Assembly: GCF_014904705.1 (NCBI RefSeq)
Contig: NZ_JACZCQ010000004.1
Span: 124,001-188,000, forward strand
Direction of reading: 5' to 3'
DNA length: 64,000 bases
Origin: Nisaea sediminum
GTDB taxonomy: Bacteria > Pseudomonadota > Alphaproteobacteria > Thalassobaculales > Thalassobaculaceae
Each line of letters begins with the position of its first letter. Position 1 is the stretch's first letter. The notes under the pieces were generated by a model. The model did not search any database, was not told the DNA's origin, and saw only the letters and a program-made list of their open reading frames with translations. The position numbers were made by a program, and so were the translations under genes. Positions 1 to 64,000 of this stretch are shown here, in pieces.

Positions 1-269
1 CCGTCAGCGAACTGTCGGAGCGCACCGCTATCGAGCGGAGTGCACTGACCCGGAACCTGAAGATATTGCGCAAGAGAGGCCTGATCTCGTCGGAGGTTGA
101 GGGCCGCGGCCGCGCGCAGCGCGTCGAACTGACCCAGGCCGGCGAACAATGTGTCGCCGACTTCATCCCGGTCTGGTTCGAGGCGCATGACCGGATCAAG
201 GCGGAACTCGGCGAGGAGAAATGGAACATGGTCCAGGACGCGCTGCAGATCCTGAGCGATCTCGAGTGA
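1..269 (+). CDS. MarR-family transcriptional regulator, C-terminal part (truncated by window edge)
   Basis: The frame is open from base 3, so the gene begins upstream of the window and only about 88 C-terminal residues are visible. They start in the recognition helix of a winged-helix domain (ELSERTAIERSALTRNLK), continue through the wing (KRGLISSEVEGRGRAQRVELT) and end in the dimerisation helix. This is the usual layout of MarR regulators, which bind palindromic DNA and respond to small ligands, often phenolics. The synthase gene starts 45 bases downstream on the same strand, so the two may be co-transcribed. The target genes cannot be told from here. Confidence 0.8.
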   Translation, partial: VSELSERTAIERSALTRNLKILRKRGLISSEVEGRGRAQRVELTQAGEQCVADFIPVWFEAHDRIKAELGEEKWNMVQDALQILSDLE

Positions 270-313
270 TCATTTTTAACTGAAGTTGTGCATATACATA
301 ACTGGAGAAAGAC

Positions 314-1588
314 ATGTCTGACGATCCGATCGTGATTACCGGAATGGGCCTCGTCACGCCGCTCGGCGCAGGGGTCGAGACCGTGTGGAAAAGGCTCCTC
401 GAGGGCCGGTCCGGCATCCGCGGCATCGACCGCGTCGACGTCTCGGACCTGCCGACCCGCTTCGCCGGACTGGTGCCGTCGAAGGAGGAGGATGCGGAAG
501 CCGGACTCGATATCGACGCCGTGGTCTCTACGAAGGAGCGGAAGAAGGTCGATCTCTTCACCATCTACGCTCTCGCCGCGGCCGAGGAAGCGCTGACCCA
601 GGCGAACTGGAAACCGGAAGACCAGGAGAGCCGCGACCGCACCGCGACGGCGGTCGCCACCGGCATCGGCGGCTTTCCGACCATCACCGAGGCCAAGGCC
701 ACGCTCGACCAGCGCGGCTACCGGCGCCTCTCCCCCTTCGTCATCCCGGCCTTCCTCGGCAATCTCGCGGCCGGGAACATCTCGATCCGCTACGGCTTCC
801 GGGGGCCGATCGATACGCCGGTGACGGCCTGCGCCGCCGGGCTGCAGGCGATCGGCGACGGCGTCCGGCTGATCCGCGCGGGAGAGGCGGATGTGGTGCT
901 GGCGGGCGGCACCGAAGCCTGCATCGACCGGCTGACCATCGGCGGCTTCGCCGCGGCCCGCGCGCTCTCGACCCGGAACGAGGATCCCGCCGCCGCCTCC
1001 CGCCCCTATGACCGGGACCGGGACGGGTTCGTGCTCGGCGAGGGCGCCGGGCTGGTCGTGTTGGAGCGGCGGAGCCATGCCGAAGCGCGCGGCGCCACTC
1101 CCCTGCTGGAGGTTGCCGGATACGGCACCAGTGCCGACGCCTGGCACATCACCGCCGGACCGGAAGACGGCGGCGGTGCCGCGCTTGCCATTTCGGCCGC
1201 GCTGAACCGGGCCGGCCTCGCGCCGGAGGAGATTGGCTACGTGAACGGGCACGCCACCTCGACCCCTGTTGGCGACCGGGCGGAACTTGCCGCGCTGCGC
1301 CGGGTGTTCGGCAAGGCGCTCACGGCGACGCCGATCTCCTCGACTAAATCCGCGATCGGCCACCTCCTCGGCGCCGCGGGCGGCGTCGAGGCCGTCTTCA
1401 CCGCGCTTGCCGTGCTGCGCGGAACGTTGCCGCCGACGCTGAACTTCACCGCCCCGGACGAGGGCTCCGAGGATCTCGATTTCGTGCCGCTGACGGCGCG
1501 GGCGAGCAATATCGGCGCGGCACTCTGCAACAGCTTCGGCTTCGGCGGGGTAAATGCCGCGCTCTGCCTCCGGGCGCTGAGGGGCTGA
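314..1588 (+). CDS. beta-ketoacyl-ACP synthase II (FabF-type)
   Basis: This 424-residue thiolase-fold condensing enzyme has the length expected for FabF/KAS II, which catalyses decarboxylative Claisen condensation of malonyl-ACP with acyl-ACP. The Cys-His-His triad is visible: C173 in TACAAG, H313 in NGHATSTPVGD, and H350 in KSAIGHLLGAAGG with the conserved K345. The start is set by GGAGAAAG just before ATG 314. There is no acpP, fabD or fabG beside it, so this looks like a stand-alone paralogue for a special acyl chain rather than the housekeeping copy, though that is inference. It ends convergently with the MFS gene. Confidence 0.9.
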   Translation: MSDDPIVITGMGLVTPLGAGVETVWKRLLEGRSGIRGIDRVDVSDLPTRFAGLVPSKEEDAEAGLDIDAVVSTKERKKVDLFTIYALAAAEEALTQANWKPEDQESRDRTATAVATGIGGFPTITEAKATLDQRGYRRLSPFVIPAFLGNLAAGNISIRYGFRGPIDTPVTACAAGLQAIGDGVRLIRAGEADVVLAGGTEACIDRLTIGGFAAARALSTRNEDPAAASRPYDRDRDGFVLGEGAGLVVLERRSHAEARGATPLLEVAGYGTSADAWHITAGPEDGGGAALAISAALNRAGLAPEEIGYVNGHATSTPVGDRAELAALRRVFGKALTATPISSTKSAIGHLLGAAGGVEAVFTALAVLRGTLPPTLNFTAPDEGSEDLDFVPLTARASNIGAALCNSFGFGGVNAALCLRALRG

Positions 1589-1613
1589 CCGCCGGGACCG
1601 GCCGCCTCAGCGC
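1574..1613. terminator. bidirectional hairpin between convergent genes
   Basis: A perfect 9-bp inverted repeat (GCGCTGAGG at 1574-1582, CCTCAGCGC at 1605-1613) spans both stop codons of the convergent synthase and transporter genes. There is no clear T-run, so it may be a stabilising or Rho-assisted 3' hairpin rather than a classic intrinsic terminator. Confidence 0.45.
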
Positions 1614-2788
1614 TTCGGCAGCGAGGCGGCCGCGACCAGCAGCGCGGTGGCGAACATCGACGCCGCAACGGCGCCGAGCGCCGCCGTGATGGAGAATGCG
1701 GTCAGCACCGAGCTCGCGAAGATGACGCCGACCGCGTTGCCGGTCCGGAGCAGCGCGAAGACTTCCGCACGCTTTTCCGGGAGGACCAGGGTGTCGAGGG
1801 TCAGGGAATAATAGGTTCCGAGCGGCGCTATCACGGATCCGATCACGACCGCGCCCACAATGGTCGTCGCGAGCGACAGGCCGGATGCGGCCAGCGTGGC
1901 GCCAACGGCCATGAGCAGCAACAGGAGGACCACCACCGGGCGCGAGAGACGGCGGTTGAAGACGCTGACCCAGATCCCGCCCGAAATGGAGGCGATGCAG
2001 AGCGGCACCGTGAACATGATGGCAAGCGCCGGCTCGTAGCCGAACTTGAGCGCGAGGGCGACGGCGCCGATCTCGATCGAGGCGACGACCGCACCGCCGA
2101 CCGTCGCACAGAGCAGCCAGAGGCCAACCGCGGGCGTCAGCACCGAGGTCCTTGCCGGCTGCACCTTCTCGCCATGCACCGAGGCGACGTGCGGGACGAT
2201 CAGGCACGGCACGAACCCGAGCGCCGCCAGCGCCAGGATACCGAAGGTCGGCGAGATGCTGCCGAGGCCGGACGCGATCACCGGCGACAGGACGAAGGTC
2301 ACCTCTCCGAGCGTTGCAGCAATCCCCAATGCCCTCGGGAGCCCCGCCGTCGAAGTCAGACTGTTCAGGATGGAGCGCAGGTAACCGAACGCCGCGCCGT
2401 TCACCGAGCCCGCAATCGCCGCGCAAACGAACAGCCAGACGAAGGGAATGCCGAAGAAGGCCAGAGCAGCCATCAGCACCAGTGCAATCGTCCGGATCGA
2501 AACCAGAAGCTGCAGGTAGCGCGCCGCTGCGACGTTCCGGCCGAGACGCGTGATCGGAACCGCTCCGAGCACCTGGGCGAGGGTCATGACGAGGATAAGC
2601 GCCGCCCCCTGGCTGGCATCGCCGGTGAGGCCGAGCGTGAGCAGCGCGAAGGCGACCGGACTTGCCGCCTGCGGCACGTTCAGGGTTGCGGAGGAGGCGA
2701 ACCAGCGCAGCAGAGACCAGCGACCGGTCGGCGATCCCTCGGGCGGTGGGCCGGAATCGTCGGCCTGAACATCGGGACGGTCAGTCAT
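1607..2788 (-). CDS. MFS transporter
   Basis: This is a hydrophobic protein of about 393 residues with roughly twelve predicted membrane helices, such as ASPVAFALLTLGLTG, TIALVLMAALAFFG and VGLWLLCATVGGAVVA. The arrangement fits a major facilitator superfamily permease of the efflux/UMF type. The start is uncertain: ATG 2788 (MTDRPDVQ) is used here, but the frame stays open to an ATG at 2869, adding 27 Pro/Gly-rich residues, and neither has a strong Shine-Dalgarno. It is convergent with the synthase and lies downstream of the large catabolic operon, separated by a spacer of about 160 bp. The substrate cannot be deduced. Confidence 0.8.
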   Translation of the reverse strand: MTDRPDVQADDSGPPPEGSPTGRWSLLRWFASSATLNVPQAASPVAFALLTLGLTGDASQGAALILVMTLAQVLGAVPITRLGRNVAAARYLQLLVSIRTIALVLMAALAFFGIPFVWLFVCAAIAGSVNGAAFGYLRSILNSLTSTAGLPRALGIAATLGEVTFVLSPVIASGLGSISPTFGILALAALGFVPCLIVPHVASVHGEKVQPARTSVLTPAVGLWLLCATVGGAVVASIEIGAVALALKFGYEPALAIMFTVPLCIASISGGIWVSVFNRRLSRPVVVLLLLLMAVGATLAASGLSLATTIVGAVVIGSVIAPLGTYYSLTLDTLVLPEKRAEVFALLRTGNAVGVIFASSVLTAFSITAALGAVAASMFATALLVAAASLPKR

Positions 2789-2916
2789 GGCGAGCGCTGT
2801 GCTTTGGAAAGGCCCGGCAAACGGCGGCGTTTCCGGCCCGGATGGACCGGGACGCTCCCGGACGTTCATACCCTTGACGGAGTGAGGACGTTACCCCACG
2901 AGGACGGACCTTACCG

Positions 2917-2929
2917 CCGGGCACCCCGG
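2917..2929 (-). terminator. small GC hairpin after the catabolic operon
   Basis: A 5-bp stem with a 3-nt loop (CCGGG-CAC-CCCGG on the plus strand) lies 22 bases beyond the stop codon of the last gene of the 14-kb operon. It lacks a T-run and is short, so it is only a weak candidate for the 3' end of that transcript. Confidence 0.25.
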
Positions 2930-2951
2930 TGTCAATGCCAGGGCAGCGACG

Positions 2952-4334
2952 TTACCAGACGGAAGCGGCCGACTCGCCCGCTATCCGGCCAAGCGCCACC
3001 GCCGTGAGCAGGCCGTTGCCGGACAGATAACCCGAGATATCCGGCCCGGAGACGCCGACGGCGGCGCCGCCCGCGGCGAAAAGGTTGGGAAAGCAGGAAC
3101 CGTCCTCGCGCAGCACCCGCGCATCGCCATCGACGGCGAGCCCGCCCTGGGTGTGGAACAGGGCCCCGGTGACGCGGACGGCAAAGAAGGGCGCCTGCAG
3201 CCCCGGCGTCTTGCCGAGATCGCGGCCGAACCGGTCGACCTCCTGCTCGTATGTTTCCAGAATCGCGGCCTCCAGCTTCTGCTGCGGCGCGCCGGTAAAT
3301 TCAGCCAGGGTGTCCAGGCTGTTGCATTGACGGACAGCGCCGGCATGGACCGCGTCCCGGTAGTCCGGAAACTCCAGCCCGAGCGTGTGCAGACGCGCGT
3401 CATAGATATCGAACGCGATGCCGCCCGGCTGCTTCAGGACGTCGACCGCCTGTTCGCTGTAGCCCTGATGCTCGTTAGCGAAACGATCGCCGTTGCGGTT
3501 CACCTGGATCCCGCCTTCCATCATCAGGGCCCAGGTGATCAGGATCCGGTGCGGCACGGCGAGCGAGCCGTGTCCCTGGCACGCCGTCAGATCGCGGATC
3601 TCGGCGCCGAGCGCCTCGCCCCAGATCACCGCATCGCCGGTATTGCCCGCATGTCCGTGATATTCGGCCCCGGCCATCGCGGGAATATGCTCCGCCACCA
3701 TGTCCGGATTGCCGCCATATCCGTTGCAGGCGAGAACCAGGCTGCCGCAGCCGATGAGCTCGCCGCTGCCGTCCGGCCGGGTAATCTCGACCCCGGCGAT
3801 CATGCCGTCGTCGTCAACGAAAAGCGTCGTCACGCGGGCATCGGTCATGACCGGAACGCCCGCCTCCATCACCGCCTGAAGCAAGCGGGTCAACAGCGCC
3901 TCGCCCGTGCGCTCCGGTACCGCATGCATCCGGTGCCGGCTGTGTCCCGGATAGAGAAAGCCGTCCAGCAGCTCGAAGGGAATACCGTGCTCGTCTTCGA
4001 GCCATTCCAATGCGGAGCCGATGGCCTCGACCACCTCCGCCGCGACCGTCGGATCGGAGCGATCGTGGGATTTGCGCTGGATATCCTCCAGGAACAGCCC
4101 GGGATCGTCGTCGATCCCCTGTGCCTGCTGCCAGCGCGTCGCCGCTGCAGGAATGAAACCCGAGGACATGGAGGTGGAGCCGAACGGGCTCTCGTCCCGT
4201 TCCAGAACCAGCACTTCGCCCCCCGCGTCGGCCGCCGCCAGAGCTGCGGTCAGCCCGCAGGCCCCGGCTCCGACGACGACGATCTGGACCCGGGTCTCGA
4301 ATTCGACCTCTTCGGCGGACGCGATGCCGATCAT
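2952..4334 (-). CDS. FAD-dependent oxidoreductase (fumarate reductase / 3-ketosteroid dehydrogenase / TcuA family)
   Basis: This 460-residue flavoprotein starts with an ADP-binding Rossmann motif, VVVGAGACGLTAALAAADAG, and ends with the family's FAD-binding segment (FPNLFAAGGAAVGVSG, GYLSGNGLL). The family (FAD_binding_2) performs alpha,beta-desaturation or its reverse on dicarboxylates, ketosteroids and tricarballylate. ATG 4334 overlaps the stop of the upstream hydrolase as ATGA. A much longer in-frame opening upstream lies inside the hydrolase gene and is not coding. As last gene of the operon it could supply the unsaturated acid used by the aconitase-type hydratase encoded earlier. The substrate is unknown. 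Confidence 0.85.
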   Translation of the reverse strand: MIGIASAEEVEFETRVQIVVVGAGACGLTAALAAADAGGEVLVLERDESPFGSTSMSSGFIPAAATRWQQAQGIDDDPGLFLEDIQRKSHDRSDPTVAAEVVEAIGSALEWLEDEHGIPFELLDGFLYPGHSRHRMHAVPERTGEALLTRLLQAVMEAGVPVMTDARVTTLFVDDDGMIAGVEITRPDGSGELIGCGSLVLACNGYGGNPDMVAEHIPAMAGAEYHGHAGNTGDAVIWGEALGAEIRDLTACQGHGSLAVPHRILITWALMMEGGIQVNRNGDRFANEHQGYSEQAVDVLKQPGGIAFDIYDARLHTLGLEFPDYRDAVHAGAVRQCNSLDTLAEFTGAPQQKLEAAILETYEQEVDRFGRDLGKTPGLQAPFFAVRVTGALFHTQGGLAVDGDARVLREDGSCFPNLFAAGGAAVGVSGPDISGYLSGNGLLTAVALGRIAGESAASVW

Positions 4335-4939
4335 ACAGACAGCCTTCCGATCACATCCGCGCAGCTCTCGATCCCGGCGACGCTCTTCAACGCCGCAATG
4401 TTGGTCTCGTGCACTTCCGGCGAGAAAGCGGCGCAGCCGTCCGAGAGCACAGTGACGTGGAAATCGCGGACGTGGGCGTCGCGCACCGTCGAGGCGACGC
4501 CGCCGTTGGTGACGATGCCGCCAACGACGAGATGCTCGATCCCGGCGCGGTTCAGCACCCATTCGAGGCGGCTCATGTAGAAGGCGGAGAAGGCCACCTT
4601 CTCGACCTTGATGTCGGCTGGCGCGAGGTCCTCGATCAGGTCCTGCCCGAAGCTGCCGGGGGCGAAATCGCCTTTCCGGAGGAACGGCCGGAGCTGTTTC
4701 AGGTGCGGCGAGACGAAGGGCTCGCCGCCCTTGCCCGGTACGAGCGTAAAATGGGTCGAGACGATCCAGCCGCCCACCGACCGCATGGCGTCCGCCACCG
4801 GCTTCAGCTTCGCCGGCAGAGCCGCGATCTCGGCCGCCTTGGCGCCGCCCCGGGCATAGGCGCCTTCGGGGTGGAGGAAGTCGTTCTGCATGTCGACCAG
4901 CAGCAGCGCCGTGGTCGCAGGATCGAAACTGCCCGCCAT
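4331..4939 (-). CDS. isochorismatase/cysteine-hydrolase family protein lacking the nucleophilic Cys
   Basis: This 202-residue alpha/beta protein has the isochorismatase fold. D16 in LLLVDMQNDFLHP and K114 in KVEKVAFSAF match the catalytic Asp and Lys of nicotinamidase- and ureidoacrylate-hydrolase-like enzymes. In the third motif, GGIVTNGGVASTVRDA, the usual Cys position holds Gly147; the DNA reads aac-ggc-ggc-gtc. The protein is therefore either a non-cysteine member such as isochorismatase itself, a divergent amidase, or inactive. It overlaps hyuA by one base (TGATG) and the FAD gene as ATGA, so it is translationally coupled and probably acts on the product of ring opening. Confidence 0.8.
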   Translation of the reverse strand: MAGSFDPATTALLLVDMQNDFLHPEGAYARGGAKAAEIAALPAKLKPVADAMRSVGGWIVSTHFTLVPGKGGEPFVSPHLKQLRPFLRKGDFAPGSFGQDLIEDLAPADIKVEKVAFSAFYMSRLEWVLNRAGIEHLVVGGIVTNGGVASTVRDAHVRDFHVTVLSDGCAAFSPEVHETNIAALKSVAGIESCADVIGRLSV

Positions 4940-7008
4940 CAGCCTTTCCTCGCGATCGTGAAGTTGCCGTAGCTGTCGACCGTGCCCGTGAGGTCCGGAT
5001 CGACGAGGATCGTCGTGTCCGCCTGCTCCAGCACCGCCGGCCCCGGCACCTCGGCCCCGACCGGAAGCGAGAGCCGGTCATAGACCGGGCTGTCCCACCA
5101 GGCGCCGTCGAACCAGATCTTCCGCGCGCCGGTGCGCGAGGCCTCAACCGAACCGCCGGCCGCCGGCGCCAGCAGGGCGAGATCGAATTTCGGCCGCTTG
5201 CCCATGACGGCGACGCGAAGATTCATCACCCGGATGCCTATACCTTCCAGCAGGCTGCCGAAGGCGGACCGGTAGGCCGCTTCGAAGGCCGAGCGGATCT
5301 TCGCCACATCGAGCGCCGCGGATCCACCGTTCATGGCGTCCGGCACCGGCACGGATACGGTGTGGGTCTGGCCGAGATAGAGCATGTCGAACTCGACCAT
5401 GCGCTCGACACCCTCGAAGACCACGTTGGCGCCAGAGAGCAGCCCTTCGGCCTCTGCGACGATCTCGTCGACCGCCGTGTTGAGCACAGCCACGTCGAGC
5501 GCGTCCAGAAGGGTGTTCAGGGTCTGCACCCGGTCGTGCCGCATGTCGGCGATGACGCAGCCGAGCGCGCTGGTGACACCCGGATAGCGCGGGACCAGCG
5601 CCCTCGCGAGGCCGACCTCCTTGATCAGCGCGCCGGTATGCAGCGCGCCGCCGCCGCCGAACGGCATGGCGGTGAAGCTCTTCGGATCGTGCCCGCGCTC
5701 GATGGAGACAAGACGGATCGCGCCCGCCATCTTGGCGTTGGCGACGCGCACGATGGCTTCCGCCGCTTCCATGACCTCGATGCCGAGCGGCTCGGCGACA
5801 TGGATGCGGATCGCCTCCTTCGCCGCTTCCACGTCGAGGCGGGCGAGCTTGCCGCCAATCGGGCGCTCAGCGTTGATCCGCCCCATGACGACATTCGCGT
5901 CGGTCACGGTGGGGCGTTTGTTGCCGAGGCCGTAGCAGACCGGACCCGGATCGGAGCCCGCGCTTTCCGGGCCGACCTGCAGCAGGCCGCCGCGGTCGAC
6001 CGAGGCGATGGAGCCGCCGCCGGCGCCGATGGTGGTGATCTCGATCATCGGGGTGCGGACCACCATGCCGAAATCGATCGAGGTCTGGGCGCTGAGCGCA
6101 CTCTCTCCGTCCGCGACGAGCGAGACGTCGAAGCTGGTGCCGCCCATATCGCAGGTGATGATGTTCGGCTCGCCCGCCGCCGCCGCGATATAGGCACCGG
6201 CAATCACGCCCGCCGCCGGGCCGGAGAGCGCGGTGCGCACCGGCAGGGCGCGCGCGACCTCGGCCGACATGACGCCGCCGTTCGACTGCACGATAAGCAC
6301 CTGGCCGCCGAAACCGCCTTCCCGGAGACCGTTTTCTAAGCGTTCGAGATAGTTCCCGACCGGCGGCTGCAGATAGGCGTTGAGAGACGCGGTCGAGCCG
6401 CGCTCGAACTCGCGGATTTCCGGCAGGATGACGCTGGACGCCGTCACATGCGGGTTCGGCCAGACCTGCTTCACCGCGTCCAGCGCGACCTTCTCGTTGG
6501 CATCGTTGGCATAGGCGTTGACGAAGAAGACGCAGACAGACTCGGCACCGCGCTCCAGCAAAATTTTTGCCGCCGCTTTGACCGCCTCCGGATCGACTGG
6601 CGTATGGACGGAGCCGTCCGCCAGCACCCGTTCGTCAACCTCCAGGCGGAGGTCGCGCGGGACGACGGGATCGAAACTGCCCCAGAGGCCCCAGGTCTGC
6701 GGCCGGTCGCGCCGGCGCATCTCCAGCACGTCGCGGAAACCGGTGGTGGTGATCACCCCTGTGCGGGCGCCGTTGCGCTCCAGCAGCGCGTTGGTGCCGA
6801 CCGTCGTGCCGTGCACGATGGTGCCGATGGCGCCGAGCTCGACACCGCCCTCGGCGATCCCGCCGCGGATGCCCTCAGACTGGTCCGGCTTGGTCGAGGG
6901 GACCTTGGCAACGCCGCAGGTGCCCGCCGCCTCGTCGAGGAAGAAGAGATCGGTGAAAGTCCCGCCGACATCGACTCCGACGACGGTCTTCCGGCTCATG
7001 TCATTCAT
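4939..7008 (-). CDS. hyuA: hydantoinase/oxoprolinase subunit A (HyuA-like)
   Basis: This 689-residue protein starts with an actin-like ATPase motif, VGVDVGGTFTDLFFLD, as in N-methylhydantoinase A, 5-oxoprolinase, caprolactamase and the acetone carboxylase beta subunit. Further conserved blocks are IVHGTTVGTNALLERNGA, LSGPAAGVIAGA and CDMGGTSFDVSL. The family couples ATP hydrolysis, by phosphorylating the substrate, to hydrolysis of a ring amide or to carboxylation. ATG 7008 overlaps the hyuB stop as ATGA and gives the canonical N-terminus; a longer upstream opening is a shadow inside hyuB. The paired B subunit favours a two-subunit amidohydrolase acting on a lactam, imide or hydantoin, but the exact substrate is open. 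Confidence 0.9.
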   Translation of the reverse strand: MNDMSRKTVVGVDVGGTFTDLFFLDEAAGTCGVAKVPSTKPDQSEGIRGGIAEGGVELGAIGTIVHGTTVGTNALLERNGARTGVITTTGFRDVLEMRRRDRPQTWGLWGSFDPVVPRDLRLEVDERVLADGSVHTPVDPEAVKAAAKILLERGAESVCVFFVNAYANDANEKVALDAVKQVWPNPHVTASSVILPEIREFERGSTASLNAYLQPPVGNYLERLENGLREGGFGGQVLIVQSNGGVMSAEVARALPVRTALSGPAAGVIAGAYIAAAAGEPNIITCDMGGTSFDVSLVADGESALSAQTSIDFGMVVRTPMIEITTIGAGGGSIASVDRGGLLQVGPESAGSDPGPVCYGLGNKRPTVTDANVVMGRINAERPIGGKLARLDVEAAKEAIRIHVAEPLGIEVMEAAEAIVRVANAKMAGAIRLVSIERGHDPKSFTAMPFGGGGALHTGALIKEVGLARALVPRYPGVTSALGCVIADMRHDRVQTLNTLLDALDVAVLNTAVDEIVAEAEGLLSGANVVFEGVERMVEFDMLYLGQTHTVSVPVPDAMNGGSAALDVAKIRSAFEAAYRSAFGSLLEGIGIRVMNLRVAVMGKRPKFDLALLAPAAGGSVEASRTGARKIWFDGAWWDSPVYDRLSLPVGAEVPGPAVLEQADTTILVDPDLTGTVDSYGNFTIARKG

Positions 7009-8741
7009 TGCGCAGACTCCGCGCGCAGGTGTTCGGTAGCCGCGGCATCGACGGAACCGTCGGCCGCGATGACGGTGCGGTAGGTTTCCTTTGCGGCCCC
7101 GGCGCTGACATAGCCGAGGCGCACGTCTTCGGCGACCGCCGCCGGATCGCGCTCCAGCACGTCGCCGTAGCCGCCGCCGCCCGGCGTCTCCAGCCGCACC
7201 TTCTGGCCTTTCGCCAGCTTGATGCCGACCATCTTGGAGGCCATCGGCGGGACGTGATCCCCGTCCGCCTGCTCGTAGGTGAATTTGTTCAGCGCTGCGG
7301 AACCGCCGCCGACCACGCCCTTCGGCGCGAAACGGCCACGCTCTCCGAAGAGGAAGACATCCGCCTTCTCCTCCAGCAGCTCGATCTCGTAGATCGCGCC
7401 TAGCCCGCCGCGATGCCGCCCGGCGCCGCCGCTGTCGGGGCGGAGTGCCCACTGGGTGAAGCGCACCGGATAGGCGGCCTCGAGGATCTCCATCGCCGGG
7501 ATCGTCGCGGTCGAGATCGGCGCGTTGCCATGGTTCAGACCGTCGCCCTTCGGATTGCCGCCATGGCCGCCGCCGAAGAAGGAGAACATCACCCAGCGCC
7601 GCCCGTCCTTGCGGTGCCCGGCGAGCGAGAGCGCGTTGATCGTGCCGTAGGCGCAGCCGTTCACCCGCTCCGGCGCCGCCGTGCTGAGCGCGACGAAGAC
7701 CGTGTCGATGATGCGCAGGATGGTTTCCGTGTACCCCCCGACCGGCTTCGGCGCGGAGACGCTGAGCAGGCTGCCCTCGGGAATAACGAACTCGATCGGC
7801 GCGAGCACGCCCGCATTGGCCGGGACGTCCTTGAAGACATGCTTCAGTGCCACGTAGCAGGAGGCGATGGCGGTCGAGCGGGAGATGTTCACCGGCCCGT
7901 CGCAGGCGGGCGAGGTGCGCGAGAAGTCGAGCACCATCTTCTCGCCCTCGATGACGATGTCGAGCGCGATGCGGAGCGGCTCGTCCACGATGCCGTCATT
8001 GTCGAGGAAATCGTCGGCGGAATAGCGTCCGTCCGGCATGTCGCCGATCAGGCTGCGCATGAGCTGGCCCGCGCGGTCCCGCAGCTCGGTCATGGCGCCC
8101 GCGACGGTGCCGGCTCCGTACTCGTCGAGCAGCGCTCCCAACCGCTCGTTGCCGAGCCGCAGCGCGTTGATCTGGCCGTTGAGGTCGCCGTAGAGACTTC
8201 CCGGCAGGCGAGAATTGGCCTTCAGGATATCGACCACGTCGGTGCGCATCTCGCCCCTGGCGAAGAGTTTCACCGGCGGGATCATCATCCCTTCCTGGAA
8301 ACTCTCGGTCGCGACAGGGTTGTAGTTGCCCGGCACGTTGCCTCCGACATCGTGCCAGTGGCCGACCGAGGCGAGGAAACAGAAGAGCTCGCCGTCCCGG
8401 TAGAAGGGCTGCACCAGCTTGAAGTCGGAAAGGTGGGTGCCGCCCTCGTAGGGATCGTTGAAGATGAAGACGTCGCCCTCGGAAATCCCCCCGGCGCCGA
8501 ACTTGTCGATCACCGCCTTCACCGCGAAGGACATGGCGCCGACGAAGATCGGCAGGCCGGACTTGCCCTGCACCAGCGTCTCGCCGGTGGTCGCGTGGTA
8601 GAGGCCGTGCGAGGCGTCATGTGCCTCGGCGATGATCGGGTTGAAGGCGCTGCGGAAAAGCGTCGCGTCCATCTCGTCGGCGATCTGCTCCAGCCGGCCC
8701 TTCAGAACCGCGAGCGTGACCGGATCGAGGTCGGCCATCAC
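7005..8741 (-). CDS. hyuB: hydantoinase/oxoprolinase subunit B (HyuB-like)
   Basis: This 578-residue protein has the normal length for hydantoinase B. It shows the family start (DPVTLAVLKGRLEQIADEM) and blocks such as IFNDPYEGGTHLSDFK, SVGHWHDVGGNVPGNY and the Gly-rich SFFGGGHGGNPKGDG near the C-terminus. It pairs with HyuA in an ATP-dependent ring-amide hydrolase. Both neighbouring genes overlap it as ATGA, which would keep A and B stoichiometric. Its position directly after the lyase gene ties ring opening to downstream carbon-skeleton cleavage in one transcript. Two adjacent ATGs are possible starts. Confidence 0.9.
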   Translation of the reverse strand: MMADLDPVTLAVLKGRLEQIADEMDATLFRSAFNPIIAEAHDASHGLYHATTGETLVQGKSGLPIFVGAMSFAVKAVIDKFGAGGISEGDVFIFNDPYEGGTHLSDFKLVQPFYRDGELFCFLASVGHWHDVGGNVPGNYNPVATESFQEGMMIPPVKLFARGEMRTDVVDILKANSRLPGSLYGDLNGQINALRLGNERLGALLDEYGAGTVAGAMTELRDRAGQLMRSLIGDMPDGRYSADDFLDNDGIVDEPLRIALDIVIEGEKMVLDFSRTSPACDGPVNISRSTAIASCYVALKHVFKDVPANAGVLAPIEFVIPEGSLLSVSAPKPVGGYTETILRIIDTVFVALSTAAPERVNGCAYGTINALSLAGHRKDGRRWVMFSFFGGGHGGNPKGDGLNHGNAPISTATIPAMEILEAAYPVRFTQWALRPDSGGAGRHRGGLGAIYEIELLEEKADVFLFGERGRFAPKGVVGGGSAALNKFTYEQADGDHVPPMASKMVGIKLAKGQKVRLETPGGGGYGDVLERDPAAVAEDVRLGYVSAGAAKETYRTVIAADGSVDAAATEHLRAESAQ

Positions 8742-9616
8742 GTGCTCTCCCCGTCGTATTTCCGGCCCGCCTCGAGAATCCCCGGCGTCCCGAGCAGCTC
8801 GTTCAGCTCGCGGAAATCGAGCATCCGCGCCTGGAAGGGCTTGGTGGAACCATGGGCGTGCAGGCTCGTGAAATATTCGGTGATGGTGACCGCGAGCGCG
8901 CGCATCAGGCCGCCCGGGAAGATCACGATGTCGAAACCGGCCGCCTGAAGTTCCTCCGCCGTCATCGCCGGGGTCTTGCCGCCCTCGACCATGTTGGCCA
9001 GCAGCGGAATGTCCGAGCCGAAACGTTTCACGACCTCGGCGATCTCGGCTTCGTCCCGAGGCGCCTCGACGAAGAGAACGTCGGCACCCGCCTGCTTGTA
9101 GGCCTCAGCCCGTTCCAGCGCCGCCTCGAAGCCCTCGACGCCGATCGCATCGGTGCGGGCGACGATCTGCGTCGCCTCGTCGCGCCGCGCATCCACGGCA
9201 GCCCGGATCTTGCCGGCCATTTCCGATACGGACACCAGCGCCTTGCCGTCGAGATGACCGCAGCGTTTCGGCATTGCCTGATCCTCGATCTGGATTCCGG
9301 CGGCGCCGGAACGCTCCAGCAGGCGCACGGTACGCTGTACGTTCAGCGCGTTGCCGAAGCCGGTATCGGCATCGACGATCAGCGGCAGGTCGACGCGTTC
9401 GGAGATGTGCGACACGACGTCGGCGACTTCCTCGAGCCCGAAGAGCCCGATATCGGGACGGCCGAGCCGGGTATAGGCGATCGATGCGCCGGAGACGTAG
9501 AGCGCCTCAAAGCCGGCTTTCGCGGCCGCCATGGCGCTGAAGGCGTCGAACACACCGGGCGCCACAAGGATATCGGGCTGCTTCAGTCGTTGTTTCAGGA
9601 CGCTTGACGGCGTCAT
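8738..9616 (-). CDS. isocitrate lyase/PEP mutase superfamily lyase (methylisocitrate- or dimethylmalate-lyase-like)
   Basis: This 292-residue TIM-barrel protein belongs to the ICL/PEP-mutase superfamily. The Mg-binding acids are in LIVDADTGFGN (D82, D84) and the lyase loop KRCGH is at 117-121; that Cys marks true lyases such as methylisocitrate lyase rather than PEP mutase. Such enzymes cleave 2-hydroxy-dicarboxylates (2-methylisocitrate, 2,3-dimethylmalate) or decarboxylate oxaloacetate. The gene overlaps the hydratase small subunit as ATGA. That pairing recalls the dimethylmaleate hydratase plus dimethylmalate lyase step of anaerobic nicotinate breakdown in Eubacterium barkeri, an analogy rather than proof. 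No prpC or prpD is nearby, which argues against a methylcitrate cycle. Confidence 0.85.
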   Translation of the reverse strand: MTPSSVLKQRLKQPDILVAPGVFDAFSAMAAAKAGFEALYVSGASIAYTRLGRPDIGLFGLEEVADVVSHISERVDLPLIVDADTGFGNALNVQRTVRLLERSGAAGIQIEDQAMPKRCGHLDGKALVSVSEMAGKIRAAVDARRDEATQIVARTDAIGVEGFEAALERAEAYKQAGADVLFVEAPRDEAEIAEVVKRFGSDIPLLANMVEGGKTPAMTAEELQAAGFDIVIFPGGLMRALAVTITEYFTSLHAHGSTKPFQARMLDFRELNELLGTPGILEAGRKYDGEST

Positions 9617-10098
9617 GAGCGCTTCTCCAGTCGTTGCTCGAGATAGGGAACGAGCCCGCCCGCCGCGACGATGCGGCGGAGATGCTCGGGAACGGGTTCG
9701 GCGGCGATCTGCGCGCCGGTGGTCTTGTTGGTAATGGTGCCGGAGGCCGGGTCGAGTTCCAGTTCGTGGCCGGCTTCGACGTCGGATTCGGCGTCGGCGA
9801 CGAGCGCCAGAAGGCCGAGATTGAAGGCGTTGCGGTAGAAGATCCCGCCGAAGCTTTTCGCGATGACCGCCGTCACGCCGAGCAGGACCAGCACCTCTGC
9901 CGCCTGCTCACGGCTTGAACCGATCCCGAAATTGCGCCCGGCGACGATAACGTCGCCCGGTTCGACCTCTTTCGCGAAATCGAGATCGATGGCCTCGAGG
10001 CAATGGGCCGCCAGATCCTCGATCGGGCCCTTCATGTACGCTCCAGGGGCGAGCAGGTCGGTGTCGACATTGTCGCCGTATTTCCAGACCCGGCTCAT
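9613..10098 (-). CDS. aconitase-type hydratase, small subunit (LeuD-like)
   Basis: This 161-residue swivel-domain protein resembles LeuD, the homoaconitase small subunit and DmdB. Typical elements are KYGDNVDTDLLAPG near the start, the substrate-binding GRNFGIGSSREQAAEVL and the following SFGGIFYRNAFNLGL. With the large subunit encoded just upstream it should form a two-subunit [4Fe-4S] hydro-lyase isomerising or hydrating a substituted maleate or malate. ATG 10098 overlaps the large-subunit stop as ATGA; a longer upstream opening lies within that gene. The absence of leuB or leuA here argues against leucine biosynthesis. Confidence 0.9.
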   Translation of the reverse strand: MSRVWKYGDNVDTDLLAPGAYMKGPIEDLAAHCLEAIDLDFAKEVEPGDVIVAGRNFGIGSSREQAAEVLVLLGVTAVIAKSFGGIFYRNAFNLGLLALVADAESDVEAGHELELDPASGTITNKTTGAQIAAEPVPEHLRRIVAAGGLVPYLEQRLEKRS

Positions 10099-11384
10099 CG
10101 GCCGTTCTCCGCGAGGAAAAGCCGCGGATCGGCGACACGTCCGGCAACGGCGGTCGCCGCCACCGTATAGGGCGAGCCCAGCCAGACCTTGGAGGAACGC
10201 GCACCCATGCGGCCCTTGAAGTTGCGCGCGGTGGAGGCCATGCAGGTCTCGCCCTCGGCCAGCACGCCCGCGCCGTAGCCCGCGCAGGCGCCGCAGCCGG
10301 ACGGCATCAAGATCGCGCCAGCCTCGGTCAGCTTGGCGAGGGTTCCGTCGGCGGCAGCGGCAGCGGTCACACGAGTCGAGGCCGGGGCAATCAGCAGGCG
10401 CGTCGAGCTCGCGACCTTGCGGCCGCAGAGCACTTCGGCGGCCATGCGGAGATCCTCCAGCTTCGCGCCGGTGCAGGCGCCGATATAGCACTGGTCGATC
10501 GCGGTATCGTCCGCCTCCTCGACAGGCCCCGAATTGGCCGGGCTGTCCGGGGCCGCGACCTGAGGACCAAGCGCCGAGGCGTCAAACTCGTGAACCACCC
10601 GGTAGGTTGCATCCTTGTCCCCGACGAACGGGACGCCTTCGGAGGGATTGGCTCCGGCGGCACGAATATACTCCGACGTCGTTCCGTCAGCGGCGATCAG
10701 CCCCGCCTGCGCGCCGAGTTCGGCAGCCATGTTGGACATGGTCATGCGCTCGGTCATGGAGAGGCCGGCGATGGTGCTGCCGGTGTATTCGACCGCCTGG
10801 TAGTCGCCGCCGTCCATGCCGAGTGTGGCGCAGAGCTTCAGCATCATGTCCTTGGCCGAGGAACCGTGCGGCAGCGTCCCCTGCCAGTCGATGCGGATCG
10901 TCTCCGGCACCCGGATCCAGGTTTCCCCTGTTACCAGCACGCCCGCCATGTCCGTCGCGCCGACACCGAACATGTAGCAGCCGAAGGCGCCGCCGGTCGG
11001 CGAGTGGCTGTCGCCGCCGACCACGAACATGCCGGGCTTGAGGTGTCCGCGCTCCGGCAGCACTACATGGCAGATACCCTGCTGGTCGTAGAAGCTCTCG
11101 ATCTCCTGGTCCTTCACCCAGTCGCGGGTGAGCTTCAGGATCGCCGCGCTCTGCTGGTCGACCGCCGGAACGTAATGATCGGAAATGACCACGACCTTGC
11201 GGTTGTCCCAGACCTTGACCCCGAGCCGTTCCAGCACCGGCTTCACTCGGCGCGGCCCGCCGCTGTCATGGATCATGGCGAGATCGACCCGGCAGGTGAC
11301 GATCTCCCCTGCCTGGACGCTATCCTGCCCGGCGGCGCGTGCGATGATCTTTTCCGCGAGCGTCATGCCCGTTGTCTGGCCCAT
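10095..11384 (-). CDS. aconitase-type hydratase, large subunit (LeuC / homoaconitase / dimethylmaleate hydratase-like)
   Basis: This 429-residue aconitase-superfamily protein has three cluster cysteines in conserved contexts: C304 in YIGACTGAKLEDL and C364/C367 in PSGCGACAGYGAG. GGDSHSPTGGAFGCYMFGVG is the family's substrate and Fe-S loop. Its length fits LeuC/homoaconitase large subunits. Only 3 nt separate it from livF upstream and it overlaps the small subunit downstream, so it belongs to the importer operon. It probably hydrates an unsaturated dicarboxylate to a 2-hydroxy acid for the following lyase. Oxidative damage to the cluster would make this step O2-sensitive. Confidence 0.88.
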   Translation of the reverse strand: MGQTTGMTLAEKIIARAAGQDSVQAGEIVTCRVDLAMIHDSGGPRRVKPVLERLGVKVWDNRKVVVISDHYVPAVDQQSAAILKLTRDWVKDQEIESFYDQQGICHVVLPERGHLKPGMFVVGGDSHSPTGGAFGCYMFGVGATDMAGVLVTGETWIRVPETIRIDWQGTLPHGSSAKDMMLKLCATLGMDGGDYQAVEYTGSTIAGLSMTERMTMSNMAAELGAQAGLIAADGTTSEYIRAAGANPSEGVPFVGDKDATYRVVHEFDASALGPQVAAPDSPANSGPVEEADDTAIDQCYIGACTGAKLEDLRMAAEVLCGRKVASSTRLLIAPASTRVTAAAAADGTLAKLTEAGAILMPSGCGACAGYGAGVLAEGETCMASTARNFKGRMGARSSKVWLGSPYTVAATAVAGRVADPRLFLAENGR

Positions 11385-11387
11385 GGG

Positions 11388-12089
11388 CTACATCCCCAGA
11401 TAGGAGCGGCGCAGCTCCTCATCGTTCATCAGATCCCGCGCCGCGCCCTCGACGGTGATCAGGCCGTTCTCCATCACATAGGCACGGTCGGCGATCTCCA
11501 GCGACTGCACGACATTCTGCTCGACCAAAAAGACGGCAAGCCCTTGTGAGCGCAGCTTCTGGATCAGCGTGAACATCTCCTCCACCAGCAGCGGCGAGAG
11601 ACCGAGCGAGGGCTCGTCGAGGATCAGCAGGCGCGGTTCCGCCATCAGGCCGCGGCCGATCGCCAGCATCTGCTGCTCGCCGCCGGAGAGCGTTCCGGCA
11701 TATTGCCCGAAGCGTTCCTTCAGGCGCGGGAAGGTCTCGACTACATGTTCGATATTGCGCACCCGGTTCGGCTTGGCGCGGCGGTAGGAGCCGAGTTCGA
11801 GATTCTCCCGCACGGTCATGTTCGGGAACACCCGGCGGCCTTCCGGCACCTGGATCAGCCCCCGGTCGACGATCTCTTCCGTCGAGGCGCCGGCGATCTC
11901 GATCCCGTCGAAGCGGATGCTTCCGCCGAACGGTTTGAAGATCCCGGAGACATTGTTGTTCAGCGTCGACTTGCCCGCGCCGTTGCTGCCGAGCAGGGCG
12001 ACGAGTTCGCCCTCGCCGACCTTGAGCGAGACGCCGTGCAGCACCTTGGCGTGGCCGTAGCCGGCGCGGAGATCCTTGACCTCAAGCAT
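11388..12089 (-). CDS. livF: Liv-type ABC transporter ATPase (LivF-like)
   Basis: This 233-residue ABC ATPase has Walker A GSNGAGKST, signature LSGGEQQML and Walker B LLILDEPSLGL, and the LivF ending region (VEGAARDLMNDEELRRSYLGM). It would energise a branched-chain-amino-acid-type (HAAT) importer for amides, amino acids or small organic acids. It overlaps livG by 8 bp. The residues after Walker A (LNNNVSG) differ slightly from the common LLRTISG. The catabolic genes around it suggest it imports their substrate. Confidence 0.92.
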   Translation of the reverse strand: MLEVKDLRAGYGHAKVLHGVSLKVGEGELVALLGSNGAGKSTLNNNVSGIFKPFGGSIRFDGIEIAGASTEEIVDRGLIQVPEGRRVFPNMTVRENLELGSYRRAKPNRVRNIEHVVETFPRLKERFGQYAGTLSGGEQQMLAIGRGLMAEPRLLILDEPSLGLSPLLVEEMFTLIQKLRSQGLAVFLVEQNVVQSLEIADRAYVMENGLITVEGAARDLMNDEELRRSYLGM

Positions 12090-12828
12090 CGGCGCCTCCC
12101 GCGGTCTTCATCCGTTCCGCCGCACCATGCCCGAGATAGGCCTCGATCACCTGCGGATCGTGCGCGATCTCGGCCGGGCTGCCCTCGGCGATGATCTCAC
12201 CGTAATTCAGCACATAGGCCCGGTCGGAGAGTTTCATCACGGCCTGCATGACATGCTCGATCAGCAGAATGGTGACGCCACTCTTGCGGATACCCTGGAT
12301 GATCTCGACGATTTCGTGGATCTCGGTCGCGTTGAGCCCCGCCATGACCTCGTCGAGCAGCAGCAGTTTCGGCTGGGTTGCGAGGGCCCGCGCCAGTTCG
12401 AGACGCTTACGCCCGGCAACGGTCAGATCGCCCGCGGACTGGTCGAGCCGACCGCCCATGCCGACCCGCTCGGCGACTTCTGTTGCCAGCTCCAGCGCCT
12501 CGCCCCGGTTCGCGATCCTTGTATGGGCGCCGACAGCGATGTTCTCGCGCACGGTCAGTCCGGCGAAGGGCTTCACGACCTGGAAGGTGCGGACCATGCC
12601 GCGCAGGCAGATCTCGTGCGGCTTTCGCCCGGTAATGTCCCGGCCGTCGAGCATGACGGTCCCGCCGTTGGGCTTCAGGAAACCCGCGATGGAAGCGAAG
12701 AGCGTGGTCTTTCCGGCGCCGTTCGGGCCGATCAGCGAGACGATCTCGCCCTTGTCGACGTGCAGGCTCGCGCCATTGACCGCGACGAGGCCGCCGAACC
12801 GCTTGGTGAGGGAGGAGACCTCAAGCAT
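12082..12828 (-). CDS. livG: Liv-type ABC transporter ATPase (LivG-like)
   Basis: This 248-residue ABC ATPase has Walker A GPNGAGKTT and Walker B LLLLDEVMAGLN. The signature region reads LTVAGRKRLELARAL; LivG proteins often depart from LSGGQ here, so this is not taken as a defect. It also has the LivG feature TFQVVKPFAGLTVRENI. It forms the ATPase pair with LivF. It overlaps livM by 8 bp upstream and livF by 8 bp downstream, within one transcript. Confidence 0.92.
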   Translation of the reverse strand: MLEVSSLTKRFGGLVAVNGASLHVDKGEIVSLIGPNGAGKTTLFASIAGFLKPNGGTVMLDGRDITGRKPHEICLRGMVRTFQVVKPFAGLTVRENIAVGAHTRIANRGEALELATEVAERVGMGGRLDQSAGDLTVAGRKRLELARALATQPKLLLLDEVMAGLNATEIHEIVEIIQGIRKSGVTILLIEHVMQAVMKLSDRAYVLNYGEIIAEGSPAEIAHDPQVIEAYLGHGAAERMKTAGGADA

Positions 12829-13849
12829 CGCCGGCCTCCTTCCTCGCAGAAAAGCGTTTCCAGATCACCTCGGCGAGGCCCACGAGGCCGCGCGGCATGT
12901 AGGCGAGGATCAGCACCAGGATGATGCCGAAGAGAATGAGGTCGACACCCGGCCGGTCACCGAGCATGGCGCCGATAGTCTCTTTCGCGAACTCGCCGAC
13001 CAGATGAATGAAGGCGGAGCCGAGCAGCGGGCCTATCACCGTACCGAGGCCGCCGATGATCGCGGCGAACAGCGCCTCCACCGACTTGCCCGGCCCGTAG
13101 GCGATGCCGGGATCGACGAAGAGGAACTTCTGCACGTAGTAGATCCCGGCAAGCGAGGTCACGGCGGCGGACAGGCAGATCGCCCGCATCTTCACCCGGA
13201 AGGCGTCGATACCGAGCGCCTCGGCCGCATCCTCGTCCTCTCGCACCGCCTGCAGTTGGGCGCCGAAGCGGGAATGGTTCAGCCAGCCGGTCACGGCGAA
13301 TCCGATCAGCAGGCAGAACAGGATCACGTAATAGAACCCCGCCTCCGCCAGGAAAGGCCCTGCAAAGGTGAACTGGAAGCTCTCGATCGCCTTCTCAGGA
13401 TCCTGGTTCAGCGCGAGCTGGATGCCGCTCCCGCCCTCGGTCACCGAGACGAGCGAGCGGGCGAGCACGTGGAACGCCTCGGCGAAAGCGAGCGTGACCA
13501 GTGCGAAGTAGGAACCGCGCAAACCGTAGCGGAAGCTGAGGAAACCGACGAAGGCGCCGACCGCGACGGCGCCCGCGATCGCGAACCAGAGCGTGACCCA
13601 CGGGCTCCAGCCGAGCTTGAACTGCAGCAGCGCCTGCAGGTAGGCCGCGGTCCCGAAGAACAGCGCGTGGCCGAAGGAATACTGCCCGCCATAGCCGCCG
13701 AGGATGTTCCAGCCCTGGCCGAGCAGGGCGGCGAAGAGTGTGAGCTCGATGAACTCCATCCAGCGCCCGGAGCTGATGGCAAAGGGGGCCGCGAGCAGGG
13801 CCGCGATCAGGATCGCCCAGCCGATCCGCTGTGTCCTGGCGTCGATCAT
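12821..13849 (-). CDS. livM: Liv-type ABC transporter permease (LivM-like)
   Basis: This 342-residue inner-membrane permease has eight or more hydrophobic segments and the family blocks GYGGQYSFGHALFFGTAAYL and VREDEDAAEALGID (the EAA-type loop contacting the ATPase). It ends with ILVLILAYMPRGLVGL, as in LivM. It overlaps livH as ATGA and livG by 8 bp. With LivH it should form the transmembrane channel of the importer. Confidence 0.92.
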   Translation of the reverse strand: MIDARTQRIGWAILIAALLAAPFAISSGRWMEFIELTLFAALLGQGWNILGGYGGQYSFGHALFFGTAAYLQALLQFKLGWSPWVTLWFAIAGAVAVGAFVGFLSFRYGLRGSYFALVTLAFAEAFHVLARSLVSVTEGGSGIQLALNQDPEKAIESFQFTFAGPFLAEAGFYYVILFCLLIGFAVTGWLNHSRFGAQLQAVREDEDAAEALGIDAFRVKMRAICLSAAVTSLAGIYYVQKFLFVDPGIAYGPGKSVEALFAAIIGGLGTVIGPLLGSAFIHLVGEFAKETIGAMLGDRPGVDLILFGIILVLILAYMPRGLVGLAEVIWKRFSARKEAGDA

Positions 13850-14745
13850 AGCCGTTGTCCGAAGAGGCCGGTCGGCCGGAAGAGAAGAATCAGGATGAAG
13901 ATCGCCGAGATCGTGATCAGGCCGAGGCTTTCGCCGAGATAGAGCCGGCCGATCTGCTCCGTCACGCCGATGATCAGGCCACCGACCAGCGCGCCGACGA
14001 AACTACCCATGCCGCCGAGCACGACGACGGTGAAGGCGATCAGCACGAAGAGATAGCCGACCTGCGGGAAGACGGCATAGGTCGGAGCCAGAAGGCTCGC
14101 CGCCGCGGCGACGCAGGCGGTGCCGATGCCGAAGCTGACGGCGAAGATATGCTCGACATTGATGCCCATCAGGCGCGCGCCCTGCCGCTCCTTCGCGACG
14201 GCGCGGATCGCCTTGCCGGTATCGGTGAATTTCATGAAGGCCCAGAGTGCGCCGGTGATCAGCAGGGAACCCGCCAGCGCCGCGAGCTGCGGCCAGACGA
14301 CATAGACCACGCCGAGGTCGATCCCGTCGAAATCATACGGCACCTGGACGTTGCGCTCGTTTGCCGAGAAGGCGAAGAGCGCGAAATTCTCGAGCACAAT
14401 GGAAACCCCGAGGGTCGCGAGGAGAATGATCTCGTCCCGCCCGTGGCTCGCCCGCCCGATGACGCTTCGCTGCAGGAGGTAGCCGAAGCAGAACCCGCCC
14501 GGCACGACGATCAGCATTGCAACATAGGGGTCGACCCCGAACGCGCTCCAGAGAAAGAAGACCGCGTACATGGCCAGCATCAGAAGGCTGCCATGGGCGA
14601 AATTGATGATGTGGAGCACGCCGTAGATCAGCGTGAGCCCGAGCGCGACAAGAGCGTAGATCGCACCGAGGAAGACGCCGCTGATGGCGGAGCCGAAGAC
14701 CGTCTCAAAAGAATAGGACGGCAGGCTGATACCGAGAAAATCCAT
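13846..14745 (-). CDS. livH: Liv-type ABC transporter permease (LivH-like)
   Basis: This 299-residue permease has LivH hallmarks: GAIYALVALGLTLIYGVL near the N-terminus, then INFAHGSLLML, and VLGGMGSFVGALVGGL toward the end. It is separated from livK by a 77-bp spacer holding a strong hairpin, which may lower its expression relative to the binding protein. It is coupled to livM by an ATGA overlap. Confidence 0.92.
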   Translation of the reverse strand: MDFLGISLPSYSFETVFGSAISGVFLGAIYALVALGLTLIYGVLHIINFAHGSLLMLAMYAVFFLWSAFGVDPYVAMLIVVPGGFCFGYLLQRSVIGRASHGRDEIILLATLGVSIVLENFALFAFSANERNVQVPYDFDGIDLGVVYVVWPQLAALAGSLLITGALWAFMKFTDTGKAIRAVAKERQGARLMGINVEHIFAVSFGIGTACVAAAASLLAPTYAVFPQVGYLFVLIAFTVVVLGGMGSFVGALVGGLIIGVTEQIGRLYLGESLGLITISAIFILILLFRPTGLFGQRL

Positions 14746-14774
14746 TGATGTCAGTCGCGTTCAGGCCGCAATGA

Positions 14775-14806
14775 GCGGCGGAGACGGCCCCAACCGTCCC
14801 CGCCGC
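14775..14806 (-). promoter_or_regulatory. intercistronic hairpin between livK and livH
   Basis: Twelve of thirteen positions pair (14775-14787 with 14794-14806) around a 6-nt loop, with a single A-C mismatch. There is no T-run, so partial read-through is expected. Such hairpins often protect the upstream mRNA or attenuate read-through, giving more binding protein than permease. Here the hairpin lies in the only long spacer of an otherwise overlapped operon. Confidence 0.65.
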
Positions 14807-14822
14807 GGCTCAAAGCCGGTCG

Positions 14823-16064
14823 TCAGGCCGGGCGCGGGAACACCGGAGCCTTGGTCGCGAACTCTTTCGGAGCGACGACTTCGATCTCCTTGTCGAGAAC
14901 CTGCATGACCATCGCCTGCGCGCCCTCGTTCTGGCCGTTGACCATCTTGGTCGGACCATAGGGCATGAAGTGCCCGTCCCAGGTGCTGGAGGCCATCGCC
15001 TCGATGATCTTGGCGCGGTCGGCCGAACCGGCGCGCTCGATCGCGTCGACGGCGAACATCACCGCCTCATAGGCAAGGAACACTTCGTAGGAGTAGGACA
15101 GGCCCGCCGCCTCGGTCTTCTTGCGCAGGGCGAGCGCGGCGTCCTTGCGCGGATCGAACCAGTGATTGCAGTCCATCACATATTCGGCCGCATCCGGGAA
15201 CTCGTTCACGAGCCGGTACTGCGAGGAGGCACCGCCGAGCACCGAATAGATCGCCTTCGGCTGGACCCGCTGACGCTGCAGGGTGCGCAGGAACAGCACG
15301 CCGTCGCCGTAATAGTGGGACGGGATCACCAGATCCGGGTTCAGTTCCTTGATCTTCAGCGCGATGTTGTTGAAGTCCTTATTGCCGGTCGGGTGCGGCA
15401 GGATTTCCTTCACCTCGAAACCGGCCGGGGTCAGGTTCTTCTCCAGAAGCCCCGCCATGCCGCTGCCGAAGGGCGTCGTGTTCTCATGCACGATGACCAC
15501 CGACTTCACCGGGCTGCCGGCTTCCTTGTTGATGGCGATCAGGTGATCGACGCCTTCCTTGGTGATGGTGCCGAAGCCCGGACCGAAGCGGAAGGTGTTC
15601 TCGAGGCCACGGGAAACGATCTGATCGCTCACCCCGACATCGACGACATGCGGAATGCCGTATTTCGCGGCGGTCTGCGTGGTGGCGAGGCAGATACCGG
15701 AGGCATAGGCGCCGACCACGGCGGAGACGCCCGCCTCGTTGAATTTCTCGACCTCGGCCGCACCGATCTCGGCCTTGGACTGGGCATCGCCGAGCACGGC
15801 TTCAAGCGGGGCGCCACCGAGCGCCTTCAGACCGCCGGCCGCATTGACCTCGTCGATCGCAGTGACCGCGCCGAAGCGGCACTGGGTGCCGGAGAACTGC
15901 AGGAAGCCGGTCACCGGATGGACGACGCCGATCTTCACCGGATCGGCCGCGCGGGCGATGTGCGGCATGCCGAGTGTGCCGGCCGCCGCAACAGCGCCGC
16001 CGGCGGCCACGCCGGCCAGAACCTGGCGGCGGGAGAATTCATTGAAAGTCTTTGTCTTTGTCAT
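14823..16064 (-). CDS. livK: Liv-type ABC transporter substrate-binding protein (Tat-exported)
   Basis: This 413-residue periplasmic binding protein of the Leu/Ile/Val-amide family has a clear twin-arginine signal: SRRQVLAGVAAGGAVAAAGT, ending near HIARA. The mature part starts with PVKIGVVHPVTGFLQFSG and contains the Peripla_BP_6 pattern. Its length and divergence from classic LivK point to an amide- or organic-acid-binding member (compare AmiC/UrtA-like). It is the first structural gene after gntR (24-nt gap), as expected for the most expressed product. Tat export would imply folding before export; a bound cofactor is not evident. Confidence 0.9.
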   Translation of the reverse strand: MTKTKTFNEFSRRQVLAGVAAGGAVAAAGTLGMPHIARAADPVKIGVVHPVTGFLQFSGTQCRFGAVTAIDEVNAAGGLKALGGAPLEAVLGDAQSKAEIGAAEVEKFNEAGVSAVVGAYASGICLATTQTAAKYGIPHVVDVGVSDQIVSRGLENTFRFGPGFGTITKEGVDHLIAINKEAGSPVKSVVIVHENTTPFGSGMAGLLEKNLTPAGFEVKEILPHPTGNKDFNNIALKIKELNPDLVIPSHYYGDGVLFLRTLQRQRVQPKAIYSVLGGASSQYRLVNEFPDAAEYVMDCNHWFDPRKDAALALRKKTEAAGLSYSYEVFLAYEAVMFAVDAIERAGSADRAKIIEAMASSTWDGHFMPYGPTKMVNGQNEGAQAMVMQVLDKEIEVVAPKEFATKAPVFPRPA

Positions 16065-16088
16065 TGCCTTATCCCCTGTTCGGTTGGC

Positions 16089-16910
16089 TCAGTCTTTTGC
16101 GGTCGTTACCGCGTCCTGGCTGGGTGTCCAGGTATTGTGGGTCTCTCCCTGCACCCGCGAGAGCACCATGCGGTACTGGTACTGGTCGGGGCGGTAGAGC
16201 GCGGTGATGTACTCGACCGGGCGCCCGTCCCGGTCCTTCACGATGCGGTTGATCTTCAGCAAAGCCGATCCGGCGGAAATGCCGAGATGCCCGGCAACCC
16301 CCGGATCCGCGAGCGTGGCGGAAATCGCTTGGCTCGCCGCGTCGACCTGCACCCCGCTCCGCTCCAGAAGCGAGAGCAGCGGCTTGTTCGCGAGATCGGC
16401 AGCGTCGTAGCGACGGCCGATATCGGCCGGGACATAGGTGGTCAGGAAGGAGAAGGGCTTGCCCTCGACGCTGCGCATCCGGACGGAGCGCTGCACTTCC
16501 TGGCCGATCGGACAGGAGAGGGCTGCGGCCACCTCCTCGTTCGCCGGGACATAGCCGAAGGAGATCAGCTTCACCTTGGTCTCGAGCCCCATGGCGATCA
16601 GGTTCTCGAGCAGCCCGTCCATGGAGGACTGGAACGCCCGCGCCTTCGGCCGGTAGCGCACCCGGGTGCCGCGTCCGCGCTCGCGCACGACGAGGCCTTC
16701 GGCGGCCAGTTCGTCCAGCGCCCGCTTCGCCGTGATGCGCGAGACGTCGTAGGTCTCCGCGAGCTCCTGTTCACCCGGGATCAGCGCGTCGTACTCGTGC
16801 AGGCCGTCAGTGATCTGCTGGCGCAAAATAAGGAAAATCTGGTGATAGAGCGGCATGCGAAGCGCCCCGCTCACCCCCTCGATCCCCGCACTGACAACCC
16901 GGTCGGCCAT
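16089..16910 (-). CDS. GntR-family (HutC/UTRA) transcriptional regulator
   Basis: This 273-residue regulator has an N-terminal winged helix (LYHQIFLILRQQITDGLHEYDALIPGEQELAE, then VSRITAKRALDELAAEGLVVRERGRGTRV) followed by a UTRA ligand-binding domain, as in HutC. AGGAG sits 5 nt before ATG 16910. It is the first gene of the large operon, 24 nt before livK, and an inverted repeat (16919-16952) begins 8 bp beyond its start codon. This predicts autoregulated repression of the whole operon, relieved by the imported compound or an intermediate. Confidence 0.9.
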   Translation of the reverse strand: MADRVVSAGIEGVSGALRMPLYHQIFLILRQQITDGLHEYDALIPGEQELAETYDVSRITAKRALDELAAEGLVVRERGRGTRVRYRPKARAFQSSMDGLLENLIAMGLETKVKLISFGYVPANEEVAAALSCPIGQEVQRSVRMRSVEGKPFSFLTTYVPADIGRRYDAADLANKPLLSLLERSGVQVDAASQAISATLADPGVAGHLGISAGSALLKINRIVKDRDGRPVEYITALYRPDQYQYRMVLSRVQGETHNTWTPSQDAVTTAKD

Positions 16911-16918
16911 GAAAACTC

Positions 16919-16952
16919 CTAAACGCTAATTGTTATATTGATATGCGTTTAG
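16919..16952. promoter_or_regulatory. inverted-repeat operator upstream of gntR
   Basis: Perfect 8-bp arms CTAAACGC and GCGTTTAG are separated by an AT-rich 18-bp spacer that looks like promoter DNA. The element lies directly upstream of the gntR Shine-Dalgarno, where repressor binding would block transcription of the operon. The assignment to this GntR is inference from position. Confidence 0.55.
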
Positions 16953-17166
16953 AAATTCGGGCAAGCGGAATCTTCAGCGCGAAACGGACCTGTCAGGTTT
17001 CGGAACGGCTCGTCGATTGAGATGCCGCCTCCGAGTTCGGCTGAACAAGGAAGCGGGCAAGTCAGCGGGCCGCGAGAAGAATTTCGGTGTCGCAGCGCCC
17101 CGGTTCGGGCCTCCGGTCCAGCGCGAACAAAAGCGGATTGGGGCTCGGGCCGGACGCTCGCCCCCC

Positions 17167-17892
17167 TTACCCCAGATTGTTCCTAAGCACCTCCGCGAGA
17201 CCAGCAGGGTCCGCAACCTCGTCGCTTCGACCAGACACAGAGATCGCCCCGATCAGAGCTTCCCCGTCGCGCCACGGCACCGCAACGCAACGCAAGCCGG
17301 GAAGGAGCTCCTCATCGTCGAGCGCGTACCCGTCCCGCCTCACGTCCTCCAGCGCCTTGGCCAAAAGCGAAGGATCGACGATTGTCTGATTCGTCTGCCG
17401 GACGAGAGGAAGTTCCGGCTGCGAGTCGTCCTCCGCAAGCAGCACCTTTCCCACCGCCGTACAGTGAAGCGGACCGCGCCATCCGATCCTGCTCGCCATC
17501 GGCATCGCCTCGGGCCCGTCACGTTTCGCGACAAACGCAGCCGTATTGCCGTCCCGTACGGCGAGGTGCGCCGTCAAGCCGGTTGCGGCGACGATGCGGT
17601 CGAGGATGGGCTGAACCCGCTGCTGAAACATATCGACCGAGCGCGCTCTCACGCCAAGCTCGTGCAGCCGGAGCGTGAGGTGGTGACGTTTCCCATCCAT
17701 GCCGGTGATCTTGCGGGCAGCGAGCGTTCGCAGCAGGCGATACACAGTGGGGCGCGGCAGGCCAGTCGTGCGGGCAATCTCCGAGACCGTCGCCGTGCCA
17801 TGGACCGACAACATCTCTATGAGGTCGACGGCGTGATCGACGCTGCTGATCACGCCGCTCGTCGATTTCGGCTTTGCCAATTCGGGTTCCAA
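17167..17892 (-). CDS. IclR-family transcriptional regulator
   Basis: An IclR-type regulator: N-terminal helix-turn-helix (SSVDHAVDLIEMLSVHGTATVSEIA, then GLPRPTVYRLLRTL) and C-terminal effector domain (HCTAVGKVLLA, RRDGYALDDEELLPGLRCVAVPW). The start is unresolved. No ATG precedes the domain in frame: TTG 17892, TTG 17880 (with GGAA upstream) and GTG 17853 are possible, and the frame is open to a TTG at 17958 inside the divergent gene. TTG 17892 gives 241 residues. It is divergent from the nitrilase across about 60 bp rich in repeats and probably controls that pair. Confidence 0.85.
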   Translation of the reverse strand: MEPELAKPKSTSGVISSVDHAVDLIEMLSVHGTATVSEIARTTGLPRPTVYRLLRTLAARKITGMDGKRHHLTLRLHELGVRARSVDMFQQRVQPILDRIVAATGLTAHLAVRDGNTAAFVAKRDGPEAMPMASRIGWRGPLHCTAVGKVLLAEDDSQPELPLVRQTNQTIVDPSLLAKALEDVRRDGYALDDEELLPGLRCVAVPWRDGEALIGAISVSGRSDEVADPAGLAEVLRNNLG

Positions 17893-17898
17893 TCTCTT

Positions 17899-17940
17899 AT
17901 GATCATATATGATACAAAAATGTTCATTATTGATACATAT
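17899..17940. promoter_or_regulatory. divergent promoter/operator region with palindrome and spaced repeats
   Basis: This AT-rich stretch lies between the IclR and nitrilase starts. It has a perfect 12-bp palindrome ATCATATATGAT (17902-17913), an overlapping ATGATCAT (17899-17906), and two TGATACA copies at 17910 and 17931, exactly 21 bp apart. That is about two helical turns, suiting a regulator bound to one DNA face. Confidence 0.55.
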
Positions 17941-17951
17941 TTCGGATCGCC

Positions 17952-18893
17952 ATGACAAGAACTCAAGTCGCTATCGCCCAGACGGGCCCGGTTCTCTTCG
18001 ACGTCGAGCGCTCTCTCGACAAGGTTGCGGACTGGACCGCGCGCGCCGCACGTCAGGGCGCAAAACTGGTGCTGTTCCCCGAGGCGATGGTCGCGGCCTA
18101 TCCGAAAGGTGCGATGTTCGGTTCGTATTTCGGCGGGCGCACTCGGGAGGGGCGCGATCTCTACCGTCGCTACCTTGAGAGCGCATGCGAAATGCCCGGC
18201 TCCGTGACTGAGCGCCTGGCGCAGATCTCGGGCGATAACGGAATTGCGCTTGTCGTCGGAGTGATCGAACGGGACGGTGGGACGATATTCTGCACCGTGG
18301 CGCATTTCGACGAGACCGGGCGCTTTCTCGGCCGCCGGCGCAAGCTGATGCCCACGGGAGCCGAGCGGCTCGCCTGGGGATTCGGCGATCTATCCGATTT
18401 GCGGGCTTACGATACCGGCGCCGGCCGCATAGCATCGGTGATCTGCTGGGAGAACTACATGCCGCTCCTGCGGACGGCGACCTACGATCTGCACCCGCAG
18501 ATCTATTGCGCGCCGACGCTGGATGAAAGGGAGTGCTGGACGGCCTCCATGCGGCATATCGCTATTGAGGGCCGCTGCTTTGTGCTGTCGGCATGCCAGG
18601 CTCTCCAGCGCCGTCAGGTGCCGGACGACGCGACGGATTACTTCGCGGATGCGGACCCGGACGCCTGGATCTGCCGCGGTCGCAGTTGCATTGTCGATCC
18701 ATTCGGGAAATTCCTCGCCGAGCCGCTGGTCGATGCGGAAGGCTTGCTGACGGCCGAGCTCGACATGGACGAGATCGCCCGGGGAAAATTCGATTTCGAC
18801 GTAACGGGTCATTACGCCCGGCCCGATCTGTTCCAGCTGAGACTCGACACGCGAAAGCAGCTGGCCGTTACGGGTATGGAGACCTCGGCATGA
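17952..18893 (+). CDS. nitrilase (aliphatic/aromatic nitrilase branch)
   Basis: This 313-residue nitrilase-superfamily enzyme has the complete Glu-Lys-Cys triad: E44 in LFPEAMVAAYPKG, K131 in RRRKLMPTGAERLAWG and C165 in VICWENYMPLLRTATY. ENYMPL after the Cys and PTGAERL after the Lys are characteristic of branch-1 nitrilases that turn nitriles directly into acid plus ammonia. It is slightly shorter than many nitrilases (about 330-360). Its stop overlaps the following dehydratase start (ATGA), so the two enzymes are made together. The IclR regulator is divergent. The natural nitrile is unknown. Confidence 0.9.
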   Translation: MTRTQVAIAQTGPVLFDVERSLDKVADWTARAARQGAKLVLFPEAMVAAYPKGAMFGSYFGGRTREGRDLYRRYLESACEMPGSVTERLAQISGDNGIALVVGVIERDGGTIFCTVAHFDETGRFLGRRRKLMPTGAERLAWGFGDLSDLRAYDTGAGRIASVICWENYMPLLRTATYDLHPQIYCAPTLDERECWTASMRHIAIEGRCFVLSACQALQRRQVPDDATDYFADADPDAWICRGRSCIVDPFGKFLAEPLVDAEGLLTAELDMDEIARGKFDFDVTGHYARPDLFQLRLDTRKQLAVTGMETSA

Positions 18894-19825
18894 TCGACCA
18901 CTCCGCAATCGAAGTCGCTGCAAACCGTATTGCCTCGCATATCCGCCGCACTCCCGTGATCGAGCTCGAGCCCGGTGCATTGGGCATCGACGCGACGCTT
19001 GTCCTCAAGCTGGAGAGCCAGCAGATCTCCGGCTCTTTCAAGATCCGCGGCGCGACAAACGCGGTCCTGTCTTCCCCGGAGCTTGCCGCCGGCGGGCTGG
19101 TGGCGGCATCGGGAGGCAATCACGGGGTGGCGGTGGCAACCGTTGCCCGCCGCATGGGGCTACGGGCACGTATTTTCGTTCCATCCATAAGCTCGGAGGC
19201 CAAACGCACGCTTCTCCGGGATCTCGGTGCGGAGGTCATTGTCGCGGGCGACGTTTACGTCGAGTCCCGGTCGGCCGCACAAGCGGACGCGGAAGCCAGT
19301 GGCGGATTGATGGTGCATGCCTTCGAAGCCGAGGAGACCATAATCGGCCAGGGTTCGATCGGCATGGAACTCGACAAGCAGGCTCCGGATCTGGACGCCC
19401 TCGTCCTGTCGGTAGGTGGTGGCGGGCTTGCGGCGGGCCTGGCCGCCTGGTTCAACCGACGGATTCCGCTGATCTGTGCCGAGCCCGAACGCGCGCCGAC
19501 ACTTCATGCCGCCCTTGCGGCGGGAGCCCCTGTCGACGTCGAAACCGGCGGCATTGCGGCCGATGCTCTCGGATGCCGTCGTCTCGGCGATCTGGCGTTT
19601 GAAACCTTGGCTACCGCCGAAGTCGAAAGCCGGCTGGTCGAGGACGAGGATATCCAGCGGGCTCAACATGACCTGTGGCGAGAAGTCCGCCTCGCGGCAG
19701 AACCGGCCGCAGCTCTGCCGATTGCCTGTCTCCGTGCGATGCCGCCGGACCGGATTGCGAACCGCCGGATCGGAGTGCTCATCTGCGGCGCGAACATCGA
19801 TCCGGCGCAATTGAGTGCCGGGTAG
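18890..19825 (+). CDS. PLP-dependent threonine/serine dehydratase-like enzyme
   Basis: This 311-residue fold-type II PLP enzyme has the Schiff-base lysine motif SGSFKIRGATNAV, the phosphate-cupping SGGNHGVAVA and the Gly-rich VGGGGLAAGL. It matches catabolic threonine/serine dehydratases and related eliminases, and has no C-terminal ACT domain, so allosteric isoleucine control is unlikely. ATG 18890 overlaps the nitrilase stop; the longer in-frame opening upstream lies inside the nitrilase gene. Pairing with a nitrilase suggests it handles the amino or hydroxyamino acid formed from a nitrile precursor. This is inference. Confidence 0.85.
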   Translation: MIDHSAIEVAANRIASHIRRTPVIELEPGALGIDATLVLKLESQQISGSFKIRGATNAVLSSPELAAGGLVAASGGNHGVAVATVARRMGLRARIFVPSISSEAKRTLLRDLGAEVIVAGDVYVESRSAAQADAEASGGLMVHAFEAEETIIGQGSIGMELDKQAPDLDALVLSVGGGGLAAGLAAWFNRRIPLICAEPERAPTLHAALAAGAPVDVETGGIAADALGCRRLGDLAFETLATAEVESRLVEDEDIQRAQHDLWREVRLAAEPAAALPIACLRAMPPDRIANRRIGVLICGANIDPAQLSAG

Positions 19826-19870
19826 CGAGAGTGACGCGATCTGGTTTCGCCCACATCGTGAACATGCCTT

Positions 19871-21409
19871 TCATTCAGCGTCGACCAGCGCAGTGAACAG
19901 GTTCGGATTGCCGAAACTGCCGAGCCCGGTCGTCGCCGAATAGCCGCTTGTCGCGTCATATCCGGTATTCGTCCCGGCCGGCTTGTTGTTGCCGCTGGTG
20001 ACCGGCTTCAGCAGTGAGGGGTTGCCATAGAGCAGCGGATTGAGAAAGCCGACCGGTGGCTTCTGCTTCTCCGCCCGTGCGGCATTCACCAGCGCGGTGA
20101 AACCGGCCCAGAGCGGGGCGACGGCGCTGGTGCCGCCGACCGGCGAGGGGTTGCCGTCGACGAAGACCCAGAAGCCGCTCTGCGGGTCCGCGTCGGCCGC
20201 GACGTCGGGCACGCCGCGTCCGGCCTGCCCGCTTTCGAGATTGACCGGCACAGACGCGTTCGCCTGGTAGGCGGGCAGCGGCCAGACCCGGGAAACGCCA
20301 CCGCCGGTCCCGGCCGCGCCGCTGTTCCAGACCGTTTCGGAGGCGATCGCGCCACCGGACGTATCCAGCAGAGTGCCGCCGCAGCCGGTCGCCCAGGGAC
20401 TGGAGGCGGGGAAGTTCACATGTACCCGCCCGTCGCGCACCCCGTCCGGAGCGAGCAGGTCGCCCGATGAAATAAAGACGCTGACACCGAGCCGGGCGGC
20501 GTCGGCGAGCGCCCGGTTCATCGCCTGCATCCCGGCCTGGCTCCAGCCCTCCTCCGCCCCGCCCCAGCTGATCGAGATCACCGAGGGCGCGTTCTGCTGG
20601 TCGTGCAGCGCGTCGAGCGTCGCGTCGACGAAGCTGCGCGCCGCGTTCGCGGCGAAATAGACGGCGAGCCGCGCGCCCGGTGCTGCGCCCGCGACCACCT
20701 GCATGTCGAGCGCGACCTCAACGCTCGCTCCGGCGCCACCGGCGAAGTCCTGACTCCCCCCGTCGACCGAGAGCGCAACGATCTCCGGCACCGGGACGCC
20801 CATGGCCCTTGCCGCCACGGCCATATCCGACTGCAGATAGCCGCCGCCGAATTCCAGGATCGCGACGGTCTGCCCCGCTGCGGATTGCTGCGGAAAGCCG
20901 TAGAGCGTGGCGATCCGGTTCGCAAGCATCGGCTTCGCCGCGCCGACATCGAGCACCGGCTGGAGATGCGAGCGCCCGACGGGAGCGGTCTCATGCCCGA
21001 GGATGGCCTCAAGCAGTTCGGCGAGACCCGCCGGACAATAGAGCGGGCCCCAGTATCCGCGATACCGTCCGCGTGGGTGATGGAAGTGGGCAAGCCGTAT
21101 CCGGAACGCCGCCTCGTGCCGGTAAGCGGGGCCGGTAAGCTTGACGCGGAGCTTTGCGGGCTCGACAGCCGTCAGGGTGAAGCCATTCCGCCCGGCATAG
21201 GCCGCGATCCGCGAGATCGCATCGCGTGTCGCGCTCCGCCGCGTTGCCGCAAGCTCCACCCGTGTGACACGACCCGACGCGCCGGGCTCCGGATCTTTCA
21301 GTAGCAGGCTGATCTCGATCGGCTCGTTCGGATCCACATCGGCAATTCGGGTCGATCCTTCGAGAACCTTTCCAGTACTGTTCGGGAAATCGATGACGGC
21401 ATCGGACAT
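19871..21409 (-). CDS. sedolisin-type serine-carboxyl peptidase (S53, kumamolisin-like)
   Basis: A 512-residue S53 peptidase. The N-terminal pro-domain (about 1-160) is followed by the catalytic domain, with Glu/Asp in VEVALDMQVV (E231, D235), the oxyanion Asp in FISSGD (D317) and the nucleophile in GGTSAVAPLWAGF (S428). A Gly/Asn/Thr-rich C-terminal segment ending in TTGLGSFGNPNLF matches the calcium site. Sedolisins act at acidic pH after self-removal of the pro-domain. No signal peptide is visible: the protein begins MSDAVIDFPN. Export by another route or intracellular action is possible. GGAGCG precedes the ATG. Confidence 0.88.
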   Translation of the reverse strand: MSDAVIDFPNSTGKVLEGSTRIADVDPNEPIEISLLLKDPEPGASGRVTRVELAATRRSATRDAISRIAAYAGRNGFTLTAVEPAKLRVKLTGPAYRHEAAFRIRLAHFHHPRGRYRGYWGPLYCPAGLAELLEAILGHETAPVGRSHLQPVLDVGAAKPMLANRIATLYGFPQQSAAGQTVAILEFGGGYLQSDMAVAARAMGVPVPEIVALSVDGGSQDFAGGAGASVEVALDMQVVAGAAPGARLAVYFAANAARSFVDATLDALHDQQNAPSVISISWGGAEEGWSQAGMQAMNRALADAARLGVSVFISSGDLLAPDGVRDGRVHVNFPASSPWATGCGGTLLDTSGGAIASETVWNSGAAGTGGGVSRVWPLPAYQANASVPVNLESGQAGRGVPDVAADADPQSGFWVFVDGNPSPVGGTSAVAPLWAGFTALVNAARAEKQKPPVGFLNPLLYGNPSLLKPVTSGNNKPAGTNTGYDATSGYSATTGLGSFGNPNLFTALVDAE

Positions 21410-21575
21410 GGCTACGCTCCTTCCGGTCGCATGAGGTGCAACCGGTAGACGCGTGAGCGGTTCAATCCGGGAAGCGAAAGCGCGCGGGCGCCGGGCGCCG
21501 GAACTTGGCTATGGAGCCGTATGCCGGTTCTGCTATGAAAACCGGGTTCAGCGAACCGCGCCCAAGGGATGATCC

Positions 21576-22568
21576 GTGTACTATCTGACCGTCTGCGCGA
21601 TTTTTCAGAACGAGGCCAGCTATCTCGCCGAATGGCTGACCCATTACGAGCTGCAGGGCGTCGAGCATTTTTATCTCTATGACGATTTGAGCGCCGACGA
21701 TCCGGAGACTGTCCTGAAGCCCTGGCTGGATCGCGGCATGGTCACGTTGAACAGGGCCGCCCGGACCACGAACCGCCAGCGCGCCGCCTACGAGCACTGC
21801 ATCCGGACCCATCGCGGAGAGACGTTCTGGATGGCGTTCGTCGATATCGACGAATTCGCCTTCGCCCGCAACCGTCCGGAGACGCTGGCCGAGATCATGA
21901 CACGGTACGAACGCTTTCCGGGTCTCGGGATCAATTGGGTCTGTTACGGCTCCTCGGGTTTCGAGACACCGCCGGGACCGATGGTGACCACCAGCTATCA
22001 GCTCCGGGGCCGGCTGGACTTCCGGACCAGCGAGCCCGTGTTCCTGAAGGACGGACATCCACCGGGTCTCGTCGAAAGCTATTATCCCTACAACGCCCAC
22101 ATCAAAAGCATCGCGCGCCCGGACGCGATCGAGCGGATGCTCTCCCCGCACAGCTTCGCCTACCGCAATGGAGAGCCCGCGGTCAGCCCCAGCGGCGCGC
22201 CCATCGCCGGCACCAGGCTCGACGCCTTCAGCCAGCGGGTCGAAGTGAACGTGCTGAGGGTCAATCATTACTGGTCGAAATCACGCTCCGAGTTCCTGGC
22301 AAAGGCTGCTCGACGGCATGCGGACAAGGACGAGCATTACGGCGAACACATCGCGTTCGTTCGCGAGGCGGGCATGAACTTCGAACATGACCCCTCGATC
22401 CTGGTGCACAGCGAAGCGATCGCCGAACGCCTGGGCCTCCCCTTCGCACCAGGCACCGAGGCGGAATGGCGGGAACGGGAGGCCTTCCAGCAGGCCCGCG
22501 ACCTCAATGCCGAGGCGCTGGCACACCGCGAAATGCTGAAGGCGGCGGGGCGGTTTCATCGGGATTGA
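21576..22568 (+). CDS. GT92-family glycosyltransferase-like protein
   Basis: A 330-residue protein that begins with LTVCAIFQNEASYLAEWLTHYELQGVEHFYLYDD, the pattern of GT92 (DUF23) and related GT-A glycosyltransferases. A DxD-like VDIDEFAF follows near residue 90, and YWSKSRSEFLAKAARR lies in the C-terminal third. The family transfers sugars, often galactose, to cell-surface glycans. No other polysaccharide genes adjoin it, so its acceptor is unknown. It has no membrane segment and should be cytosolic. A terminator-like hairpin follows the stop, so it is probably monocistronic. Confidence 0.8.
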   Translation: MYYLTVCAIFQNEASYLAEWLTHYELQGVEHFYLYDDLSADDPETVLKPWLDRGMVTLNRAARTTNRQRAAYEHCIRTHRGETFWMAFVDIDEFAFARNRPETLAEIMTRYERFPGLGINWVCYGSSGFETPPGPMVTTSYQLRGRLDFRTSEPVFLKDGHPPGLVESYYPYNAHIKSIARPDAIERMLSPHSFAYRNGEPAVSPSGAPIAGTRLDAFSQRVEVNVLRVNHYWSKSRSEFLAKAARRHADKDEHYGEHIAFVREAGMNFEHDPSILVHSEAIAERLGLPFAPGTEAEWREREAFQQARDLNAEALAHREMLKAAGRFHRD

Positions 22569-22589
22569 CCGGAGCCGAAATCCGGTTTT
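22569..22589 (+). terminator. intrinsic terminator after GT92 gene
   Basis: A 5-bp CCGGA/TCCGG stem with a 7-nt loop is followed by TTTT, starting at the base after the stop codon. Short, but correctly placed to end the glycosyltransferase transcript. Confidence 0.5.
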
Positions 22590-22690
22590 AACCTCGCCTC
22601 GGCATGCGCGGCGATGGCGTCGCCGGTGACTTGGTTCAGGCATGCGTCTCCGCCACTTCTCATGACGGCGGGGTGATCCAACATCCTGTA

Positions 22691-22713
22691 CGCCCGGATG
22701 GATTATCCGGGCG
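22691..22713 (+). promoter_or_regulatory. hairpin in the leader of the creatinase operon
   Basis: A perfect 9-bp stem, CGCCCGGAT/ATCCGGGCG with a 5-nt loop, ends 33 bases before the creatinase ATG. There is no T-run. It could be an operator palindrome or a leader mRNA structure. Confidence 0.4.
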
Positions 22714-22746
22714 CTCCATGCGTCCGGTTCGGATATGGAGGTCAGG

Positions 22747-23967
22747 ATGACGCCGATCGGCGAACGCCCCACGCATTTCACCCGCCGCAACGGCGAGAAA
22801 GCCCCTCTGCCTTTTTCCGCGGGCGAATACGCCCGCCGGCTGAGTGGCATTCGCGGGATCATGGACGGTCTCGCGCTGGAGGCCGTGCTGTTCACCTCGA
22901 TGCACAACATCGCCTACTATTCGGGCTTCCTCTATTGCAGCTTCGGCCGCCCGTTCGGCTGCGTGGTGACACAGGATGCGTGCACCACCGTCTCCGCAAA
23001 CATAGACGGCGGACAACCCTGGCGCCGCAGCCTCGAGGACAATGTCATCTATACCGACTGGCAACGGAACAATTACTGGCGCGCCGTGAAGGACCTGATC
23101 GGCAAGGCGACGCGGGTGGGGATCGAGGGCGATCACCTGACCCTTCAGGCGCACGACGCACTGGAGGAAATTGCCGGCGTCACCGAGATCGTCGACATCG
23201 CCCCCGAGGCGATGCGCCAGCGCATGGTCAAGTCGCCGGAAGAGATCGCCCTCATCCGGGAGGGTGCGCGCATCGCCGATATCGGCGGTGCGGCGATCCG
23301 GGATGCGATCAGACCGGGCGCGCGGGAGATCGACGTCGCGATGGCGGGCCGCGACGCCATGGAACTGGCCATCGCGGAAGCCTTTCCGGACAGCGAGATG
23401 CGCGATACGTGGGTCTGGTTCCAGTCGGGTCTCAATACCGACGGCGCTCACAACCCCGTCACCATGCGGAAACTCGACGCCGGCGACCTGCTCAGTCTCA
23501 ACACCTTCCCGATGATCTCCGGTTACTACACGGCGCTAGAGCGTACCCTCACCCTCGGCGAACCGGACAGGGCAACCCTGAAGCTATGGGAAGCGAACGT
23601 GGCGGCGCACGAGCTCGGCATCTCGCTGATCAAACCGGGCGCGCGCTGCAGCGAGATCTGCGCCGGCATCAACCGCTTCTTCCACGAGGAAGGGCTGCTC
23701 GACTACCGATCCTTCGGCTACGGCCACTCCTTCGGCATTCTCTCGCACTATTACGGCCGAGAGGCCGGGCTGGAGCTGCGCGAGGACATCGATACCGTGC
23801 TGGAGCCGGGCATGGTGGTCTCCATGGAGCCGATGCTCTGGGTGCCCGAGGGCACGCCCGGTGCGGGCGGTTACCGCGAGCACGATATCCTGGTCATCGG
23901 GAAGGACCACGCCGAGAACATCACCGGCTTCCCGTATGGCCCGGCGCACAATATCGTGCCGGCATGA
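22747..23967 (+). CDS. creatinase (creatine amidinohydrolase)
   Basis: A 406-residue pita-bread (M24-fold) hydrolase matching remembered Pseudomonas creatinase along its length: RNGEKAPLPFS, YYSGFLYCSFGRPFG, SANIDGGQPWRR, YTDWQRNNYW, ARIADIGGAA, SLNTFPMISGYYTALERTL and SHYYGREAGLELREDIDTV. H235 in NTDGAHNPV corresponds to the catalytic His232. Creatinase splits creatine into sarcosine and urea without metal. ATG 22747 is chosen because GGAGG lies 5 nt upstream; an in-frame ATG at 22735 overlaps that site. It is coupled (ATGA) to a second M24 protein. No sarcosine oxidase, creatininase or urease gene is in the window. Confidence 0.9.
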   Translation: MTPIGERPTHFTRRNGEKAPLPFSAGEYARRLSGIRGIMDGLALEAVLFTSMHNIAYYSGFLYCSFGRPFGCVVTQDACTTVSANIDGGQPWRRSLEDNVIYTDWQRNNYWRAVKDLIGKATRVGIEGDHLTLQAHDALEEIAGVTEIVDIAPEAMRQRMVKSPEEIALIREGARIADIGGAAIRDAIRPGAREIDVAMAGRDAMELAIAEAFPDSEMRDTWVWFQSGLNTDGAHNPVTMRKLDAGDLLSLNTFPMISGYYTALERTLTLGEPDRATLKLWEANVAAHELGISLIKPGARCSEICAGINRFFHEEGLLDYRSFGYGHSFGILSHYYGREAGLELREDIDTVLEPGMVVSMEPMLWVPEGTPGAGGYREHDILVIGKDHAENITGFPYGPAHNIVPA

Positions 23968-25130
23968 GCGCCAGGACACTTGCCTTCGAAGAGACGGAAT
24001 ACCGGGCACGGATCGCCCGTGCCCGTGCGCGGCTGGCGGAGCGGGACCTCGACGCCCTGCTCTGCTTCGGTCAGGAGACCCACTATTACCTGACCGGCTA
24101 TGACGGCGGCGGCTACGTCTTCTTCCAGTGCCTGGTGCTGACGACGGAAGAACGTCCCCTGACGCTGCTCTGCCGCCGGCCAGACGTCTCCCAGGCCCGG
24201 GACACCTCGCTCGTCGACGAAATCCATGTCTGGCTCAACGCGGAAGACGCGGACCCGGCAGGACAGCTTCGCGACATTCTCGCCGGCCTCGGCCTTGCCG
24301 GCACCCTTATCGGGATCGAGCTCGAGACCTACGGGCTGACCGGCAAGAACCATGCGGCGGTACAGCAGGCCATGGACGGCTTCTGCACCCTCACCGACGC
24401 GAGCGACGTGGTCTCGGGGCTCCGGCTGATCAAGTCCGAGGCGGAGATCGCCTATCTGCGAAAGGCCGCGACACTGGCCGACGACGCGTACGACGCCGCC
24501 CTCGCGGTCGCCCGCGCCGGGGTGATCGATGCGGAAGTGACCGCCGCCATCATGACCACGACCCTGCGCGGCGGCGGCGATGTCTCGCCGGCGGGGCCGC
24601 TGGTGAATTCAGGTTCTCGGGCGATCTACGGACGCGGTGTCGGCGGTCCGCGTCCGCTCGACGACCAGGATCTCCTGATCCTCGAATATGCCGGGACCTA
24701 CAGGCGCTACAATTGCTGCATCGAGCGCAGTATCTCCATCGGGGGGCCGACAGAGCCGCAACGAAATCTGCATGCGCTGGTGCGCGACACTCTTCTGGAG
24801 ATGCAGGAGGCTTTCCGGCCCGGCGCGGCGCTCGGTTCCGTCGACGAAATCCACCGCGCCCGGCTCGACGCCGCAGGGCATGCAGAACATCGGTTCGCCG
24901 CCTGCGGTTATTCGCTCGGCGCGACCTACCGGCCGTCCTGGATGGACGTTCCGCCGATGATCTATGCGGGCAACCCGCTGGAACTGCGGCCGGGAATGGT
25001 CTTCTTTCCCCATGTCATGGTCGGCGATCCGGAAACGCGCCTCGCCATGGGGCTGGGCAATACCGTTCTCGTGACGTCATCAGGCTCCGAAGTGCTCACC
25101 CGGCATGGACTGGAATTGCCGGTGAGATAA
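23964..25130 (+). CDS. M24-fold creatinase/aminopeptidase-like hydrolase lacking metal ligands
   Basis: A 388-residue protein with the two-domain M24 architecture: N-terminal creatinase_N domain (ARARLAERDLDALLCFGQETHYYLTGY) and C-terminal pita-bread domain from about residue 155. Where metallopeptidases have Asp-Asp-His-Glu-Glu metal ligands, this one reads LILEYAGTYRRYNCCIERS, so the first two Asp are absent. It is therefore probably a non-metal amidinohydrolase- or ectoine-hydrolase-like enzyme rather than Xaa-Pro peptidase. It is coupled to creatinase by ATGA and probably acts on a related guanidino or amide compound. A decayed copy of its last 141 bases lies at 26373-26512. Confidence 0.82.
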   Translation: MSARTLAFEETEYRARIARARARLAERDLDALLCFGQETHYYLTGYDGGGYVFFQCLVLTTEERPLTLLCRRPDVSQARDTSLVDEIHVWLNAEDADPAGQLRDILAGLGLAGTLIGIELETYGLTGKNHAAVQQAMDGFCTLTDASDVVSGLRLIKSEAEIAYLRKAATLADDAYDAALAVARAGVIDAEVTAAIMTTTLRGGGDVSPAGPLVNSGSRAIYGRGVGGPRPLDDQDLLILEYAGTYRRYNCCIERSISIGGPTEPQRNLHALVRDTLLEMQEAFRPGAALGSVDEIHRARLDAAGHAEHRFAACGYSLGATYRPSWMDVPPMIYAGNPLELRPGMVFFPHVMVGDPETRLAMGLGNTVLVTSSGSEVLTRHGLELPVR

Positions 25131-25144
25131 CCCGCGCAGCCCGG

Positions 25145-25999
25145 TCAGCGATGAGCGTAGAAGAGAATTGCGGGGCCATTGGGATGCTCCCTCTCGTCAC
25201 CGTGGACCGTGACTTCATAGCCGAGGTCGGCGATAGCCCCGAGCAGGCTATCCCGCGTCATCCAGAAGCTTGTCGGGGCGGAACCTCCGCAGAACCCACT
25301 CCAGTTGATCGCATCGAGATAGTTCTGCTCGTACATTTCTATCTCCCGCCCCCGTACCGTCGAGCGGACCGGTTCCTCCGCGAACTTCGGAGAGAGCTCC
25401 TCGTTCGCCCGGATGATCTCGTCGTCGTAATAGTGCGTCCAGACTGCGAAAGAGGATGAAACGCGGGCAATCCCTTCAAGCAGCTCCAGCGGTTCCGTCA
25501 TGTGATAGAGGACGCCGCTTGCCATCACAAAGTCGTACTCTTCCTCGCAGGTTTTCAGGTACGGCCTGAAATCGCCGCAATGAAACCGCGCGTCGAAGCC
25601 GAGTATCTCTTTGACGACCAAGCATTTCAGAAAGGCGCGCTGGTTCGATTCGATCGAGGTGATACTCGCGGCCCCGCCGCGCGCAAACATATAGGTGTGC
25701 CCGCCTTCGAGTGGGCCGAGTTCAAGAATGCGCTTGCCGGAAAAACCGCCGCACTGCTCCGCGATCCAATCCACCCGGTGATCCTGGAACAGCGCGGCAG
25801 TGCCGAAACCGTATCCCGGAATATAGGACGACCAGGCGCCTTCAAATATGCGAAGAGCCGTCGCGTCCCCGGGCGGCTCTGTTGTGTAGACATCAAGCGC
25901 CGAGGTCAGCCGCTCGGGTTCCGCAGCCCCCTCATCCGCGTCGGCAGCTTCGCTTTTCCCCAACCCGAACCAGTTGAGCACGTCCCATTTCGCAAACAT
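25145..25999 (-). CDS. class I SAM-dependent methyltransferase
   Basis: A roughly 284-residue protein with the SAM-binding motif RILELGPLEGGHTYMFA, an acidic second strand (SITSIESNQ) and motif IV-like YDFVMASGVLYHMTEPLELL, typical of methyltransferases acting on small molecules or sugars. ATG 25999 (MFAKWDVLNWFG) is taken as start; the frame is open to 26131 but the extra 44 residues look non-domain and no start has a good Shine-Dalgarno. It points against its neighbours, its upstream DNA is notably AT-rich, and it sits between an intact M24 gene and a decayed copy of that gene's 3' end, all suggesting acquisition by insertion. Confidence 0.8.
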   Translation of the reverse strand: MFAKWDVLNWFGLGKSEAADADEGAAEPERLTSALDVYTTEPPGDATALRIFEGAWSSYIPGYGFGTAALFQDHRVDWIAEQCGGFSGKRILELGPLEGGHTYMFARGGAASITSIESNQRAFLKCLVVKEILGFDARFHCGDFRPYLKTCEEEYDFVMASGVLYHMTEPLELLEGIARVSSSFAVWTHYYDDEIIRANEELSPKFAEEPVRSTVRGREIEMYEQNYLDAINWSGFCGGSAPTSFWMTRDSLLGAIADLGYEVTVHGDEREHPNGPAILFYAHR

Positions 26000-26372
26000 C
26001 GAGCCAATTGTCCAAAAACCCGGTTCCCAGCATTTATTCACACAATTACCCATAGGCAGGAAGTGCCAATTCAGAACCAAATTCGTAAAAATAGAAAACG
26101 CTCCCGATCGAAGTCCCGGGAGTAAACACACGGAGAAAAATCGAAGTCTCCGCCCCCTTCGGTAAGGAATAGGATTTAAAAACGCACGTCTCGCTCAAAC
26201 CAAGACATTACAAATAACTTACAGATAAAAATCTCTAAAATTGCAAACACACTCGAATACCTGTCAGCACAGTATGGTTCCGGGTTTTTCGAAATTGCGC
26301 GCGGAGGAGAAGAGGCGCTGACGACATATCTTTCGGAAGTTCCAACCTGTTAGCGCTCACCGTCAGGTATGG
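26000..26372. other. AT-rich spacer without convincing gene
   Basis: This spacer is clearly lower in GC than its surroundings, especially 26030-26260, with A-runs and T-runs. No ORF with recognisable protein features was seen apart from the optional N-terminal extension of the methyltransferase. It probably contains that gene's promoter and the boundary of an inserted segment. No transposase or terminal inverted repeats were found. Confidence 0.5.
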
Positions 26373-26512
26373 CCGGGGATGGCGTTTTTTCCCCATGTCA
26401 TGGTAGGTGATGCGATAAAGTGCCTCGCCGAGTGACCGGGAAATATGGTCCCGGTTGCTCGTCAGTCCGCGAAGCGCTCGGCTGGCACAGGCTGGAATTG
26501 CCGGCAAGATAG
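26373..26512 (+). pseudogene. decayed 3' fragment of an M24 hydrolase gene
   Basis: This 140-bp stretch aligns with the last 141 bp (24990-25130) of the intact M24 gene. The first 57 bases match at 46 positions by my count. The translation shares PGM, FFPHVMVGD and then LA before an in-frame TGA (26434-26436), and the last codons read LELPAR-stop against LELPVR-stop in the intact gene. The copy has a net one-base deletion and no upstream coding part. It abuts the MFS gene. Confidence 0.8.
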
Positions 26513-26565
26513 AAGACCCAGGCGGCCTGGAGCCCTGTTGGGCCGCTCTCGTTAAAGGGGCCTCC

Positions 26566-27834
26566 ATGGCATCGATTATTCCCCTCATCCCGCTGCTGCT
26601 CAGCATCGCCATCCTGCTCATGGGCAACGGCCTGCAGGGCACGCTCCTGCCAGTACGCGCGGGCATGGAATCTTTTGGCTCCATGGAAATCGGCATTCTG
26701 GGGTCCGCCTATTTCCTCGGCTTCATGGCAGGGTGTCTCTACGGTCCCAGGGTCATCCGCGTGGTCGGCCACATCCGGACCTTCACCGGAATGGTCGCCG
26801 TGGCGTCCACGGTGGTCCTGATACACGCGCTCGTTCTCGAGCCGGTCATATGGTGGGCCCTGCGGGCGATGACGGGATTCTGCTTCGCCGTTCTTTACAT
26901 GGTGATCGAGAGCTGGCTGAACGAGAAGTCGAGCAACGAGAACCGGGGCCTCGTGTTCTCGGTCTATACGATCATCAACCTGACCGTCATTACCGTCGGG
27001 CAGATCCTGCTGATGACGGCCGATCCCGCGAGTTTCCCGCTCTTCGCGCTCGCATCGATCCTGGTTTCGGTCGCTGCCGTTCCGGTCGCCCTGACCCGCA
27101 TAGACCAGCCGGCGCCGCTCGAAGTCGTGCAGCTCCGGCTCGGACGGCTGTTCCGGATCTCGCCTGTCGGCGTGGTCGGGTGCGTCGCCGTCGGGCTTGC
27201 GAACGGCGCCTTCTGGTCGCTCGCGCCCGTCTATGCCCTGACCACCGCCAATTCCTCTGACGTCTCGACGGTTGCCTGGTTCATGAGCATCGTGGTGATC
27301 GCCGGCGCGATCGGGCAGTGGCCCCTCGGACGGCTCTCCGACCGCATCGACCGTCGGCTGGTCATCATCGGCGCCTGTCTCGGCTCAGCCGCGGCGGGCC
27401 TCGGCATGGTGCTGCTCGCCGAGCATGTCCCATACGGGGTCTTCATCTTCGGCTTCATCTTCGGAATCTTCGCATTTCCGATCTATGCGCTCAGCGTCGC
27501 GCATCTGAACGATTTCATCACCGATCCGAACGACTATGTCGAGGCGGCGAGCGGGCTGCTGCTGGTTTTCGCCCTCGGCGCCGTCGCGGGCCCCACCATT
27601 GCTTCGGCCATCATCGATCTGGTGGGGATCCGCTATCTGTTCGCCTATACCGCGGCGATTCATATCGCTGCCGCGGCCTTCTGCGCCTACCGGATGCGGG
27701 TGCGGGCACCGGCGCCGGCCGAAGATCAGATTCCTTTCGCCGACGCCGTCCGGATGGCGCAGACGACCGCCGCCGTGGACCCGACCAGTCCGGACGAGCT
27801 GACACCATCGGACGACACGAAGGACGCCGCCTAG
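26566..27834 (+). CDS. MFS transporter (YcaD-like)
   Basis: A 422-residue major facilitator protein with about twelve membrane helices. It shows the family loop GSAYFLGFMAGCLYGPRVIRVVG between helices 2 and 3 and the repeat loop WPLGRLSDRIDRRLVII in the second half, as in the YcaD/UMF group. ATG 26566 is preceded by AAAGGGG at good spacing; an earlier in-frame ATG (26455) lies inside the M24 remnant and is rejected. The C-terminal tail (after about 385) is hydrophilic, cytosolic and Pro/Asp/Thr-rich. Its stop shares the CTAG with the convergent LysE gene. It may originally have followed the M24 operon. Confidence 0.88.
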   Translation: MASIIPLIPLLLSIAILLMGNGLQGTLLPVRAGMESFGSMEIGILGSAYFLGFMAGCLYGPRVIRVVGHIRTFTGMVAVASTVVLIHALVLEPVIWWALRAMTGFCFAVLYMVIESWLNEKSSNENRGLVFSVYTIINLTVITVGQILLMTADPASFPLFALASILVSVAAVPVALTRIDQPAPLEVVQLRLGRLFRISPVGVVGCVAVGLANGAFWSLAPVYALTTANSSDVSTVAWFMSIVVIAGAIGQWPLGRLSDRIDRRLVIIGACLGSAAAGLGMVLLAEHVPYGVFIFGFIFGIFAFPIYALSVAHLNDFITDPNDYVEAASGLLLVFALGAVAGPTIASAIIDLVGIRYLFAYTAAIHIAAAAFCAYRMRVRAPAPAEDQIPFADAVRMAQTTAAVDPTSPDELTPSDDTKDAA

Positions 27835-28445
27835 TCCCGAAGCGCAATGGCGAGCGCCGCACCGCCCATTGCCGTCGCGCTGGTCCGGTTCGCGATGCGG
27901 ACGGCGCGCGGGCTGCGCATCAGGTTCCGGGCCCCGGCGGCCAGTACGACATAGGACAGGTCGATCGCGGCAAGGACGACCAGCAGCGTCACGGAAATGC
28001 TCATCCAGTCGGCGAAGCTGACATTGCCGAGATCGATCAGGGTCGGCAGCAGAGCAAGATAGAACACCATGATTTTCGGGTTGCCGAGCGTCACCGCCAT
28101 GCCGGACAGGAACATCTTCAGGCCGCTACGCGGCTCCGGAAGCGCCGCGCCGGAGGTCTCGGCGGGCGCCGTCCACATCTTCCAGGCCAGCCAGGCGAGA
28201 TAACCGACACCGAGCCACTTGATGGCGACGAACGCGGCATGAAAGGTCTCGGCGACGGCGACCAGTCCGACGATCGCCATGGTCAGCCAGATCAGCTCGC
28301 CCAGCCACATCGCCATAAGGAAGGGCAGGACCGCGCGCCAGCCGCGCGCGAGGACCTGGGCCACGAGCGCGGCGAGACTCGGCCCGGGCGATCCGGCGGC
28401 AAGCGCGAGCGCAAGGGCGAAGACCAGCAGCGACGTTACATCCAT
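27831..28445 (-). CDS. LysE/RhtB-family amino-acid exporter
   Basis: A 204-residue protein with six hydrophobic segments and the LysE-family opening AAGSPGPSLAALVAQVLARGWR, plus the second-repeat FLSGMAVTLGNPKIMVFYLALLP. Members export amino acids such as threonine, homoserine, lysine or related compounds. AAGGAG lies about 5 nt before ATG 28445, so this start is preferred to ATG 28460. Its stop overlaps that of the convergent MFS gene in a shared CTAG. Confidence 0.88.
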   Translation of the reverse strand: MDVTSLLVFALALALAAGSPGPSLAALVAQVLARGWRAVLPFLMAMWLGELIWLTMAIVGLVAVAETFHAAFVAIKWLGVGYLAWLAWKMWTAPAETSGAALPEPRSGLKMFLSGMAVTLGNPKIMVFYLALLPTLIDLGNVSFADWMSISVTLLVVLAAIDLSYVVLAAGARNLMRSPRAVRIANRTSATAMGGAALAIALRD

Positions 28446-28724
28446 GGGAAGCTCCTTCATGTTCCGACGCGCAGTCTGCCTTCAAAAAGGGGCCTTCTTC
28501 AAGCGCACCGCGATAGGGGAAGCGGCAAGAAAATCGATGGCCGATTTTCGCAACTCGGATATCTTTGCGAAGTCAGTAATCGTATATAATCGCCTGTAAA
28601 TCGGGAACCGGAGTGCAACGGTTCCGTCAGGCCGAACGCAGTTCGGGCGCCGGTCTGGAAGTGAATTGCAGAACCTGCGGAAAGTACGACGATTTCAAAT
28701 CTCAATCAGCGGACACAACCTGCG

Positions 28725-29846
28725 CTGGCCGCCCCCTCGAGCGAGGCACGGATCCGTGCCGCCTCGCTCTCTGACATCGATGCCCTCACCGAGATCGAGA
28801 CGGCCTGTTTCGAGAGCGACCGGCTGAGCCGCCGCAGCTTCCGGGACTTCATCCGTCACGGTCACAGCGCGTTGCTGGTCGCGGAGACGGACGATGGGCT
28901 CGTTGGCTACATCCTGGTCCTCTTCCGCCGCGGGACGGCCCTCGCCCGGCTCTATTCGATCGCCGTCCTGCCGATGGCACGCGGCAGCGGTACGGCGGCC
29001 GCATTGCTTGCGGCCGGCGAGGACGTGGCGCGCAGCCATGAGTGCCTCTCCATGAGACTTGAGGTCCGTCCGGACAATGACTCGGCAATCGCACTCTACG
29101 AGCGTCTCGGATACCGCCAGTTCGGCAAATATCTCGACTATTACGAAGACCATTCGGACGCCTTGCGCTACGAGAAGCGACTTGTCCGGTCCGCCTTCTC
29201 GGCGACGACGCCGTCCTACTATTCCCAGACCTCCGACTTCACCTGCGGTCCGTCCTGCATGATGATGGCGCTGAAGGCATTCGATCCGGACTATGCGTTC
29301 AGCCGGGTGGAGGAATTCCGCCTCTGGCGCGAATCGACGACGGTCTTCATGCAATCGGGCCACGGGGGATGCGAACCCGTCGGCATGGCCGTCGCCCTGG
29401 CGCGCCACGGTCTGTCCGTCGAAGTCTTCCTCAGCGAGGAACCGCCGCTTTTCGTCGACAGCGTAAGACAGAAGGACCGCCGGGAGGCCCTGACCCTGAT
29501 TCAGGAGGACTACCGTCGGGCCGCGGAGGAAATGCGGATCCCGATCCACATCACGCCTCTGGACAATGCCGACCTGAGCGCCGCTCTCGCCGACGGCGCC
29601 TTCGCCATCGTATTGGTAAGCCTTTACCAGATGGTCGGCAGCCGGACCCCGCATTGGGTTCTGGTCTATGGCGAGGAGAACGACCGCTTTCTGATCCACG
29701 ATCCGTGGGTCGAAACCGACGCCCTGGAGACGGAAAGCGCCGCGGCGGCGCTGCCGGTGCCGAAAGAGGCGTTCGGCCGAATGGCGCGCTGGGGCCGCGG
29801 CAGGCTCAGAGCGGCGATCATCGTACGAAAGGATGAGAAACGGTGA
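28725..29846 (+). CDS. GNAT acetyltransferase fused to a C39-like cysteine peptidase domain
   Basis: The N-terminal part is a GNAT domain (ARIRAASLSDIDALTEIE, then RLYSIAVLPMARGSGTAAALL, LEVRPDN and LYERLGYRQFG). From about residue 160 a C39-like papain-fold domain follows, with Cys in DFTCGPSCMMMAL (C174 counting from 28725), His in TPHWVLVYG and Asp in FLIHDPW. No ATG, GTG or TTG exists in frame before the GNAT core. CTG 28725 is used provisionally; ATT 28692, which has GGAAAG upstream, is an alternative. The downstream RimK-like gene overlaps as GTGA, so the two probably modify or release the same peptide. Confidence 0.78.
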   Translation: MAAPSSEARIRAASLSDIDALTEIETACFESDRLSRRSFRDFIRHGHSALLVAETDDGLVGYILVLFRRGTALARLYSIAVLPMARGSGTAAALLAAGEDVARSHECLSMRLEVRPDNDSAIALYERLGYRQFGKYLDYYEDHSDALRYEKRLVRSAFSATTPSYYSQTSDFTCGPSCMMMALKAFDPDYAFSRVEEFRLWRESTTVFMQSGHGGCEPVGMAVALARHGLSVEVFLSEEPPLFVDSVRQKDRREALTLIQEDYRRAAEEMRIPIHITPLDNADLSAALADGAFAIVLVSLYQMVGSRTPHWVLVYGEENDRFLIHDPWVETDALETESAAAALPVPKEAFGRMARWGRGRLRAAIIVRKDEKR

Positions 29847-31306
29847 CGGACTGGCTGATTCTTACCGAGAGCCGCAAGGACATCGACCATACCGACACAC
29901 CGCACAAGGTGCTGTCGGTCCGAGATTACCTGTCAGCGGCCGGGCTGTTCGACGGCCTCCGGCCCGTCGTCATCAATCTGGCGCGAAGCTACGCCTATCA
30001 AAGCGCGGGTTACTACGCCTCGCTGCTGGCCGAGGCGCGCGGCCACCGGGTGATCCCGACGGTCCAGACCATGCTGGAGCTGTCGCGCAAGGGACTCTAC
30101 GCGTCGGCTCTGCCGGAACTGGAAGAGGCGCTGAACCGGGACCGCAACCGTAAGACAGAACCTGAGCAGGAAAGCTTCACCCTGCTTGTCGCCTTCGGCC
30201 GGCCGTCGGTAGCGGGCTACGAGAAGTTCGCCCGCCTGCTGTTCGACTGGTTCCGCTGCCCGATGATCGCGATCGAGGTCGATACCGGCGAATGGACCCG
30301 GATCAGGACCCTGAAACCGGTCTCGCCGAAAGGTCTCAGCACGGAAGACAGGGAATTCTTCACCCAGGCCATGGCTGCCCATTGCCGGCGCTCCTGGACG
30401 GGGCCGAAGTCGAAGACCCCTCTGCGCTGGAGCCTCGCGGTCCTGCACAATCCGAAAGAGGCGATGCCGCCGACCCAGATCAGTTCCCTGAAACGGCTGG
30501 CGTCGGTCGGCGCGAAGATGGGGATCGAGGTCGAACCGATCCAGCAGAAGGACTTGCCCCGCGTCGCCGAGTTCGACGCTCTCTTCATCCGCGAGACAAC
30601 CTCGGTCAACGATCACACCTTCCGCTTCGCCCGCCGTGCCGAGCAGGAGGGCATGCCGGTGATCGACGACACGATGTCGATGATCCGTTGCACCAACAAG
30701 GTGTTCCTGAAGGAAATGATGGAAGGGGCGAAGCTGCCGATCCCGAAATCCATCGTCATGTCCTCCGTCGGCGGCCTCACGAAGGCGGCCGACACGATCG
30801 GGTTTCCGATGGTGGTGAAGATCCCGGACGGCTCCTTCAGCCGCGGCGTTCACAAGGTCAACGACCTGGACGCGCTGACCTCGCTCAGCACCGATCTGTT
30901 CCACAAGACAGACCTGTTGCTGGCGCAGGAATTCATGCCGACGGATTTCGACTGGCGGGTTGGCGTACTCGGCGGCAAACCGCTCTATGTCAGTCAGTAC
31001 CTGATGGCCCGCAAGCACTGGCAAATCGTGCATCATAAGGCGGACGGGAAGTTCGACGAGGGCGGTTTCAAGACCATACCGGTCGAGCAGGCACCCGCCG
31101 AAGTGGTCGATATCGCGGTCAAGGCCGCCGCCAAGATGGGCGACGGCCTCTATGGGGTCGATCTGAAGCAGAATGCGGATGGGGTCTTCGTCATCGAGAT
31201 CAACGACAACCCGAACCTGGACACCAACATCGAAGGCGCCGCACTCGGCGACGAACTCTGGCGCCGCCTGCTCGGCTGGTTCCTGGAACGGCTCGAGGCG
31301 AAGTAG
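29843..31306 (+). CDS. RimK-family ATP-grasp ligase
   Basis: A 487-residue protein with a RimK-like ATP-grasp N-terminal domain (LTESRKDIDHTDTPHKVLSVRDYL) and a C-terminal RimK ATP-grasp core: FIRETTSVNDHTFRFARRAE, FPMVVKIPDGSFSRGVHK, LAQEFMPTDFDWRVGVLGG and the Mg-binding VIEINDNPNLDTNIEG. ATP-grasp ligases make amide bonds via acyl-phosphates; RimK itself adds glutamate to ribosomal protein S6. This longer two-domain form is typically found next to the GNAT-C39 protein. GTG 29843 overlaps the upstream stop (GTGA), with GGATGAGAAAC as a weak ribosome site. The acceptor peptide is unknown. Confidence 0.88.
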   Translation: MTDWLILTESRKDIDHTDTPHKVLSVRDYLSAAGLFDGLRPVVINLARSYAYQSAGYYASLLAEARGHRVIPTVQTMLELSRKGLYASALPELEEALNRDRNRKTEPEQESFTLLVAFGRPSVAGYEKFARLLFDWFRCPMIAIEVDTGEWTRIRTLKPVSPKGLSTEDREFFTQAMAAHCRRSWTGPKSKTPLRWSLAVLHNPKEAMPPTQISSLKRLASVGAKMGIEVEPIQQKDLPRVAEFDALFIRETTSVNDHTFRFARRAEQEGMPVIDDTMSMIRCTNKVFLKEMMEGAKLPIPKSIVMSSVGGLTKAADTIGFPMVVKIPDGSFSRGVHKVNDLDALTSLSTDLFHKTDLLLAQEFMPTDFDWRVGVLGGKPLYVSQYLMARKHWQIVHHKADGKFDEGGFKTIPVEQAPAEVVDIAVKAAAKMGDGLYGVDLKQNADGVFVIEINDNPNLDTNIEGAALGDELWRRLLGWFLERLEAK

Positions 31307-31312
31307 ACGACG

Positions 31313-33457
31313 TCAGGCGTTGCGCACCTCGTCGAGGAAGCGGCGCACGGTCTCGTTCAGCGAGTTGGACTGCTGCGCCACCTCACGAGCGGTCTGCAGC
31401 ACCTGGCTCGCGGCGGTTCCGGTTTCCTGCGCCCCTTCGGTCATTGAGGAGATGTTCGCGGACACCATCTGGGTACCCTGCGCGGCCTCCTGAACGTTGC
31501 GGCTGATCTCCGAGGTCGCCGAGTTCTGTTCCTCCACCGCCGAGGCGATACCGGTCGCGATCTCGCTCACCCGTGCCACGGTCTCGGTGATGGTCCGGAT
31601 TGCATTCACCGCGCTGGCGGTCTCCGACTGCATGGCGGCAATCTGCGTGGTGATTTCCTCCGTCGCCTTCGCGGTCTGGTTGGCGAGATTCTTCACCTCG
31701 CTCGCGACGACGGCGAAGCCCTTGCCTGCCTCGCCCGCCCGCGCGGCCTCGATCGTCGCGTTCAGGGCAAGGAGGTTGGTCTGTTCGGCGATGTCGTTGA
31801 TGAGACCGACGATCTCGCCGACCTTCTGCGCCGCCTGATCGAGCCCAACCACGGATTCCCGCGTATGCTCGGCCTGCTCGGAGGCTTCCGCGCTGATCCG
31901 CGTGGACTCGCTCACCTGCTGGCCGATCTCGCGGATCGAAGAGGCAAGCTGCTCGGCCGCGGCCGCCACCATATCCACGTTCGAGGACGCCTCGCTCGAC
32001 GCGGCGGCGACGGAATCCGCCTGGGACTGCGTGTTCTCAGCGATCCCCGCCATGGACTGCGCGGTTGAGTCGAGTTCCGTGGTCGCGCTGGCGACGCTGC
32101 GAAGCGCTTCGCTCACGGCCTTATCGAAGTTCTGGGTGATGTCCTCGATCTTCTTCGCCCGGGCCTCGCGGCGCTGCTGGGAGCGCTCCTGCTCCGCCTT
32201 CATCTCCTCGTTGCGGACCATGTTCTCGCGGAACACCTCGACGGCTCCAGCCATCTCGCCGATCTCGTCGCCACGCCCGGCACCGGGTATCTCGACCTCG
32301 AGATTGCCCTGGGAGAGCTCGTTCATCACCCCGGTCATCTGTACGACCGGCCGCAGCGCCTTGCGGGCCGTGATGTACCCGAAGCCCGCAAGGAGCACGA
32401 ACAAGACGGCACCGACGATCGCGAGAATGTTCCGCATCTCGCGCACCGGACCGAGGATTTCGGCCTCGCTCATCTCACCGAGGACCGCCCATTTCACCCC
32501 CGAGAACTCGAGCGGTTTGTAGACGGTGTAGACCGGGGTTCCGAGATAGTTCGCGCCTTTGACGGTGCCTTCCTCGCCCGCGAGAGCGCGGCCCGCCGAC
32601 TCGGTCTCCGCTTTGGCATTCAGTATGGCTTCCGCGCCGGAAACCCGGGAAGAGCTGCGCAGCAGGCCGTCGGCGCCGACCAGAATGGTCTCGCCGGTTT
32701 CGCCCATACCGGTGGTGTCGCGCATCAGCCGGTCGATCAGAGCGTCGGGAATGTGGAAAACCAGACTGCCCGCGAACTCGTCGCGGACAAAGATCGGCGT
32801 TGCGATAAAGGCCGTCGGCGCGCCGCCGCGCGGCTCGTAGGGATGGAAATCGGTCATCGTGACCCGGCCCGCTTCCGGGTTTTCCGCAATCCGCGCAACC
32901 GTCTGCGCCAACACGGTATCCTTCCATGGACCCTCGATCAGGTTGGTGGCGAAATCCTGATCCTTCAGCACGCTGTAGATAATGTTGCCTTCGTTATCGA
33001 TCAGCATGACGTCGGCGTAGCCGCGATCCTCGGCCAGCTTGCGGAACCAGGGGTGGTTTTCGAGGTGATATTTCGTGTATCCGGAATCGTCCTCGGCCTT
33101 GTCGAGCAGCTGCTTGCTGCCGGGCGGGTTCGGATTGTCCTCGATATAGAGCTTCTGCAGCGTCTCTGTCGGATTGCCCTTGCGCGCGAACAGGCGGAAC
33201 CCGAATTTGAAACCGTTCAGCGCCTTGTCCGTGCCGGTATTGGCGGCGACAATCTTAAGGTCGGCACGGATGGAATCCAGCAGCGTCCGGAGCGCGGCGA
33301 CGCGTGCCACCGACATGGCCTCAAGTTGGGCCACCGCCCGCTCCTCCATTTGCCGCGCCGATTGGAAATAACTGAACGAAGCAACCACAAGGATCGAGAG
33401 CGCCGTCGCGATCCCGACAAGCGCTGGGATCTTGGTCGACAGATTGATGTTCTTCAC
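31313..33457 (-). CDS. methyl-accepting chemotaxis protein with periplasmic Cache-type sensor
   Basis: A 714-residue chemoreceptor. TM1 lies at about 12-30, followed by a periplasmic sensor of roughly 310 residues with dCache features ([58 protein letters not shown]). TM2 follows ([18 protein letters not shown]), then a HAMP domain and a cytoplasmic signalling domain. The receptor tip, [20 protein letters not shown], contacts CheA/CheW. No C-terminal pentapeptide for CheR/CheB tethering is present (it ends FLDEVRNA). It is convergent with rimK, 6 bp apart. The ligand is unknown; Cache sensors commonly bind amino acids or organic acids. Confidence 0.93.
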
Positions 33458-33656
33458 GAAACCCCACCCGAAAAAATTATTATTGCCGATCCGGAATGCT
33501 TCCGACCGTATTAACTAAAACCTGATGAAATTCAAGTTTGGCTCAACGGTTGGCTTTATTAAAACAAAGACAAGTTAAAAAGCTGTCGCCAATAAACAGC
33601 ATAAATCTAAAATTCAATACAGATTCAACACGGAAGCGAAGCCGCGGCCCGCGCGG

Positions 33657-36332
33657 CTACCCGGTGGCGCACCACTTTACCCACATCGCGCGGCAGGCTG
33701 CCTCGAAATCGCGTGCGAAGGCGGGACCGTCCATCAGCGGCGACCGCTCCATCTCCTGCCGCAAGGTCTGCCGCAGATATGCCAGCCTCTCGATGTCGGA
33801 AGCGAGGCCGCAAGCGATGCGGACATAGTCTTCCTCGGTTTCGGCGATCCAATCCGGATGCCCCAGTTGGGTCAACATCGAGCTGCCAAGCGTTCCGATT
33901 GCGGACCTGCCGCGTAGGGTCACCGCCGGGATGCCCATGTGGAGACATTCGGAGAACGTGACACCGGCGCAATGCGGGGCCGTATCGAGCAGAATGTCGA
34001 TCTGGGCATGAGCGTCCGCGGCTTTGAAGCTGAAACCCAGATCGAGCCGTTCCTTGGGGATTCCGCAGACTGCGAACCGTCTCTCGTAGTCTTCCACAAC
34101 GGCTCGGTCGCGGCAGGAATGGCTGAAAAGCGCGAACCGCGCATCCGGAAGACATCGAAGGATCGACGACCAAAGGCGGATCATGCCGTCATTGACCTTG
34201 ATGGCACGGGAGAGAATGCCGAAGGTCACATGTCCCTTGGCCAGGGCCGGCGACGGGACGACGGCCTCTTCCGGGAACAACGGCTCGTATGCGAATACCG
34301 TTCGCGGCAGGTTCCAGACCTTTTCGGAGAACATTTCGTCACGCCCTTCGGGCGTGAACACGGGATCGCCAAGAAAATAGTCGATCTCCGTCAGTCCGGT
34401 GGTCACGCCGTGGTCGAGCCAATGCATGGAAACCGGCGCCGGCTTCTCCGCGAAAGCTCCCAATCTGCTGCCCCTCGTGTGCCCGATGAGATCCACCAGG
34501 ACATCGATCCCGTCTGCACGGATGCGTTTCGCCAGATCATGGTCGCTTACGCCGAATGTCGGGAACCAGTGGTCGGAGAGCGCACGCATCTCATCAGTGA
34601 ACCTGTCCGCTTTGTCCGAATGAAACGCGTAATTGTAGATCTCGAAGCGGTCATGGTCGTGATTGCGAAGCAACGGCAAGAAGAAGCTGGTGCTCGAATG
34701 ACGCTGATAGGAAGCCCCGACATAACCGATCTTGAGACGCTTCTCCGGGTCCCTGCGGTTCCCATGCGGCTGCTGGAAGCGCTTCAGCGGGCCGCATATC
34801 TCCTTGTCGAAGCGGCGATAGGCCGCCATATAGCGCTCCGTCTCGATACCCGGGATGTACTGCAAGTAGAACAGGAGCATGCGGTGCAGATCCGGATTGC
34901 GAGGCTGCCGTTCGACGGCCCTGTTCGATAGCGCGAAAGCTTCCTCGAACCGGGTCGAGTCGGCGAGATGAAGCCCGAGATACGCAAGAACGAGCCCTTC
35001 ATCAGGGGCGATCGATTGTGCCCGCCGAAATGACAACTCGGCGCCACCGCTATTGCTGTTTTCTTTCTGCGCCAGACCGAGATCCAGGTACTGAGGGGCC
35101 TCATCCGGCACCGAAATGATCGCAGAACGCAACAGCCGCTCGGCCCGGTTGTCACCCTTCGCCTGGTAAACCATGCCAAGCGCGCCCAGAACCGCCGGTG
35201 AAAGAGGTTCGATGGCACGTCCGGCGCGCGCCAGCTTCATCGCTCCGTCGTAATCGGGCACTGCCTTCAGGACCGAAACCGCATTCACCATTGGACCGGT
35301 TCGGTCTGGCTCAAGACATATCGACCTGACGTATTGAGCTTTGGCGATGAATGTTTCGCCTCTTTTCTGCGCGACGACGCCGAGATTTCCCCACGCTTTT
35401 GCATGCTCCGGCGATCTTGCGACCACGTCCAGGAATGCTTGCTGGGCTTCGTCCAAAAACCGGTCCGCGAGATAGGCGGTCCCGAGATTATACCGGGCGG
35501 CGATGTAGTTCGGCCGTATCGTGAGGGCACGCCGAAGCCACGGAAATTTGTCTCCGGCCGCTTCCAGAAGGGTGCCAAAATTATAGCAGTTCTCTGCCGA
35601 TCCGGGTTCGATCAGAAGCGCCTTGCGGAAAGGCGTTGCCGCTTTCTCCTCCTGACTGTCCGCACGAAGCGTTGTCCCAAGATTGCGATAGGCCGCGCTG
35701 AAGAGAGGATTGGCACGGAGCGCATCGCGATAGCTTGCGAGCGCCTCGTCATTGCGCCCGAGCCGGGTCAGCGCGTTGCCGAGATTGTTGTGCCCTTCGG
35801 CCAATGCCGGCGCGCCCTTCAACCCGGTCCGGTACGCGTCGACCGCTTCCTCGTCCCGCCCCTGCTCGAAGAGGACAAGTCCGAGATTGCACCAGGCCTG
35901 AGCCAGGCCCGGCGCGTGACGCAGTGCGGCGCGAAAGCTGCTCTCGGCCTTTTCCGTAGCCCCCGCCGTTTGCTGCAGATTACCGAGGTTATAATGCGCC
36001 GAGGCATAATCCGGCTGAAGCTCGATCGCCTTTTGAAAGGCGGCTTCTGCATCCTGCGTCCGACCCATCCCGAGATGGGCGTTGCCGAGATTGTAATAAG
36101 CTTCAGCGTTGCCAGGCTGGCTGCGCAGCGTTTGCGAGATCAACTCCGCCGCGACCGCGGGCCGCCCCACCTGAAGCGCCAGCACACCGAGCAGATAAAG
36201 TGCTGTCGGCTGTCCCGGACTCTCAGCCAGGATCTGACGATAAACCTCTTCGGCCTCAACGAGATTGCCCGCTCCGTGCGCACTCACTGCGCGTTGCAGC
36301 AAAGCTTGAAGATTGGTGGCCTGATCCGACAT
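33657..36332 (-). CDS. TPR protein with O-GlcNAc-transferase-like (GT41) C-terminal domain
   Basis: An 891-residue protein. About ten or more tetratricopeptide repeats fill residues 1-430, as in NAEAYYNLGNAHLGMGRTQD and YASAHYNLGNLQQTAG. The C-terminal half carries the GT41/SPINDLY pattern: KIGYVGASYQRHSSTSFFLP, DVLVDLIGHTRGSRLGAFA, PVSMHWLDHGVTTG, FGILSRAIKVNDGMIRLW, DTAPHCAGVTFSECLHMGIPAVTL. The family transfers GlcNAc or other sugars to Ser/Thr of proteins; bacterial members often modify flagellin or adhesins. ATG 36332 (MSDQATN) is the natural start, though the frame is open to 36422. It lies beside a chemoreceptor, but no flagellin gene is in the window. Confidence 0.87.
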   Translation of the reverse strand: MSDQATNLQALLQRAVSAHGAGNLVEAEEVYRQILAESPGQPTALYLLGVLALQVGRPAVAAELISQTLRSQPGNAEAYYNLGNAHLGMGRTQDAEAAFQKAIELQPDYASAHYNLGNLQQTAGATEKAESSFRAALRHAPGLAQAWCNLGLVLFEQGRDEEAVDAYRTGLKGAPALAEGHNNLGNALTRLGRNDEALASYRDALRANPLFSAAYRNLGTTLRADSQEEKAATPFRKALLIEPGSAENCYNFGTLLEAAGDKFPWLRRALTIRPNYIAARYNLGTAYLADRFLDEAQQAFLDVVARSPEHAKAWGNLGVVAQKRGETFIAKAQYVRSICLEPDRTGPMVNAVSVLKAVPDYDGAMKLARAGRAIEPLSPAVLGALGMVYQAKGDNRAERLLRSAIISVPDEAPQYLDLGLAQKENSNSGGAELSFRRAQSIAPDEGLVLAYLGLHLADSTRFEEAFALSNRAVERQPRNPDLHRMLLFYLQYIPGIETERYMAAYRRFDKEICGPLKRFQQPHGNRRDPEKRLKIGYVGASYQRHSSTSFFLPLLRNHDHDRFEIYNYAFHSDKADRFTDEMRALSDHWFPTFGVSDHDLAKRIRADGIDVLVDLIGHTRGSRLGAFAEKPAPVSMHWLDHGVTTGLTEIDYFLGDPVFTPEGRDEMFSEKVWNLPRTVFAYEPLFPEEAVVPSPALAKGHVTFGILSRAIKVNDGMIRLWSSILRCLPDARFALFSHSCRDRAVVEDYERRFAVCGIPKERLDLGFSFKAADAHAQIDILLDTAPHCAGVTFSECLHMGIPAVTLRGRSAIGTLGSSMLTQLGHPDWIAETEEDYVRIACGLASDIERLAYLRQTLRQEMERSPLMDGPAFARDFEAACRAMWVKWCATG

Positions 36333-36456
36333 GGACACTCTATGTAAGACGCGCCTTCCGGCGCTTGCAGCCGCAATCATAACGTCTGAAATCGGGTTTG
36401 GAAGAACCCCGGCGGAGGTCAAGCCCCGCGCGGGGTTTCAGGCGGCATGCGCTCTC

Positions 36457-37083
36457 CTACCCCGCGAACCCGCGCCGGATCTCGTTGATGCCGAGCGCGG
36501 CGAGAACGATGCCAGAGAGCCGTTCGATCCAGGTCCGTGCCTTGTGCCCGATGGCGTGACGTACGCCGCTGACGACCGAGACGAGGAAACACCACCAGAG
36601 CATGGAACCGAGGAAGACGCCGGCCACGGTAACAAGGGCGACCGCCGCGTCAAGACCGCCGGCGGGTGCGATCGCCGTGAAGACCGCCGCGAACATGATG
36701 ATGGTCGGCGGGTTGGTCATGGTCAACAACCAGGCGGTCGCGAGGTCGCGGGCCCAGCCCGCCCGCGAGACCGGCCGCGCGGCCATATCCTCGTCTCCGC
36801 GGGAGAACAGTTTGCGCAGGCCGAGATAGATCAGAAACAGTCCGGCGGCGACATGCAGCGGCTTCTCATACTCCAGCATGAAGCTTGAGATCCCGGCGAG
36901 GCCGAGCGCGGCGATCATGCCGAACATGCCGTCCGCGATCGCTATTCCGCCCCCGATGGCGAGCCCGTTACGCCAACCGCGGGCAAGGGTTGTGCGCATC
37001 AGAAGAATACTCATTGGACCGACAGGCGCCGCAACGGCCACACCGATCCCGAGGGCCTTGATGAAGACAGAGAGGTCTGACAT
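36457..37083 (-). CDS. LysE-family amino-acid exporter with attenuator leader
   Basis: A 208-residue protein with about six membrane helices. The LysE signature is near the N-terminus, GVAVAAPVGPMSILLMRTTLARGWRNGL, and the second-half motif is LATAWLLTMTNPPTIIMFAA. The second ATG (37083) has GGAGA at ideal distance; ATG 37089 is only about 3 nt from it. A classic hairpin plus six T on the coding strand ends 12-18 nt before the start codon, so expression probably depends on anti-termination in a leader of up to about 220 nt. The exported amino acid is unknown. Confidence 0.88.
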   Translation of the reverse strand: MSDLSVFIKALGIGVAVAAPVGPMSILLMRTTLARGWRNGLAIGGGIAIADGMFGMIAALGLAGISSFMLEYEKPLHVAAGLFLIYLGLRKLFSRGDEDMAARPVSRAGWARDLATAWLLTMTNPPTIIMFAAVFTAIAPAGGLDAAVALVTVAGVFLGSMLWWCFLVSVVSGVRHAIGHKARTWIERLSGIVLAALGINEIRRGFAG

Positions 37084-37101
37084 TTCCATTCTCCGGACAT
37101 G

Positions 37102-37131
37102 AAAAAACCCCGCGGACGGATGTCGGCGGGG
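37102..37131 (-). terminator. intrinsic terminator / attenuator directly upstream of a LysE gene
   Basis: On the minus strand the stem CCCCGC-C-GAC / GTC-C-GCGGGG (nine pairs, one mismatch, ATCC loop) is followed by TTTTTT. The T-run ends about 13-18 nt before the exporter's start codon, leaving no room for a promoter downstream. It may also terminate transcripts from the heme operon, whose last gene ends 220 nt upstream. Upstream in the leader are a CCCGCA/TGCGGG hairpin (within 37213-37235) and the palindrome CTGGATCCAG (37152-37161), possible alternative structures. Confidence 0.75.
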
Positions 37132-37349
37132 CCTGGTGGTTTGCTTCTGGTCTGGATCCAGAGGGCGATCCTATCTCGATCCGTCCTCCCTCGTCCGGCC
37201 GCAATACAACGCGCAGGCCCGCACATGTTTGCGGGTCTGTTGGGTGGTATTGCTATTGGTCGAACGCGCGATCATGCCGTCACGGTGCGGGAGACCGGCC
37301 GGGCGGTCAAGCGAATTTGTTGCGGCGCAATACCGGCCCGTGCGCGGCC

Positions 37350-37658
37350 TCAGAGTTTCTGGACGGTCTCGAAGCCCTCGAACTGCGGATGGCCGGCATA
37401 GAGCGGTTTGTTGTTGCCGGCATTGGCGTGCGCCTTGCGGAAATGATCCGACTTGGTCCAGGCGACGAAGGCCTCGTAGTCCTTCCAGAGCGTGTGCGAG
37501 GCATAGAGCGTGTGATCCTCGGCCTCCGGCCCCTTGAGCAGGCGGAACTCGACGAAGCCCGGCACCTTGTCGAGCTGGCTGTCCCGGGTCTTCCAGACGG
37601 TCTCGAAGTCTCCCTCCGATCCCTTCAGGACCTTGAACCGGTTCATGGCGATATACAT
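37350..37658 (-). CDS. IsdG/HmuQ-type heme-degrading monooxygenase
   Basis: This 102-residue ferredoxin-like (ABM-fold) protein carries the IsdG-type catalytic residues N6 (YIAMN), W67 (FVAWT) and H77 (FRKAH), at positions equivalent to those of staphylococcal IsdG. Such enzymes dimerise, bind heme non-planar and open it oxidatively to release iron. It is the last gene of the heme-uptake operon, 18 nt after hmuV, as with HmuQ/HmuD of rhizobia. It would act in the cytosol on heme delivered by HmuTUV. Confidence 0.85.
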   Translation of the reverse strand: MYIAMNRFKVLKGSEGDFETVWKTRDSQLDKVPGFVEFRLLKGPEAEDHTLYASHTLWKDYEAFVAWTKSDHFRKAHANAGNNKPLYAGHPQFEGFETVQKL

Positions 37659-37676
37659 GAGTCTCTCCTCTGACGT

Positions 37677-38474
37677 TCAGGCCCTGCGGGCCGGCTGCGT
37701 GTCCGGATCGTAGACCGGCACGATGCGCGGGCGGCCGTCCCCGGCCTCTTCCACGGCAATCTCGGTTTCATAGATGGCGCTCAGCCGCGCCGCTGTGAAG
37801 ACGTCCGTCCCCGCCCCGTCCGCGACGACGCGTCCCTGATGCATCAGCACCACCCGGTCGGCGAAGGCGGCGGCGAGGTTGAGATCGTGCAGAACAACAA
37901 GCACGCCCTCCCCCATCCGCGCTGCGCGCCGGGCGATCCGCATCGTGGCGATCTGGTGCGCGATGTCGAGGCTGGCTGTCGGCTCGTCCAGCATCAAGTA
38001 ACCGCAAGCCTTGTCGGACGCCGCGAGCTGGACCAGGACGCGCGCCAGATGCGCCCGGTGGCGCTGGCCTCCGGATAGGATCAGGCAATTGTCGTCGGCA
38101 CGATCAAGAAGTGAGACGTCCCGCAGTGTCTCCCCAATCAGCAGGTTTGCCCGCTCCGGCGGCACGTCGCGCGGAATGCCGAGCGCCAGCAGCTCGCGGA
38201 CGGTGAAGGCCGCGCTCAGGGTCGGCGATTGCTCCAGTACGGCGCGTCGCCGGGCAAGCACATCGGGAGAAAGGCCTGTGACTCTCTGTCCGTCGATATG
38301 AACCCCGCCCTGCTTCGGCGTGTAGTCCCCGGCCATGACCGCGAGCAGCGTCGACTTTCCGGCCCCGTTCGGGCCGCAGAGCGCGACCATCTCGCCGGGC
38401 CGCACCGTGACGCTGACATCCCGCAGCACCGCCGTCCGTCCGAAGCTGTGCCAGACCCCCTGCGCTTCCAACAT
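37677..38474 (-). CDS. hmuV: heme ABC transporter ATPase HmuV
   Basis: A 265-residue ABC ATPase of the Fe3+-siderophore/heme class: Walker A CGPNGAGKST, signature LSGGQRHRAHLARVL, Walker B YLMLDEPTASLD and the switch His in VVLHDLNLAAAFADRV. It would drive heme import through HmuU. Its ATG 38474 overlaps the hmuU stop by one base (TGATG); a long in-frame upstream opening is inside hmuU. The heme operon order supports HmuV rather than a siderophore FecE. Confidence 0.92.
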   Translation of the reverse strand: MLEAQGVWHSFGRTAVLRDVSVTVRPGEMVALCGPNGAGKSTLLAVMAGDYTPKQGGVHIDGQRVTGLSPDVLARRRAVLEQSPTLSAAFTVRELLALGIPRDVPPERANLLIGETLRDVSLLDRADDNCLILSGGQRHRAHLARVLVQLAASDKACGYLMLDEPTASLDIAHQIATMRIARRAARMGEGVLVVLHDLNLAAAFADRVVLMHQGRVVADGAGTDVFTAARLSAIYETEIAVEEAGDGRPRIVPVYDPDTQPARRA

Positions 38475-39532
38475 CAGAGGCTTCCCCGCTTCAGGCGCCG
38501 CATCAGCAACCAGAGGAAAAACGGCCCGCCGATCATGCTGGTGGCGAGCCCGATCGGCGGTTCGGTCGGCGGTACCGCGAGCCGGACCGCGAGATCGGCA
38601 CCGAGGATCAGCGCGCCGCCGATCAGCGCCGCCGCCGGCAGCACGTTGCGGTGCGCCGGGCCGACGATCAGCCGGGCCATGTGCGGGGCGACCAAACCGA
38701 TGAAGCCGATCGGCCCCGCCGCCGCCGTCACCGCCCCGACCGCGATCGCCGTCATCAGCGCGATGCGCCATTTCTCACGCTCGATATCGATCCCCGCATG
38801 AAATGCGGCGCGCTCGCCGAGCTGGAAGAGATCGAGGGAGCGGCCCATGGTCAGCAGCCCGAGTGTAGCTGCCATTGCGAGCGCCGTGGTGACGGAGACC
38901 TGCATCCAGTTTCCGGACGCGATCGAGCCCATGGACCAGAAGGTCAGGTCGCGCAGCTGCTGGTCGTCGCTGATATAGACCATGGCGCCGATCAGGGCAC
39001 CGGCGATGGCGTTCACCGCAACGCCCGCAAGGATCAGCATCGCGACATTTGTTCCGCCGCTGCGTCGCGAGAGCGAGAAGACGAAACCGGTGACGAGCAT
39101 GCCACCGATGAAGGCGCCGAGCGGCAGGGCGTAGGGCCGCACAGGAGCCGGGAGGTCTCCCATGAAATAGTTTCCGAGTACGATGACGGAGACGGCCCCC
39201 ACCGCTGCCCCCGCGGTCACGCCGATCAGGCCGGGATCCGCCAGCGGGTTGCGCAGCACCCCCTGCATGGCACAGCCGGAAAGCGCGAGACCGAAACCGA
39301 CGGCGAGACCGAGCACCGCGCGCGGCAGGCGGATCTGCAGCAGGATCGCGCTCGGCCCTCGCTCCCCCTCGCCCAAGAGCACTGCCAGCAGGTCGCCGGG
39401 CCCGAGCTTCACCGGGCCGAGCACCAGTTCGGCGAAGGCGACGATCAGCAGAGCCGCCCCGAGCAGCGCGAAGACCGGAGTCCCGGCTAATCGCGCCGCC
39501 GCCTGGCGCGGCAGGACGGTGGTCCCGGACAT
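38474..39532 (-). CDS. hmuU: heme ABC transporter permease HmuU
   Basis: A 352-residue FecCD-family permease with about ten membrane helices and characteristic segments RLPRAVLGLAVGFGLALSGCAMQG, NPLADPGLIGVTAGAAVGA, GPIGFIGLVAPHMARLIVG and DLAVRLAVPPTEPPIGLATSMIGGPFFLWLL. It forms the inner-membrane channel for heme, loaded by HmuT. It lies 5 nt after hmuT and overlaps hmuV. Confidence 0.93.
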   Translation of the reverse strand: MSGTTVLPRQAAARLAGTPVFALLGAALLIVAFAELVLGPVKLGPGDLLAVLLGEGERGPSAILLQIRLPRAVLGLAVGFGLALSGCAMQGVLRNPLADPGLIGVTAGAAVGAVSVIVLGNYFMGDLPAPVRPYALPLGAFIGGMLVTGFVFSLSRRSGGTNVAMLILAGVAVNAIAGALIGAMVYISDDQQLRDLTFWSMGSIASGNWMQVSVTTALAMAATLGLLTMGRSLDLFQLGERAAFHAGIDIEREKWRIALMTAIAVGAVTAAAGPIGFIGLVAPHMARLIVGPAHRNVLPAAALIGGALILGADLAVRLAVPPTEPPIGLATSMIGGPFFLWLLMRRLKRGSL

Positions 39533-39537
39533 TCCGT

Positions 39538-40380
39538 TCAGCCGCCGCGCAGGGCCGTAGCGAGCGACCGCACCGCCTCCGGCGCCCGTGGACCGAAGCC
39601 GAGCAGAAACATGCCTTCCATAGCAACGTAGCGGCGTTCCTTGCCGGCCGGCGTCAGGGAGAAATCGGGGCGGGCGAGCATGGCATCGATGCCTCCCAGG
39701 CGCTCGACGGTCTGGGACATCATCAGCAGCACGTCCGGCGCCGCCTCGATGATCGCCTCCTGCGACATCGGCTTGTAGCCGGAAAAGCCCTCGGCGGCGT
39801 TCGCCGCGCCGGCCAGGGCGATGATCGCGTCGGCGGACGTCTCCGCGCCGGCGACCAGCGGCGCACCGTCGCGTTCGCTCAGCACGAAGATTACCCGAGG
39901 GCTATCCGTGTAGCTTTTGGCGGTTTCGATGGCCTTGCTCAAGTCGGTCTCGATACGCCCCGCGAGCGCCTCGGCTTCCGCATCCATGCCGAGCGCCTTG
40001 CCGACGAAACGAACCTTTCCGAGCACGCCGTCCGGAGTATCCCCCTTCGGCGCCAGTTCGACGCGCAGCCCCGCGGCGCGAAGCTGCTCGACGGCCGCCG
40101 GAGGTCCGGCATCGTGCGCGGCGATCAACAAATCCGGCTGCAAGGAGAGGATCCCCTCGGCGGCGAGCCTGCGGATATAGCCGATCTGCTCTTTCGAGGC
40201 CGCCTCGGCGGGATGGTTCGAGGTGCTGTCGACCGCGATCACCCGGTCGCCGGCGCCGAGCGCGTAGATGATCTCGGTGATGTCTCCGCCGGCGGAGACG
40301 ATCCGCTGCGGGCTGTCCGCGTGCGCCGCTTGCACGAGCAAGAGCGCCGCGGCGAGCAAAAGGGACGGTAGCCGTCTCAT
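39538..40380 (-). CDS. hmuT: periplasmic heme-binding protein HmuT
   Basis: A 280-residue periplasmic protein with a Sec signal (MRRLPSLLLAAALLLVQAAHA, cleavage near AHA-DS) and the class III helical-backbone binding fold: RIVSAGGDITEIIYALGAGDRVIAVDSTSNHP near the start and PDLLIAAHDAGPPAAVEQL. It carries heme from the receptor to HmuUV. ATG 40380 overlaps the hmuS stop (ATGA); the longer upstream frame is within hmuS. Confidence 0.92.
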   Translation of the reverse strand: MRRLPSLLLAAALLLVQAAHADSPQRIVSAGGDITEIIYALGAGDRVIAVDSTSNHPAEAASKEQIGYIRRLAAEGILSLQPDLLIAAHDAGPPAAVEQLRAAGLRVELAPKGDTPDGVLGKVRFVGKALGMDAEAEALAGRIETDLSKAIETAKSYTDSPRVIFVLSERDGAPLVAGAETSADAIIALAGAANAAEGFSGYKPMSQEAIIEAAPDVLLMMSQTVERLGGIDAMLARPDFSLTPAGKERRYVAMEGMFLLGFGPRAPEAVRSLATALRGG

Positions 40381-41444
40381 GCCGCCTCTCCCGTGACGAA
40401 CCCGTTGACCAGATCGAGCCAGGCTTCCGGCTCCTCGGCGCCCTCCTCGCGGACCGGGAAGAACTGGCAGATCACGTTGCCGTCGGCATCGAAACTGTCG
40501 AGCGAGGTGATGTTCAGCCCCTTCTCGGTCGATGTCTTGCAGACCAGATAGCAGGCGGCGATCGCGTCGTCCCTCAGATGCAGATTGAAGCGCGGATCGA
40601 GGATATTGAGCCAGCCCGCAGCCCGCTTGATCGTCTTGACCGGCCCGGAATGAACCTGCACGCATCCGGGACTGCGCACGAAGCACATGATAGGCAACCC
40701 GCTCCCGGCAACGCTGTTCAGCATGTATTCGACGGAGGTCACTGGCACCGGTCGGGCGAAGTCCTGACCCGCCAGCCGCAGTGCCTGTAGCCGGCCGATG
40801 CCCAGTTCTGCCAGCATCCGATTGAACTGGTGGCCGTTACCGAGGCGGCTCCAGCGGCCACGTAGATCCTCGACATCGATCTCGGCATCGGGCCTGTCCT
40901 GCTTCGCCGCTTCCGGCTCCGAGAACACAAGCGGTTTCGGTGACGGGTCCGTGTACTCCTCCGCGAGCGCGACGAAGGCGCCGAGATCGGTGCCCTTGAC
41001 GGCGTAGATCTTGAACGCCGCCGTCCCGGACGCGTCGAAGAACTGCAGGGAGTGACGGGTCATTTTCGGCGACTCGTCGACCACGTGGAACCCCGTCACC
41101 CATTTGGTGAAGAACATCCGGAGATCGATCTCCTTCCCGAAGGCCGAGCCCATATGCGTGTTGAAGCGCATGTTCTCGAACACGCCCGTCTTCTCGTGCA
41201 CGCAATATTCGTTGCGCGTGAGAACCAAGACATCCCCGACTGCGGGCAGCCGTTCGATCAGCGGAACGACCTCCATTCCGGAGACAGACAACCGGCGGAC
41301 GCTGCCGTCGAGCTCTCGCGCCTCGAGAAGAGCTGCCTCCGGGACGCCGAGTACGGCGGCGGCCGATCTTGCACGGACCGCTCCCTCCTCTTCCTTCATC
41401 CGATTGAGCTCTGCGAGCAGCTGTTCCGCCGATTGTCTTGTCAT
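40377..41444 (-). CDS. hmuS: hemin-degrading factor HmuS (HemS/ChuS-like)
   Basis: A 355-residue cytosolic protein of the HemS/ChuS family. It is built of two related halves, seen as RNEYCVHEKTGVFENMRF near residue 75 and the similar VRSPGCVQVHSGPVKTIKRA near 245; the second half ends NLHLRDDAIAACYLVCKTSTEKG. Family members bind heme and shuttle or degrade it. With the IsdG-type protein also present, the locus encodes two possible heme-handling proteins, so HmuS may act mainly as a carrier. It is coupled to hmuT by ATGA and lies 10 nt after the receptor gene. Confidence 0.92.
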   Translation of the reverse strand: MTRQSAEQLLAELNRMKEEEGAVRARSAAAVLGVPEAALLEARELDGSVRRLSVSGMEVVPLIERLPAVGDVLVLTRNEYCVHEKTGVFENMRFNTHMGSAFGKEIDLRMFFTKWVTGFHVVDESPKMTRHSLQFFDASGTAAFKIYAVKGTDLGAFVALAEEYTDPSPKPLVFSEPEAAKQDRPDAEIDVEDLRGRWSRLGNGHQFNRMLAELGIGRLQALRLAGQDFARPVPVTSVEYMLNSVAGSGLPIMCFVRSPGCVQVHSGPVKTIKRAAGWLNILDPRFNLHLRDDAIAACYLVCKTSTEKGLNITSLDSFDADGNVICQFFPVREEGAEEPEAWLDLVNGFVTGEAA

Positions 41445-41454
41445 GTTTCTCTCC

Positions 41455-43473
41455 TCAGAACTGGCGTGCGAGCGTGATCCGGAAGGTCCGGCCCGCCGCG
41501 TTGTCGCCCGAAAGGTGCTCGCGATAATTCTTGTCGAGCAGGTTCTCGACGCCGAAGCGCACTTCGGTTCCTTCCATCACGCCCTCGGACGGTTTCCAGC
41601 TGGCGAACAGGTTGTGCACCGTGTAGCCGTTGGTCGTGAGGGTGGTGCCGGAGACCTTGTCCTGCCCAGCGGCGAAGACGCCGCGCCAACCGAAAGACAG
41701 GTCCTGCTCGGGAAGACGGCCGCCCAGCGTCAGGACGAGTTCGTCGGCCGGGATCGAGTTCAGATCCTCGTCGGTCTCGGTATTCTCGCCGCGGATCATC
41801 GTGTAGGCCGCGCGCGAGAAGAAATATGTGGATTCGTAGGACGCCTCGAACTCGACGCCGACGATCTCCGCCTGGCCGACATTGTAGAAGGTCGCCCGGG
41901 TGTTCTCGCGCTCGATCAGGTTCTCGACCTCGTTGCGGAACAGCGTCGTCTTCGCGGTGAAGGCATCGCTGTCCAACGCGATGTCCCGGAAGGACGCGGC
42001 GACGCCGCCCTCCACATTGAAGGATTGTTCCGGATCAAGATTGAGGTTGCCGCTATTGGCGTCGAACAGTTCGTCCAGCACCGGCAGACGCTCTGTATAG
42101 GAGACGGAACCGAAGACGCCCCAGTTCGGGTTGAGCTGGTAATGCGCGGCCAGCTTCGGGGAAAGCGCGGTGTTCTCGACACTGTCCTGGCTGAAGCTCA
42201 CGCTGCTCGACGGCGTGATGGACTGGTGATCCAGACGGATACCGGGGATCAGTGTCAGCTTGTCCCAGAGCACCAGCTCGTCCTGGACATAGACGCCATA
42301 CTGCTCGGTCTCGCCGCCCGGGTGGAAGTCGATCCCGCCGGTCGTGCTGACCGTGCTGACCGGCGTATCGGCGGTGCGGGTCTGGAAGGCGGTGCTGACG
42401 CCTGTGATCAGATGGTTCTCGTAAGACTGGCCGCTGAAGGACGCCGTGTTCTCGACCCGAGCCTGCCAGGTCTCGTAGGCGTAGAAAGTGTCCTGGAAGA
42501 GCTGAGATGTGCTCGTGTTCTTCAGGGTGGAATTATACTGATCCACCTCGGTGTTCGAATAGGAACCGTAAACCTCCAGGTCGATCAGCGGGTTGTTCGC
42601 CGGCGTATAGCCGTAGCTCAGCACCGCGGTCTGATCTCGTACCTCTCGGTCGATATAGCCGAAATTGAGCGAGGTATTGGTCTGGGAGTAGTTGTCGTTC
42701 TTATCCTCGGTTTCCCAGTGCTGATAGGAGGCGCGCAGCTTGTGCTCCTTGTCCGCACCGAACCGGTAGGTCCCTTTCAGCAGACCCGACGGCGCCTCGA
42801 AGTCCGAGCCGGTCACAGCATTGCCGTCGCCGTCCTCATACTCTCCCGCCCGGCGGTAGTTGAAGGCGCCGAGGAGATCCAGGTCGTCGACGGGCCGCGC
42901 GGCGAAGATGCTCGAGGTCAGGAAACCGGACTCGTTGTCGTGGGCCTCGAACTTCTGCCGGAACGCGTACTTGTCGTCCCCCTTCAGATAATCGGCCGCA
43001 TCCTTGGTCGTGACGTCGATCACGCCGCCGAGCGCACCGGAGCCATAGAGTGTCGAGGAGGCCGGGCCGCGCAGCACTTCGACGCCCTTGTAGAGTTCAG
43101 GGTCGGAAAAGAAGGACCCCATCCGGTACTGCTCGTGGAATTTGGTGGCGCCGTCCACGCGGACGATCAGCCGGTTCTCGTCGGCGGAGCCGAGCGAGCC
43201 GATACCGCGGATGTTGAAGCTCTCGCCGAGCACCCGCTCGGAGCCGATCGCCTTCACGCCCGGCAGGTCGGTCAGCACGTCGCCGATGGTGGTCGGCTGC
43301 GCCGCTTCCAGGTCTTCCTGGTCGACGACGGACACCGATTGCGGGGTCTCGATGGCTACTTTTTCCTTGCCCGCGGAAATCACGATCCGGTCGAGCCGTG
43401 TGGCCTCCTGGGCATCAGCCGGCAGGGCCACAGCGGTGGCGATACACGCCGCCGCAGCGATGTAAACACGCAT
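41455..43473 (-). CDS. hmuR: TonB-dependent outer-membrane heme receptor
   Basis: A 672-residue outer-membrane receptor. The signal peptide ends near PADAQ and the TonB box is probably LDRIVISA. The plug domain has SVSVVDQEDLEAAQPTTIGDVLTDLPGV and VEVLRGPASSTLYGSGALGG, and a 22-strand barrel ends in the terminal Phe (RITLARQF). The region YTERLPVLDELFD followed by LNLDPEQSFNVEGG resembles the FRAP/NPNL area of heme receptors in degenerate form. Location at the head of the hmu genes and next to hmuP supports heme as ligand. It relies on the TonB-ExbBD system encoded 0.5-3 kb upstream. Confidence 0.9.
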   Translation of the reverse strand: MRVYIAAAACIATAVALPADAQEATRLDRIVISAGKEKVAIETPQSVSVVDQEDLEAAQPTTIGDVLTDLPGVKAIGSERVLGESFNIRGIGSLGSADENRLIVRVDGATKFHEQYRMGSFFSDPELYKGVEVLRGPASSTLYGSGALGGVIDVTTKDAADYLKGDDKYAFRQKFEAHDNESGFLTSSIFAARPVDDLDLLGAFNYRRAGEYEDGDGNAVTGSDFEAPSGLLKGTYRFGADKEHKLRASYQHWETEDKNDNYSQTNTSLNFGYIDREVRDQTAVLSYGYTPANNPLIDLEVYGSYSNTEVDQYNSTLKNTSTSQLFQDTFYAYETWQARVENTASFSGQSYENHLITGVSTAFQTRTADTPVSTVSTTGGIDFHPGGETEQYGVYVQDELVLWDKLTLIPGIRLDHQSITPSSSVSFSQDSVENTALSPKLAAHYQLNPNWGVFGSVSYTERLPVLDELFDANSGNLNLDPEQSFNVEGGVAASFRDIALDSDAFTAKTTLFRNEVENLIERENTRATFYNVGQAEIVGVEFEASYESTYFFSRAAYTMIRGENTETDEDLNSIPADELVLTLGGRLPEQDLSFGWRGVFAAGQDKVSGTTLTTNGYTVHNLFASWKPSEGVMEGTEVRFGVENLLDKNYREHLSGDNAAGRTFRITLARQF

Positions 43474-43573
43474 TCAAAAGCCTCTTCGTCAGAAGGTCGC
43501 TGGTGGTTAGCTGCCTAGCGAAAAGGCTGGGTGGCTGAATGTTGCAGGCCGGAGCGGCGCCCCGGTGATCCGG

Positions 43574-43840
43574 TTATTTCGTCAGGATGAGCTTGTTGTT
43601 GTTGGTAACGCGGAGCCGGTATTCGGCGCCGTTGAAGAGAAGAAAGACCTCCCGGTCGTTCCCCATCAGGTCGCTCACATGGATTCGGGTCTTCTCGTCC
43701 GAACCGTCCGATTGCGCAGCGGAAGCGGTCTCACCGTCTTCCGGCTTGTCCGAGGGTGTCCCCGCCAACAACTCGGCTACTCCTGCTTTTTCCAGATCAC
43801 GCGAAGCGGCATTCCCCACCGCATTGTTGATCAATGTCAT
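43574..43840 (-). CDS. hmuP: HemP/HmuP-like hemin uptake regulatory protein
   Basis: This 88-residue protein ends with the HemP domain (HVSDLMGNDREVFLLFNGAEYRLRVTNNN, then KLILTK), a small fold found in proteins that promote heme-receptor expression, as HmuP does with Irr in Bradyrhizobium. ATG 43840 is chosen: the frame is open to 43894, but that extension would cover the Fur-like box, which belongs in the promoter. The usual Gly before KLILTK is Asn. It begins the heme operon, 100 bp before the receptor gene. Confidence 0.85.
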   Translation of the reverse strand: MTLINNAVGNAASRDLEKAGVAELLAGTPSDKPEDGETASAAQSDGSDEKTRIHVSDLMGNDREVFLLFNGAEYRLRVTNNNKLILTK

Positions 43841-43860
43841 AATGCGGCAATTTCGTAAAT

Positions 43861-43879
43861 GCAAATCATTCTCATTAGT
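43861..43879. promoter_or_regulatory. Fur-like box upstream of hmuP
   Basis: Read on the minus strand, ACTAATGAGAATGATTTGC matches 13 of 19 positions of the classical Fur box. It lies 20 bp upstream of the chosen hmuP start, between tonB and hmuP. Iron-dependent repression of the heme operon by Fur or an Irr-type regulator is predicted. Confidence 0.65.
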
Positions 43880-43922
43880 GATGCGGATATTCATTCATGA
43901 CAGAACCCGCCGCAGGACGCCG

Positions 43923-44963
43923 TCAGCGGAGTCTGAAATCGATCGATGTCGTCAGTTCGAGCGTGGCGCCGCCGATTTCCGGAGGCATGGAGGGCATCGG
44001 GTTCGCCCGCTTCAGGAGCTCGAGAACCGCCTCGTCCAGAACCCGCTTTCCGGAACTCTCGACAATCGAATGCTCGAGCACGCTTCCGGCGCGGTCGATC
44101 AGGAAGCGGAACTGGACCGTTCCCTCATAGCGTCTGAGGCGCGCCGCACGCGGATACTTCTTGTGCCGTTCGAGCCAGCTCTGAAGCGACGCGAGGTAGG
44201 ATTTGCGCGCGCCAGCCGCACCGCCTCCGCCCGACGCCGCCTGCAATGTGCCGGCTGTGGTCGAGAGGGTCGGCGAAGAGGCCGCTGCATCGAAGAACGC
44301 GCCCGATCCCTTCTTCTTCTCTGCGACAGACCGTTCCGACGCTGGCTCCGCCGACGGTGCCGGATCAGGCTTCGCGGCCTTTGCCTCAACCGGTTCCACC
44401 GCCTTGACCGGGCGTGGTGGAACCGCGACCGCCGCCGTGACAGGTTGCGGCTTCGGCTCCGGCCGGAGCTGGGGTACCGGCGCCGGGGCAACGGGTTCCG
44501 AGACCGCCTGGACGGTCTCCGCCTCCACGACCGGTACTTCGACCGCCTCCGCGACGACCGGCGCGGGTTCAACCGGCTCTGAGACCTCCACAGGTTCGGC
44601 CGGCACCGTCTCCGCGACCACCGTCTCCACTGCCTCTGGGATCGGGGCCGTCTCGACCGGCACCGTCGTGTCGGTGATGCTTTGAACCATCTCCACAGGA
44701 GGCGCCTGTTCCAGCGTCACCTCCTCGGCCGTGCCCTCGACAACGCCTTCGGCCTGCGCCGCACCGACCTCGCCGATCTCCTGCGCGCCGCCCGCCTCGC
44801 CAATCATAACGGTGAGTCCGCCCGACGCCGCATCGAACGCACTTGTCGCGGGATCCTGAAAGGCAGCCATCGACCAGATCGCCGCGCCATGCAGCACCAC
44901 GGCGACCGTAAAGCCGGCCACCTTGGAGGAGAAGTCAACGCGCCGCCCGATCACCGCGCTCAT
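43923..44963 (-). CDS. tonB: TonB energy-transducing protein
   Basis: A 346-residue protein with an N-terminal membrane anchor (KVAGFTVAVVLHGAAIWSMAAF, including the TonB-type His), a long periplasmic linker rich in Pro, Val, Ala and Glu (about 80-230), and a C-terminal TonB fold: YPRAARLRRYEGTVQFRFLIDRAG and SSGKRVLDEAVLELLKRA. It links ExbBD proton flow to the receptor. It is coupled to the second exbD by ATGA and ends the exb operon; the heme operon follows after a Fur-like box. Confidence 0.92.
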   Translation of the reverse strand: MSAVIGRRVDFSSKVAGFTVAVVLHGAAIWSMAAFQDPATSAFDAASGGLTVMIGEAGGAQEIGEVGAAQAEGVVEGTAEEVTLEQAPPVEMVQSITDTTVPVETAPIPEAVETVVAETVPAEPVEVSEPVEPAPVVAEAVEVPVVEAETVQAVSEPVAPAPVPQLRPEPKPQPVTAAVAVPPRPVKAVEPVEAKAAKPDPAPSAEPASERSVAEKKKGSGAFFDAAASSPTLSTTAGTLQAASGGGGAAGARKSYLASLQSWLERHKKYPRAARLRRYEGTVQFRFLIDRAGSVLEHSIVESSGKRVLDEAVLELLKRANPMPSMPPEIGGATLELTTSIDFRLR

Positions 44964-45361
44964 GACGCCCCCGTCGCCAAAAGGCCAAGTTCCTTCAGAC
45001 CGACCGCCCGGAGTTCCTCGATCAGCGCGATCACCTCGGCCGCGTCGCTCTTTGCATCGGCCTTAAGCTTGAGACGCCCGTCCGGGTGCTCCGCGAACCA
45101 GGCCGTCAGCCGCGCGACGATCTGATCGCGTCCGACAATCTCGTCCCGGAAGGACAGGGCGCCTTGTTCGTCGACGAGCAGAATCGCGGTTGTATCGTCC
45201 GGCAGCTCCGTCGCAAGGGTTTCCGGCGGGTCGATGTTGAGCATGTCCGCCTTTTCCAACGCACCGGCCAGCATGAAAAAGATCAGCAGCAGGAAGACCA
45301 CGTTGATCAGAGGCAGCACGTTCTCGGCCGCGGATTTCCGCTTTGGTTTGACAAGGCGCAT
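44960..45361 (-). CDS. exbD: ExbD/TolR-family protein with Asn in place of the membrane Asp
   Basis: A 133-residue ExbD-type protein with one N-terminal membrane helix and a periplasmic domain. In the helix the family's proton-carrying Asp is replaced: it reads NVLPLINVVFLLLIFF, where the sister gene has SLTPLIDVVFILLVFF. The codon is AAC. The two exbD genes are adjacent (3 nt apart), so a mixed ExbD1-ExbD2 dimer with a single titratable Asp is possible. It is coupled to tonB by ATGA. Confidence 0.88.
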   Translation of the reverse strand: MRLVKPKRKSAAENVLPLINVVFLLLIFFMLAGALEKADMLNIDPPETLATELPDDTTAILLVDEQGALSFRDEIVGRDQIVARLTAWFAEHPDGRLKLKADAKSDAAEVIALIEELRAVGLKELGLLATGAS

Positions 45362-45364
45362 TCC

Positions 45365-45769
45365 TCAGCGCTCCCGGCGGCCGGCGAGCGTGACGTCGGT
45401 CAGCCCCTGTGCCGCCGCTAGGTCGACGGTGTCGACCAGAGCCTGCAACGGCACGCCGCGCTCCGCCTCAAGGACGATCTTCGGCTTTTTCCCGCGCCCG
45501 GCCAGCGACGCCAGCCGCTCGGAGAACGCGGCATGATCCATGCTCTCGCCAGAGACGAGAAAACCGCCGTCGGACCGCAGCTTCACAAGAACAGAACCTT
45601 CGGATACCGCACCGGCCCCGCCGAGAGTCGCCGTCTGCAGACCGATGGCGCGCCAGTCAAGAAAGCTGGAAGCCAGCATGAAGAACACCAGAAGGATGAA
45701 GACCACGTCGATCAGCGGCGTGAGAGATATCTCCGCCGAAGGACGCCGCCGCCGCGCTGCGAGGCGCAT
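45365..45769 (-). CDS. exbD: ExbD/TolR-family proton channel protein
   Basis: A 134-residue protein with a basic N-terminus, one membrane helix carrying the essential Asp (SLTPLIDVVFILLVFFM) and a periplasmic domain ending in the ExbD pattern (VDLAAAQGLTDVTLAG). It works with ExbB as the proton-driven motor for TonB. It lies 6 nt after exbB and 3 nt before the second exbD. Confidence 0.92.
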   Translation of the reverse strand: MRLAARRRRPSAEISLTPLIDVVFILLVFFMLASSFLDWRAIGLQTATLGGAGAVSEGSVLVKLRSDGGFLVSGESMDHAAFSERLASLAGRGKKPKIVLEAERGVPLQALVDTVDLAAAQGLTDVTLAGRRER

Positions 45770-45775
45770 GTCCGC

Positions 45776-46468
45776 CTACTCCGCGCCCTGCAGAACGGCC
45801 GCTGCCGGCGCGCGGCGGGCCATCTTTTCTTCGGCGATGCCCGGCGCGGCGGTGAAGACCTGCGTTGCCGCGTCTTCCATCGCCCGCCCTGCGCGCTCGA
45901 CGATGCCATCGAGCAACTGATGCGCCGCGGTCGCGGGAATGGCGACGACGAGACCGGCCGCCGTTGTCAGCAGGGCAACCCAGATACCGCCGGAAAGGAT
46001 CGAGGGATCGACCTTGTTCCCCGCCTCTTCCAGCGCCTGGAACGCATCGATCATGCCGATCACCGTTCCGAGCAGACCGATCAGCGGGCTCAGCATCGCG
46101 ATTGCGGAAAGTAGACGCAGGCCGGAGGAAAGTCGGTCGAGAAAGAGCCCTGCGACACGCTCCACTTCCTCGCGCATCCCGGCATCGTTCAACTTGCCGC
46201 TAAGGCGGAGTTGCATCGCATATCGCGCCATCGCGGACGCGGGATGCTCGTCGCCGTCAATCCGTGCGACGGCGGCCGATCCCTGCCCGGACCGCCAAAG
46301 CCTCAGCGCGTCGTCCCGATCGCCGCCGCCCCAAAGGCGCAGCATCTGGAACTGCACCAGCTTGGAGACGAACACGGTGGTCGCCAGGACGGACAAGAGC
46401 GCGAGCAGATACATGATCGGCCCACCCGCCTCCATGAACCTCTGCACCTGATCGATAGCTGACGTCAT
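45776..46468 (-). CDS. exbB: ExbB/TolQ-family proton channel protein
   Basis: A 230-residue MotA/TolQ/ExbB-family membrane protein with three membrane helices: GGPIMYLLALLSVLATTVFVS near the start, then a long cytoplasmic loop, LSPLIGLLGTVIGMIDAFQAL and GIWVALLTTAAGLVVAIPATAAH. These carry the conserved Thr and Gly residues of the proton path. ATG 46468 is preceded by GGAGAAATGCA. The upstream extension of the frame runs into the neighbouring gene and is rejected. Confidence 0.92.
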   Translation of the reverse strand: MTSAIDQVQRFMEAGGPIMYLLALLSVLATTVFVSKLVQFQMLRLWGGGDRDDALRLWRSGQGSAAVARIDGDEHPASAMARYAMQLRLSGKLNDAGMREEVERVAGLFLDRLSSGLRLLSAIAMLSPLIGLLGTVIGMIDAFQALEEAGNKVDPSILSGGIWVALLTTAAGLVVAIPATAAHQLLDGIVERAGRAMEDAATQVFTAAPGIAEEKMARRAPAAAVLQGAE

Positions 46469-46502
46469 TGCATTTCTCCCGGGACCGGCGCGCGCCGTCC
46501 GC

Positions 46503-46967
46503 TCACTGGGTGAAGGGAACCGTCGTCCGCGCGGCGGTTTCGATGCTGCTGGCGCACTGTTCCAGAGAGGCAGCCTCGGCCCCCTCGACCTCGCAGGCAA
46601 GCACGCCGTTCATCAGCATCCGGCGCACATTGCCGCACTCGATGGATTTCAGATCGAAGAGCTTGACCCGCGTGTGCCCGGTGCCGATCGGCCCGAGTTC
46701 GGCGCCGACGCGGCGCGCAACAATGCCGTCGGAGTCGAAGGCAACAATGTCGAGCTTGAGGCGTGCCAGATCCGCTCCGGTGCCGTTGTTCAGCACCCAG
46801 GTGGTGCGGCAATCCTCGCCCGCCGGCTCCATCTTGTTCAGTTCGACCAGAAGGCGCTTACCGGAAAGATCGGCAGCACTCACGGAAACAGAGAGCACCG
46901 CCGACGCCAGCACCGTCAAAATCGTCCAGAAGAAACGCTCGAAGCGCATGTGGCCCCTCGTCTGCAA
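46503..46967 (-). CDS. conserved-looking periplasmic protein of unknown function heading the exb operon
   Basis: A 154-residue protein (148 if started at ATG 46949) with an N-terminal hydrophobic signal (FFWTILTVLASAVLSVSVSAA). The mature part resembles an immunoglobulin-like beta sandwich, with alternating strands such as CRTTWVLNNGTGADLARLKLDIVAFDSDG, and has four Cys that could form disulfides. No known domain was recognised. Its gene lies 34 bp before exbB and directly behind a Fur-like box, so it is probably an iron-regulated accessory of this TonB system. Confidence 0.7.
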   Translation of the reverse strand: MQTRGHMRFERFFWTILTVLASAVLSVSVSAADLSGKRLLVELNKMEPAGEDCRTTWVLNNGTGADLARLKLDIVAFDSDGIVARRVGAELGPIGTGHTRVKLFDLKSIECGNVRRMLMNGVLACEVEGAEAASLEQCASSIETAARTTVPFTQ

Positions 46968-46977
46968 ACACCGAAAT

Positions 46978-46996
46978 GCGAGTCATTCTCATTTGA
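46978..46996. promoter_or_regulatory. Fur-like box upstream of the exb-tonB operon
   Basis: GCGAGTCATTCTCATTTGA shares the 11-mer TCATTCTCATT with the box before hmuP and matches 11 of 19 Fur-box positions by my alignment. It lies 11-29 bp before the first gene of the operon, suggesting common iron control of the two operons. Confidence 0.55.
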
Positions 46997-47056
46997 GAGG
47001 TCCTTGGTACAGGAAGGACCCTCGAAACGCAACCGCTCTCAGTGTCGCAGTCGGCC

Positions 47057-48169
47057 TCAACGCGGTTCGATTACGCCATCGATTTCGGTGCGGGCGAAAT
47101 TCAGCCGCTCCATGATCGGGGCATCCGAAAAACGGAAGAGATCGAAACCGGTTTCCGCCTGCAGCGACCACTGCACCCAGGACGGAACGACGAACATGTC
47201 GCCCTTCTCCAGCTTATGCTTTGTGCCGTCCAGTACCACCGCACCCTTGCCGTCGAAGACCTGAAAGACAGAGGACCCTACCTCGCGGCGCGACACCGTC
47301 GCGGTTCCGGCGCGAAGGCGGTGAAACTCGGTGCGCATGGTTGACATGACGTCGCCGCCGGTGGTCGGGTTCACATAGCGGATTGCCGCATGACCCTTCT
47401 CGACGGTGACGTCGTAGCCCTCGTCTTCGAGCTTCAGCTGCTCGGAGAGCGCCCGGTCGGTGTGGACCCAGCGATAGGCGCCGATCGGCGAGCTCGGCGT
47501 CGCCTTCAGTCGGGAGAGCGGACGCAGGCCCGGATGGCACCACAGCCGCTCGCCGCGGGAGAATTCCGGTGTCGAGGCATCGCTCACCTTCTCCGGGCCG
47601 AACTCGAAGAAGCCGACATCGTTCTGCTGCGAGAACGGGATATCGAGCCCGTCGATCCAGGCCATCGGCTTGTCGGTCACGTTCTGGTGGCCGTGGAAGT
47701 GCCAGCCCGGGGTCAACAGCAGGTCGCCCCGGCTCATCCGGACGGGATCTCCGTTGACCACCGTCCAGACCCCTTCGCCTTCGACCACGAAGCGGAAGGC
47801 GTTCTGGGAATGCCGGTGCTCCGGCGCGGTTTCTTTCGGGCCGAGATACTGGATCGCGGCCCACATGGTCGGGCTGACATAGGCGTTGCCGCCGAGCCCC
47901 GGATTGGCGAGGCCGATGGCGCGGCGCTCTCCGCCGCGGCCGACCGGCACCAGCTCGCCGGATTTTTCCGCGAGCGGCAGCAACTTCGACCATTTCCAGA
48001 CATGAGGAACGGCTTTCGGCGAGGGATGCGAGGGCATCAGGTCGGCGCGCTGGGTCCAGAGCGGCAGCAACGACTCTTCCTCGAAGCCTTTATAAAGTGC
48101 GCGCAGCTCCGGCGTGTCGTGCGGCTGCATGCCGTGCGGGGCCGCCGCCTTGTCCTTGTCCGGTCCCAT
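47057..48169 (-). CDS. gtdA: gentisate 1,2-dioxygenase
   Basis: A 370-residue bicupin ring-cleavage dioxygenase. The N-terminal cupin has the Fe-binding pattern APEHRHSQNAFRFVVEGEG and PGWHFHGHQN; the C-terminal cupin (EVGSSVFQVFDGKGAVVLDG) is less conserved, as in the family. It opens gentisate between C1 and C2 to maleylpyruvate using Fe(II). ATG 48169 has GGAGACGAGG upstream; the longer frame enters the preceding gene. It lies 14 nt after the hydroxylase that should supply gentisate. Maleylpyruvate isomerase and fumarylpyruvate hydrolase are not in the window. Confidence 0.92.
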   Translation of the reverse strand: MGPDKDKAAAPHGMQPHDTPELRALYKGFEEESLLPLWTQRADLMPSHPSPKAVPHVWKWSKLLPLAEKSGELVPVGRGGERRAIGLANPGLGGNAYVSPTMWAAIQYLGPKETAPEHRHSQNAFRFVVEGEGVWTVVNGDPVRMSRGDLLLTPGWHFHGHQNVTDKPMAWIDGLDIPFSQQNDVGFFEFGPEKVSDASTPEFSRGERLWCHPGLRPLSRLKATPSSPIGAYRWVHTDRALSEQLKLEDEGYDVTVEKGHAAIRYVNPTTGGDVMSTMRTEFHRLRAGTATVSRREVGSSVFQVFDGKGAVVLDGTKHKLEKGDMFVVPSWVQWSLQAETGFDLFRFSDAPIMERLNFARTEIDGVIEPR

Positions 48170-48183
48170 AGCCTCGTCTCCTC

Positions 48184-49368
48184 TCAGTTCTGCAATCCGT
48201 TCGAGCCATAGAGCCAGTGCAGCCGGTCGTACCATTCCTCCGGCGTGCGGCTCGACATGATCTGGTTCCGGGTCGCCGCGATGGCGCCGTCCGGGTGATA
48301 GATGTAATCGCCGATCAGGCGGCTGCTGACCTGGACCCGCGTGGTGCGCGGCAGCCGCATGTCGCGATAGGTGTTGAGCGCGGCCTCGATTCCGTCGTGA
48401 CTCTCCATGCAATGGGCGAGGCAGACCGCGTCCTCCATCGCCATGCAGGCGCCCTGGGCGAAATATTGCAGCATCGGATGGGCGGCATCGCCAAGCAGCG
48501 CGACACGCCCGTCGACCCATTTGTCCACCGGATCGCGGTCGCAGAGCACCCAGAGCTTCCAGTTCTCGCCATGCTCGATGATCTGCCGGGCGCGCGGATG
48601 GATATGCTCGAAGCCCTGCGCGACTTCTTCCTTGGAAACCGGCCGGCCGGAAATCGCCTCCTGCAGGTCACGGTGATAGGTCACCACCAGATTGAAGACC
48701 TTCCAGCCCTTCAGCGGGTAATGGACGATATGGCATTTCGGCCCGGCCCAGAGGGTCGCCGCGTTCCAGCGCAGGTCCTCGGGCATCTGCTCCGTCGGGA
48801 TCACAGAACGGTAGGTCGTGTGTCCGGAGATACGCGGCTCGCCGTCGCCGACAAGCTGGGCCCGGATCGGAGAGCGCAGCCCTTCGGCCGCGATCAGCGC
48901 ACATCCGGTCACCGGTTCGCGGCCGTCGAGCTTCAGGGTGACGCTGCTGCCGTCCTGCTCATAGCCCAGCGATCTGTGACTGGTGCGGAGCTCGACCAGC
49001 GGGCTCGCCACGCAATAATCCAGCAGCACCTTGTGCAGGTCCGCGCGGTGCACGACGGCATAGGGATTGCCCATGTGGCGGCGGAAGTCCTCGCCGAGCG
49101 GGATCTGCGCGATCTCGCCGCCTTCCTTGGCATCCATAAGGCGGAGCGCATCGATATAGACCGCTTTCGCCCGCGCCTCGTCGCCGACGCCGAGCGTGTC
49201 GAAGGAATGGAATGCGTTCGGGCCGATCTGGATGCCGGCTCCGATCTCGCCCAGTTCGGCCGCCTGCTCGAACACGATCGAGGCAATGCCCTTCTGCGCG
49301 AGGCCCGCCGCAGCCGCAAGCCCGCCAATGCCGCCACCGGCGATCAGTATGGATCGACCCGCCATCAA
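48184..49368 (-). CDS. 3-hydroxybenzoate 6-hydroxylase (FAD monooxygenase)
   Basis: A 394-residue class A flavoprotein monooxygenase with the N-terminal ILIAGGGIGGLAAAAGLAQKG Rossmann motif, the middle motif ALIAAEGLRSPIRAQLVG (DG-type) and the C-terminal FAD motif GRVALLGDAAHPMLQYFAQG. The family includes salicylate and 3-hydroxybenzoate 6-hydroxylases. Direct coupling to gentisate dioxygenase points to 3-hydroxybenzoate to gentisate with NADH and O2; salicylate 5-hydroxylation uses a different enzyme class. It is divergent from a MarR regulator across a palindromic operator. Two ATGs at the start are both usable. Confidence 0.88.
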   Translation of the reverse strand: MMAGRSILIAGGGIGGLAAAAGLAQKGIASIVFEQAAELGEIGAGIQIGPNAFHSFDTLGVGDEARAKAVYIDALRLMDAKEGGEIAQIPLGEDFRRHMGNPYAVVHRADLHKVLLDYCVASPLVELRTSHRSLGYEQDGSSVTLKLDGREPVTGCALIAAEGLRSPIRAQLVGDGEPRISGHTTYRSVIPTEQMPEDLRWNAATLWAGPKCHIVHYPLKGWKVFNLVVTYHRDLQEAISGRPVSKEEVAQGFEHIHPRARQIIEHGENWKLWVLCDRDPVDKWVDGRVALLGDAAHPMLQYFAQGACMAMEDAVCLAHCMESHDGIEAALNTYRDMRLPRTTRVQVSSRLIGDYIYHPDGAIAATRNQIMSSRTPEEWYDRLHWLYGSNGLQN

Positions 49369-49456
49369 TTCCTCCCTTGCCCGCCATCTTCAACGCGGCG
49401 GCATACGGTATCGGCGTCCGGAGAACTGAATACCCGTTGCGCCTGGAGGTCAAGTT

Positions 49457-49475
49457 GATAAGTATACTTACTATC
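49457..49475. promoter_or_regulatory. MarR-type operator between hydroxylase and marR genes
   Basis: The region contains the perfect 12-bp palindrome TAAGTATACTTA (49459-49470), flanked by outer GATA (49457) and TATC (49472), giving a near-symmetric 19-bp site. Its position in the divergent promoter 24 bp before the marR start fits autoregulation and control of the gentisate genes. Confidence 0.6.
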
Positions 49476-49498
49476 TAATTTGCAACCGGAGATCCGCG

Positions 49499-49978
49499 AT
49501 GACGCTCGAGATCCACGGCATGGCCGGCCATCTGATACGGCGCCTGAACCAGATCTCGGTCTCGGTGTTCCAGGACCGGATGAAGGCGGAAGGTTTCGAC
49601 CTGACCCAGGTTCAGTACGCCGCGATGGCGGCGCTGAATGACAATCCCGGGGTCGATCAGGCGACGCTGGCGGGTTTCATCGCCTATGACCGCGCAACAA
49701 TGGGCAGCGTGCTCGATCGTCTGGTCGAACGAGGCTGGATCGGCCGGCGTGTCAGCGACAGGGACCGGAGGGCACGGGAACTCCATCTGACCGCCGAGGG
49801 AGCCGCGCTTCTCCACACAGTCTCGCCGGTGGTGCGGGAGATCCAGGGCCTGATATTGGACGGGCTCGACGCTGCGGAGCAGACGGAATTTCTCCGGCTC
49901 GCGGCCAAGCTGGCCAATGCGGGCAACGCGCGCAGCCGCGTTCCCCTCACCGTTCCGGAATCCGTTTCCGCCGTGTGA
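49499..49978 (+). CDS. MarR-family regulator of the gentisate genes
   Basis: A 159-residue MarR protein with an N-terminal dimerisation helix (GHLIRRLNQISVSVFQDRM), winged helix (VDQATLAGFIAYDRATMGSVLDRLVERGWI, wing RRVSDRDRRARELHLT) and C-terminal helices. GGAGAT lies 6 nt before ATG 49499. It is divergent from the aromatic hydroxylase gene and convergent with the TRAP operon (6 bp apart). MarR regulators of this context usually release DNA on binding the aromatic substrate; that ligand is inferred. Confidence 0.9.
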   Translation: MTLEIHGMAGHLIRRLNQISVSVFQDRMKAEGFDLTQVQYAAMAALNDNPGVDQATLAGFIAYDRATMGSVLDRLVERGWIGRRVSDRDRRARELHLTAEGAALLHTVSPVVREIQGLILDGLDAAEQTEFLRLAAKLANAGNARSRVPLTVPESVSAV

Positions 49979-49984
49979 ACGGCG

Positions 49985-51292
49985 TCAGTTCTTCCGCACC
50001 ATGTACTCGACCGGCCAAGTCACCAGTTCCGGGAAGATCCCGATGATCAGGATGCCGAGCAGCATCAGGAAGAAGAACGGCACGGATGCCTTCGTCACCT
50101 GCAGGATGTCGCGCCCGGTCATGCCCTGCAGCACGAACAGGTTGAAGCCGACCGGCGGAGTAATCTGCGCCATCTCGACGACGATCACCGTGAAGATGCC
50201 AAACCAGATCAGGTCGATCCCCGCGCTCTCCACCATCGGCAGCACCACGGCCGCGGTCAGCACCATCATGGAAACCCCGTCGAGAAAGCAGCCGAGGAAG
50301 ATGTAGAGAACGGTCAGCAGCACCAGCAGCATCGCCGGCGAGAGGTTCCAGGCATCGACATAGCCCGCCAGCACGCGCGGCACGCCGGTGAAACCCATGG
50401 CGATGGAGAGGAAGGCCGCCCCCGCCAGAATGAACGCGATCATGCAGGAGGTGCGGACCGCGCCCATCAGGCTTTCCATGAAGGAGGCCCAGGTCAGCGA
50501 CTTCGACCACCAGGCGAGCGCCAGCGCGCCGAGTACGCCGATCGTCGCCGCCTCGGTCGGCGTCGCGAAGCCACCATAGATCGAGCCGATCACACAGAAG
50601 ATCAGCAGCACCACCGGGAACAAGAGACGCGAGGCCTTCACCTTCTGCCAGAAGCTCAGCCGTTCAGGCTCCGGCGGGGCCAGTTCGGGATTGAGCAATG
50701 CACGGATGGCAACATAGGCCATGAAGATGGAAATGATCAGGATGCCCGGAACCACCCCGGCGATGAACATGCGCGAAATGGACTGCTGCGCGATCACGCC
50801 ATAGACGATCAGCATGATCGACGGCGGGATCAGCAGACCGAGCGTGCCGGACCCGGCCAGCGTGCCGATGGAGAGCTTCTCGTCGTAGCCGCGCTTCTTC
50901 AGCTCCGGAATGCTCATCCGGCCGACGGTGGCGCAGGTCACGGCGCTGGAGCCTGCGACAGCGGCCATCACACCGCAGCCGACGATATTGACGTGCAGCA
51001 GCCCGCCCGGCAGGCGCGCGAGCCAGGGCGAGAGCCCGTTGAACATGTCGGACGACAATCGCGTGCGGAACAGGATCTCGCCCATCCAGACGAACAGCGG
51101 CAGGGCGGTCAGCGCCCAGTTCCAGCTCGCGTCCCAGACCGTGCCGGCAAGGGTGATGCCGGCCGGAACGGTGGAGAAGAACTGAATGGCAACGAAACCG
51201 ACGGCAAGAAGCGCCGGCGCGACCCAGATGCCCGACGCCAGCAGACCGAGCATCAGCACGAACAGAATGACGGAAATAACGCCCGCATCCAT
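49985..51292 (-). CDS. dctM: TRAP transporter large permease (DctM-like)
   Basis: A 435-residue DctM-family protein with about twelve membrane helices and family segments ALPLFVWMGEILFRTRLS, VAGSSAVTCATVGRMSIPELKKRGY and SGTLGLLIPPSIMLIVYG. It forms the Na+-coupled transport channel with the small subunit. It overlaps dctQ by one base. Nearby gentisate genes make an aromatic acid a reasonable cargo, but this is inference. Confidence 0.92.
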   Translation of the reverse strand: MDAGVISVILFVLMLGLLASGIWVAPALLAVGFVAIQFFSTVPAGITLAGTVWDASWNWALTALPLFVWMGEILFRTRLSSDMFNGLSPWLARLPGGLLHVNIVGCGVMAAVAGSSAVTCATVGRMSIPELKKRGYDEKLSIGTLAGSGTLGLLIPPSIMLIVYGVIAQQSISRMFIAGVVPGILIISIFMAYVAIRALLNPELAPPEPERLSFWQKVKASRLLFPVVLLIFCVIGSIYGGFATPTEAATIGVLGALALAWWSKSLTWASFMESLMGAVRTSCMIAFILAGAAFLSIAMGFTGVPRVLAGYVDAWNLSPAMLLVLLTVLYIFLGCFLDGVSMMVLTAAVVLPMVESAGIDLIWFGIFTVIVVEMAQITPPVGFNLFVLQGMTGRDILQVTKASVPFFFLMLLGILIIGIFPELVTWPVEYMVRKN

Positions 51293-51816
51293 CAGTCATT
51301 CTCCCCCTGGAAGAGCGCGGTGGAGTTCTCGACATAGCTCGGCGTGCGGCCGAGCAGAATGCTGATGAACTCGTCGACAAGGGCGATGGTCAGGATCCCG
51401 GTCCCGAGCGCCATGGCCGACTGCGGGATCCAGAGCGGGATGGCGAGCAGACCTTTGCTCTTCTCTCCGAACGTGAAGGAGAAATAGACCTGGTCGCCGG
51501 CCCAGTAGGCCATGTAGGCCATGCCGGCAGCACAGAAACCGACGGCCCAGAGCTCGGTCAGCTTGCCTAGGGGCCCGGAGGCGAGCCGGACCAGCAGCGT
51601 CACGCGGATATGACCGTCATGCCTGAAAGTGTAGGCGAGACCGAGGAAGGTCGAGGCGGCTAGGCAGAAGCCGGCGCTTTCCGTCGAGTCCACGGCCACG
51701 CCGAAGAAGCGTCCGACGATCTGCGCCACGATGGTGACGGCGATCGCCACCAGGAACAGCGCGGAAAGATAACCGCTTCCGAGATAGAGCCCGTCCAACA
51801 GACGTCGTACCGCCAT
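51292..51816 (-). CDS. dctQ: TRAP transporter small permease (DctQ-like)
   Basis: A 174-residue four-helix membrane protein with the DctQ pattern: GYLSALFLVAIAVTIVAQIVGRFFG, AGFCLAASTFLGLAYTFRHDGHIRVTLL and IPLWIPQSAMALGTGILTIAL. It partners DctM; the genes overlap by one base. It lies 81 bp after dctP. Confidence 0.9.
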   Translation of the reverse strand: MAVRRLLDGLYLGSGYLSALFLVAIAVTIVAQIVGRFFGVAVDSTESAGFCLAASTFLGLAYTFRHDGHIRVTLLVRLASGPLGKLTELWAVGFCAAGMAYMAYWAGDQVYFSFTFGEKSKGLLAIPLWIPQSAMALGTGILTIALVDEFISILLGRTPSYVENSTALFQGEND

Positions 51817-51897
51817 GGAATGTCCCCGGAATAAATCCTGAAATTCTTTATTACAGGTGTGCGGCCGCCGGAACTCCGGCGGCCGCCGCCCAATAGG

Positions 51898-52878
51898 TTA
51901 CTGAAGGGCGAGATAGCGATCGAGGATGGCGATCGCTTCCGGGCTCGCCGTTTCACGCCAGCCCTTCATCATCTCGAGACCGATTTCCTTCATCTTCGCG
52001 GTCACGGCTTCCGGCGCCTTGGCCGTCGTCATGCCGTTCTTCGCCAGCACCGCCATCTGCTCGGCGGTGGTCGCCGCGCTCATTTCCCAGGCGCGGAGCT
52101 CGGCCTTCTCGGCCGCGGCCAGCATGGCCGCCTGGTCTTCCGCGGAGAGCGCGGAGAAAGCCCGCTCGCTCACGATGACCGCGTTCTTGGAGAAGATAGC
52201 GCCGGCATAGGTGAAGTTGGAGGTGTTGTCCCAGGCCTGGATGTCAATACCGGTCTGCGGCGAGGTGAAGAGCGCCTCGATCAGGCCGGTGGAGAAGGCC
52301 TGCGGGATTTCCGCGAAGGGCAGGATGGTGGCGTCGAAGCCGAGCATTTCACCCATCTTCTGCGTCGCGGTGGAATAGATCCGCAGCTTCTTGCCGGAGA
52401 AATCCTCGACCTTGGTCACCGGGAACTTGGTGTAGAAGCCCTGGCCCGGCCACGGCTGGTAGAACAGCACCCGCATGCCGGCCTTCTTGAAGATCGCGTC
52501 GAAATATTCCTTCTGCAGATCCTTCAGCAGCCAGGCTGCGGCATAGTCCGGCGCGATGAAAGGCAGGCCCGCGAGGACATACATCGGGTCCTCGTTGCCG
52601 TAAACGCCGAGACGGATCTCGCCGATCGGCACCTGGCCACGCTGCACCGCGGTCTTGATCGCGTCGAGCTTGATCAGCGTGTCGTTCGGGTTCAGCTGGA
52701 TATTCACCGAAGAGCTGGATTTCACGTCCTCGATGAACAGCTTGAGGTTCTTGGTGAGGAAATTGCTGTCCGGATAACCGGAAGCCATGATCCAGTCGAC
52801 CGCCTGGGCCTGGCCGGCCGAGGCCAGCATGCCCGCGCCGATGACGGCCGATGCCACGAGAGTCTTGAATTTACCCAT
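51898..52878 (-). CDS. dctP: TRAP transporter substrate-binding protein (DctP-like)
   Basis: A 326-residue periplasmic binding protein with a Sec signal (KTLVASAVIGAGMLASAGQAQA) and DctP features such as GEIRLGVYGNEDPMYVLAGLPF, FEYFDAIFKK-type helices and the conserved Arg-containing KLRIYSTATQKMGEMLGF. It would bind an organic anion. ATG 52878 is chosen because AGGAG sits 7 nt upstream; the frame is open to 52995. It is the first gene of the TRAP operon. Confidence 0.9.
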   Translation of the reverse strand: MGKFKTLVASAVIGAGMLASAGQAQAVDWIMASGYPDSNFLTKNLKLFIEDVKSSSSVNIQLNPNDTLIKLDAIKTAVQRGQVPIGEIRLGVYGNEDPMYVLAGLPFIAPDYAAAWLLKDLQKEYFDAIFKKAGMRVLFYQPWPGQGFYTKFPVTKVEDFSGKKLRIYSTATQKMGEMLGFDATILPFAEIPQAFSTGLIEALFTSPQTGIDIQAWDNTSNFTYAGAIFSKNAVIVSERAFSALSAEDQAAMLAAAEKAELRAWEMSAATTAEQMAVLAKNGMTTAKAPEAVTAKMKEIGLEMMKGWRETASPEAIAILDRYLALQ

Positions 52879-53028
52879 TTGCCACTCCTGTTCTTTGATT
52901 TTTGGCGGCGAGGAACCGCCTGGAGGAAGAGAGCGTCGAGGAATCCGGAACCTGCAAAGGAGCGGTCCAAACGCGCGCCTGCCGGTTATCTGCAAGATAG
53001 AGACCAGAATGCGTCCGGCTTTTTTACT

Positions 53029-53048
53029 TTGGAATCATAACGTTCCAA
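53029..53048. promoter_or_regulatory. inverted repeat upstream of the TRAP operon
   Basis: TTGGAA and TTCCAA arms are separated by 8 bp, in an AT-rich patch about 150 bp upstream of dctP. It is a plausible operator or promoter-proximal site. It differs in sequence from the MarR palindrome at 49459, so control by that MarR is not supported. Nothing else is evident in 52879-53137. Confidence 0.4.
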
Positions 53049-53137
53049 GATCCACCAGTTGTCGCCGGACCATATTCCTGCTCACTTTCTGAGCAAAGCC
53101 CGCCTCGAACTGATCGCATACCGGGCAGTCGTCTCCC

Positions 53138-54064
53138 TCAGGCGCCCATTCCCTCTTGCCATTCTGGCAGACCCGCAAGCCGGCGCCAATGATGCGCGAT
53201 CTCGTCCCGCCGAGCGCACCAGATCCCGTCCAGGCCGGCGAGATGTTTCAGCACCGCCTCGAGCCCGGCAATGCGCCCCGGCCGACCGATGATGCGGAGA
53301 TGCAGGCCGATGGTCATCATCTTCGGCCGCTCCGCGCCCTCGGCCCAGAGCCAGTCGATGGCATCGATGCAGTACTTGGCGAAATCCTCGGCGAAGACGA
53401 AGCCGCCGCCGCGCTGGAAACGCATGTCGTTGGTGTCGAACCCGTAGGGCACGACCACATGGCTCTTGCCGCCGACCTCCGTGACGAAGGGAAGGTCGTC
53501 GTTATAGGCGTCGCTGTCGTAAAGAAAGCCGCCATCCTCGACCAGCAGGCGGCGGGTGTTCGGGCTCGGCGCCGACCGGGTATGCCAGCCGACCGGGCGC
53601 ACGCCCGCGACGGCCTCGATGTCCCGGACGCAGTTCGCGATGATCTCGCGCTCCCGCGTCTCCTCCATCCCGGCATGGCGTTCCCAAAGATAGGAGTGAC
53701 AGCCGATCTCGTGCCCGCGGGCGACCAGATCCTCGGCCATCCAGGGCGACAGGGTCAGCGCCCGGGCACAGCAATTGGCATAGGCCTTCACGCCGTAACG
53801 GTCGAGCAGGTCCATGACGCGCCAGTAGCCGGCGCGGGTGCCGTACTCGAAATGGGTGTCCTTGCAGGGATCGGGCGCCCCGTCGACCCGCTCGACGATC
53901 TCGTAGACATCCTCGTTCCGTGCATCTCCGAGGCTGACGGAATATTCCGCCCCCTCCTCGACATTCACCACGAAGGAGACGGCGAGCCGGGCGCCGCCGG
54001 GCCATTCGGCGTGTGGAGGAGTCCGGCCGTATCCGAGGAAATCGCGTCCGCTCACCTCAGGCAC
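53138..54064 (-). CDS. polysaccharide-deacetylase-family hydrolase (PuuE-type allantoinase-like)
   Basis: A 308-residue NodB-homology protein close to PuuE, the metal-independent allantoinase: GYGRTPPHAEWPGGARLAVSFVVNVEEG, RAGYWRVMDLLDRYGVKAYANC, HEIGCHSYLWERHAGMEETRE and GWHTRSAPSPNTRRLL. PuuE hydrolyses allantoin to allantoate; relatives act on other cyclic ureides or imides. Context with a carbamoylase and racemase-fold protein supports a cyclic ureide or hydantoin rather than chitin or peptidoglycan. It overlaps the racemase gene by 8 bp. No signal peptide, so it should be cytosolic. Confidence 0.82.
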   Translation of the reverse strand: MPEVSGRDFLGYGRTPPHAEWPGGARLAVSFVVNVEEGAEYSVSLGDARNEDVYEIVERVDGAPDPCKDTHFEYGTRAGYWRVMDLLDRYGVKAYANCCARALTLSPWMAEDLVARGHEIGCHSYLWERHAGMEETREREIIANCVRDIEAVAGVRPVGWHTRSAPSPNTRRLLVEDGGFLYDSDAYNDDLPFVTEVGGKSHVVVPYGFDTNDMRFQRGGGFVFAEDFAKYCIDAIDWLWAEGAERPKMMTIGLHLRIIGRPGRIAGLEAVLKHLAGLDGIWCARRDEIAHHWRRLAGLPEWQEGMGA

Positions 54065-54719
54065 CTTTGATCATCTTGCGAATCCGCCGGGCCGCAGCCG
54101 GAACCGGCCCGACGATCGGACAGGGCGGATTGTTCGCGGCAAGCGCCTTGGCCGCATCGGCGAGCGGGCCGCCGCCGATCACAACGGCATTGACGTCGCC
54201 GCGCGCGACCACCTCGTCGATCATCTCGCGCAACGTCTTCACCAGAGCTTCCGGCTGGCTCATCAGCACATAGGCATCGGTCTTGGTCGTCAGCTGGACC
54301 GCCAGCCTGTCACGGACACCGTAGCGCTCGGCCAGTCCGTTGATCGGATCGAACAGGTCCGGCGTCGGCGTGACGATGGCGAAGCTCCCGTATTCGGCGG
54401 CTTCCAGCATGCCGCTCTCGGCGATCCCGACCACCGGGACGGAAAGCTTGGCTTTCAGTTCCTGCAGCGCCGGGTCGCCGAAAGCCGCGACGATCACCCC
54501 GTCGAGCGGATCGCGCCCCTTGTCGAAGGCCTCGATCATCAGGTTGGTCGCGAGCTCCAGCCCGGCATCGTCGGTGATGATCGAGGGCGCGCCCGTGTTG
54601 GTCATTTCCTCGACATACCAGTCGGGTCCGAGTTCCTCGCGCACAGCGACGGCCATGCGCTCGGTGACATATTCGGTCGCGTTCGGATTGATCAGCAGGA
54701 TGCGGTGCTCGGTAACCAA
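54057..54719 (-). CDS. Asp/Glu/hydantoin racemase-family protein lacking both catalytic Cys
   Basis: A 220-residue protein of the racemase superfamily (ILLINPNATEYVTERM at the start). Where active members have Cys, it reads VIVAAFGDPAL (A79) and VVIGGGPLADAA (G183), so neither nucleophile is present; the paralogue at 61627 has both. Proton-abstracting racemisation is therefore unlikely; decarboxylase-, isomerase- or binding-type roles remain open. The start is probably TTG 54719, with GAGGAGG 5 nt upstream; the frame continues to 54779 over the upstream gene's end. It lies between carbamoylase and the PuuE-like gene in one operon. Confidence 0.8.
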   Translation of the reverse strand: MVTEHRILLINPNATEYVTERMAVAVREELGPDWYVEEMTNTGAPSIITDDAGLELATNLMIEAFDKGRDPLDGVIVAAFGDPALQELKAKLSVPVVGIAESGMLEAAEYGSFAIVTPTPDLFDPINGLAERYGVRDRLAVQLTTKTDAYVLMSQPEALVKTLREMIDEVVARGDVNAVVIGGGPLADAAKALAANNPPCPIVGPVPAAARRIRKMIKGA

Positions 54720-54768
54720 ATTTTCCTCCTCCGTGAGCGGAGAGCGCTCGAAAATGAAAGACGCCGGA

Positions 54769-55731
54769 CTAATCCTCATGACCGAGCGCCGGATCGATCC
54801 GGACCGCCTCCTCCGGCGTGACGCAGCCCTTGGTGCCTGTGATGAGCCGGTAGGCGTCCGGCTCGCGATGACGTTCGAAGGCGAAGACGCTCTGCCGGTA
54901 GGAGGCGCAGAGGTCGAGATCGCAATCCGCGACGATCACCTCGTCCCCCTCGGTCACCCCTGACGCGATGGTCTCCCCGGTGGGCGCGATGATCTGGGTG
55001 CCGCCCATATGGTGCACCCCCTCTTCCATCCCGGCCTTGGCGACGCCGACGACGAAGGTGGCATTCTGGTAGGCGGCCGCCTGCATGACCAGACTATTAT
55101 GGTGCCAGGACAGGCGGTCATGCTCCGGTGCCGGAGGATTGTGGATCGGCGTATTGTAACCGAGCAGAACCATTTCCACGCCCTGCAACCCCATCACCCG
55201 GTAGGTCTCTGGCCAGCGGCGATCATTGCAGATGCACATGCCGATCCGCCCGCCGAAGCCGTCGAAGACCCGAAAGCCGAGATTGCCGGGGAGGAAGTAG
55301 CGCTTCTCCAGATGCTGGAAGGCGCGCCAGGGTTCGTTCTCCTTGTGGCCGGGCAGGTGGATCTTGCGGTACTTGCCGAGCAGCGCCCCGTCCGGGCCGA
55401 CGAGGATCGAGGTATTGAAGCGCCGCCCGTCCGGTGTCAGTTCCGCGTAGCCGATCGAGATCCCGATCCCGAGCCGCTTCGCCTTCTCGAACAGAGGTGC
55501 CGTCTCCGGTCCCGGCATCTCGCGCTCGTAATAGGCGTCGAGCTCTGTCTCGCTTTCGAAATACCAGCGGGGAAAAAACGTCGTGAGCGCCAGTTCCGGA
55601 TAGACGACGAGGCCGGCGCCGCGTCCGGCCGCCGTCTCCAGCATTGCAATCAGCCGCTCGACGACCTGGCGACGGTTCTCGGCTTTCGCCACCGGTCCCA
55701 TCTGGGCTGCGGCGACAGTGATTATTCGCAT
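54769..55731 (-). CDS. N-carbamoyl-D-amino-acid amidohydrolase (D-carbamoylase)
   Basis: A 320-residue nitrilase-superfamily enzyme matching remembered Agrobacterium D-carbamoylase closely: ELALTTFFPRWYFE, EREMPGPETAPLFE, KYRKIHLPGHKE, ICNDRRWPETYRVMGL, GYNTPIHNPP. The triad is E46, K123 and C168. It hydrolyses N-carbamoyl-D-amino acids to D-amino acid, CO2 and NH3, the second step of D-hydantoin use. ATG 55731 has GGAGA upstream; an in-frame TTG at 55746 is less likely. It is first in a minus-strand operon with the racemase-fold and PuuE-like genes. Confidence 0.9.
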   Translation of the reverse strand: MRIITVAAAQMGPVAKAENRRQVVERLIAMLETAAGRGAGLVVYPELALTTFFPRWYFESETELDAYYEREMPGPETAPLFEKAKRLGIGISIGYAELTPDGRRFNTSILVGPDGALLGKYRKIHLPGHKENEPWRAFQHLEKRYFLPGNLGFRVFDGFGGRIGMCICNDRRWPETYRVMGLQGVEMVLLGYNTPIHNPPAPEHDRLSWHHNSLVMQAAAYQNATFVVGVAKAGMEEGVHHMGGTQIIAPTGETIASGVTEGDEVIVADCDLDLCASYRQSVFAFERHREPDAYRLITGTKGCVTPEEAVRIDPALGHED

Positions 55732-55920
55732 GATCGGTCTCCGCAAGGGCTATGCGGTCGGGGGAGTAACGCCGGTAAGTCTGCAAGATGCGGACCGAAT
55801 ACTGCAACGGACCGGAACGGAAAACGGCAAGCGCCGCGAAACCTTTGGAATGTCGCGCGATCTTTCCGGATCACACCTCTACCGGACCGGTGCGCGCCCG
55901 ATATCTAGTCCACGAGCAAA

Positions 55921-55959
55921 CTGCACAGAATTGCGGCATACACATTGCGGCACTGCACA
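55921..55959. repeat. interlocked direct repeats in the divergent promoter
   Basis: ATTGCGGCA occurs at 55930 and 55944 (14 bp apart), and this pair is flanked by CTGCACA at 55921 and 55953. The arrangement, two modules each repeated in direct orientation within 39 bp, suggests binding sites for a regulator of the divergent operons. Confidence 0.5.
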
Positions 55960-56139
55960 AAAATTAGGATGAATTTCGCGTATTATTTGGCGACAAATTT
56001 CATATTACATTGAAAAAACGAATAAATCTGACTTGGTACAGTAATTGCGAATTCTGCTGTAGCGCAGCATCGCCTCAGCGATTGCTTATTGGTTGGCGTG
56101 CCACCCACTGTTGCGGCGATGCTTCTGCATTCCACGATA

Positions 56140-56273
56140 GTGCCGGTCGGGCGACGCCCGACCCGCCAGGACGGCACAGAGGGTCCCTCCCTCATCCGCG
56201 TGCCGGACGCGCCGAATGCGAGGTGTTTCCGTGACACCGCCTCCGCAGCCAAGCGGAGTGCGCGGAGGGTCAC
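56140..56273 (+). promoter_or_regulatory. structured leader RNA candidate before ABC importer operon
   Basis: Two compact folds are visible. The first (56140-56177) has an 8-bp GGTCGGGC/GCCCGACC hairpin with a 3-nt loop, enclosed by a 5-bp GTGCC/GGCAC helix with a one-sided 9-nt bulge. The second (56231-56273) has a 9-bp stem with one bulge (arms 56238-56246 and 56253-56262) enclosed by GTGAC/GTCAC. It ends about 70 nt before the importer start codon. I do not recognise a known riboswitch class. Confidence 0.45.
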
Positions 56274-56346
56274 AACATCCCTCCGACGGCGCTGAACCGA
56301 ACCGAAAAATCGGCGGCGGCGCAATGCTACACGGGGAGTGCTTAGC

Positions 56347-57411
56347 ATGTGCGAACGACATGGATGCAACCATCTGCCTGACTTCGAAGCGATCCGGATG
56401 GATCGCCGCAAGTTCCTGAAAACCACCGCCACCGCCGGCGCCATCACCATGGCGGTCGGCCCCGGCATGTTCGGCTCGGCGGCGTGGGCGGCGGACAGCA
56501 CGATCAAGTCCACGCACGGGACCGGGTTCTGCAACCTCAACATCTTCCTCTCGCATGCGGTCCAGACCGCGAAGGAAGACGGCCTGACGCTCGAATTCGT
56601 CAATACACCGACCTTCGCTGAGCAGGTCACCTTCCTCGGCATCGGTCAGGTCGATGTCGGCCTGATGCCCTATACCAGCTTCATGGCGCTCTACGATGCG
56701 GGCGCTCCGGTGAAGGTCGTTGCCGGCGGCGGTATCGAGGGCTGCGTCATCGTCGCCCGCCCGGGCCTCGACAGCGCGGAGAAGCTGAAAGGCAAGACAC
56801 TCGCGACCTTCCAGCTCGATACGCTGGAAGTGATGCCGTACGACTGGCTGAAGAAACACGGCGTCAGCTTCAAGGACGTCAACGTCCGCTACATGGGCTC
56901 CACCCCGGAAGCCGTGGAAGCCTTCAAGGCCGGCGCGGTGGACTGGATCTGCACCATCGAGCCCTACGGCACCGCCCTGGTGAACGACGTTCCGGGCGCC
57001 GTCATGCTTTCGGACGGCACCGACATCTACGGCAAGGGCTATACGGACTGCGTCCTTGCCGTCCGCTCAACGCTCATCGAAGAGAACCGTGAGGGTCTGA
57101 AAGCGCTCATCAAGGGAATGATGAAAGCCCAACTGATGGCCGAGTCCGATCCCGCGGGCACGCTCGAGAAACTGGTCGGCACCTACTACAAGACCTCGAT
57201 GGAAAACGCCAAGATCGCCATGGCGAAACAGCCGGCGGTGGTCGACGCCCGCCCGCAGACCGAGTTCATCCTCGACCGGACCGACAGCCTGGTCGAGATG
57301 GGCTACATCAAGAACAAGCCCGACCGGAACGCCATCGACTGGGGACCGCTCGAGGAGGTCATCGCCGAGAATCCCGACCTCTACGGCAAGCTCAAGTACA
57401 AGGCGGCCTGA
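56347..57411 (+). CDS. ABC transporter substrate-binding protein (NMT1/SsuA-like, Tat-exported)
   Basis: A 354-residue binding protein with a twin-arginine signal (MDRRKFLKTTATAGAITMAVG, cleavage near AWAAD). The mature part has the NMT1/SsuA pattern: IGQVDVGLMPYTSFMALYDAGAPVKVVAGGG, LKGKTLATFQLDTLEVM and STPEAVEAFKAGAVDWICTIEPYG. Relatives bind thiamine precursors, sulfonates, pyrimidines or other N-heterocycles. ATG 56347 has GGGGAG upstream; ATG 56398, right before the RR motif, is an alternative giving a more typical signal length. It begins an importer-amidohydrolase operon. Confidence 0.9.
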   Translation: MCERHGCNHLPDFEAIRMDRRKFLKTTATAGAITMAVGPGMFGSAAWAADSTIKSTHGTGFCNLNIFLSHAVQTAKEDGLTLEFVNTPTFAEQVTFLGIGQVDVGLMPYTSFMALYDAGAPVKVVAGGGIEGCVIVARPGLDSAEKLKGKTLATFQLDTLEVMPYDWLKKHGVSFKDVNVRYMGSTPEAVEAFKAGAVDWICTIEPYGTALVNDVPGAVMLSDGTDIYGKGYTDCVLAVRSTLIEENREGLKALIKGMMKAQLMAESDPAGTLEKLVGTYYKTSMENAKIAMAKQPAVVDARPQTEFILDRTDSLVEMGYIKNKPDRNAIDWGPLEEVIAENPDLYGKLKYKAA

Positions 57412-57414
57412 TCC

Positions 57415-58362
57415 ATGGCCGCGGTCTCAACTGACCGGACTTCGGTCGGCGAGACCGGCAAGATTGCCGGCGGACAGAAAAGTCCGCCGGCGCCCGCCGG
57501 TCTGACCCTGCCGGAGCCGCTGCGAGAGATCCTGCCGAAGATCGGCTGGACGCTCGTATCCGTCGGGATGTTTTCCCTGATCTGGGAGATCCTCTGGGCC
57601 ATCGGCTGGGCCGACCCCAAGCTCCTTCCACCGCCGCATATTTTCCTCGGCGACTTCGCCGACCAGGCGAAGTTCTTCAACACCGCCCAGCGCTGGGCGA
57701 TCGGCGTCTCCGCCTCTGCCGGCCCCAGCCCCTGGCAGGCGGTTCTCATCACCGTCGTCTCCTCCGCCATGCGGGTCTTCGTCGGCATCACTATCGCGGC
57801 ACTGCTCGCCCTATCGCTCGGCGTGGCGATCCGTTACTGGGTTGCGGTCGAACGGTTGACTCTGCCGACCGTCACGCTGCTCTCGCCGGTCTCGCCGATC
57901 GCCTGGCTGCCGGTGGCGATCTTCCTCTTCGGCATCGGCAACGCACCGGCCATCTTCATGGTGGTGATCGCGCTGTTCTTCCACATGACCATCGCCACCA
58001 TCAATCACATCGACGGCGTGAACCGGAACCTGATCAACGTCGCGCGCACAATGGGTGCGACCAAGGCACAGATTTACCGCCGGGTGATCATTCCCGCGAT
58101 CCTGCCGGGCGTCTTCGTCATCCTGCGCCTCAATCTCTTCGGCGCCTGGATGGTGGTGCTGATCGCCGAATCCACCGGCGTCGGCTATGGCCTCGGCCAG
58201 GTCATCATGCTCGCGCGCAACACTTTCAACCCGTCGCTCGTCTTCTTCTGCATCGCGCTGATCGGCTTCCTCGGCTTTGCCACCGACTACGCCATGCGGA
58301 CGGTCCAGAAGCGGGTGCTTTACTGGGTCAACGACCCATCGGGGGTGCTCCGTGGCCTCTAA
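57415..58362 (+). CDS. ABC transporter permease (SsuC/ThiX-like)
   Basis: A 315-residue permease with about six membrane helices after a 40-residue hydrophilic N-terminus. The EAA loop reads INVARTMGATKAQIYRRVIIPAILPGVFVILRLNLFGAW, as in SsuC/TauC/ThiX permeases, and SPIAWLPVAIFLFGIGNAPAIFM is also typical. It starts 3 nt after the binding-protein gene and overlaps the ATPase gene by 11 bp. Confidence 0.92.
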   Translation: MAAVSTDRTSVGETGKIAGGQKSPPAPAGLTLPEPLREILPKIGWTLVSVGMFSLIWEILWAIGWADPKLLPPPHIFLGDFADQAKFFNTAQRWAIGVSASAGPSPWQAVLITVVSSAMRVFVGITIAALLALSLGVAIRYWVAVERLTLPTVTLLSPVSPIAWLPVAIFLFGIGNAPAIFMVVIALFFHMTIATINHIDGVNRNLINVARTMGATKAQIYRRVIIPAILPGVFVILRLNLFGAWMVVLIAESTGVGYGLGQVIMLARNTFNPSLVFFCIALIGFLGFATDYAMRTVQKRVLYWVNDPSGVLRGL

Positions 58363-59173
58363 TCAAAACGAAACCACCGGCCCCGCGGTCTCCTGCCGCG
58401 GTGTCGGAAAGATCTGGGCGGCCGGCACGTCCCGGGCCCATGAGGCGCTGAAGGATATCGATCTCGAGATCGAACCCGGCGAGTTCGTCGTGCTTCTCGG
58501 TCCTTCCGGCTGCGGCAAGAGCACTCTGCTCTACCTGATCGCCGGGCTGGAGGAGAAAACCTCGGGACTGCTGACCTATTTCGGCGACGCGGTCTCCGCT
58601 CCCTCCCCGGACCGCAGCCTGATCTTCCAGGAGACCTCGCTCTTTCCGTGGCTCAGCGTCTGGGAGAATGTCAGCTTCGGCCTGCAGATCCGCGGCGAGA
58701 GCGAGCCGGACAGGCGGGCCGCGGCGAAGCAGGTGCTGCAGAGGGTCGGGCTTGCGGAAGCGGGCTCGAAACGGCCGGACGAGCTTTCCGGCGGCATGCG
58801 CCAGCGCGTCGCCGTCGCCCGGGCGCTCGCGATGCGGCCCCGGGTGCTGCTGATGGACGAGCCCTTCGCGGCCCTCGACGTGCAGACCCGGCAGAAGATG
58901 CAGGATTTCCTGATCGATGTCTGGCGGGACAGCGGCGCCTCGGTGGTCTTCGTCACCCACCATATCGACGAGGCCGTCGCGCTCGCCGACCGGGTCTGTG
59001 TCTTCACCTCGAGGCCCGGCCGCATCAAGGAGACCGTCAAGGTCGACCTGCCCCGTCCCCGCGATCCCTTCTCGCCGGAATGCGAGGAGCTTCGCAAGCA
59101 GCTGACCCAGTTGCTGAAGGACGAGGTCGACCGTGCCTTCGAGGAGCAGGAGAGAATGGCCGAAGCCGTCTGA
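58352..59173 (+). CDS. ABC transporter ATPase (SsuB/TauB-like)
   Basis: A 273-residue ABC ATPase with Walker A LGPSGCGKST, Q-loop LIFQETSLFPWLSVWENV, signature LSGGMRQRVAVARAL, Walker B VLLMDEPFAALD and switch VTHHIDEAVALADRV, all standard for the nitrate/sulfonate/taurine class. GTG 58352 is chosen (GGGGGTG upstream); an earlier in-frame ATG lies deep inside the permease gene. It completes the importer; the amidohydrolase gene follows after 56 bp. Confidence 0.92.
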   Translation: MASNQNETTGPAVSCRGVGKIWAAGTSRAHEALKDIDLEIEPGEFVVLLGPSGCGKSTLLYLIAGLEEKTSGLLTYFGDAVSAPSPDRSLIFQETSLFPWLSVWENVSFGLQIRGESEPDRRAAAKQVLQRVGLAEAGSKRPDELSGGMRQRVAVARALAMRPRVLLMDEPFAALDVQTRQKMQDFLIDVWRDSGASVVFVTHHIDEAVALADRVCVFTSRPGRIKETVKVDLPRPRDPFSPECEELRKQLTQLLKDEVDRAFEEQERMAEAV

Positions 59174-59229
59174 CGCGCCACGCCCGCTTCCTGCCTGACA
59201 ATCGAATTCATTTTTAACGGAGGGACGTC

Positions 59230-60768
59230 ATGTCCAGTTCCCTGATCCGCAGCCGCGCCATGATCACGCGCGCCATCGACCGCCACACCATCGAGGAGAT
59301 CGCCGACGGCGCCGTGCTTCAGGAAGACGGTGTGATCACCAAGATCGGCACCTATGCCGACCTGTCCCGCCAGCATCCGGACGTGCCCGTCGTCGGCACC
59401 GGCCGGGAGGTGATGCTGCCGGGCTTCGTCAACGGCCATCACCATGTCGGCCTGACGCCGGTGCAGCTCGGCTCGCCGGACATGCCGCTGGAGCTCTGGT
59501 TCATCACGCGGATGATCTGCCGCAACGTGAACGTCTATCTCGACACGCTCTATTCGGCCTTCGAGATGATCGCCTCCGGCATCACCACCGTGCAGCACAT
59601 CCACGGCTGGATGCCGGGCAAGCTGAACCAGGTGGAAGGCTATTCCGAGCAGGTGCTCAAGGCCTATGACGATATCGGCATGCGGGTCTCCTACTGCTTC
59701 GCCGTGCGCGACCAGAACCGGCTCGTCTATCAGGCGGACGAGGAGTTCGTCGCCTCCCTGCCGAAGGCGCTGCAGGACCCGATGAAGCGCTGGTTCGACC
59801 GCTTCCAGATGAGCCTCGACGATTCCATGGCGATGTTCGAGAGCCTCTACGGCAAGCACCACAACAAGTCGCGCACCAAGATCCAGCTCGCCCCGGCGAA
59901 CCTGCACTGGTGTTCGGACAAGGCGCTGACCGCGCTCTCGGATACCTCGAAGAAATACGATGCCCCACTCCACATGCATCTGGTGGAAACCGCCTTCCAG
60001 AAGGAATACGCCCGCCGCCGCGGCGACTGCACGGCGCTCGAATATCTCGACCGGTTCGACCTGCTGAGCCCGCGCCTCACCCTCGGGCACGGCGTCTGGC
60101 TGAACGAGAGCGACATCGACAAGATCGCCGAGACCGGCGTCTGCGTCTGCCACAACTGCTCGTCCAACTTCCGCCTCCGCTCCGGCCTCGCCGCGCTCAA
60201 CGTGTTCGAGATCAAGGGCGTCAATACGGCGATCGGGCTCGACGAAGCCGGGATCAACGACGACCGCGACATGCTGCAGGAAATGCGCATGGTGCTCCGC
60301 GCCCATCGGGTTCCGGGCATGGACGACGTGGTTCCGACCTCTCCGCAGGTGCTCCGCATGGCGACCATCGGCGGCGCGAAGACCACGCCCTACGGCGAGA
60401 GCATCGGAACGCTGGAGGTCGGCAAGAAGGCGGACCTGTCGCTGATCGACTGGACCCAGGTCTCCTATCCTTATCTCGACGAGGAGATGCCGCTGCTCGA
60501 CGCGGTTGTACAGCGCGCCAAGACTGAGGGCGTGCGCATGGTGATGTGCGACGGCGAGATCATCTATCGCGACGGAATCTTCACCAAGGTCGACAAGGAG
60601 GGCGCGCTGAAGGCGCTGCATGACGATTTGCAGTCAGCCCTCTCGAACGACGAGGTCGAGCGCCGCGAGCTCTCCAAGGCGCTGCTGCCGCATGTGAAGG
60701 AGTTCTACGCGAACTACTACGACCCCGAGAAACACGAGCCGTTCTATCGGCCGAGCTCCCGGGTCTAA
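59230..60768 (+). CDS. amidohydrolase-superfamily deaminase/hydrolase (TRZ/ATZ type)
   Basis: A 512-residue metal-dependent TIM-barrel hydrolase. The first metal motif is PGFVNGHHHVG (H70, H72), later LHMHLVETAFQKEY and LGHGVWLNESDI supply His, and IGLDEAGINDDRDM gives the catalytic Asp, with TPYGESIGTLEVGKKADLSLID at the end. This is the pattern of chlorohydrolase/guanine- or cytosine-deaminase-like (TRZ/ATZ) enzymes, which deaminate or dechlorinate N-heterocycles. GGAGGGACGTC precedes the ATG. It is longer than most (about 450) by a helical C-terminal tail. It probably processes the compound brought in by the adjacent importer. Confidence 0.87.
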   Translation: MSSSLIRSRAMITRAIDRHTIEEIADGAVLQEDGVITKIGTYADLSRQHPDVPVVGTGREVMLPGFVNGHHHVGLTPVQLGSPDMPLELWFITRMICRNVNVYLDTLYSAFEMIASGITTVQHIHGWMPGKLNQVEGYSEQVLKAYDDIGMRVSYCFAVRDQNRLVYQADEEFVASLPKALQDPMKRWFDRFQMSLDDSMAMFESLYGKHHNKSRTKIQLAPANLHWCSDKALTALSDTSKKYDAPLHMHLVETAFQKEYARRRGDCTALEYLDRFDLLSPRLTLGHGVWLNESDIDKIAETGVCVCHNCSSNFRLRSGLAALNVFEIKGVNTAIGLDEAGINDDRDMLQEMRMVLRAHRVPGMDDVVPTSPQVLRMATIGGAKTTPYGESIGTLEVGKKADLSLIDWTQVSYPYLDEEMPLLDAVVQRAKTEGVRMVMCDGEIIYRDGIFTKVDKEGALKALHDDLQSALSNDEVERRELSKALLPHVKEFYANYYDPEKHEPFYRPSSRV

Positions 60769-60770
60769 GA

Positions 60771-60816
60771 GGATCGCGGGGTCACCCCAATTCGAAGGAG
60801 GTGACCCCGAAGATCC
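60771..60816. terminator. bidirectional hairpin between amidohydrolase and acetyltransferase genes
   Basis: A perfect 9-bp inverted repeat GGGGTCACC/GGTGACCCC (60778-60786, 60800-60808) is enclosed by GGATC/GATCC (60771-60775, 60812-60816). It sits between convergent genes and includes the acetyltransferase stop codon in its stem. No T-run is present on either side. Confidence 0.55.
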
Positions 60817-61627
60817 GGGAGAGGTCTATGTCGGGCGCCGTGCCCCTGTACATGCGCGCGGTCTCGAAGACGGGGCTCAGCCCCAGCTGCCCGGCAAGCC
60901 GGACCGCCGCCGCATTGGGTTCCGGGACGTCGAGAAAGATCTCGTTCGTCTCGACCGCGCCGATGGTGGCGGCGGCGAGCGCGCCGGCCACGTCCGCATC
61001 GAGCGCGAAAAGCGGGCCGATCTTCGCCCCGGTGACACAGGGCCGGACCGTCGCATATCCGGCGAATACCCCATCCCTGTAGGCTGCGAAGGCCGCATGT
61101 CCGCGAGTACCCAGCCACGCATCCAGAAAAGCCTCGCGAGCGACCGGAAACACCGTCCGGTCGAACGCCTTCAGCGCATCGTCCGGAGTTTTCAGCGCAC
61201 GGATCTCAAGCCCCGGAAGGGCTGCCGGCAGAATCGGCGTTCCGCCGTATCGAATGTTGCGATAGGCCAGCTCGAAGCCGGAGCGCCTGTAGTTCTCCTG
61301 CTCCGCCACCACGCCGTCGAGGCCGACCGCACGATCGCCCGCATGCGCCATGCCTTCCTGCCAGAGCCGGTAGCCGTAGCCTTTGCCGCGATATTCCGGT
61401 TGCACGATGTAGAAGCCGAGAAAGGAGAAAGCCTCGTCGTAGTTCACCACCGAGATCGAGGCGATCATCCGGCCGTCGAGAAAGCCGCCGATGAAGCCCG
61501 CCGGATCGACGCTGGCAAAACACTGCGCGTCCCGTTCCCCCGGGTTCCATCCCTCGGCCGCCGCCCAAGCCACCGCGTCGTCGATATCCGCGGCGCTCAT
61601 CGGTCTGATCACATAATTGTCGGTCAT
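60782..61627 (-). CDS. GNAT-family N-acetyltransferase (two-domain)
   Basis: A 281-residue protein. The N-terminal half is a GNAT domain (YVIRPMSAADIDDAVAWAAAEGW, ISVVNYDEAFSFLGFYIVQPEYRGKGYGYRLW, the last holding the acetyl-CoA loop). The C-terminal half matches the second GNAT-like domain found in this subfamily (AFLDAWLGTRGHAAFAAYRDGVFAGYATVRPC, then NAAAVRLAGQLGLSPVFETARMYRG). It overlaps the racemase gene by one base (TGATG). Substrate unknown; an amine or amino acid is likely from context. Confidence 0.85.
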   Translation of the reverse strand: MTDNYVIRPMSAADIDDAVAWAAAEGWNPGERDAQCFASVDPAGFIGGFLDGRMIASISVVNYDEAFSFLGFYIVQPEYRGKGYGYRLWQEGMAHAGDRAVGLDGVVAEQENYRRSGFELAYRNIRYGGTPILPAALPGLEIRALKTPDDALKAFDRTVFPVAREAFLDAWLGTRGHAAFAAYRDGVFAGYATVRPCVTGAKIGPLFALDADVAGALAAATIGAVETNEIFLDVPEPNAAAVRLAGQLGLSPVFETARMYRGTAPDIDLSRIFGVTSFELG

Positions 61628-62370
61628 CAGGCCTTGGCCTCCGGCGCCGCGAAGGCGAACGCGCCGGAATATTTCTTCGCCCGCGGCGCCTCGTAGGCGC
61701 GCCGCTTGCAGGTCTTGAGCCCCAGCCCGACCATGGCCTCGGCGAATTTCACCGCGGCCGCGACACCGTCGATCACCGGCACACCTGTTTCCTTCGTCAG
61801 CGCATCGGCGAGATCGGTCATGCCCGCGCAGCCGAGGAGCACCGCCTCGGCATGATCATGCTCGATCGCCGCCAGCACCTCCTCGCGGACCTTTGCCGCC
61901 GCGCCGCCGCCCTCTTCCTCGAGCGCGAGCACGGGGATCTCGGCCGAGCGCACCTTCCGGCACTGCCGCTCGAAACCGTACTTGAAAGCGAGCGCCTCGA
62001 TGATCGGCACCGCCCGCGGCAGGGTCGTCACGACGGAAAAGCCGTGCCCGACCATCGATGCCGCCGCCATCGCCGCTTCGCAGATGCCGATGACCGGAAT
62101 ATCCAGGAGCTCCCGGCAGGCCTCGAGGCCCGGATCGTCGAAACAGGCAATGACGAGCGCGTCGGCACCTTCCGCCGCCCCCTTCTTCGCCTCGCAGAGC
62201 AGCCCCGGCACGCAATAGGCTTCGTCGTAATGCCCCTCGATGCTGACCGGTCCGTCGGCAGGATTGCGCGCGACGATCTCGGTACCTGGCGCCGCGATGG
62301 CGACGGCCGTCTCGCGGATCTTATCCGTCATCGAGGCTGTGGTGTTCGGATTGATAACCAGAATCTTCAT
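61627..62370 (-). CDS. hydantoin/Asp-Glu racemase-family protein with both catalytic Cys
   Basis: A 247-residue racemase-family protein beginning KILVINPNTTASMTDKIRE. Both catalytic cysteines are present: C76 in LVIACFDDPGL and C181 in VLLGCAGMTDLADA, the spacing seen in hydantoin racemases (HyuE) and allantoin racemase. These interconvert D- and L-forms by a two-base mechanism. It lies 8 nt after the permease gene and before the acetyltransferase in a minus-strand operon with a Pot-type importer. The Lys/Ala-rich C-terminal 20 residues are an extension. Confidence 0.87.
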   Translation of the reverse strand: MKILVINPNTTASMTDKIRETAVAIAAPGTEIVARNPADGPVSIEGHYDEAYCVPGLLCEAKKGAAEGADALVIACFDDPGLEACRELLDIPVIGICEAAMAAASMVGHGFSVVTTLPRAVPIIEALAFKYGFERQCRKVRSAEIPVLALEEEGGGAAAKVREEVLAAIEHDHAEAVLLGCAGMTDLADALTKETGVPVIDGVAAAVKFAEAMVGLGLKTCKRRAYEAPRAKKYSGAFAFAAPEAKA

Positions 62371-62378
62371 GAAGTCCC

Positions 62379-63218
62379 TCAGACCATTCCCTTGTCCGCG
62401 TCCGAACCGTGGCGCCTCTGGCGCCAGCGGAAGAGCAGGACGGCCGACAGGCTAACACCGATCACGACGAGGGACAGCGCCGTCGTGTAGGCGCCGAGCG
62501 CATAGATCACCGGTGTGGTCACGTTGGTCTGCATCGCATGCAGTTCCATCGGCAGCGTGTTGAGTGCGCCGACCGACTGCGATGTGCGGGCAATCTCGTC
62601 ATAGGAGAGCGTGAAGCCGAAAAGCGCGACGCCGATCAGGCTCGGCGCGACGATCGGCAGCACGACATGGCGGATTGTCTGCCAGCCGCTGGCCCCGAGG
62701 TCGCGCGCCGCTTCCTCGTAGGCCGGATCGAAGCGGTTGAAAACCGCAAACATGATCAGGAGGCCGAAAGGCAGGGTCCAGGTGAGATGCGCGCCGAAGG
62801 CCGAGCTCCACCAGGAGCGCTCGATCCCGAGCAGTTCGAACATCGAGCCGATCCCGAGGCTGACGACGATGGAGGGCATGATCAGACTGGCGATCACGAC
62901 GTAGAACAGCACGGTGCTGCCCCGGAAGCGCTTGCGGTAGGCCAGCCCCGAGAGGAAGGAGATCACCACGGTCGCCAGCATCACCATCATTCCGAGCTTG
63001 ATCGAGCGGTCGAAGGAGCCCCAGATGTCGCCGATCGATTGCGGACGGAAGATATCCGCGAACCAGTGCAGCGAGACCCCGTTCATCGGGAAGGTCAGCC
63101 CACCGTCCGGGCCCTGGAAGGCGAGCAGGATGACCGCGAACATCGGCCCATAGAGGAAGAAGACGAAGGCGCCGAAGATTGTCGCCAGGACGTAGAAGCT
63201 GCGGGTGCGGGCGCCCAT
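62379..63218 (-). CDS. ABC transporter permease (PotC-like)
   Basis: A 279-residue permease with about six membrane helices and the EAA motif EEAARDLGASGWQTIRHVVLPIVAPSLIG, as in PotC/YdcV spermidine/putrescine-type permeases. A typical N-terminal stretch (LLAFQGPDGGLTFPMNGVSLHWF) is present. It starts 1 nt after the PotB-like gene. The importer's ATPase and binding protein must lie beyond the right edge. Confidence 0.9.
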   Translation of the reverse strand: MGARTRSFYVLATIFGAFVFFLYGPMFAVILLAFQGPDGGLTFPMNGVSLHWFADIFRPQSIGDIWGSFDRSIKLGMMVMLATVVISFLSGLAYRKRFRGSTVLFYVVIASLIMPSIVVSLGIGSMFELLGIERSWWSSAFGAHLTWTLPFGLLIMFAVFNRFDPAYEEAARDLGASGWQTIRHVVLPIVAPSLIGVALFGFTLSYDEIARTSQSVGALNTLPMELHAMQTNVTTPVIYALGAYTTALSLVVIGVSLSAVLLFRWRQRRHGSDADKGMV

Positions 63219-63219
63219 C

Positions 63220-64000
63220 TCAGAGCTCCTTGCGCACGTCTGCGAAGCGCATCAGAGCCATGATCAGCAGGATCACGACGCCGAGCAGCACCATCGAGTT
63301 GGCCGCCGCGGGCGGGAACTGGAGATAGGAGAGTTCGGCCGCGATCGCCTTGCCGACCGAGGCCACCTGGCCGCCTCCGAGCACGTTCACGGTGACGAAA
63401 TCGCCCATCACCATCGCGACGACGAAGATCGAGCCGATGGCGATACCCGGTTTGCAGAGCGGCACGATGACATTCCAGACCGTCTGCCAGCCGTTCGCGC
63501 CCGCATCGGTCGCGGCTTCCAGCAGGCTCCCGTCTATCCGCATCATCGAGTTGAAGATCGGCACGATCATGAAGAGCGTGTAGAGATGCACATAGCCGAT
63601 CACCACGGCGAATTCGCTGTAGAGCAGCCATTCCACCGGCATGTCGGTGATTCCCAGCGCCAGCAGCGCCTTGTTCACCAGGCCGTTCCGCCCGAGCAGC
63701 GGGATCCAGGCGATCATGCGGATCACGATCGAGGTCCAGAACGGGATCGTGCAGAGCAGGAAAAGCACGATCTGCATGGTGATCGTGCGGATATGGAAGG
63801 CGAGGAAATAGGCGATGGTGAAGCCGAGCACGAGCGTGATCGCCCAGACCATGAGACAGAAGCGGAAGGTGATCAGATAGGTCTGGTAGGTCACCGAAGA
63901 CGAGAAGACGTCCTCGTAATTGAACAGCACGAAGTCGGGAATGAGGATCTGATAGGTCTGGTAGTCGAAGAAGCTGACCACCACGACGAGCGCGATGGGC
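63220..64000 (-). CDS. ABC transporter permease (PotB-like), truncated by window edge
   Basis: Only the C-terminal part, about 260 residues, is visible and the frame stays open to the right edge. It has several membrane helices, the segment TIPFWTSIVIRMIAWIPLLGRNGLVN and the EAA motif EAATDAGANGWQTVWNVIVPLCKPG, typical of PotB/YdcU. It pairs with the PotC-like gene. The apparent GTG start at 63984 is probably internal. Confidence 0.88.
   Translation of the reverse strand, partial: PIALVVVVSFFDYQTYQILIPDFVLFNYEDVFSSSVTYQTYLITFRFCLMVWAITLVLGFTIAYFLAFHIRTITMQIVLFLLCTIPFWTSIVIRMIAWIPLLGRNGLVNKALLALGITDMPVEWLLYSEFAVVIGYVHLYTLFMIVPIFNSMMRIDGSLLEAATDAGANGWQTVWNVIVPLCKPGIAIGSIFVVAMVMGDFVTVNVLGGGQVASVGKAIAAELSYLQFPPAAANSMVLLGVVILLIMALMRFADVRKEL

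Follow-up and report, generated by a model that had tools for sequence, protein, structure and literature searches.

The window, a 64,000-nucleotide stretch of the Nisaea sediminum genome, contains an operon of 13 genes that appears to encode a complete route, not described so far, to import a nitrogen-containing ring, open it and cut it to ordinary metabolites; we found no paper in the open PMC literature describing this gene set. On balance, we consider it probable that the operon serves to take up and degrade a small cyclic imide with a five-membered ring, of the alkyl-maleimide or succinimide class. This is the class that fits best, with hydantoin-type ureides and pyridine-derived imides as alternatives. 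Relatives in other genomes seem to keep the same route with unrelated enzymes for some of its steps.

Gene content of the operon

The first-pass annotation had placed thirteen same-strand genes between positions 2952 and 16952, with overlaps at nearly every junction from livH onward. The operon is real: all of the genes lie on the minus strand with every frame intact. Its lower coordinate is as given, and the upper one is the gntR start at 16910, 42 nt short of the earlier value. From livH onward, nine of the ten junctions overlap by 1-8 nt (−4, −8, −8, +3, −4, −4, −1, −4, −1 and −4), the sole exception being a 3-nt gap between livF and the hydratase; upstream, 24 nt separate gntR from livK and 77 nt separate livK from livH. 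Since all 13 genes are kept in four further genomes of the genus Nisaea (in one of them over two contigs) and large parts of the operon are also kept in other families, the arrangement is not due to chance.

Nine of the 13 proteins were scanned against Pfam and NCBIfam, and none of the nine reached the cut-off of an equivalog (named-function) model. The first gene encodes a GntR/UTRA transcriptional regulator (16089..16910; Pfam UTRA and GntR), a relative of which lies near the hydratase in 35 of the 80 loci that score best among 329 hydratase relatives. It is followed by a LivK-type periplasmic binding protein (14823..16064; Pfam Peripla_BP_6) that stays far under the cut-off of the LivK-type NCBIfam model (73.7 vs 477 bits), the LivH and LivM permeases (13846..14745 and 12821..13849) and the LivG and LivF ATPases (12082..12828 and 11388..12089), these last four assigned by sequence reading and tblastn synteny only.

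The next two genes encode a LeuC/homoaconitase-type hydratase. Its large subunit, HydL (10095..11384), scored 470.6 against the NCBIfam model hacA_fam TIGR01343 (cut-off 385.7), and its small subunit, HydS (9613..10098), scored 162.5 against the LeuD/DmdB subfamily model TIGR02087 (cut-off 108.95). Plain leucine biosynthesis was discarded because both fell short of the isopropylmalate isomerase equivalogs (LEU2, 402 vs 610.65; leud, 144.4 vs 245.85). The nearest PDB entry to HydL is the isopropylmalate/citramalate isomerase 4nqy, and its cysteines C304, C364 and C367, which we take to be the ligands of a 4Fe-4S cluster, are invariant in all eight aligned rows. HydS carries a Y-M-K-G loop that is presumably of the homoaconitase type; the homoaconitase loop motif gave no match in the open PMC literature. 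The loop lysine (residue 23; position 25 of the aligned stretch) is Lys in 87 of 92 rows, Arg in three and Ser in two. Rows for residue counts exclude loci judged to be duplicates of one genome and were taken at a minimum identity of 50% (isochorismatase), 40% (FAD enzyme), 45% (HydS) or 55% (lyase), with coverage of at least 75%.

The KRCGH motif reported earlier for the lyase (8738..9616; Pfam PEP_mutase) is present at residues 117-121 and, together with D84, is found in 80 of 80 lyase rows, as in C-C lyases of the ICL/PEP-mutase superfamily. The protein scored below the methylisocitrate lyase (PrpB) equivalog (310.4 vs 354.4 bits), and its 71-residue C-terminal part mixes motifs of methylisocitrate lyase and dimethylmalate lyase. 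Both the hydratase and the lyase families act on dicarboxylates.

HyuB (7005..8738; Pfam Hydantoinase_B) and HyuA (4939..7008; Pfam Hydantoinase_A with its N and C domains) are full-length and adjacent, as in the β and α subunits of HyuAB-type cyclic-amide hydrolases. The PDB entries nearest to HyuA are N-methylhydantoinase 7hk5 and then 5-oxoprolinase 6yra. The best NCBIfam models for both subunits are those of the caprolactamase CapAB, but with scores far below the cut-off (529.6 and 336.2 vs 1000 bits), and caprolactam degradation was set aside on this ground.

Linkage of the ring-opening and hydratase-lyase genes

The single-pathway idea would fail if hydratase and lyase genes rarely accompanied HyuAB; examined from both sides, the linkage survives. 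On the hydratase side, we used those of the 80 loci (a sample leaning to close relatives) with at least 6.5 kb downstream, which leaves out 25 and gives 55: HyuAB is present in 37, the alternative PDA type described below in six and neither opener in 12. The 37 HyuAB-bearing loci contain the lyase in 36 cases, the isochorismatase-fold protein in 36, the FAD gene in 24 and the GntR gene in 23. The 12 loci with neither opener, and the partial presence of the FAD and GntR genes, count against the scheme. On the HyuB side, HyuB (E up to 1e-180) occurs in 28 of 385 alphaproteobacterial genomes; a hydratase-type gene lies nearby in 22 of these 28 and a lyase in 20. The hydratases are HydL orthologs in 14 genomes, a second LeuC/LeuD-type enzyme in five (66-70% to the Azospirillum one) and MmgE/PrpD-type in three. 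A lyase with no hydratase in view was found in three genomes and neither gene in three, and three of these six cases lie on contigs shorter than 9 kb. Counting against the scheme, three HyuAB genomes of one genus (L171-L173) have no lyase, and two others show neither gene within 14-20 kb.

The operon and its swapped variants are found in Alphaproteobacteria and Betaproteobacteria from sea and soil, and a bacillus and a haloarchaeon have partial or more distantly related forms. The same gene sets, in varied order, are found on plasmids of Paraburkholderia, Variovorax, Azospirillum, Sulfitobacter, Neorhizobium and Roseomonas. In Neorhizobium and Roseomonas, an MmgE/PrpD gene accompanies a LeuD or LeuC gene, and two further loci (L088 and L156) contain one besides HydLS, so MmgE/PrpD may be an extra step; genome G115 has no MmgE/PrpD gene within 20 kb. 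A SnoaL/tautomerase protein, which has no place in the scheme proposed below, is present in 25 of the 80 hydratase loci; in Nisaea none was found beside the operon, and only SnoaL-domain matches of 35-38% lie elsewhere in three of five genomes. Genes outside annotated records were called by open frames and a GC-position filter.

In ten loci, PuuE-fold (PDA) proteins and a Cys-type isochorismatase (ISO2) replace HyuAB and its partner; one of the ten, L042, was included although its hydratase is only 42% identical. Locus L083 has the order GntR-LivKHMGF-HydLS-lyase-[Cys-isochorismatase, PDA, PDA]-FAD, that is, a swap within an otherwise matching operon. The two cassettes are unmixed at the thresholds used (45% for ISO2, 40% for PDA and 60% for HyuB). 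With looser limits, a PuuE-type gene appears at 30-32% in the HyuAB loci L161 and L173, and an ISO2-like gene at 35% in L178. The HydL tree, which was built quickly and has many weakly supported forks, requires at least four changes between the two types. The PDA proteins resemble PuuE (about 87 bits) more than the imidase-related 3qbu (32.8 bits, weak), and PuuE is in turn related to cyclic imidases that have been characterised (PMC9304392). ISO2 comes close to N-carbamoylsarcosine amidase (127 bits) and to the Pseudomonas putida S16 maleamate amidase 4l07 (119 bits). In one distant locus, from Haloferax, a hydrolase of the dihydropyrimidinase/hydantoinase type, scoring below the cut-offs, stands where HyuAB is missing. 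Opening of a ring amide fits this step, since the hydrolases that take the place of the missing HyuAB, though unrelated to it, belong to families that open rings (PuuE fold, dihydropyrimidinase type).

Together, the hydratase/lyase-HyuAB linkage and the unmixed cassette swaps support one pathway from ring amide to keto acid. The same data bear on the notion that one transcript joins two unrelated modules, HyuAB for ring hydrolysis and a hydratase-lyase pair acting on a different acid. The 12 of 55 hydratase loci without HyuAB and PDA relatives would agree with it, as would a locus with hydratase, lyase and FAD genes and no HyuAB (L065) and three HyuAB genomes of one genus that have no lyase (L171-L173). 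Joint conservation over Alpha- and Betaproteobacteria and the equivalent cassette swaps speak against such a split, which we regard as very improbable.

The identity of the ring-opening enzymes also raises the option of a cyclic ureide pathway, in which HyuAB or PuuE-like enzymes would convert a substituted hydantoin by ring opening into an N-carbamoyl acid that is then decarbamoylated, the hydratase and lyase acting on the remaining unsaturated dicarboxylate skeleton. Among solved structures, those most closely related to HyuA (N-methylhydantoinase), to PDA (PuuE allantoinase) and to ISO2 (N-carbamoylsarcosine amidase) are all ureide-processing enzymes, which counts against an imide. In L161, a PuuE gene scoring above its cut-off (435.4 vs 424.6) directly follows the FAD gene, and the Haloferax hydrolase points the same way. 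Nevertheless, a Cys amidase for carbamoyl removal is missing from the HyuAB-type operon (the position is G147), as is a gene to remove the remaining amino group, and its hydratase and lyase belong to dicarboxylate-acting families, so we judge a ureide substrate unlikely.

Neighboring genes bring in another ring, an imide made from a pyridine or pyrrole by a molybdenum hydroxylase. A 2,6-dihydroxypyridine carboxylate, for example, is the imide of aconitate and would yield a tricarboxylate for HydLS to hydrate and the lyase to cut as isocitrate or methylisocitrate. A small-subunit gene of the molybdenum-hydroxylase type lies in seven of 84 clustered hydratase loci (three genomes being counted twice; Pfam was run on one of these loci and the large subunits examined for two), and one more such gene was seen by eye in L178. 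Moreover, the conserved HydS loop lysine could bind a third carboxylate, and the MmgE/PrpD neighbors are reminiscent of methylcitrate chemistry. Against this, none of the 13 genes encodes a molybdenum hydroxylase, most clustered loci (77 of 84) lack that cluster, and the route is described in no paper that we found in the open PMC literature; we hold it to be unlikely.

The isochorismatase-fold protein, the FAD enzyme and the proposed route

The first-pass annotation had proposed import, ring opening, deamidation, desaturation, hydration and retro-aldol cleavage. A single catabolic pathway is supported, but active-site residues argue against an ordinary Cys amidase role of the isochorismatase-fold protein in deamidation and against desaturation of the open-chain acid by the FAD enzyme.

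The isochorismatase-fold protein (4331..4939; Pfam Isochorismatase) was aligned with 3kl2, TrtA and RutB. These alignments give D16-K114-G147, with Gly147 at the position of the nucleophilic Cys, and the D, K, G and a further G are found in 63 of 63 rows. The D-K-C triad of Cys-dependent amidohydrolases (RutB, BiuH, maleamate amidase, N-carbamoylsarcosine amidase) is thus lacking, and the protein is no ordinary amidase. Its D-K-G triad is that of isochorismatase proper (PhzD/EntB type), as in D38-K122-G155 of PhzD, and the superfamily includes both D-K-C and Cys-less members (PMC5353710). We do not claim membership in isochorismatase proper, because the whole sequence and the AF2 model are nearer to 3kl2, RutB and BiuH; the model confirms the fold and contains no ligand.

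The FAD dehydrogenase/reductase (2952..4334), assigned by NCBIfam, alignments and a fold search, has a urocanate/fumarate-reductase fold without a heme domain. It scored 235.4 against flavo_cyto_c (cut-off 285.45) and 161.2 against the tricarballylate dehydrogenase equivalog TcuA (369 bits), and tricarballylate degradation was rejected on the latter score. In fumarate-type flavoenzymes, Arg402/Arg411 is the proton donor (PMC7921117). The catalytic Arg402 and Arg544 of Fcc3/UrdA-type enzymes (Fcc3 numbering) are replaced here by Tyr292 and Tyr436 in 44 of 44 rows, and two His are kept; H255-Y292-H394-Y436 is invariant in 20/20 and 44/44 rows (257/294/396/438 in the 44-row alignment, whose stretch begins two residues earlier). 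With Tyr in place of the fumarate-type Arg, the enzyme may act on the ring rather than on an open-chain acid. In the fold search, its ligand-free model matched urocanate and fumarate reductases best overall and ketosteroid dehydrogenases less well, a point against the scheme proposed here.

We infer a route of the following order. LivKHMGF would import the cyclic imide, and the FAD enzyme, lacking the two carboxylate-handling Arg, would adjust the ring double bond, from succinimide to maleimide or the reverse. HyuAB, presumably with ATP, would open the ring to a cis half-amide of the maleamate type. Ammonia might then be released by the D-K-G isochorismatase-fold protein with no nucleophile from the protein itself. 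The substrate's own cis carboxylate would attack the amide, as in substituted maleamic acids unaided, with Asp16 and Lys114 giving acid-base help; amides of substituted maleic acids are cleaved via intramolecular cyclisation (PMC8751315). HydLS would hydrate the resulting cis dicarboxylate to an alkyl-malate, which the KRCGH lyase would cleave to pyruvate (or another 2-keto acid) and a carboxylate.

A tetrapyrrole origin of the substrate is only a possibility. In that unlikely case, the operon would finish the pyrrole rings of chlorophyll and heme by importing maleimide oxidation products (hematinic acid, ethylmethylmaleimide, reduced succinimides), followed by on-ring desaturation of the reduced forms, ATP-driven opening, self-catalysed deamidation of the labile dialkyl-maleamate in the nucleophile-free isochorismatase-fold enzyme and cleavage to pyruvate and glutarate or butyrate. 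If so, it would supply a missing end of marine pigment breakdown. Whatever the ring, one substrate screen could assign the pathway across many genomes, the cassette swaps allow an internal test of ring opening, and the pairing of a Cys-less isochorismatase-fold protein with HyuAB poses a concrete question of enzymology.

Comparison with known systems

The methylcitrate cycle (PrpD/AcnD, PrpB) resembles the operon in that a hydratase is followed by a KRCGH-type lyase yielding a keto acid, and MmgE/PrpD family genes occur in some loci. This cycle was rejected because the PrpB cut-off was missed and no citrate-synthase-type gene is among the 13. The degradation of N-methylhydantoin and creatinine shares the closest solved relative of HyuA, N-methylhydantoinase, and the isochorismatase-fold protein encoded next to it. 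Here, in contrast, the partner has no Cys, a sarcosine-oxidase-type gene is absent and a hydratase and a lyase are present; this pathway was excluded since a linked Cys-dependent N-carbamoylsarcosine amidase is lacking (G147).

As in cyclic imide catabolism (fungal HxnM-HxnN; the maleamate amidase of P. putida S16), ring opening would be followed by amide cleavage, and the PDA/Cys-isochorismatase cassette of the sister loci has folds related to the enzymes of that pathway, although its PDA proteins resemble PuuE more closely than they do the imidase-related 3qbu. The Nisaea operon differs in using HyuAB and a Cys-less isochorismatase-fold partner, and then a hydratase and a lyase.

The dimethylmaleate branch of nicotinate fermentation consists of the DmdAB hydratase followed by dimethylmalate lyase. 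No enamidase, methyleneglutarate mutase or methylitaconate isomerase was found among the 13 genes (nine scanned against Pfam and NCBIfam), so that, unlike nicotinate fermentation, the operon has no ring-reduction or mutase enzymes, and its acid would form when the ring of an imported cyclic amide is opened. Like that branch, it pairs a LeuD/DmdB-type hydratase, as scored by TIGR02087, with a lyase of the ICL/PEP-mutase superfamily that would act on the hydrated alkyl-maleate.

Operon composition and conserved linkage

The operon runs on the minus strand from 16910 down to 2952 and comprises 13 intact genes, bearing out the same-strand arrangement proposed in the first-pass annotation; the overlaps it described from livH on are present at nine of ten junctions (1-8 nt), livF and the hydratase being separated by a 3-nt gap. 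Using Pfam and NCBIfam we assigned nine of the 13 genes to families: the regulator to GntR/UTRA, one transporter component to the periplasmic binding proteins, the hydratase large (HydL) and small (HydS) subunits to the LeuC/homoaconitase and LeuD/DmdB types, the lyase to the ICL/PEP-mutase family, HyuB and HyuA (together HyuAB, the putative ATP-dependent ring-amide opener) to Hydantoinase_B and Hydantoinase_A, their partner Isoch to the isochorismatase fold and the FAD protein to FAD_binding_2. Within NCBIfam, HydL matched the hacA and archaeal IPMI subfamily models and no equivalog, and the FAD protein missed every one of its 25 listed named models. We rejected PrpB as an identity for the lyase, which missed the PrpB model, and caprolactamase for HyuA and HyuB, both of which missed the caprolactamase models (NCBIfam).

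Upstream of gntR, at 17167-19825, inspection by eye revealed an IclR-type regulator gene on the minus strand followed by nitrilase-like and threonine-dehydratase-like genes on the plus strand, possibly a separate nitrile or amide route. Positions 19871-21409 encode a 512-residue protein resembling a sedolisin-type (S53) peptidase.

We scanned named genomes and took the best 80 of 329 hydratase relatives. A lyase ortholog shares the stretch with the hydratase in 58 of these 80 loci, and nearby lie HyuB in 46, HyuA in 43, Isoch in 38, GntR in 35, FAD in 27, Liv genes in 24 and a TRAP transporter in 16. Of the 55 loci in which 6.5 kb or more of sequence follows the hydratase, six carried PDA, a PuuE-like polysaccharide-deacetylase-fold protein, 12 carried neither opener and the remainder carried HyuAB, accompanied by the lyase in 36, Isoch in 36, FAD in 24 and GntR in 23. 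At a strict limit of E up to 1e-180, a HyuB ortholog was found in 28 of 385 alphaproteobacterial genomes. Fourteen of these have a HydL ortholog near it, five a second kind of LeuC/LeuD-type hydratase and three an MmgE/PrpD-type gene; three more have the lyase without a hydratase and three have neither, and half of these six hydratase-less cases (3/6) sit on contigs of less than 9 kb. The linkage of hydratase and lyase to HyuAB, on which the single-pathway idea depends, thus survives from the hydratase side (37/55) and from the HyuB side (lyase ortholog at ≥55% identity in 20/28). Related gene sets in varied order occur on plasmids of Paraburkholderia, Variovorax, Azospirillum, Sulfitobacter, Neorhizobium and Roseomonas, and the transporter is of the Liv or TRAP type or, in locus L161, a polar amino-acid-type ABC system (by eye).

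Exchange of the opener and its partner

In 10 loci, PDA proteins and ISO2, a Cys-type isochorismatase, stand where HyuB-HyuA-Isoch would be; this number includes L042, though its hydratase is only 42% identical. The clearest swap is L083 (GntR-LivKHMGF-HydL-HydS-lyase, ISO2-PDA-PDA, FAD), the rest of which matches the window. The PDA genes form a tandem pair in all nine inspected loci, and the ISO2/PDA genes lie 3' of the lyase on the same strand in six (L079, L083, L087, L088, L109 and L118) and nearby but on the opposite strand in L112, L113 and L187. At the thresholds used, the 74 HyuB loci contain Isoch in 62 (the remaining 12 are truncated or under the limit) and ISO2 in none, and the 10 PDA loci contain ISO2 in all and Isoch in none. 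Mixing was seen below threshold: PuuE adjoins HyuAB in L161, and L173 and L178 contain a 30% PDA relative and a 35% ISO2 relative, respectively. In the HyuAB-type operon of L161, the gene immediately 3' of the FAD gene (15035-15949) encodes this PuuE allantoinase, which passes the curated cut-off. On the hydratase tree the HyuAB/PDA state switches at least four times.

All 10 ISO2 proteins retain the catalytic Cys, and their closest matches are N-carbamoylsarcosine amidase (127 bits) and the P. putida S16 maleamate amidase 4l07 (119 bits). The PDA proteins match PuuE allantoinase best and the imidase-related 3qbu weakly; PuuE allantoinase is a relative of cyclic imidases (PMC9304392). A hydantoin (ureide) substrate is a less probable reading, favoured by the fact that three of the enzymes have ureide-acting proteins as their nearest relatives of solved structure.

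Active sites and the proposed route

The cyclic-imide scheme is the most likely one: the imide would be imported, its ring redox state adjusted, the ring opened in an ATP-dependent step and ammonia released, and the resulting cis dicarboxylate would be hydrated and cleaved to a 2-keto acid and a carboxylate. Owing to its ring-imide origin, the acid would reach the aconitase-family enzyme as the cis isomer.

The fold of the FAD protein is that of urocanate and fumarate reductases; in Fcc3 and UrdA the first of two Arg is the proposed proton donor (PMC7921117). Both active-site His are kept, and Tyr292 and Tyr436 occupy the two Arg positions in 44/44 rows. 3-Ketosteroid dehydrogenases use Tyr acid-base groups; this parallel suggests a ring carbonyl as substrate and would place the redox step before ring opening. 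The Y-M-K-G loop of HydS has Lys in 87/92 rows; the corresponding residue is Arg in homoaconitase and hydrophobic in isopropylmalate isomerase. HydLS may act on a substrate carrying a third carboxylate. D84 and the KRCGH motif of the lyase are unchanged in 80/80 rows.

Isoch had been annotated as the deamidation enzyme. Aligned to RutB and triuret hydrolase, its Gly147 lies at the catalytic-Cys position, and D16, K114, G146 and G147 are invariant (63/63 rows); because Gly replaces the Cys, Isoch is not an ordinary half-amidase. Its structure model is closest to the amidohydrolase branch (RutB-like) despite the missing Cys, and the superfamily includes both D-K-C amidohydrolases and Cys-less members such as PhzD (PMC5353710). 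Substituted maleic acid amides are cleaved through intramolecular cyclisation (Kirby and co-workers, as cited in PMC8751315), so acid-base residues alone could suffice, which would account for a partner devoid of Cys.

Arylmalonate-decarboxylase-family genes occur in L095, L178 and L185 (the last below cut-offs), and the Neorhizobium locus has an old-yellow-enzyme gene that misses the named models. Maleate isomerases are kin of the arylmalonate-decarboxylase family, and both gene types hint at maleate-type chemistry. Molybdenum-hydroxylase-type genes, found in 7/84 clustered loci, hint at an N-heterocycle origin of the substrate.

Other hydratase contexts and known systems

MmgE/PrpD occupies the hydratase position in L161, L175 and L178, is accompanied by a LeuD or LeuC gene in Neorhizobium and Roseomonas, and shares a stretch with HydLS in L088 and L156; it may be an additional pathway step. 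Among more distant loci, on a haloarchaeal plasmid a hydratase relative (41%) is accompanied by a hydrolase of the dihydropyrimidinase type, an isochorismatase with Cys, a CoA-transferase and an HMG-CoA-lyase-type gene, and Peribacillus has the last two, hinting that C-C cleavage can also proceed via CoA. On Haloferax gibbonsii plasmid pHG2 (L186), a distance of three genes separates a hutUGIH histidine-utilisation operon from the imide-like set, whose hydrolase is of the dihydropyrimidinase type.

L092 (8316-19101) and L061 hold single-strand runs of HydLS with two molybdenum-hydroxylase-type large subunits and partners, joined in L092 by an FAD protein resembling 3-ketosteroid dehydrogenases; these runs may belong to a different pathway that reuses the same hydratase. 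HydL accompanies a different lyase (40-43% to that of the window) in L063, L069, L105, L107, L108, L110 and L121, which would represent another use of the hydratase; several of these loci also have genes of the class II aldolase or TauD type and transporters of the dipeptide or TRAP type. A SnoaL/DUF4440 protein is encoded at L111:6364-6924 and by 25 further ORFs of its cluster, mostly located next to gntR or close to the operon; in many loci the protein has an N-terminal domain resembling 4-oxalocrotonate tautomerase.

Every enzyme family in the operon is already known. In the open-access PMC literature we found no description of the gene combination, its spread, the paired opener/isochorismatase-type swap or the D-K-G partner of HyuAB. 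The operon is not a member of the nicotinate fermentation pathway, but it resembles an imide-to-alkylmalate version of that pathway's dimethylmaleate branch.
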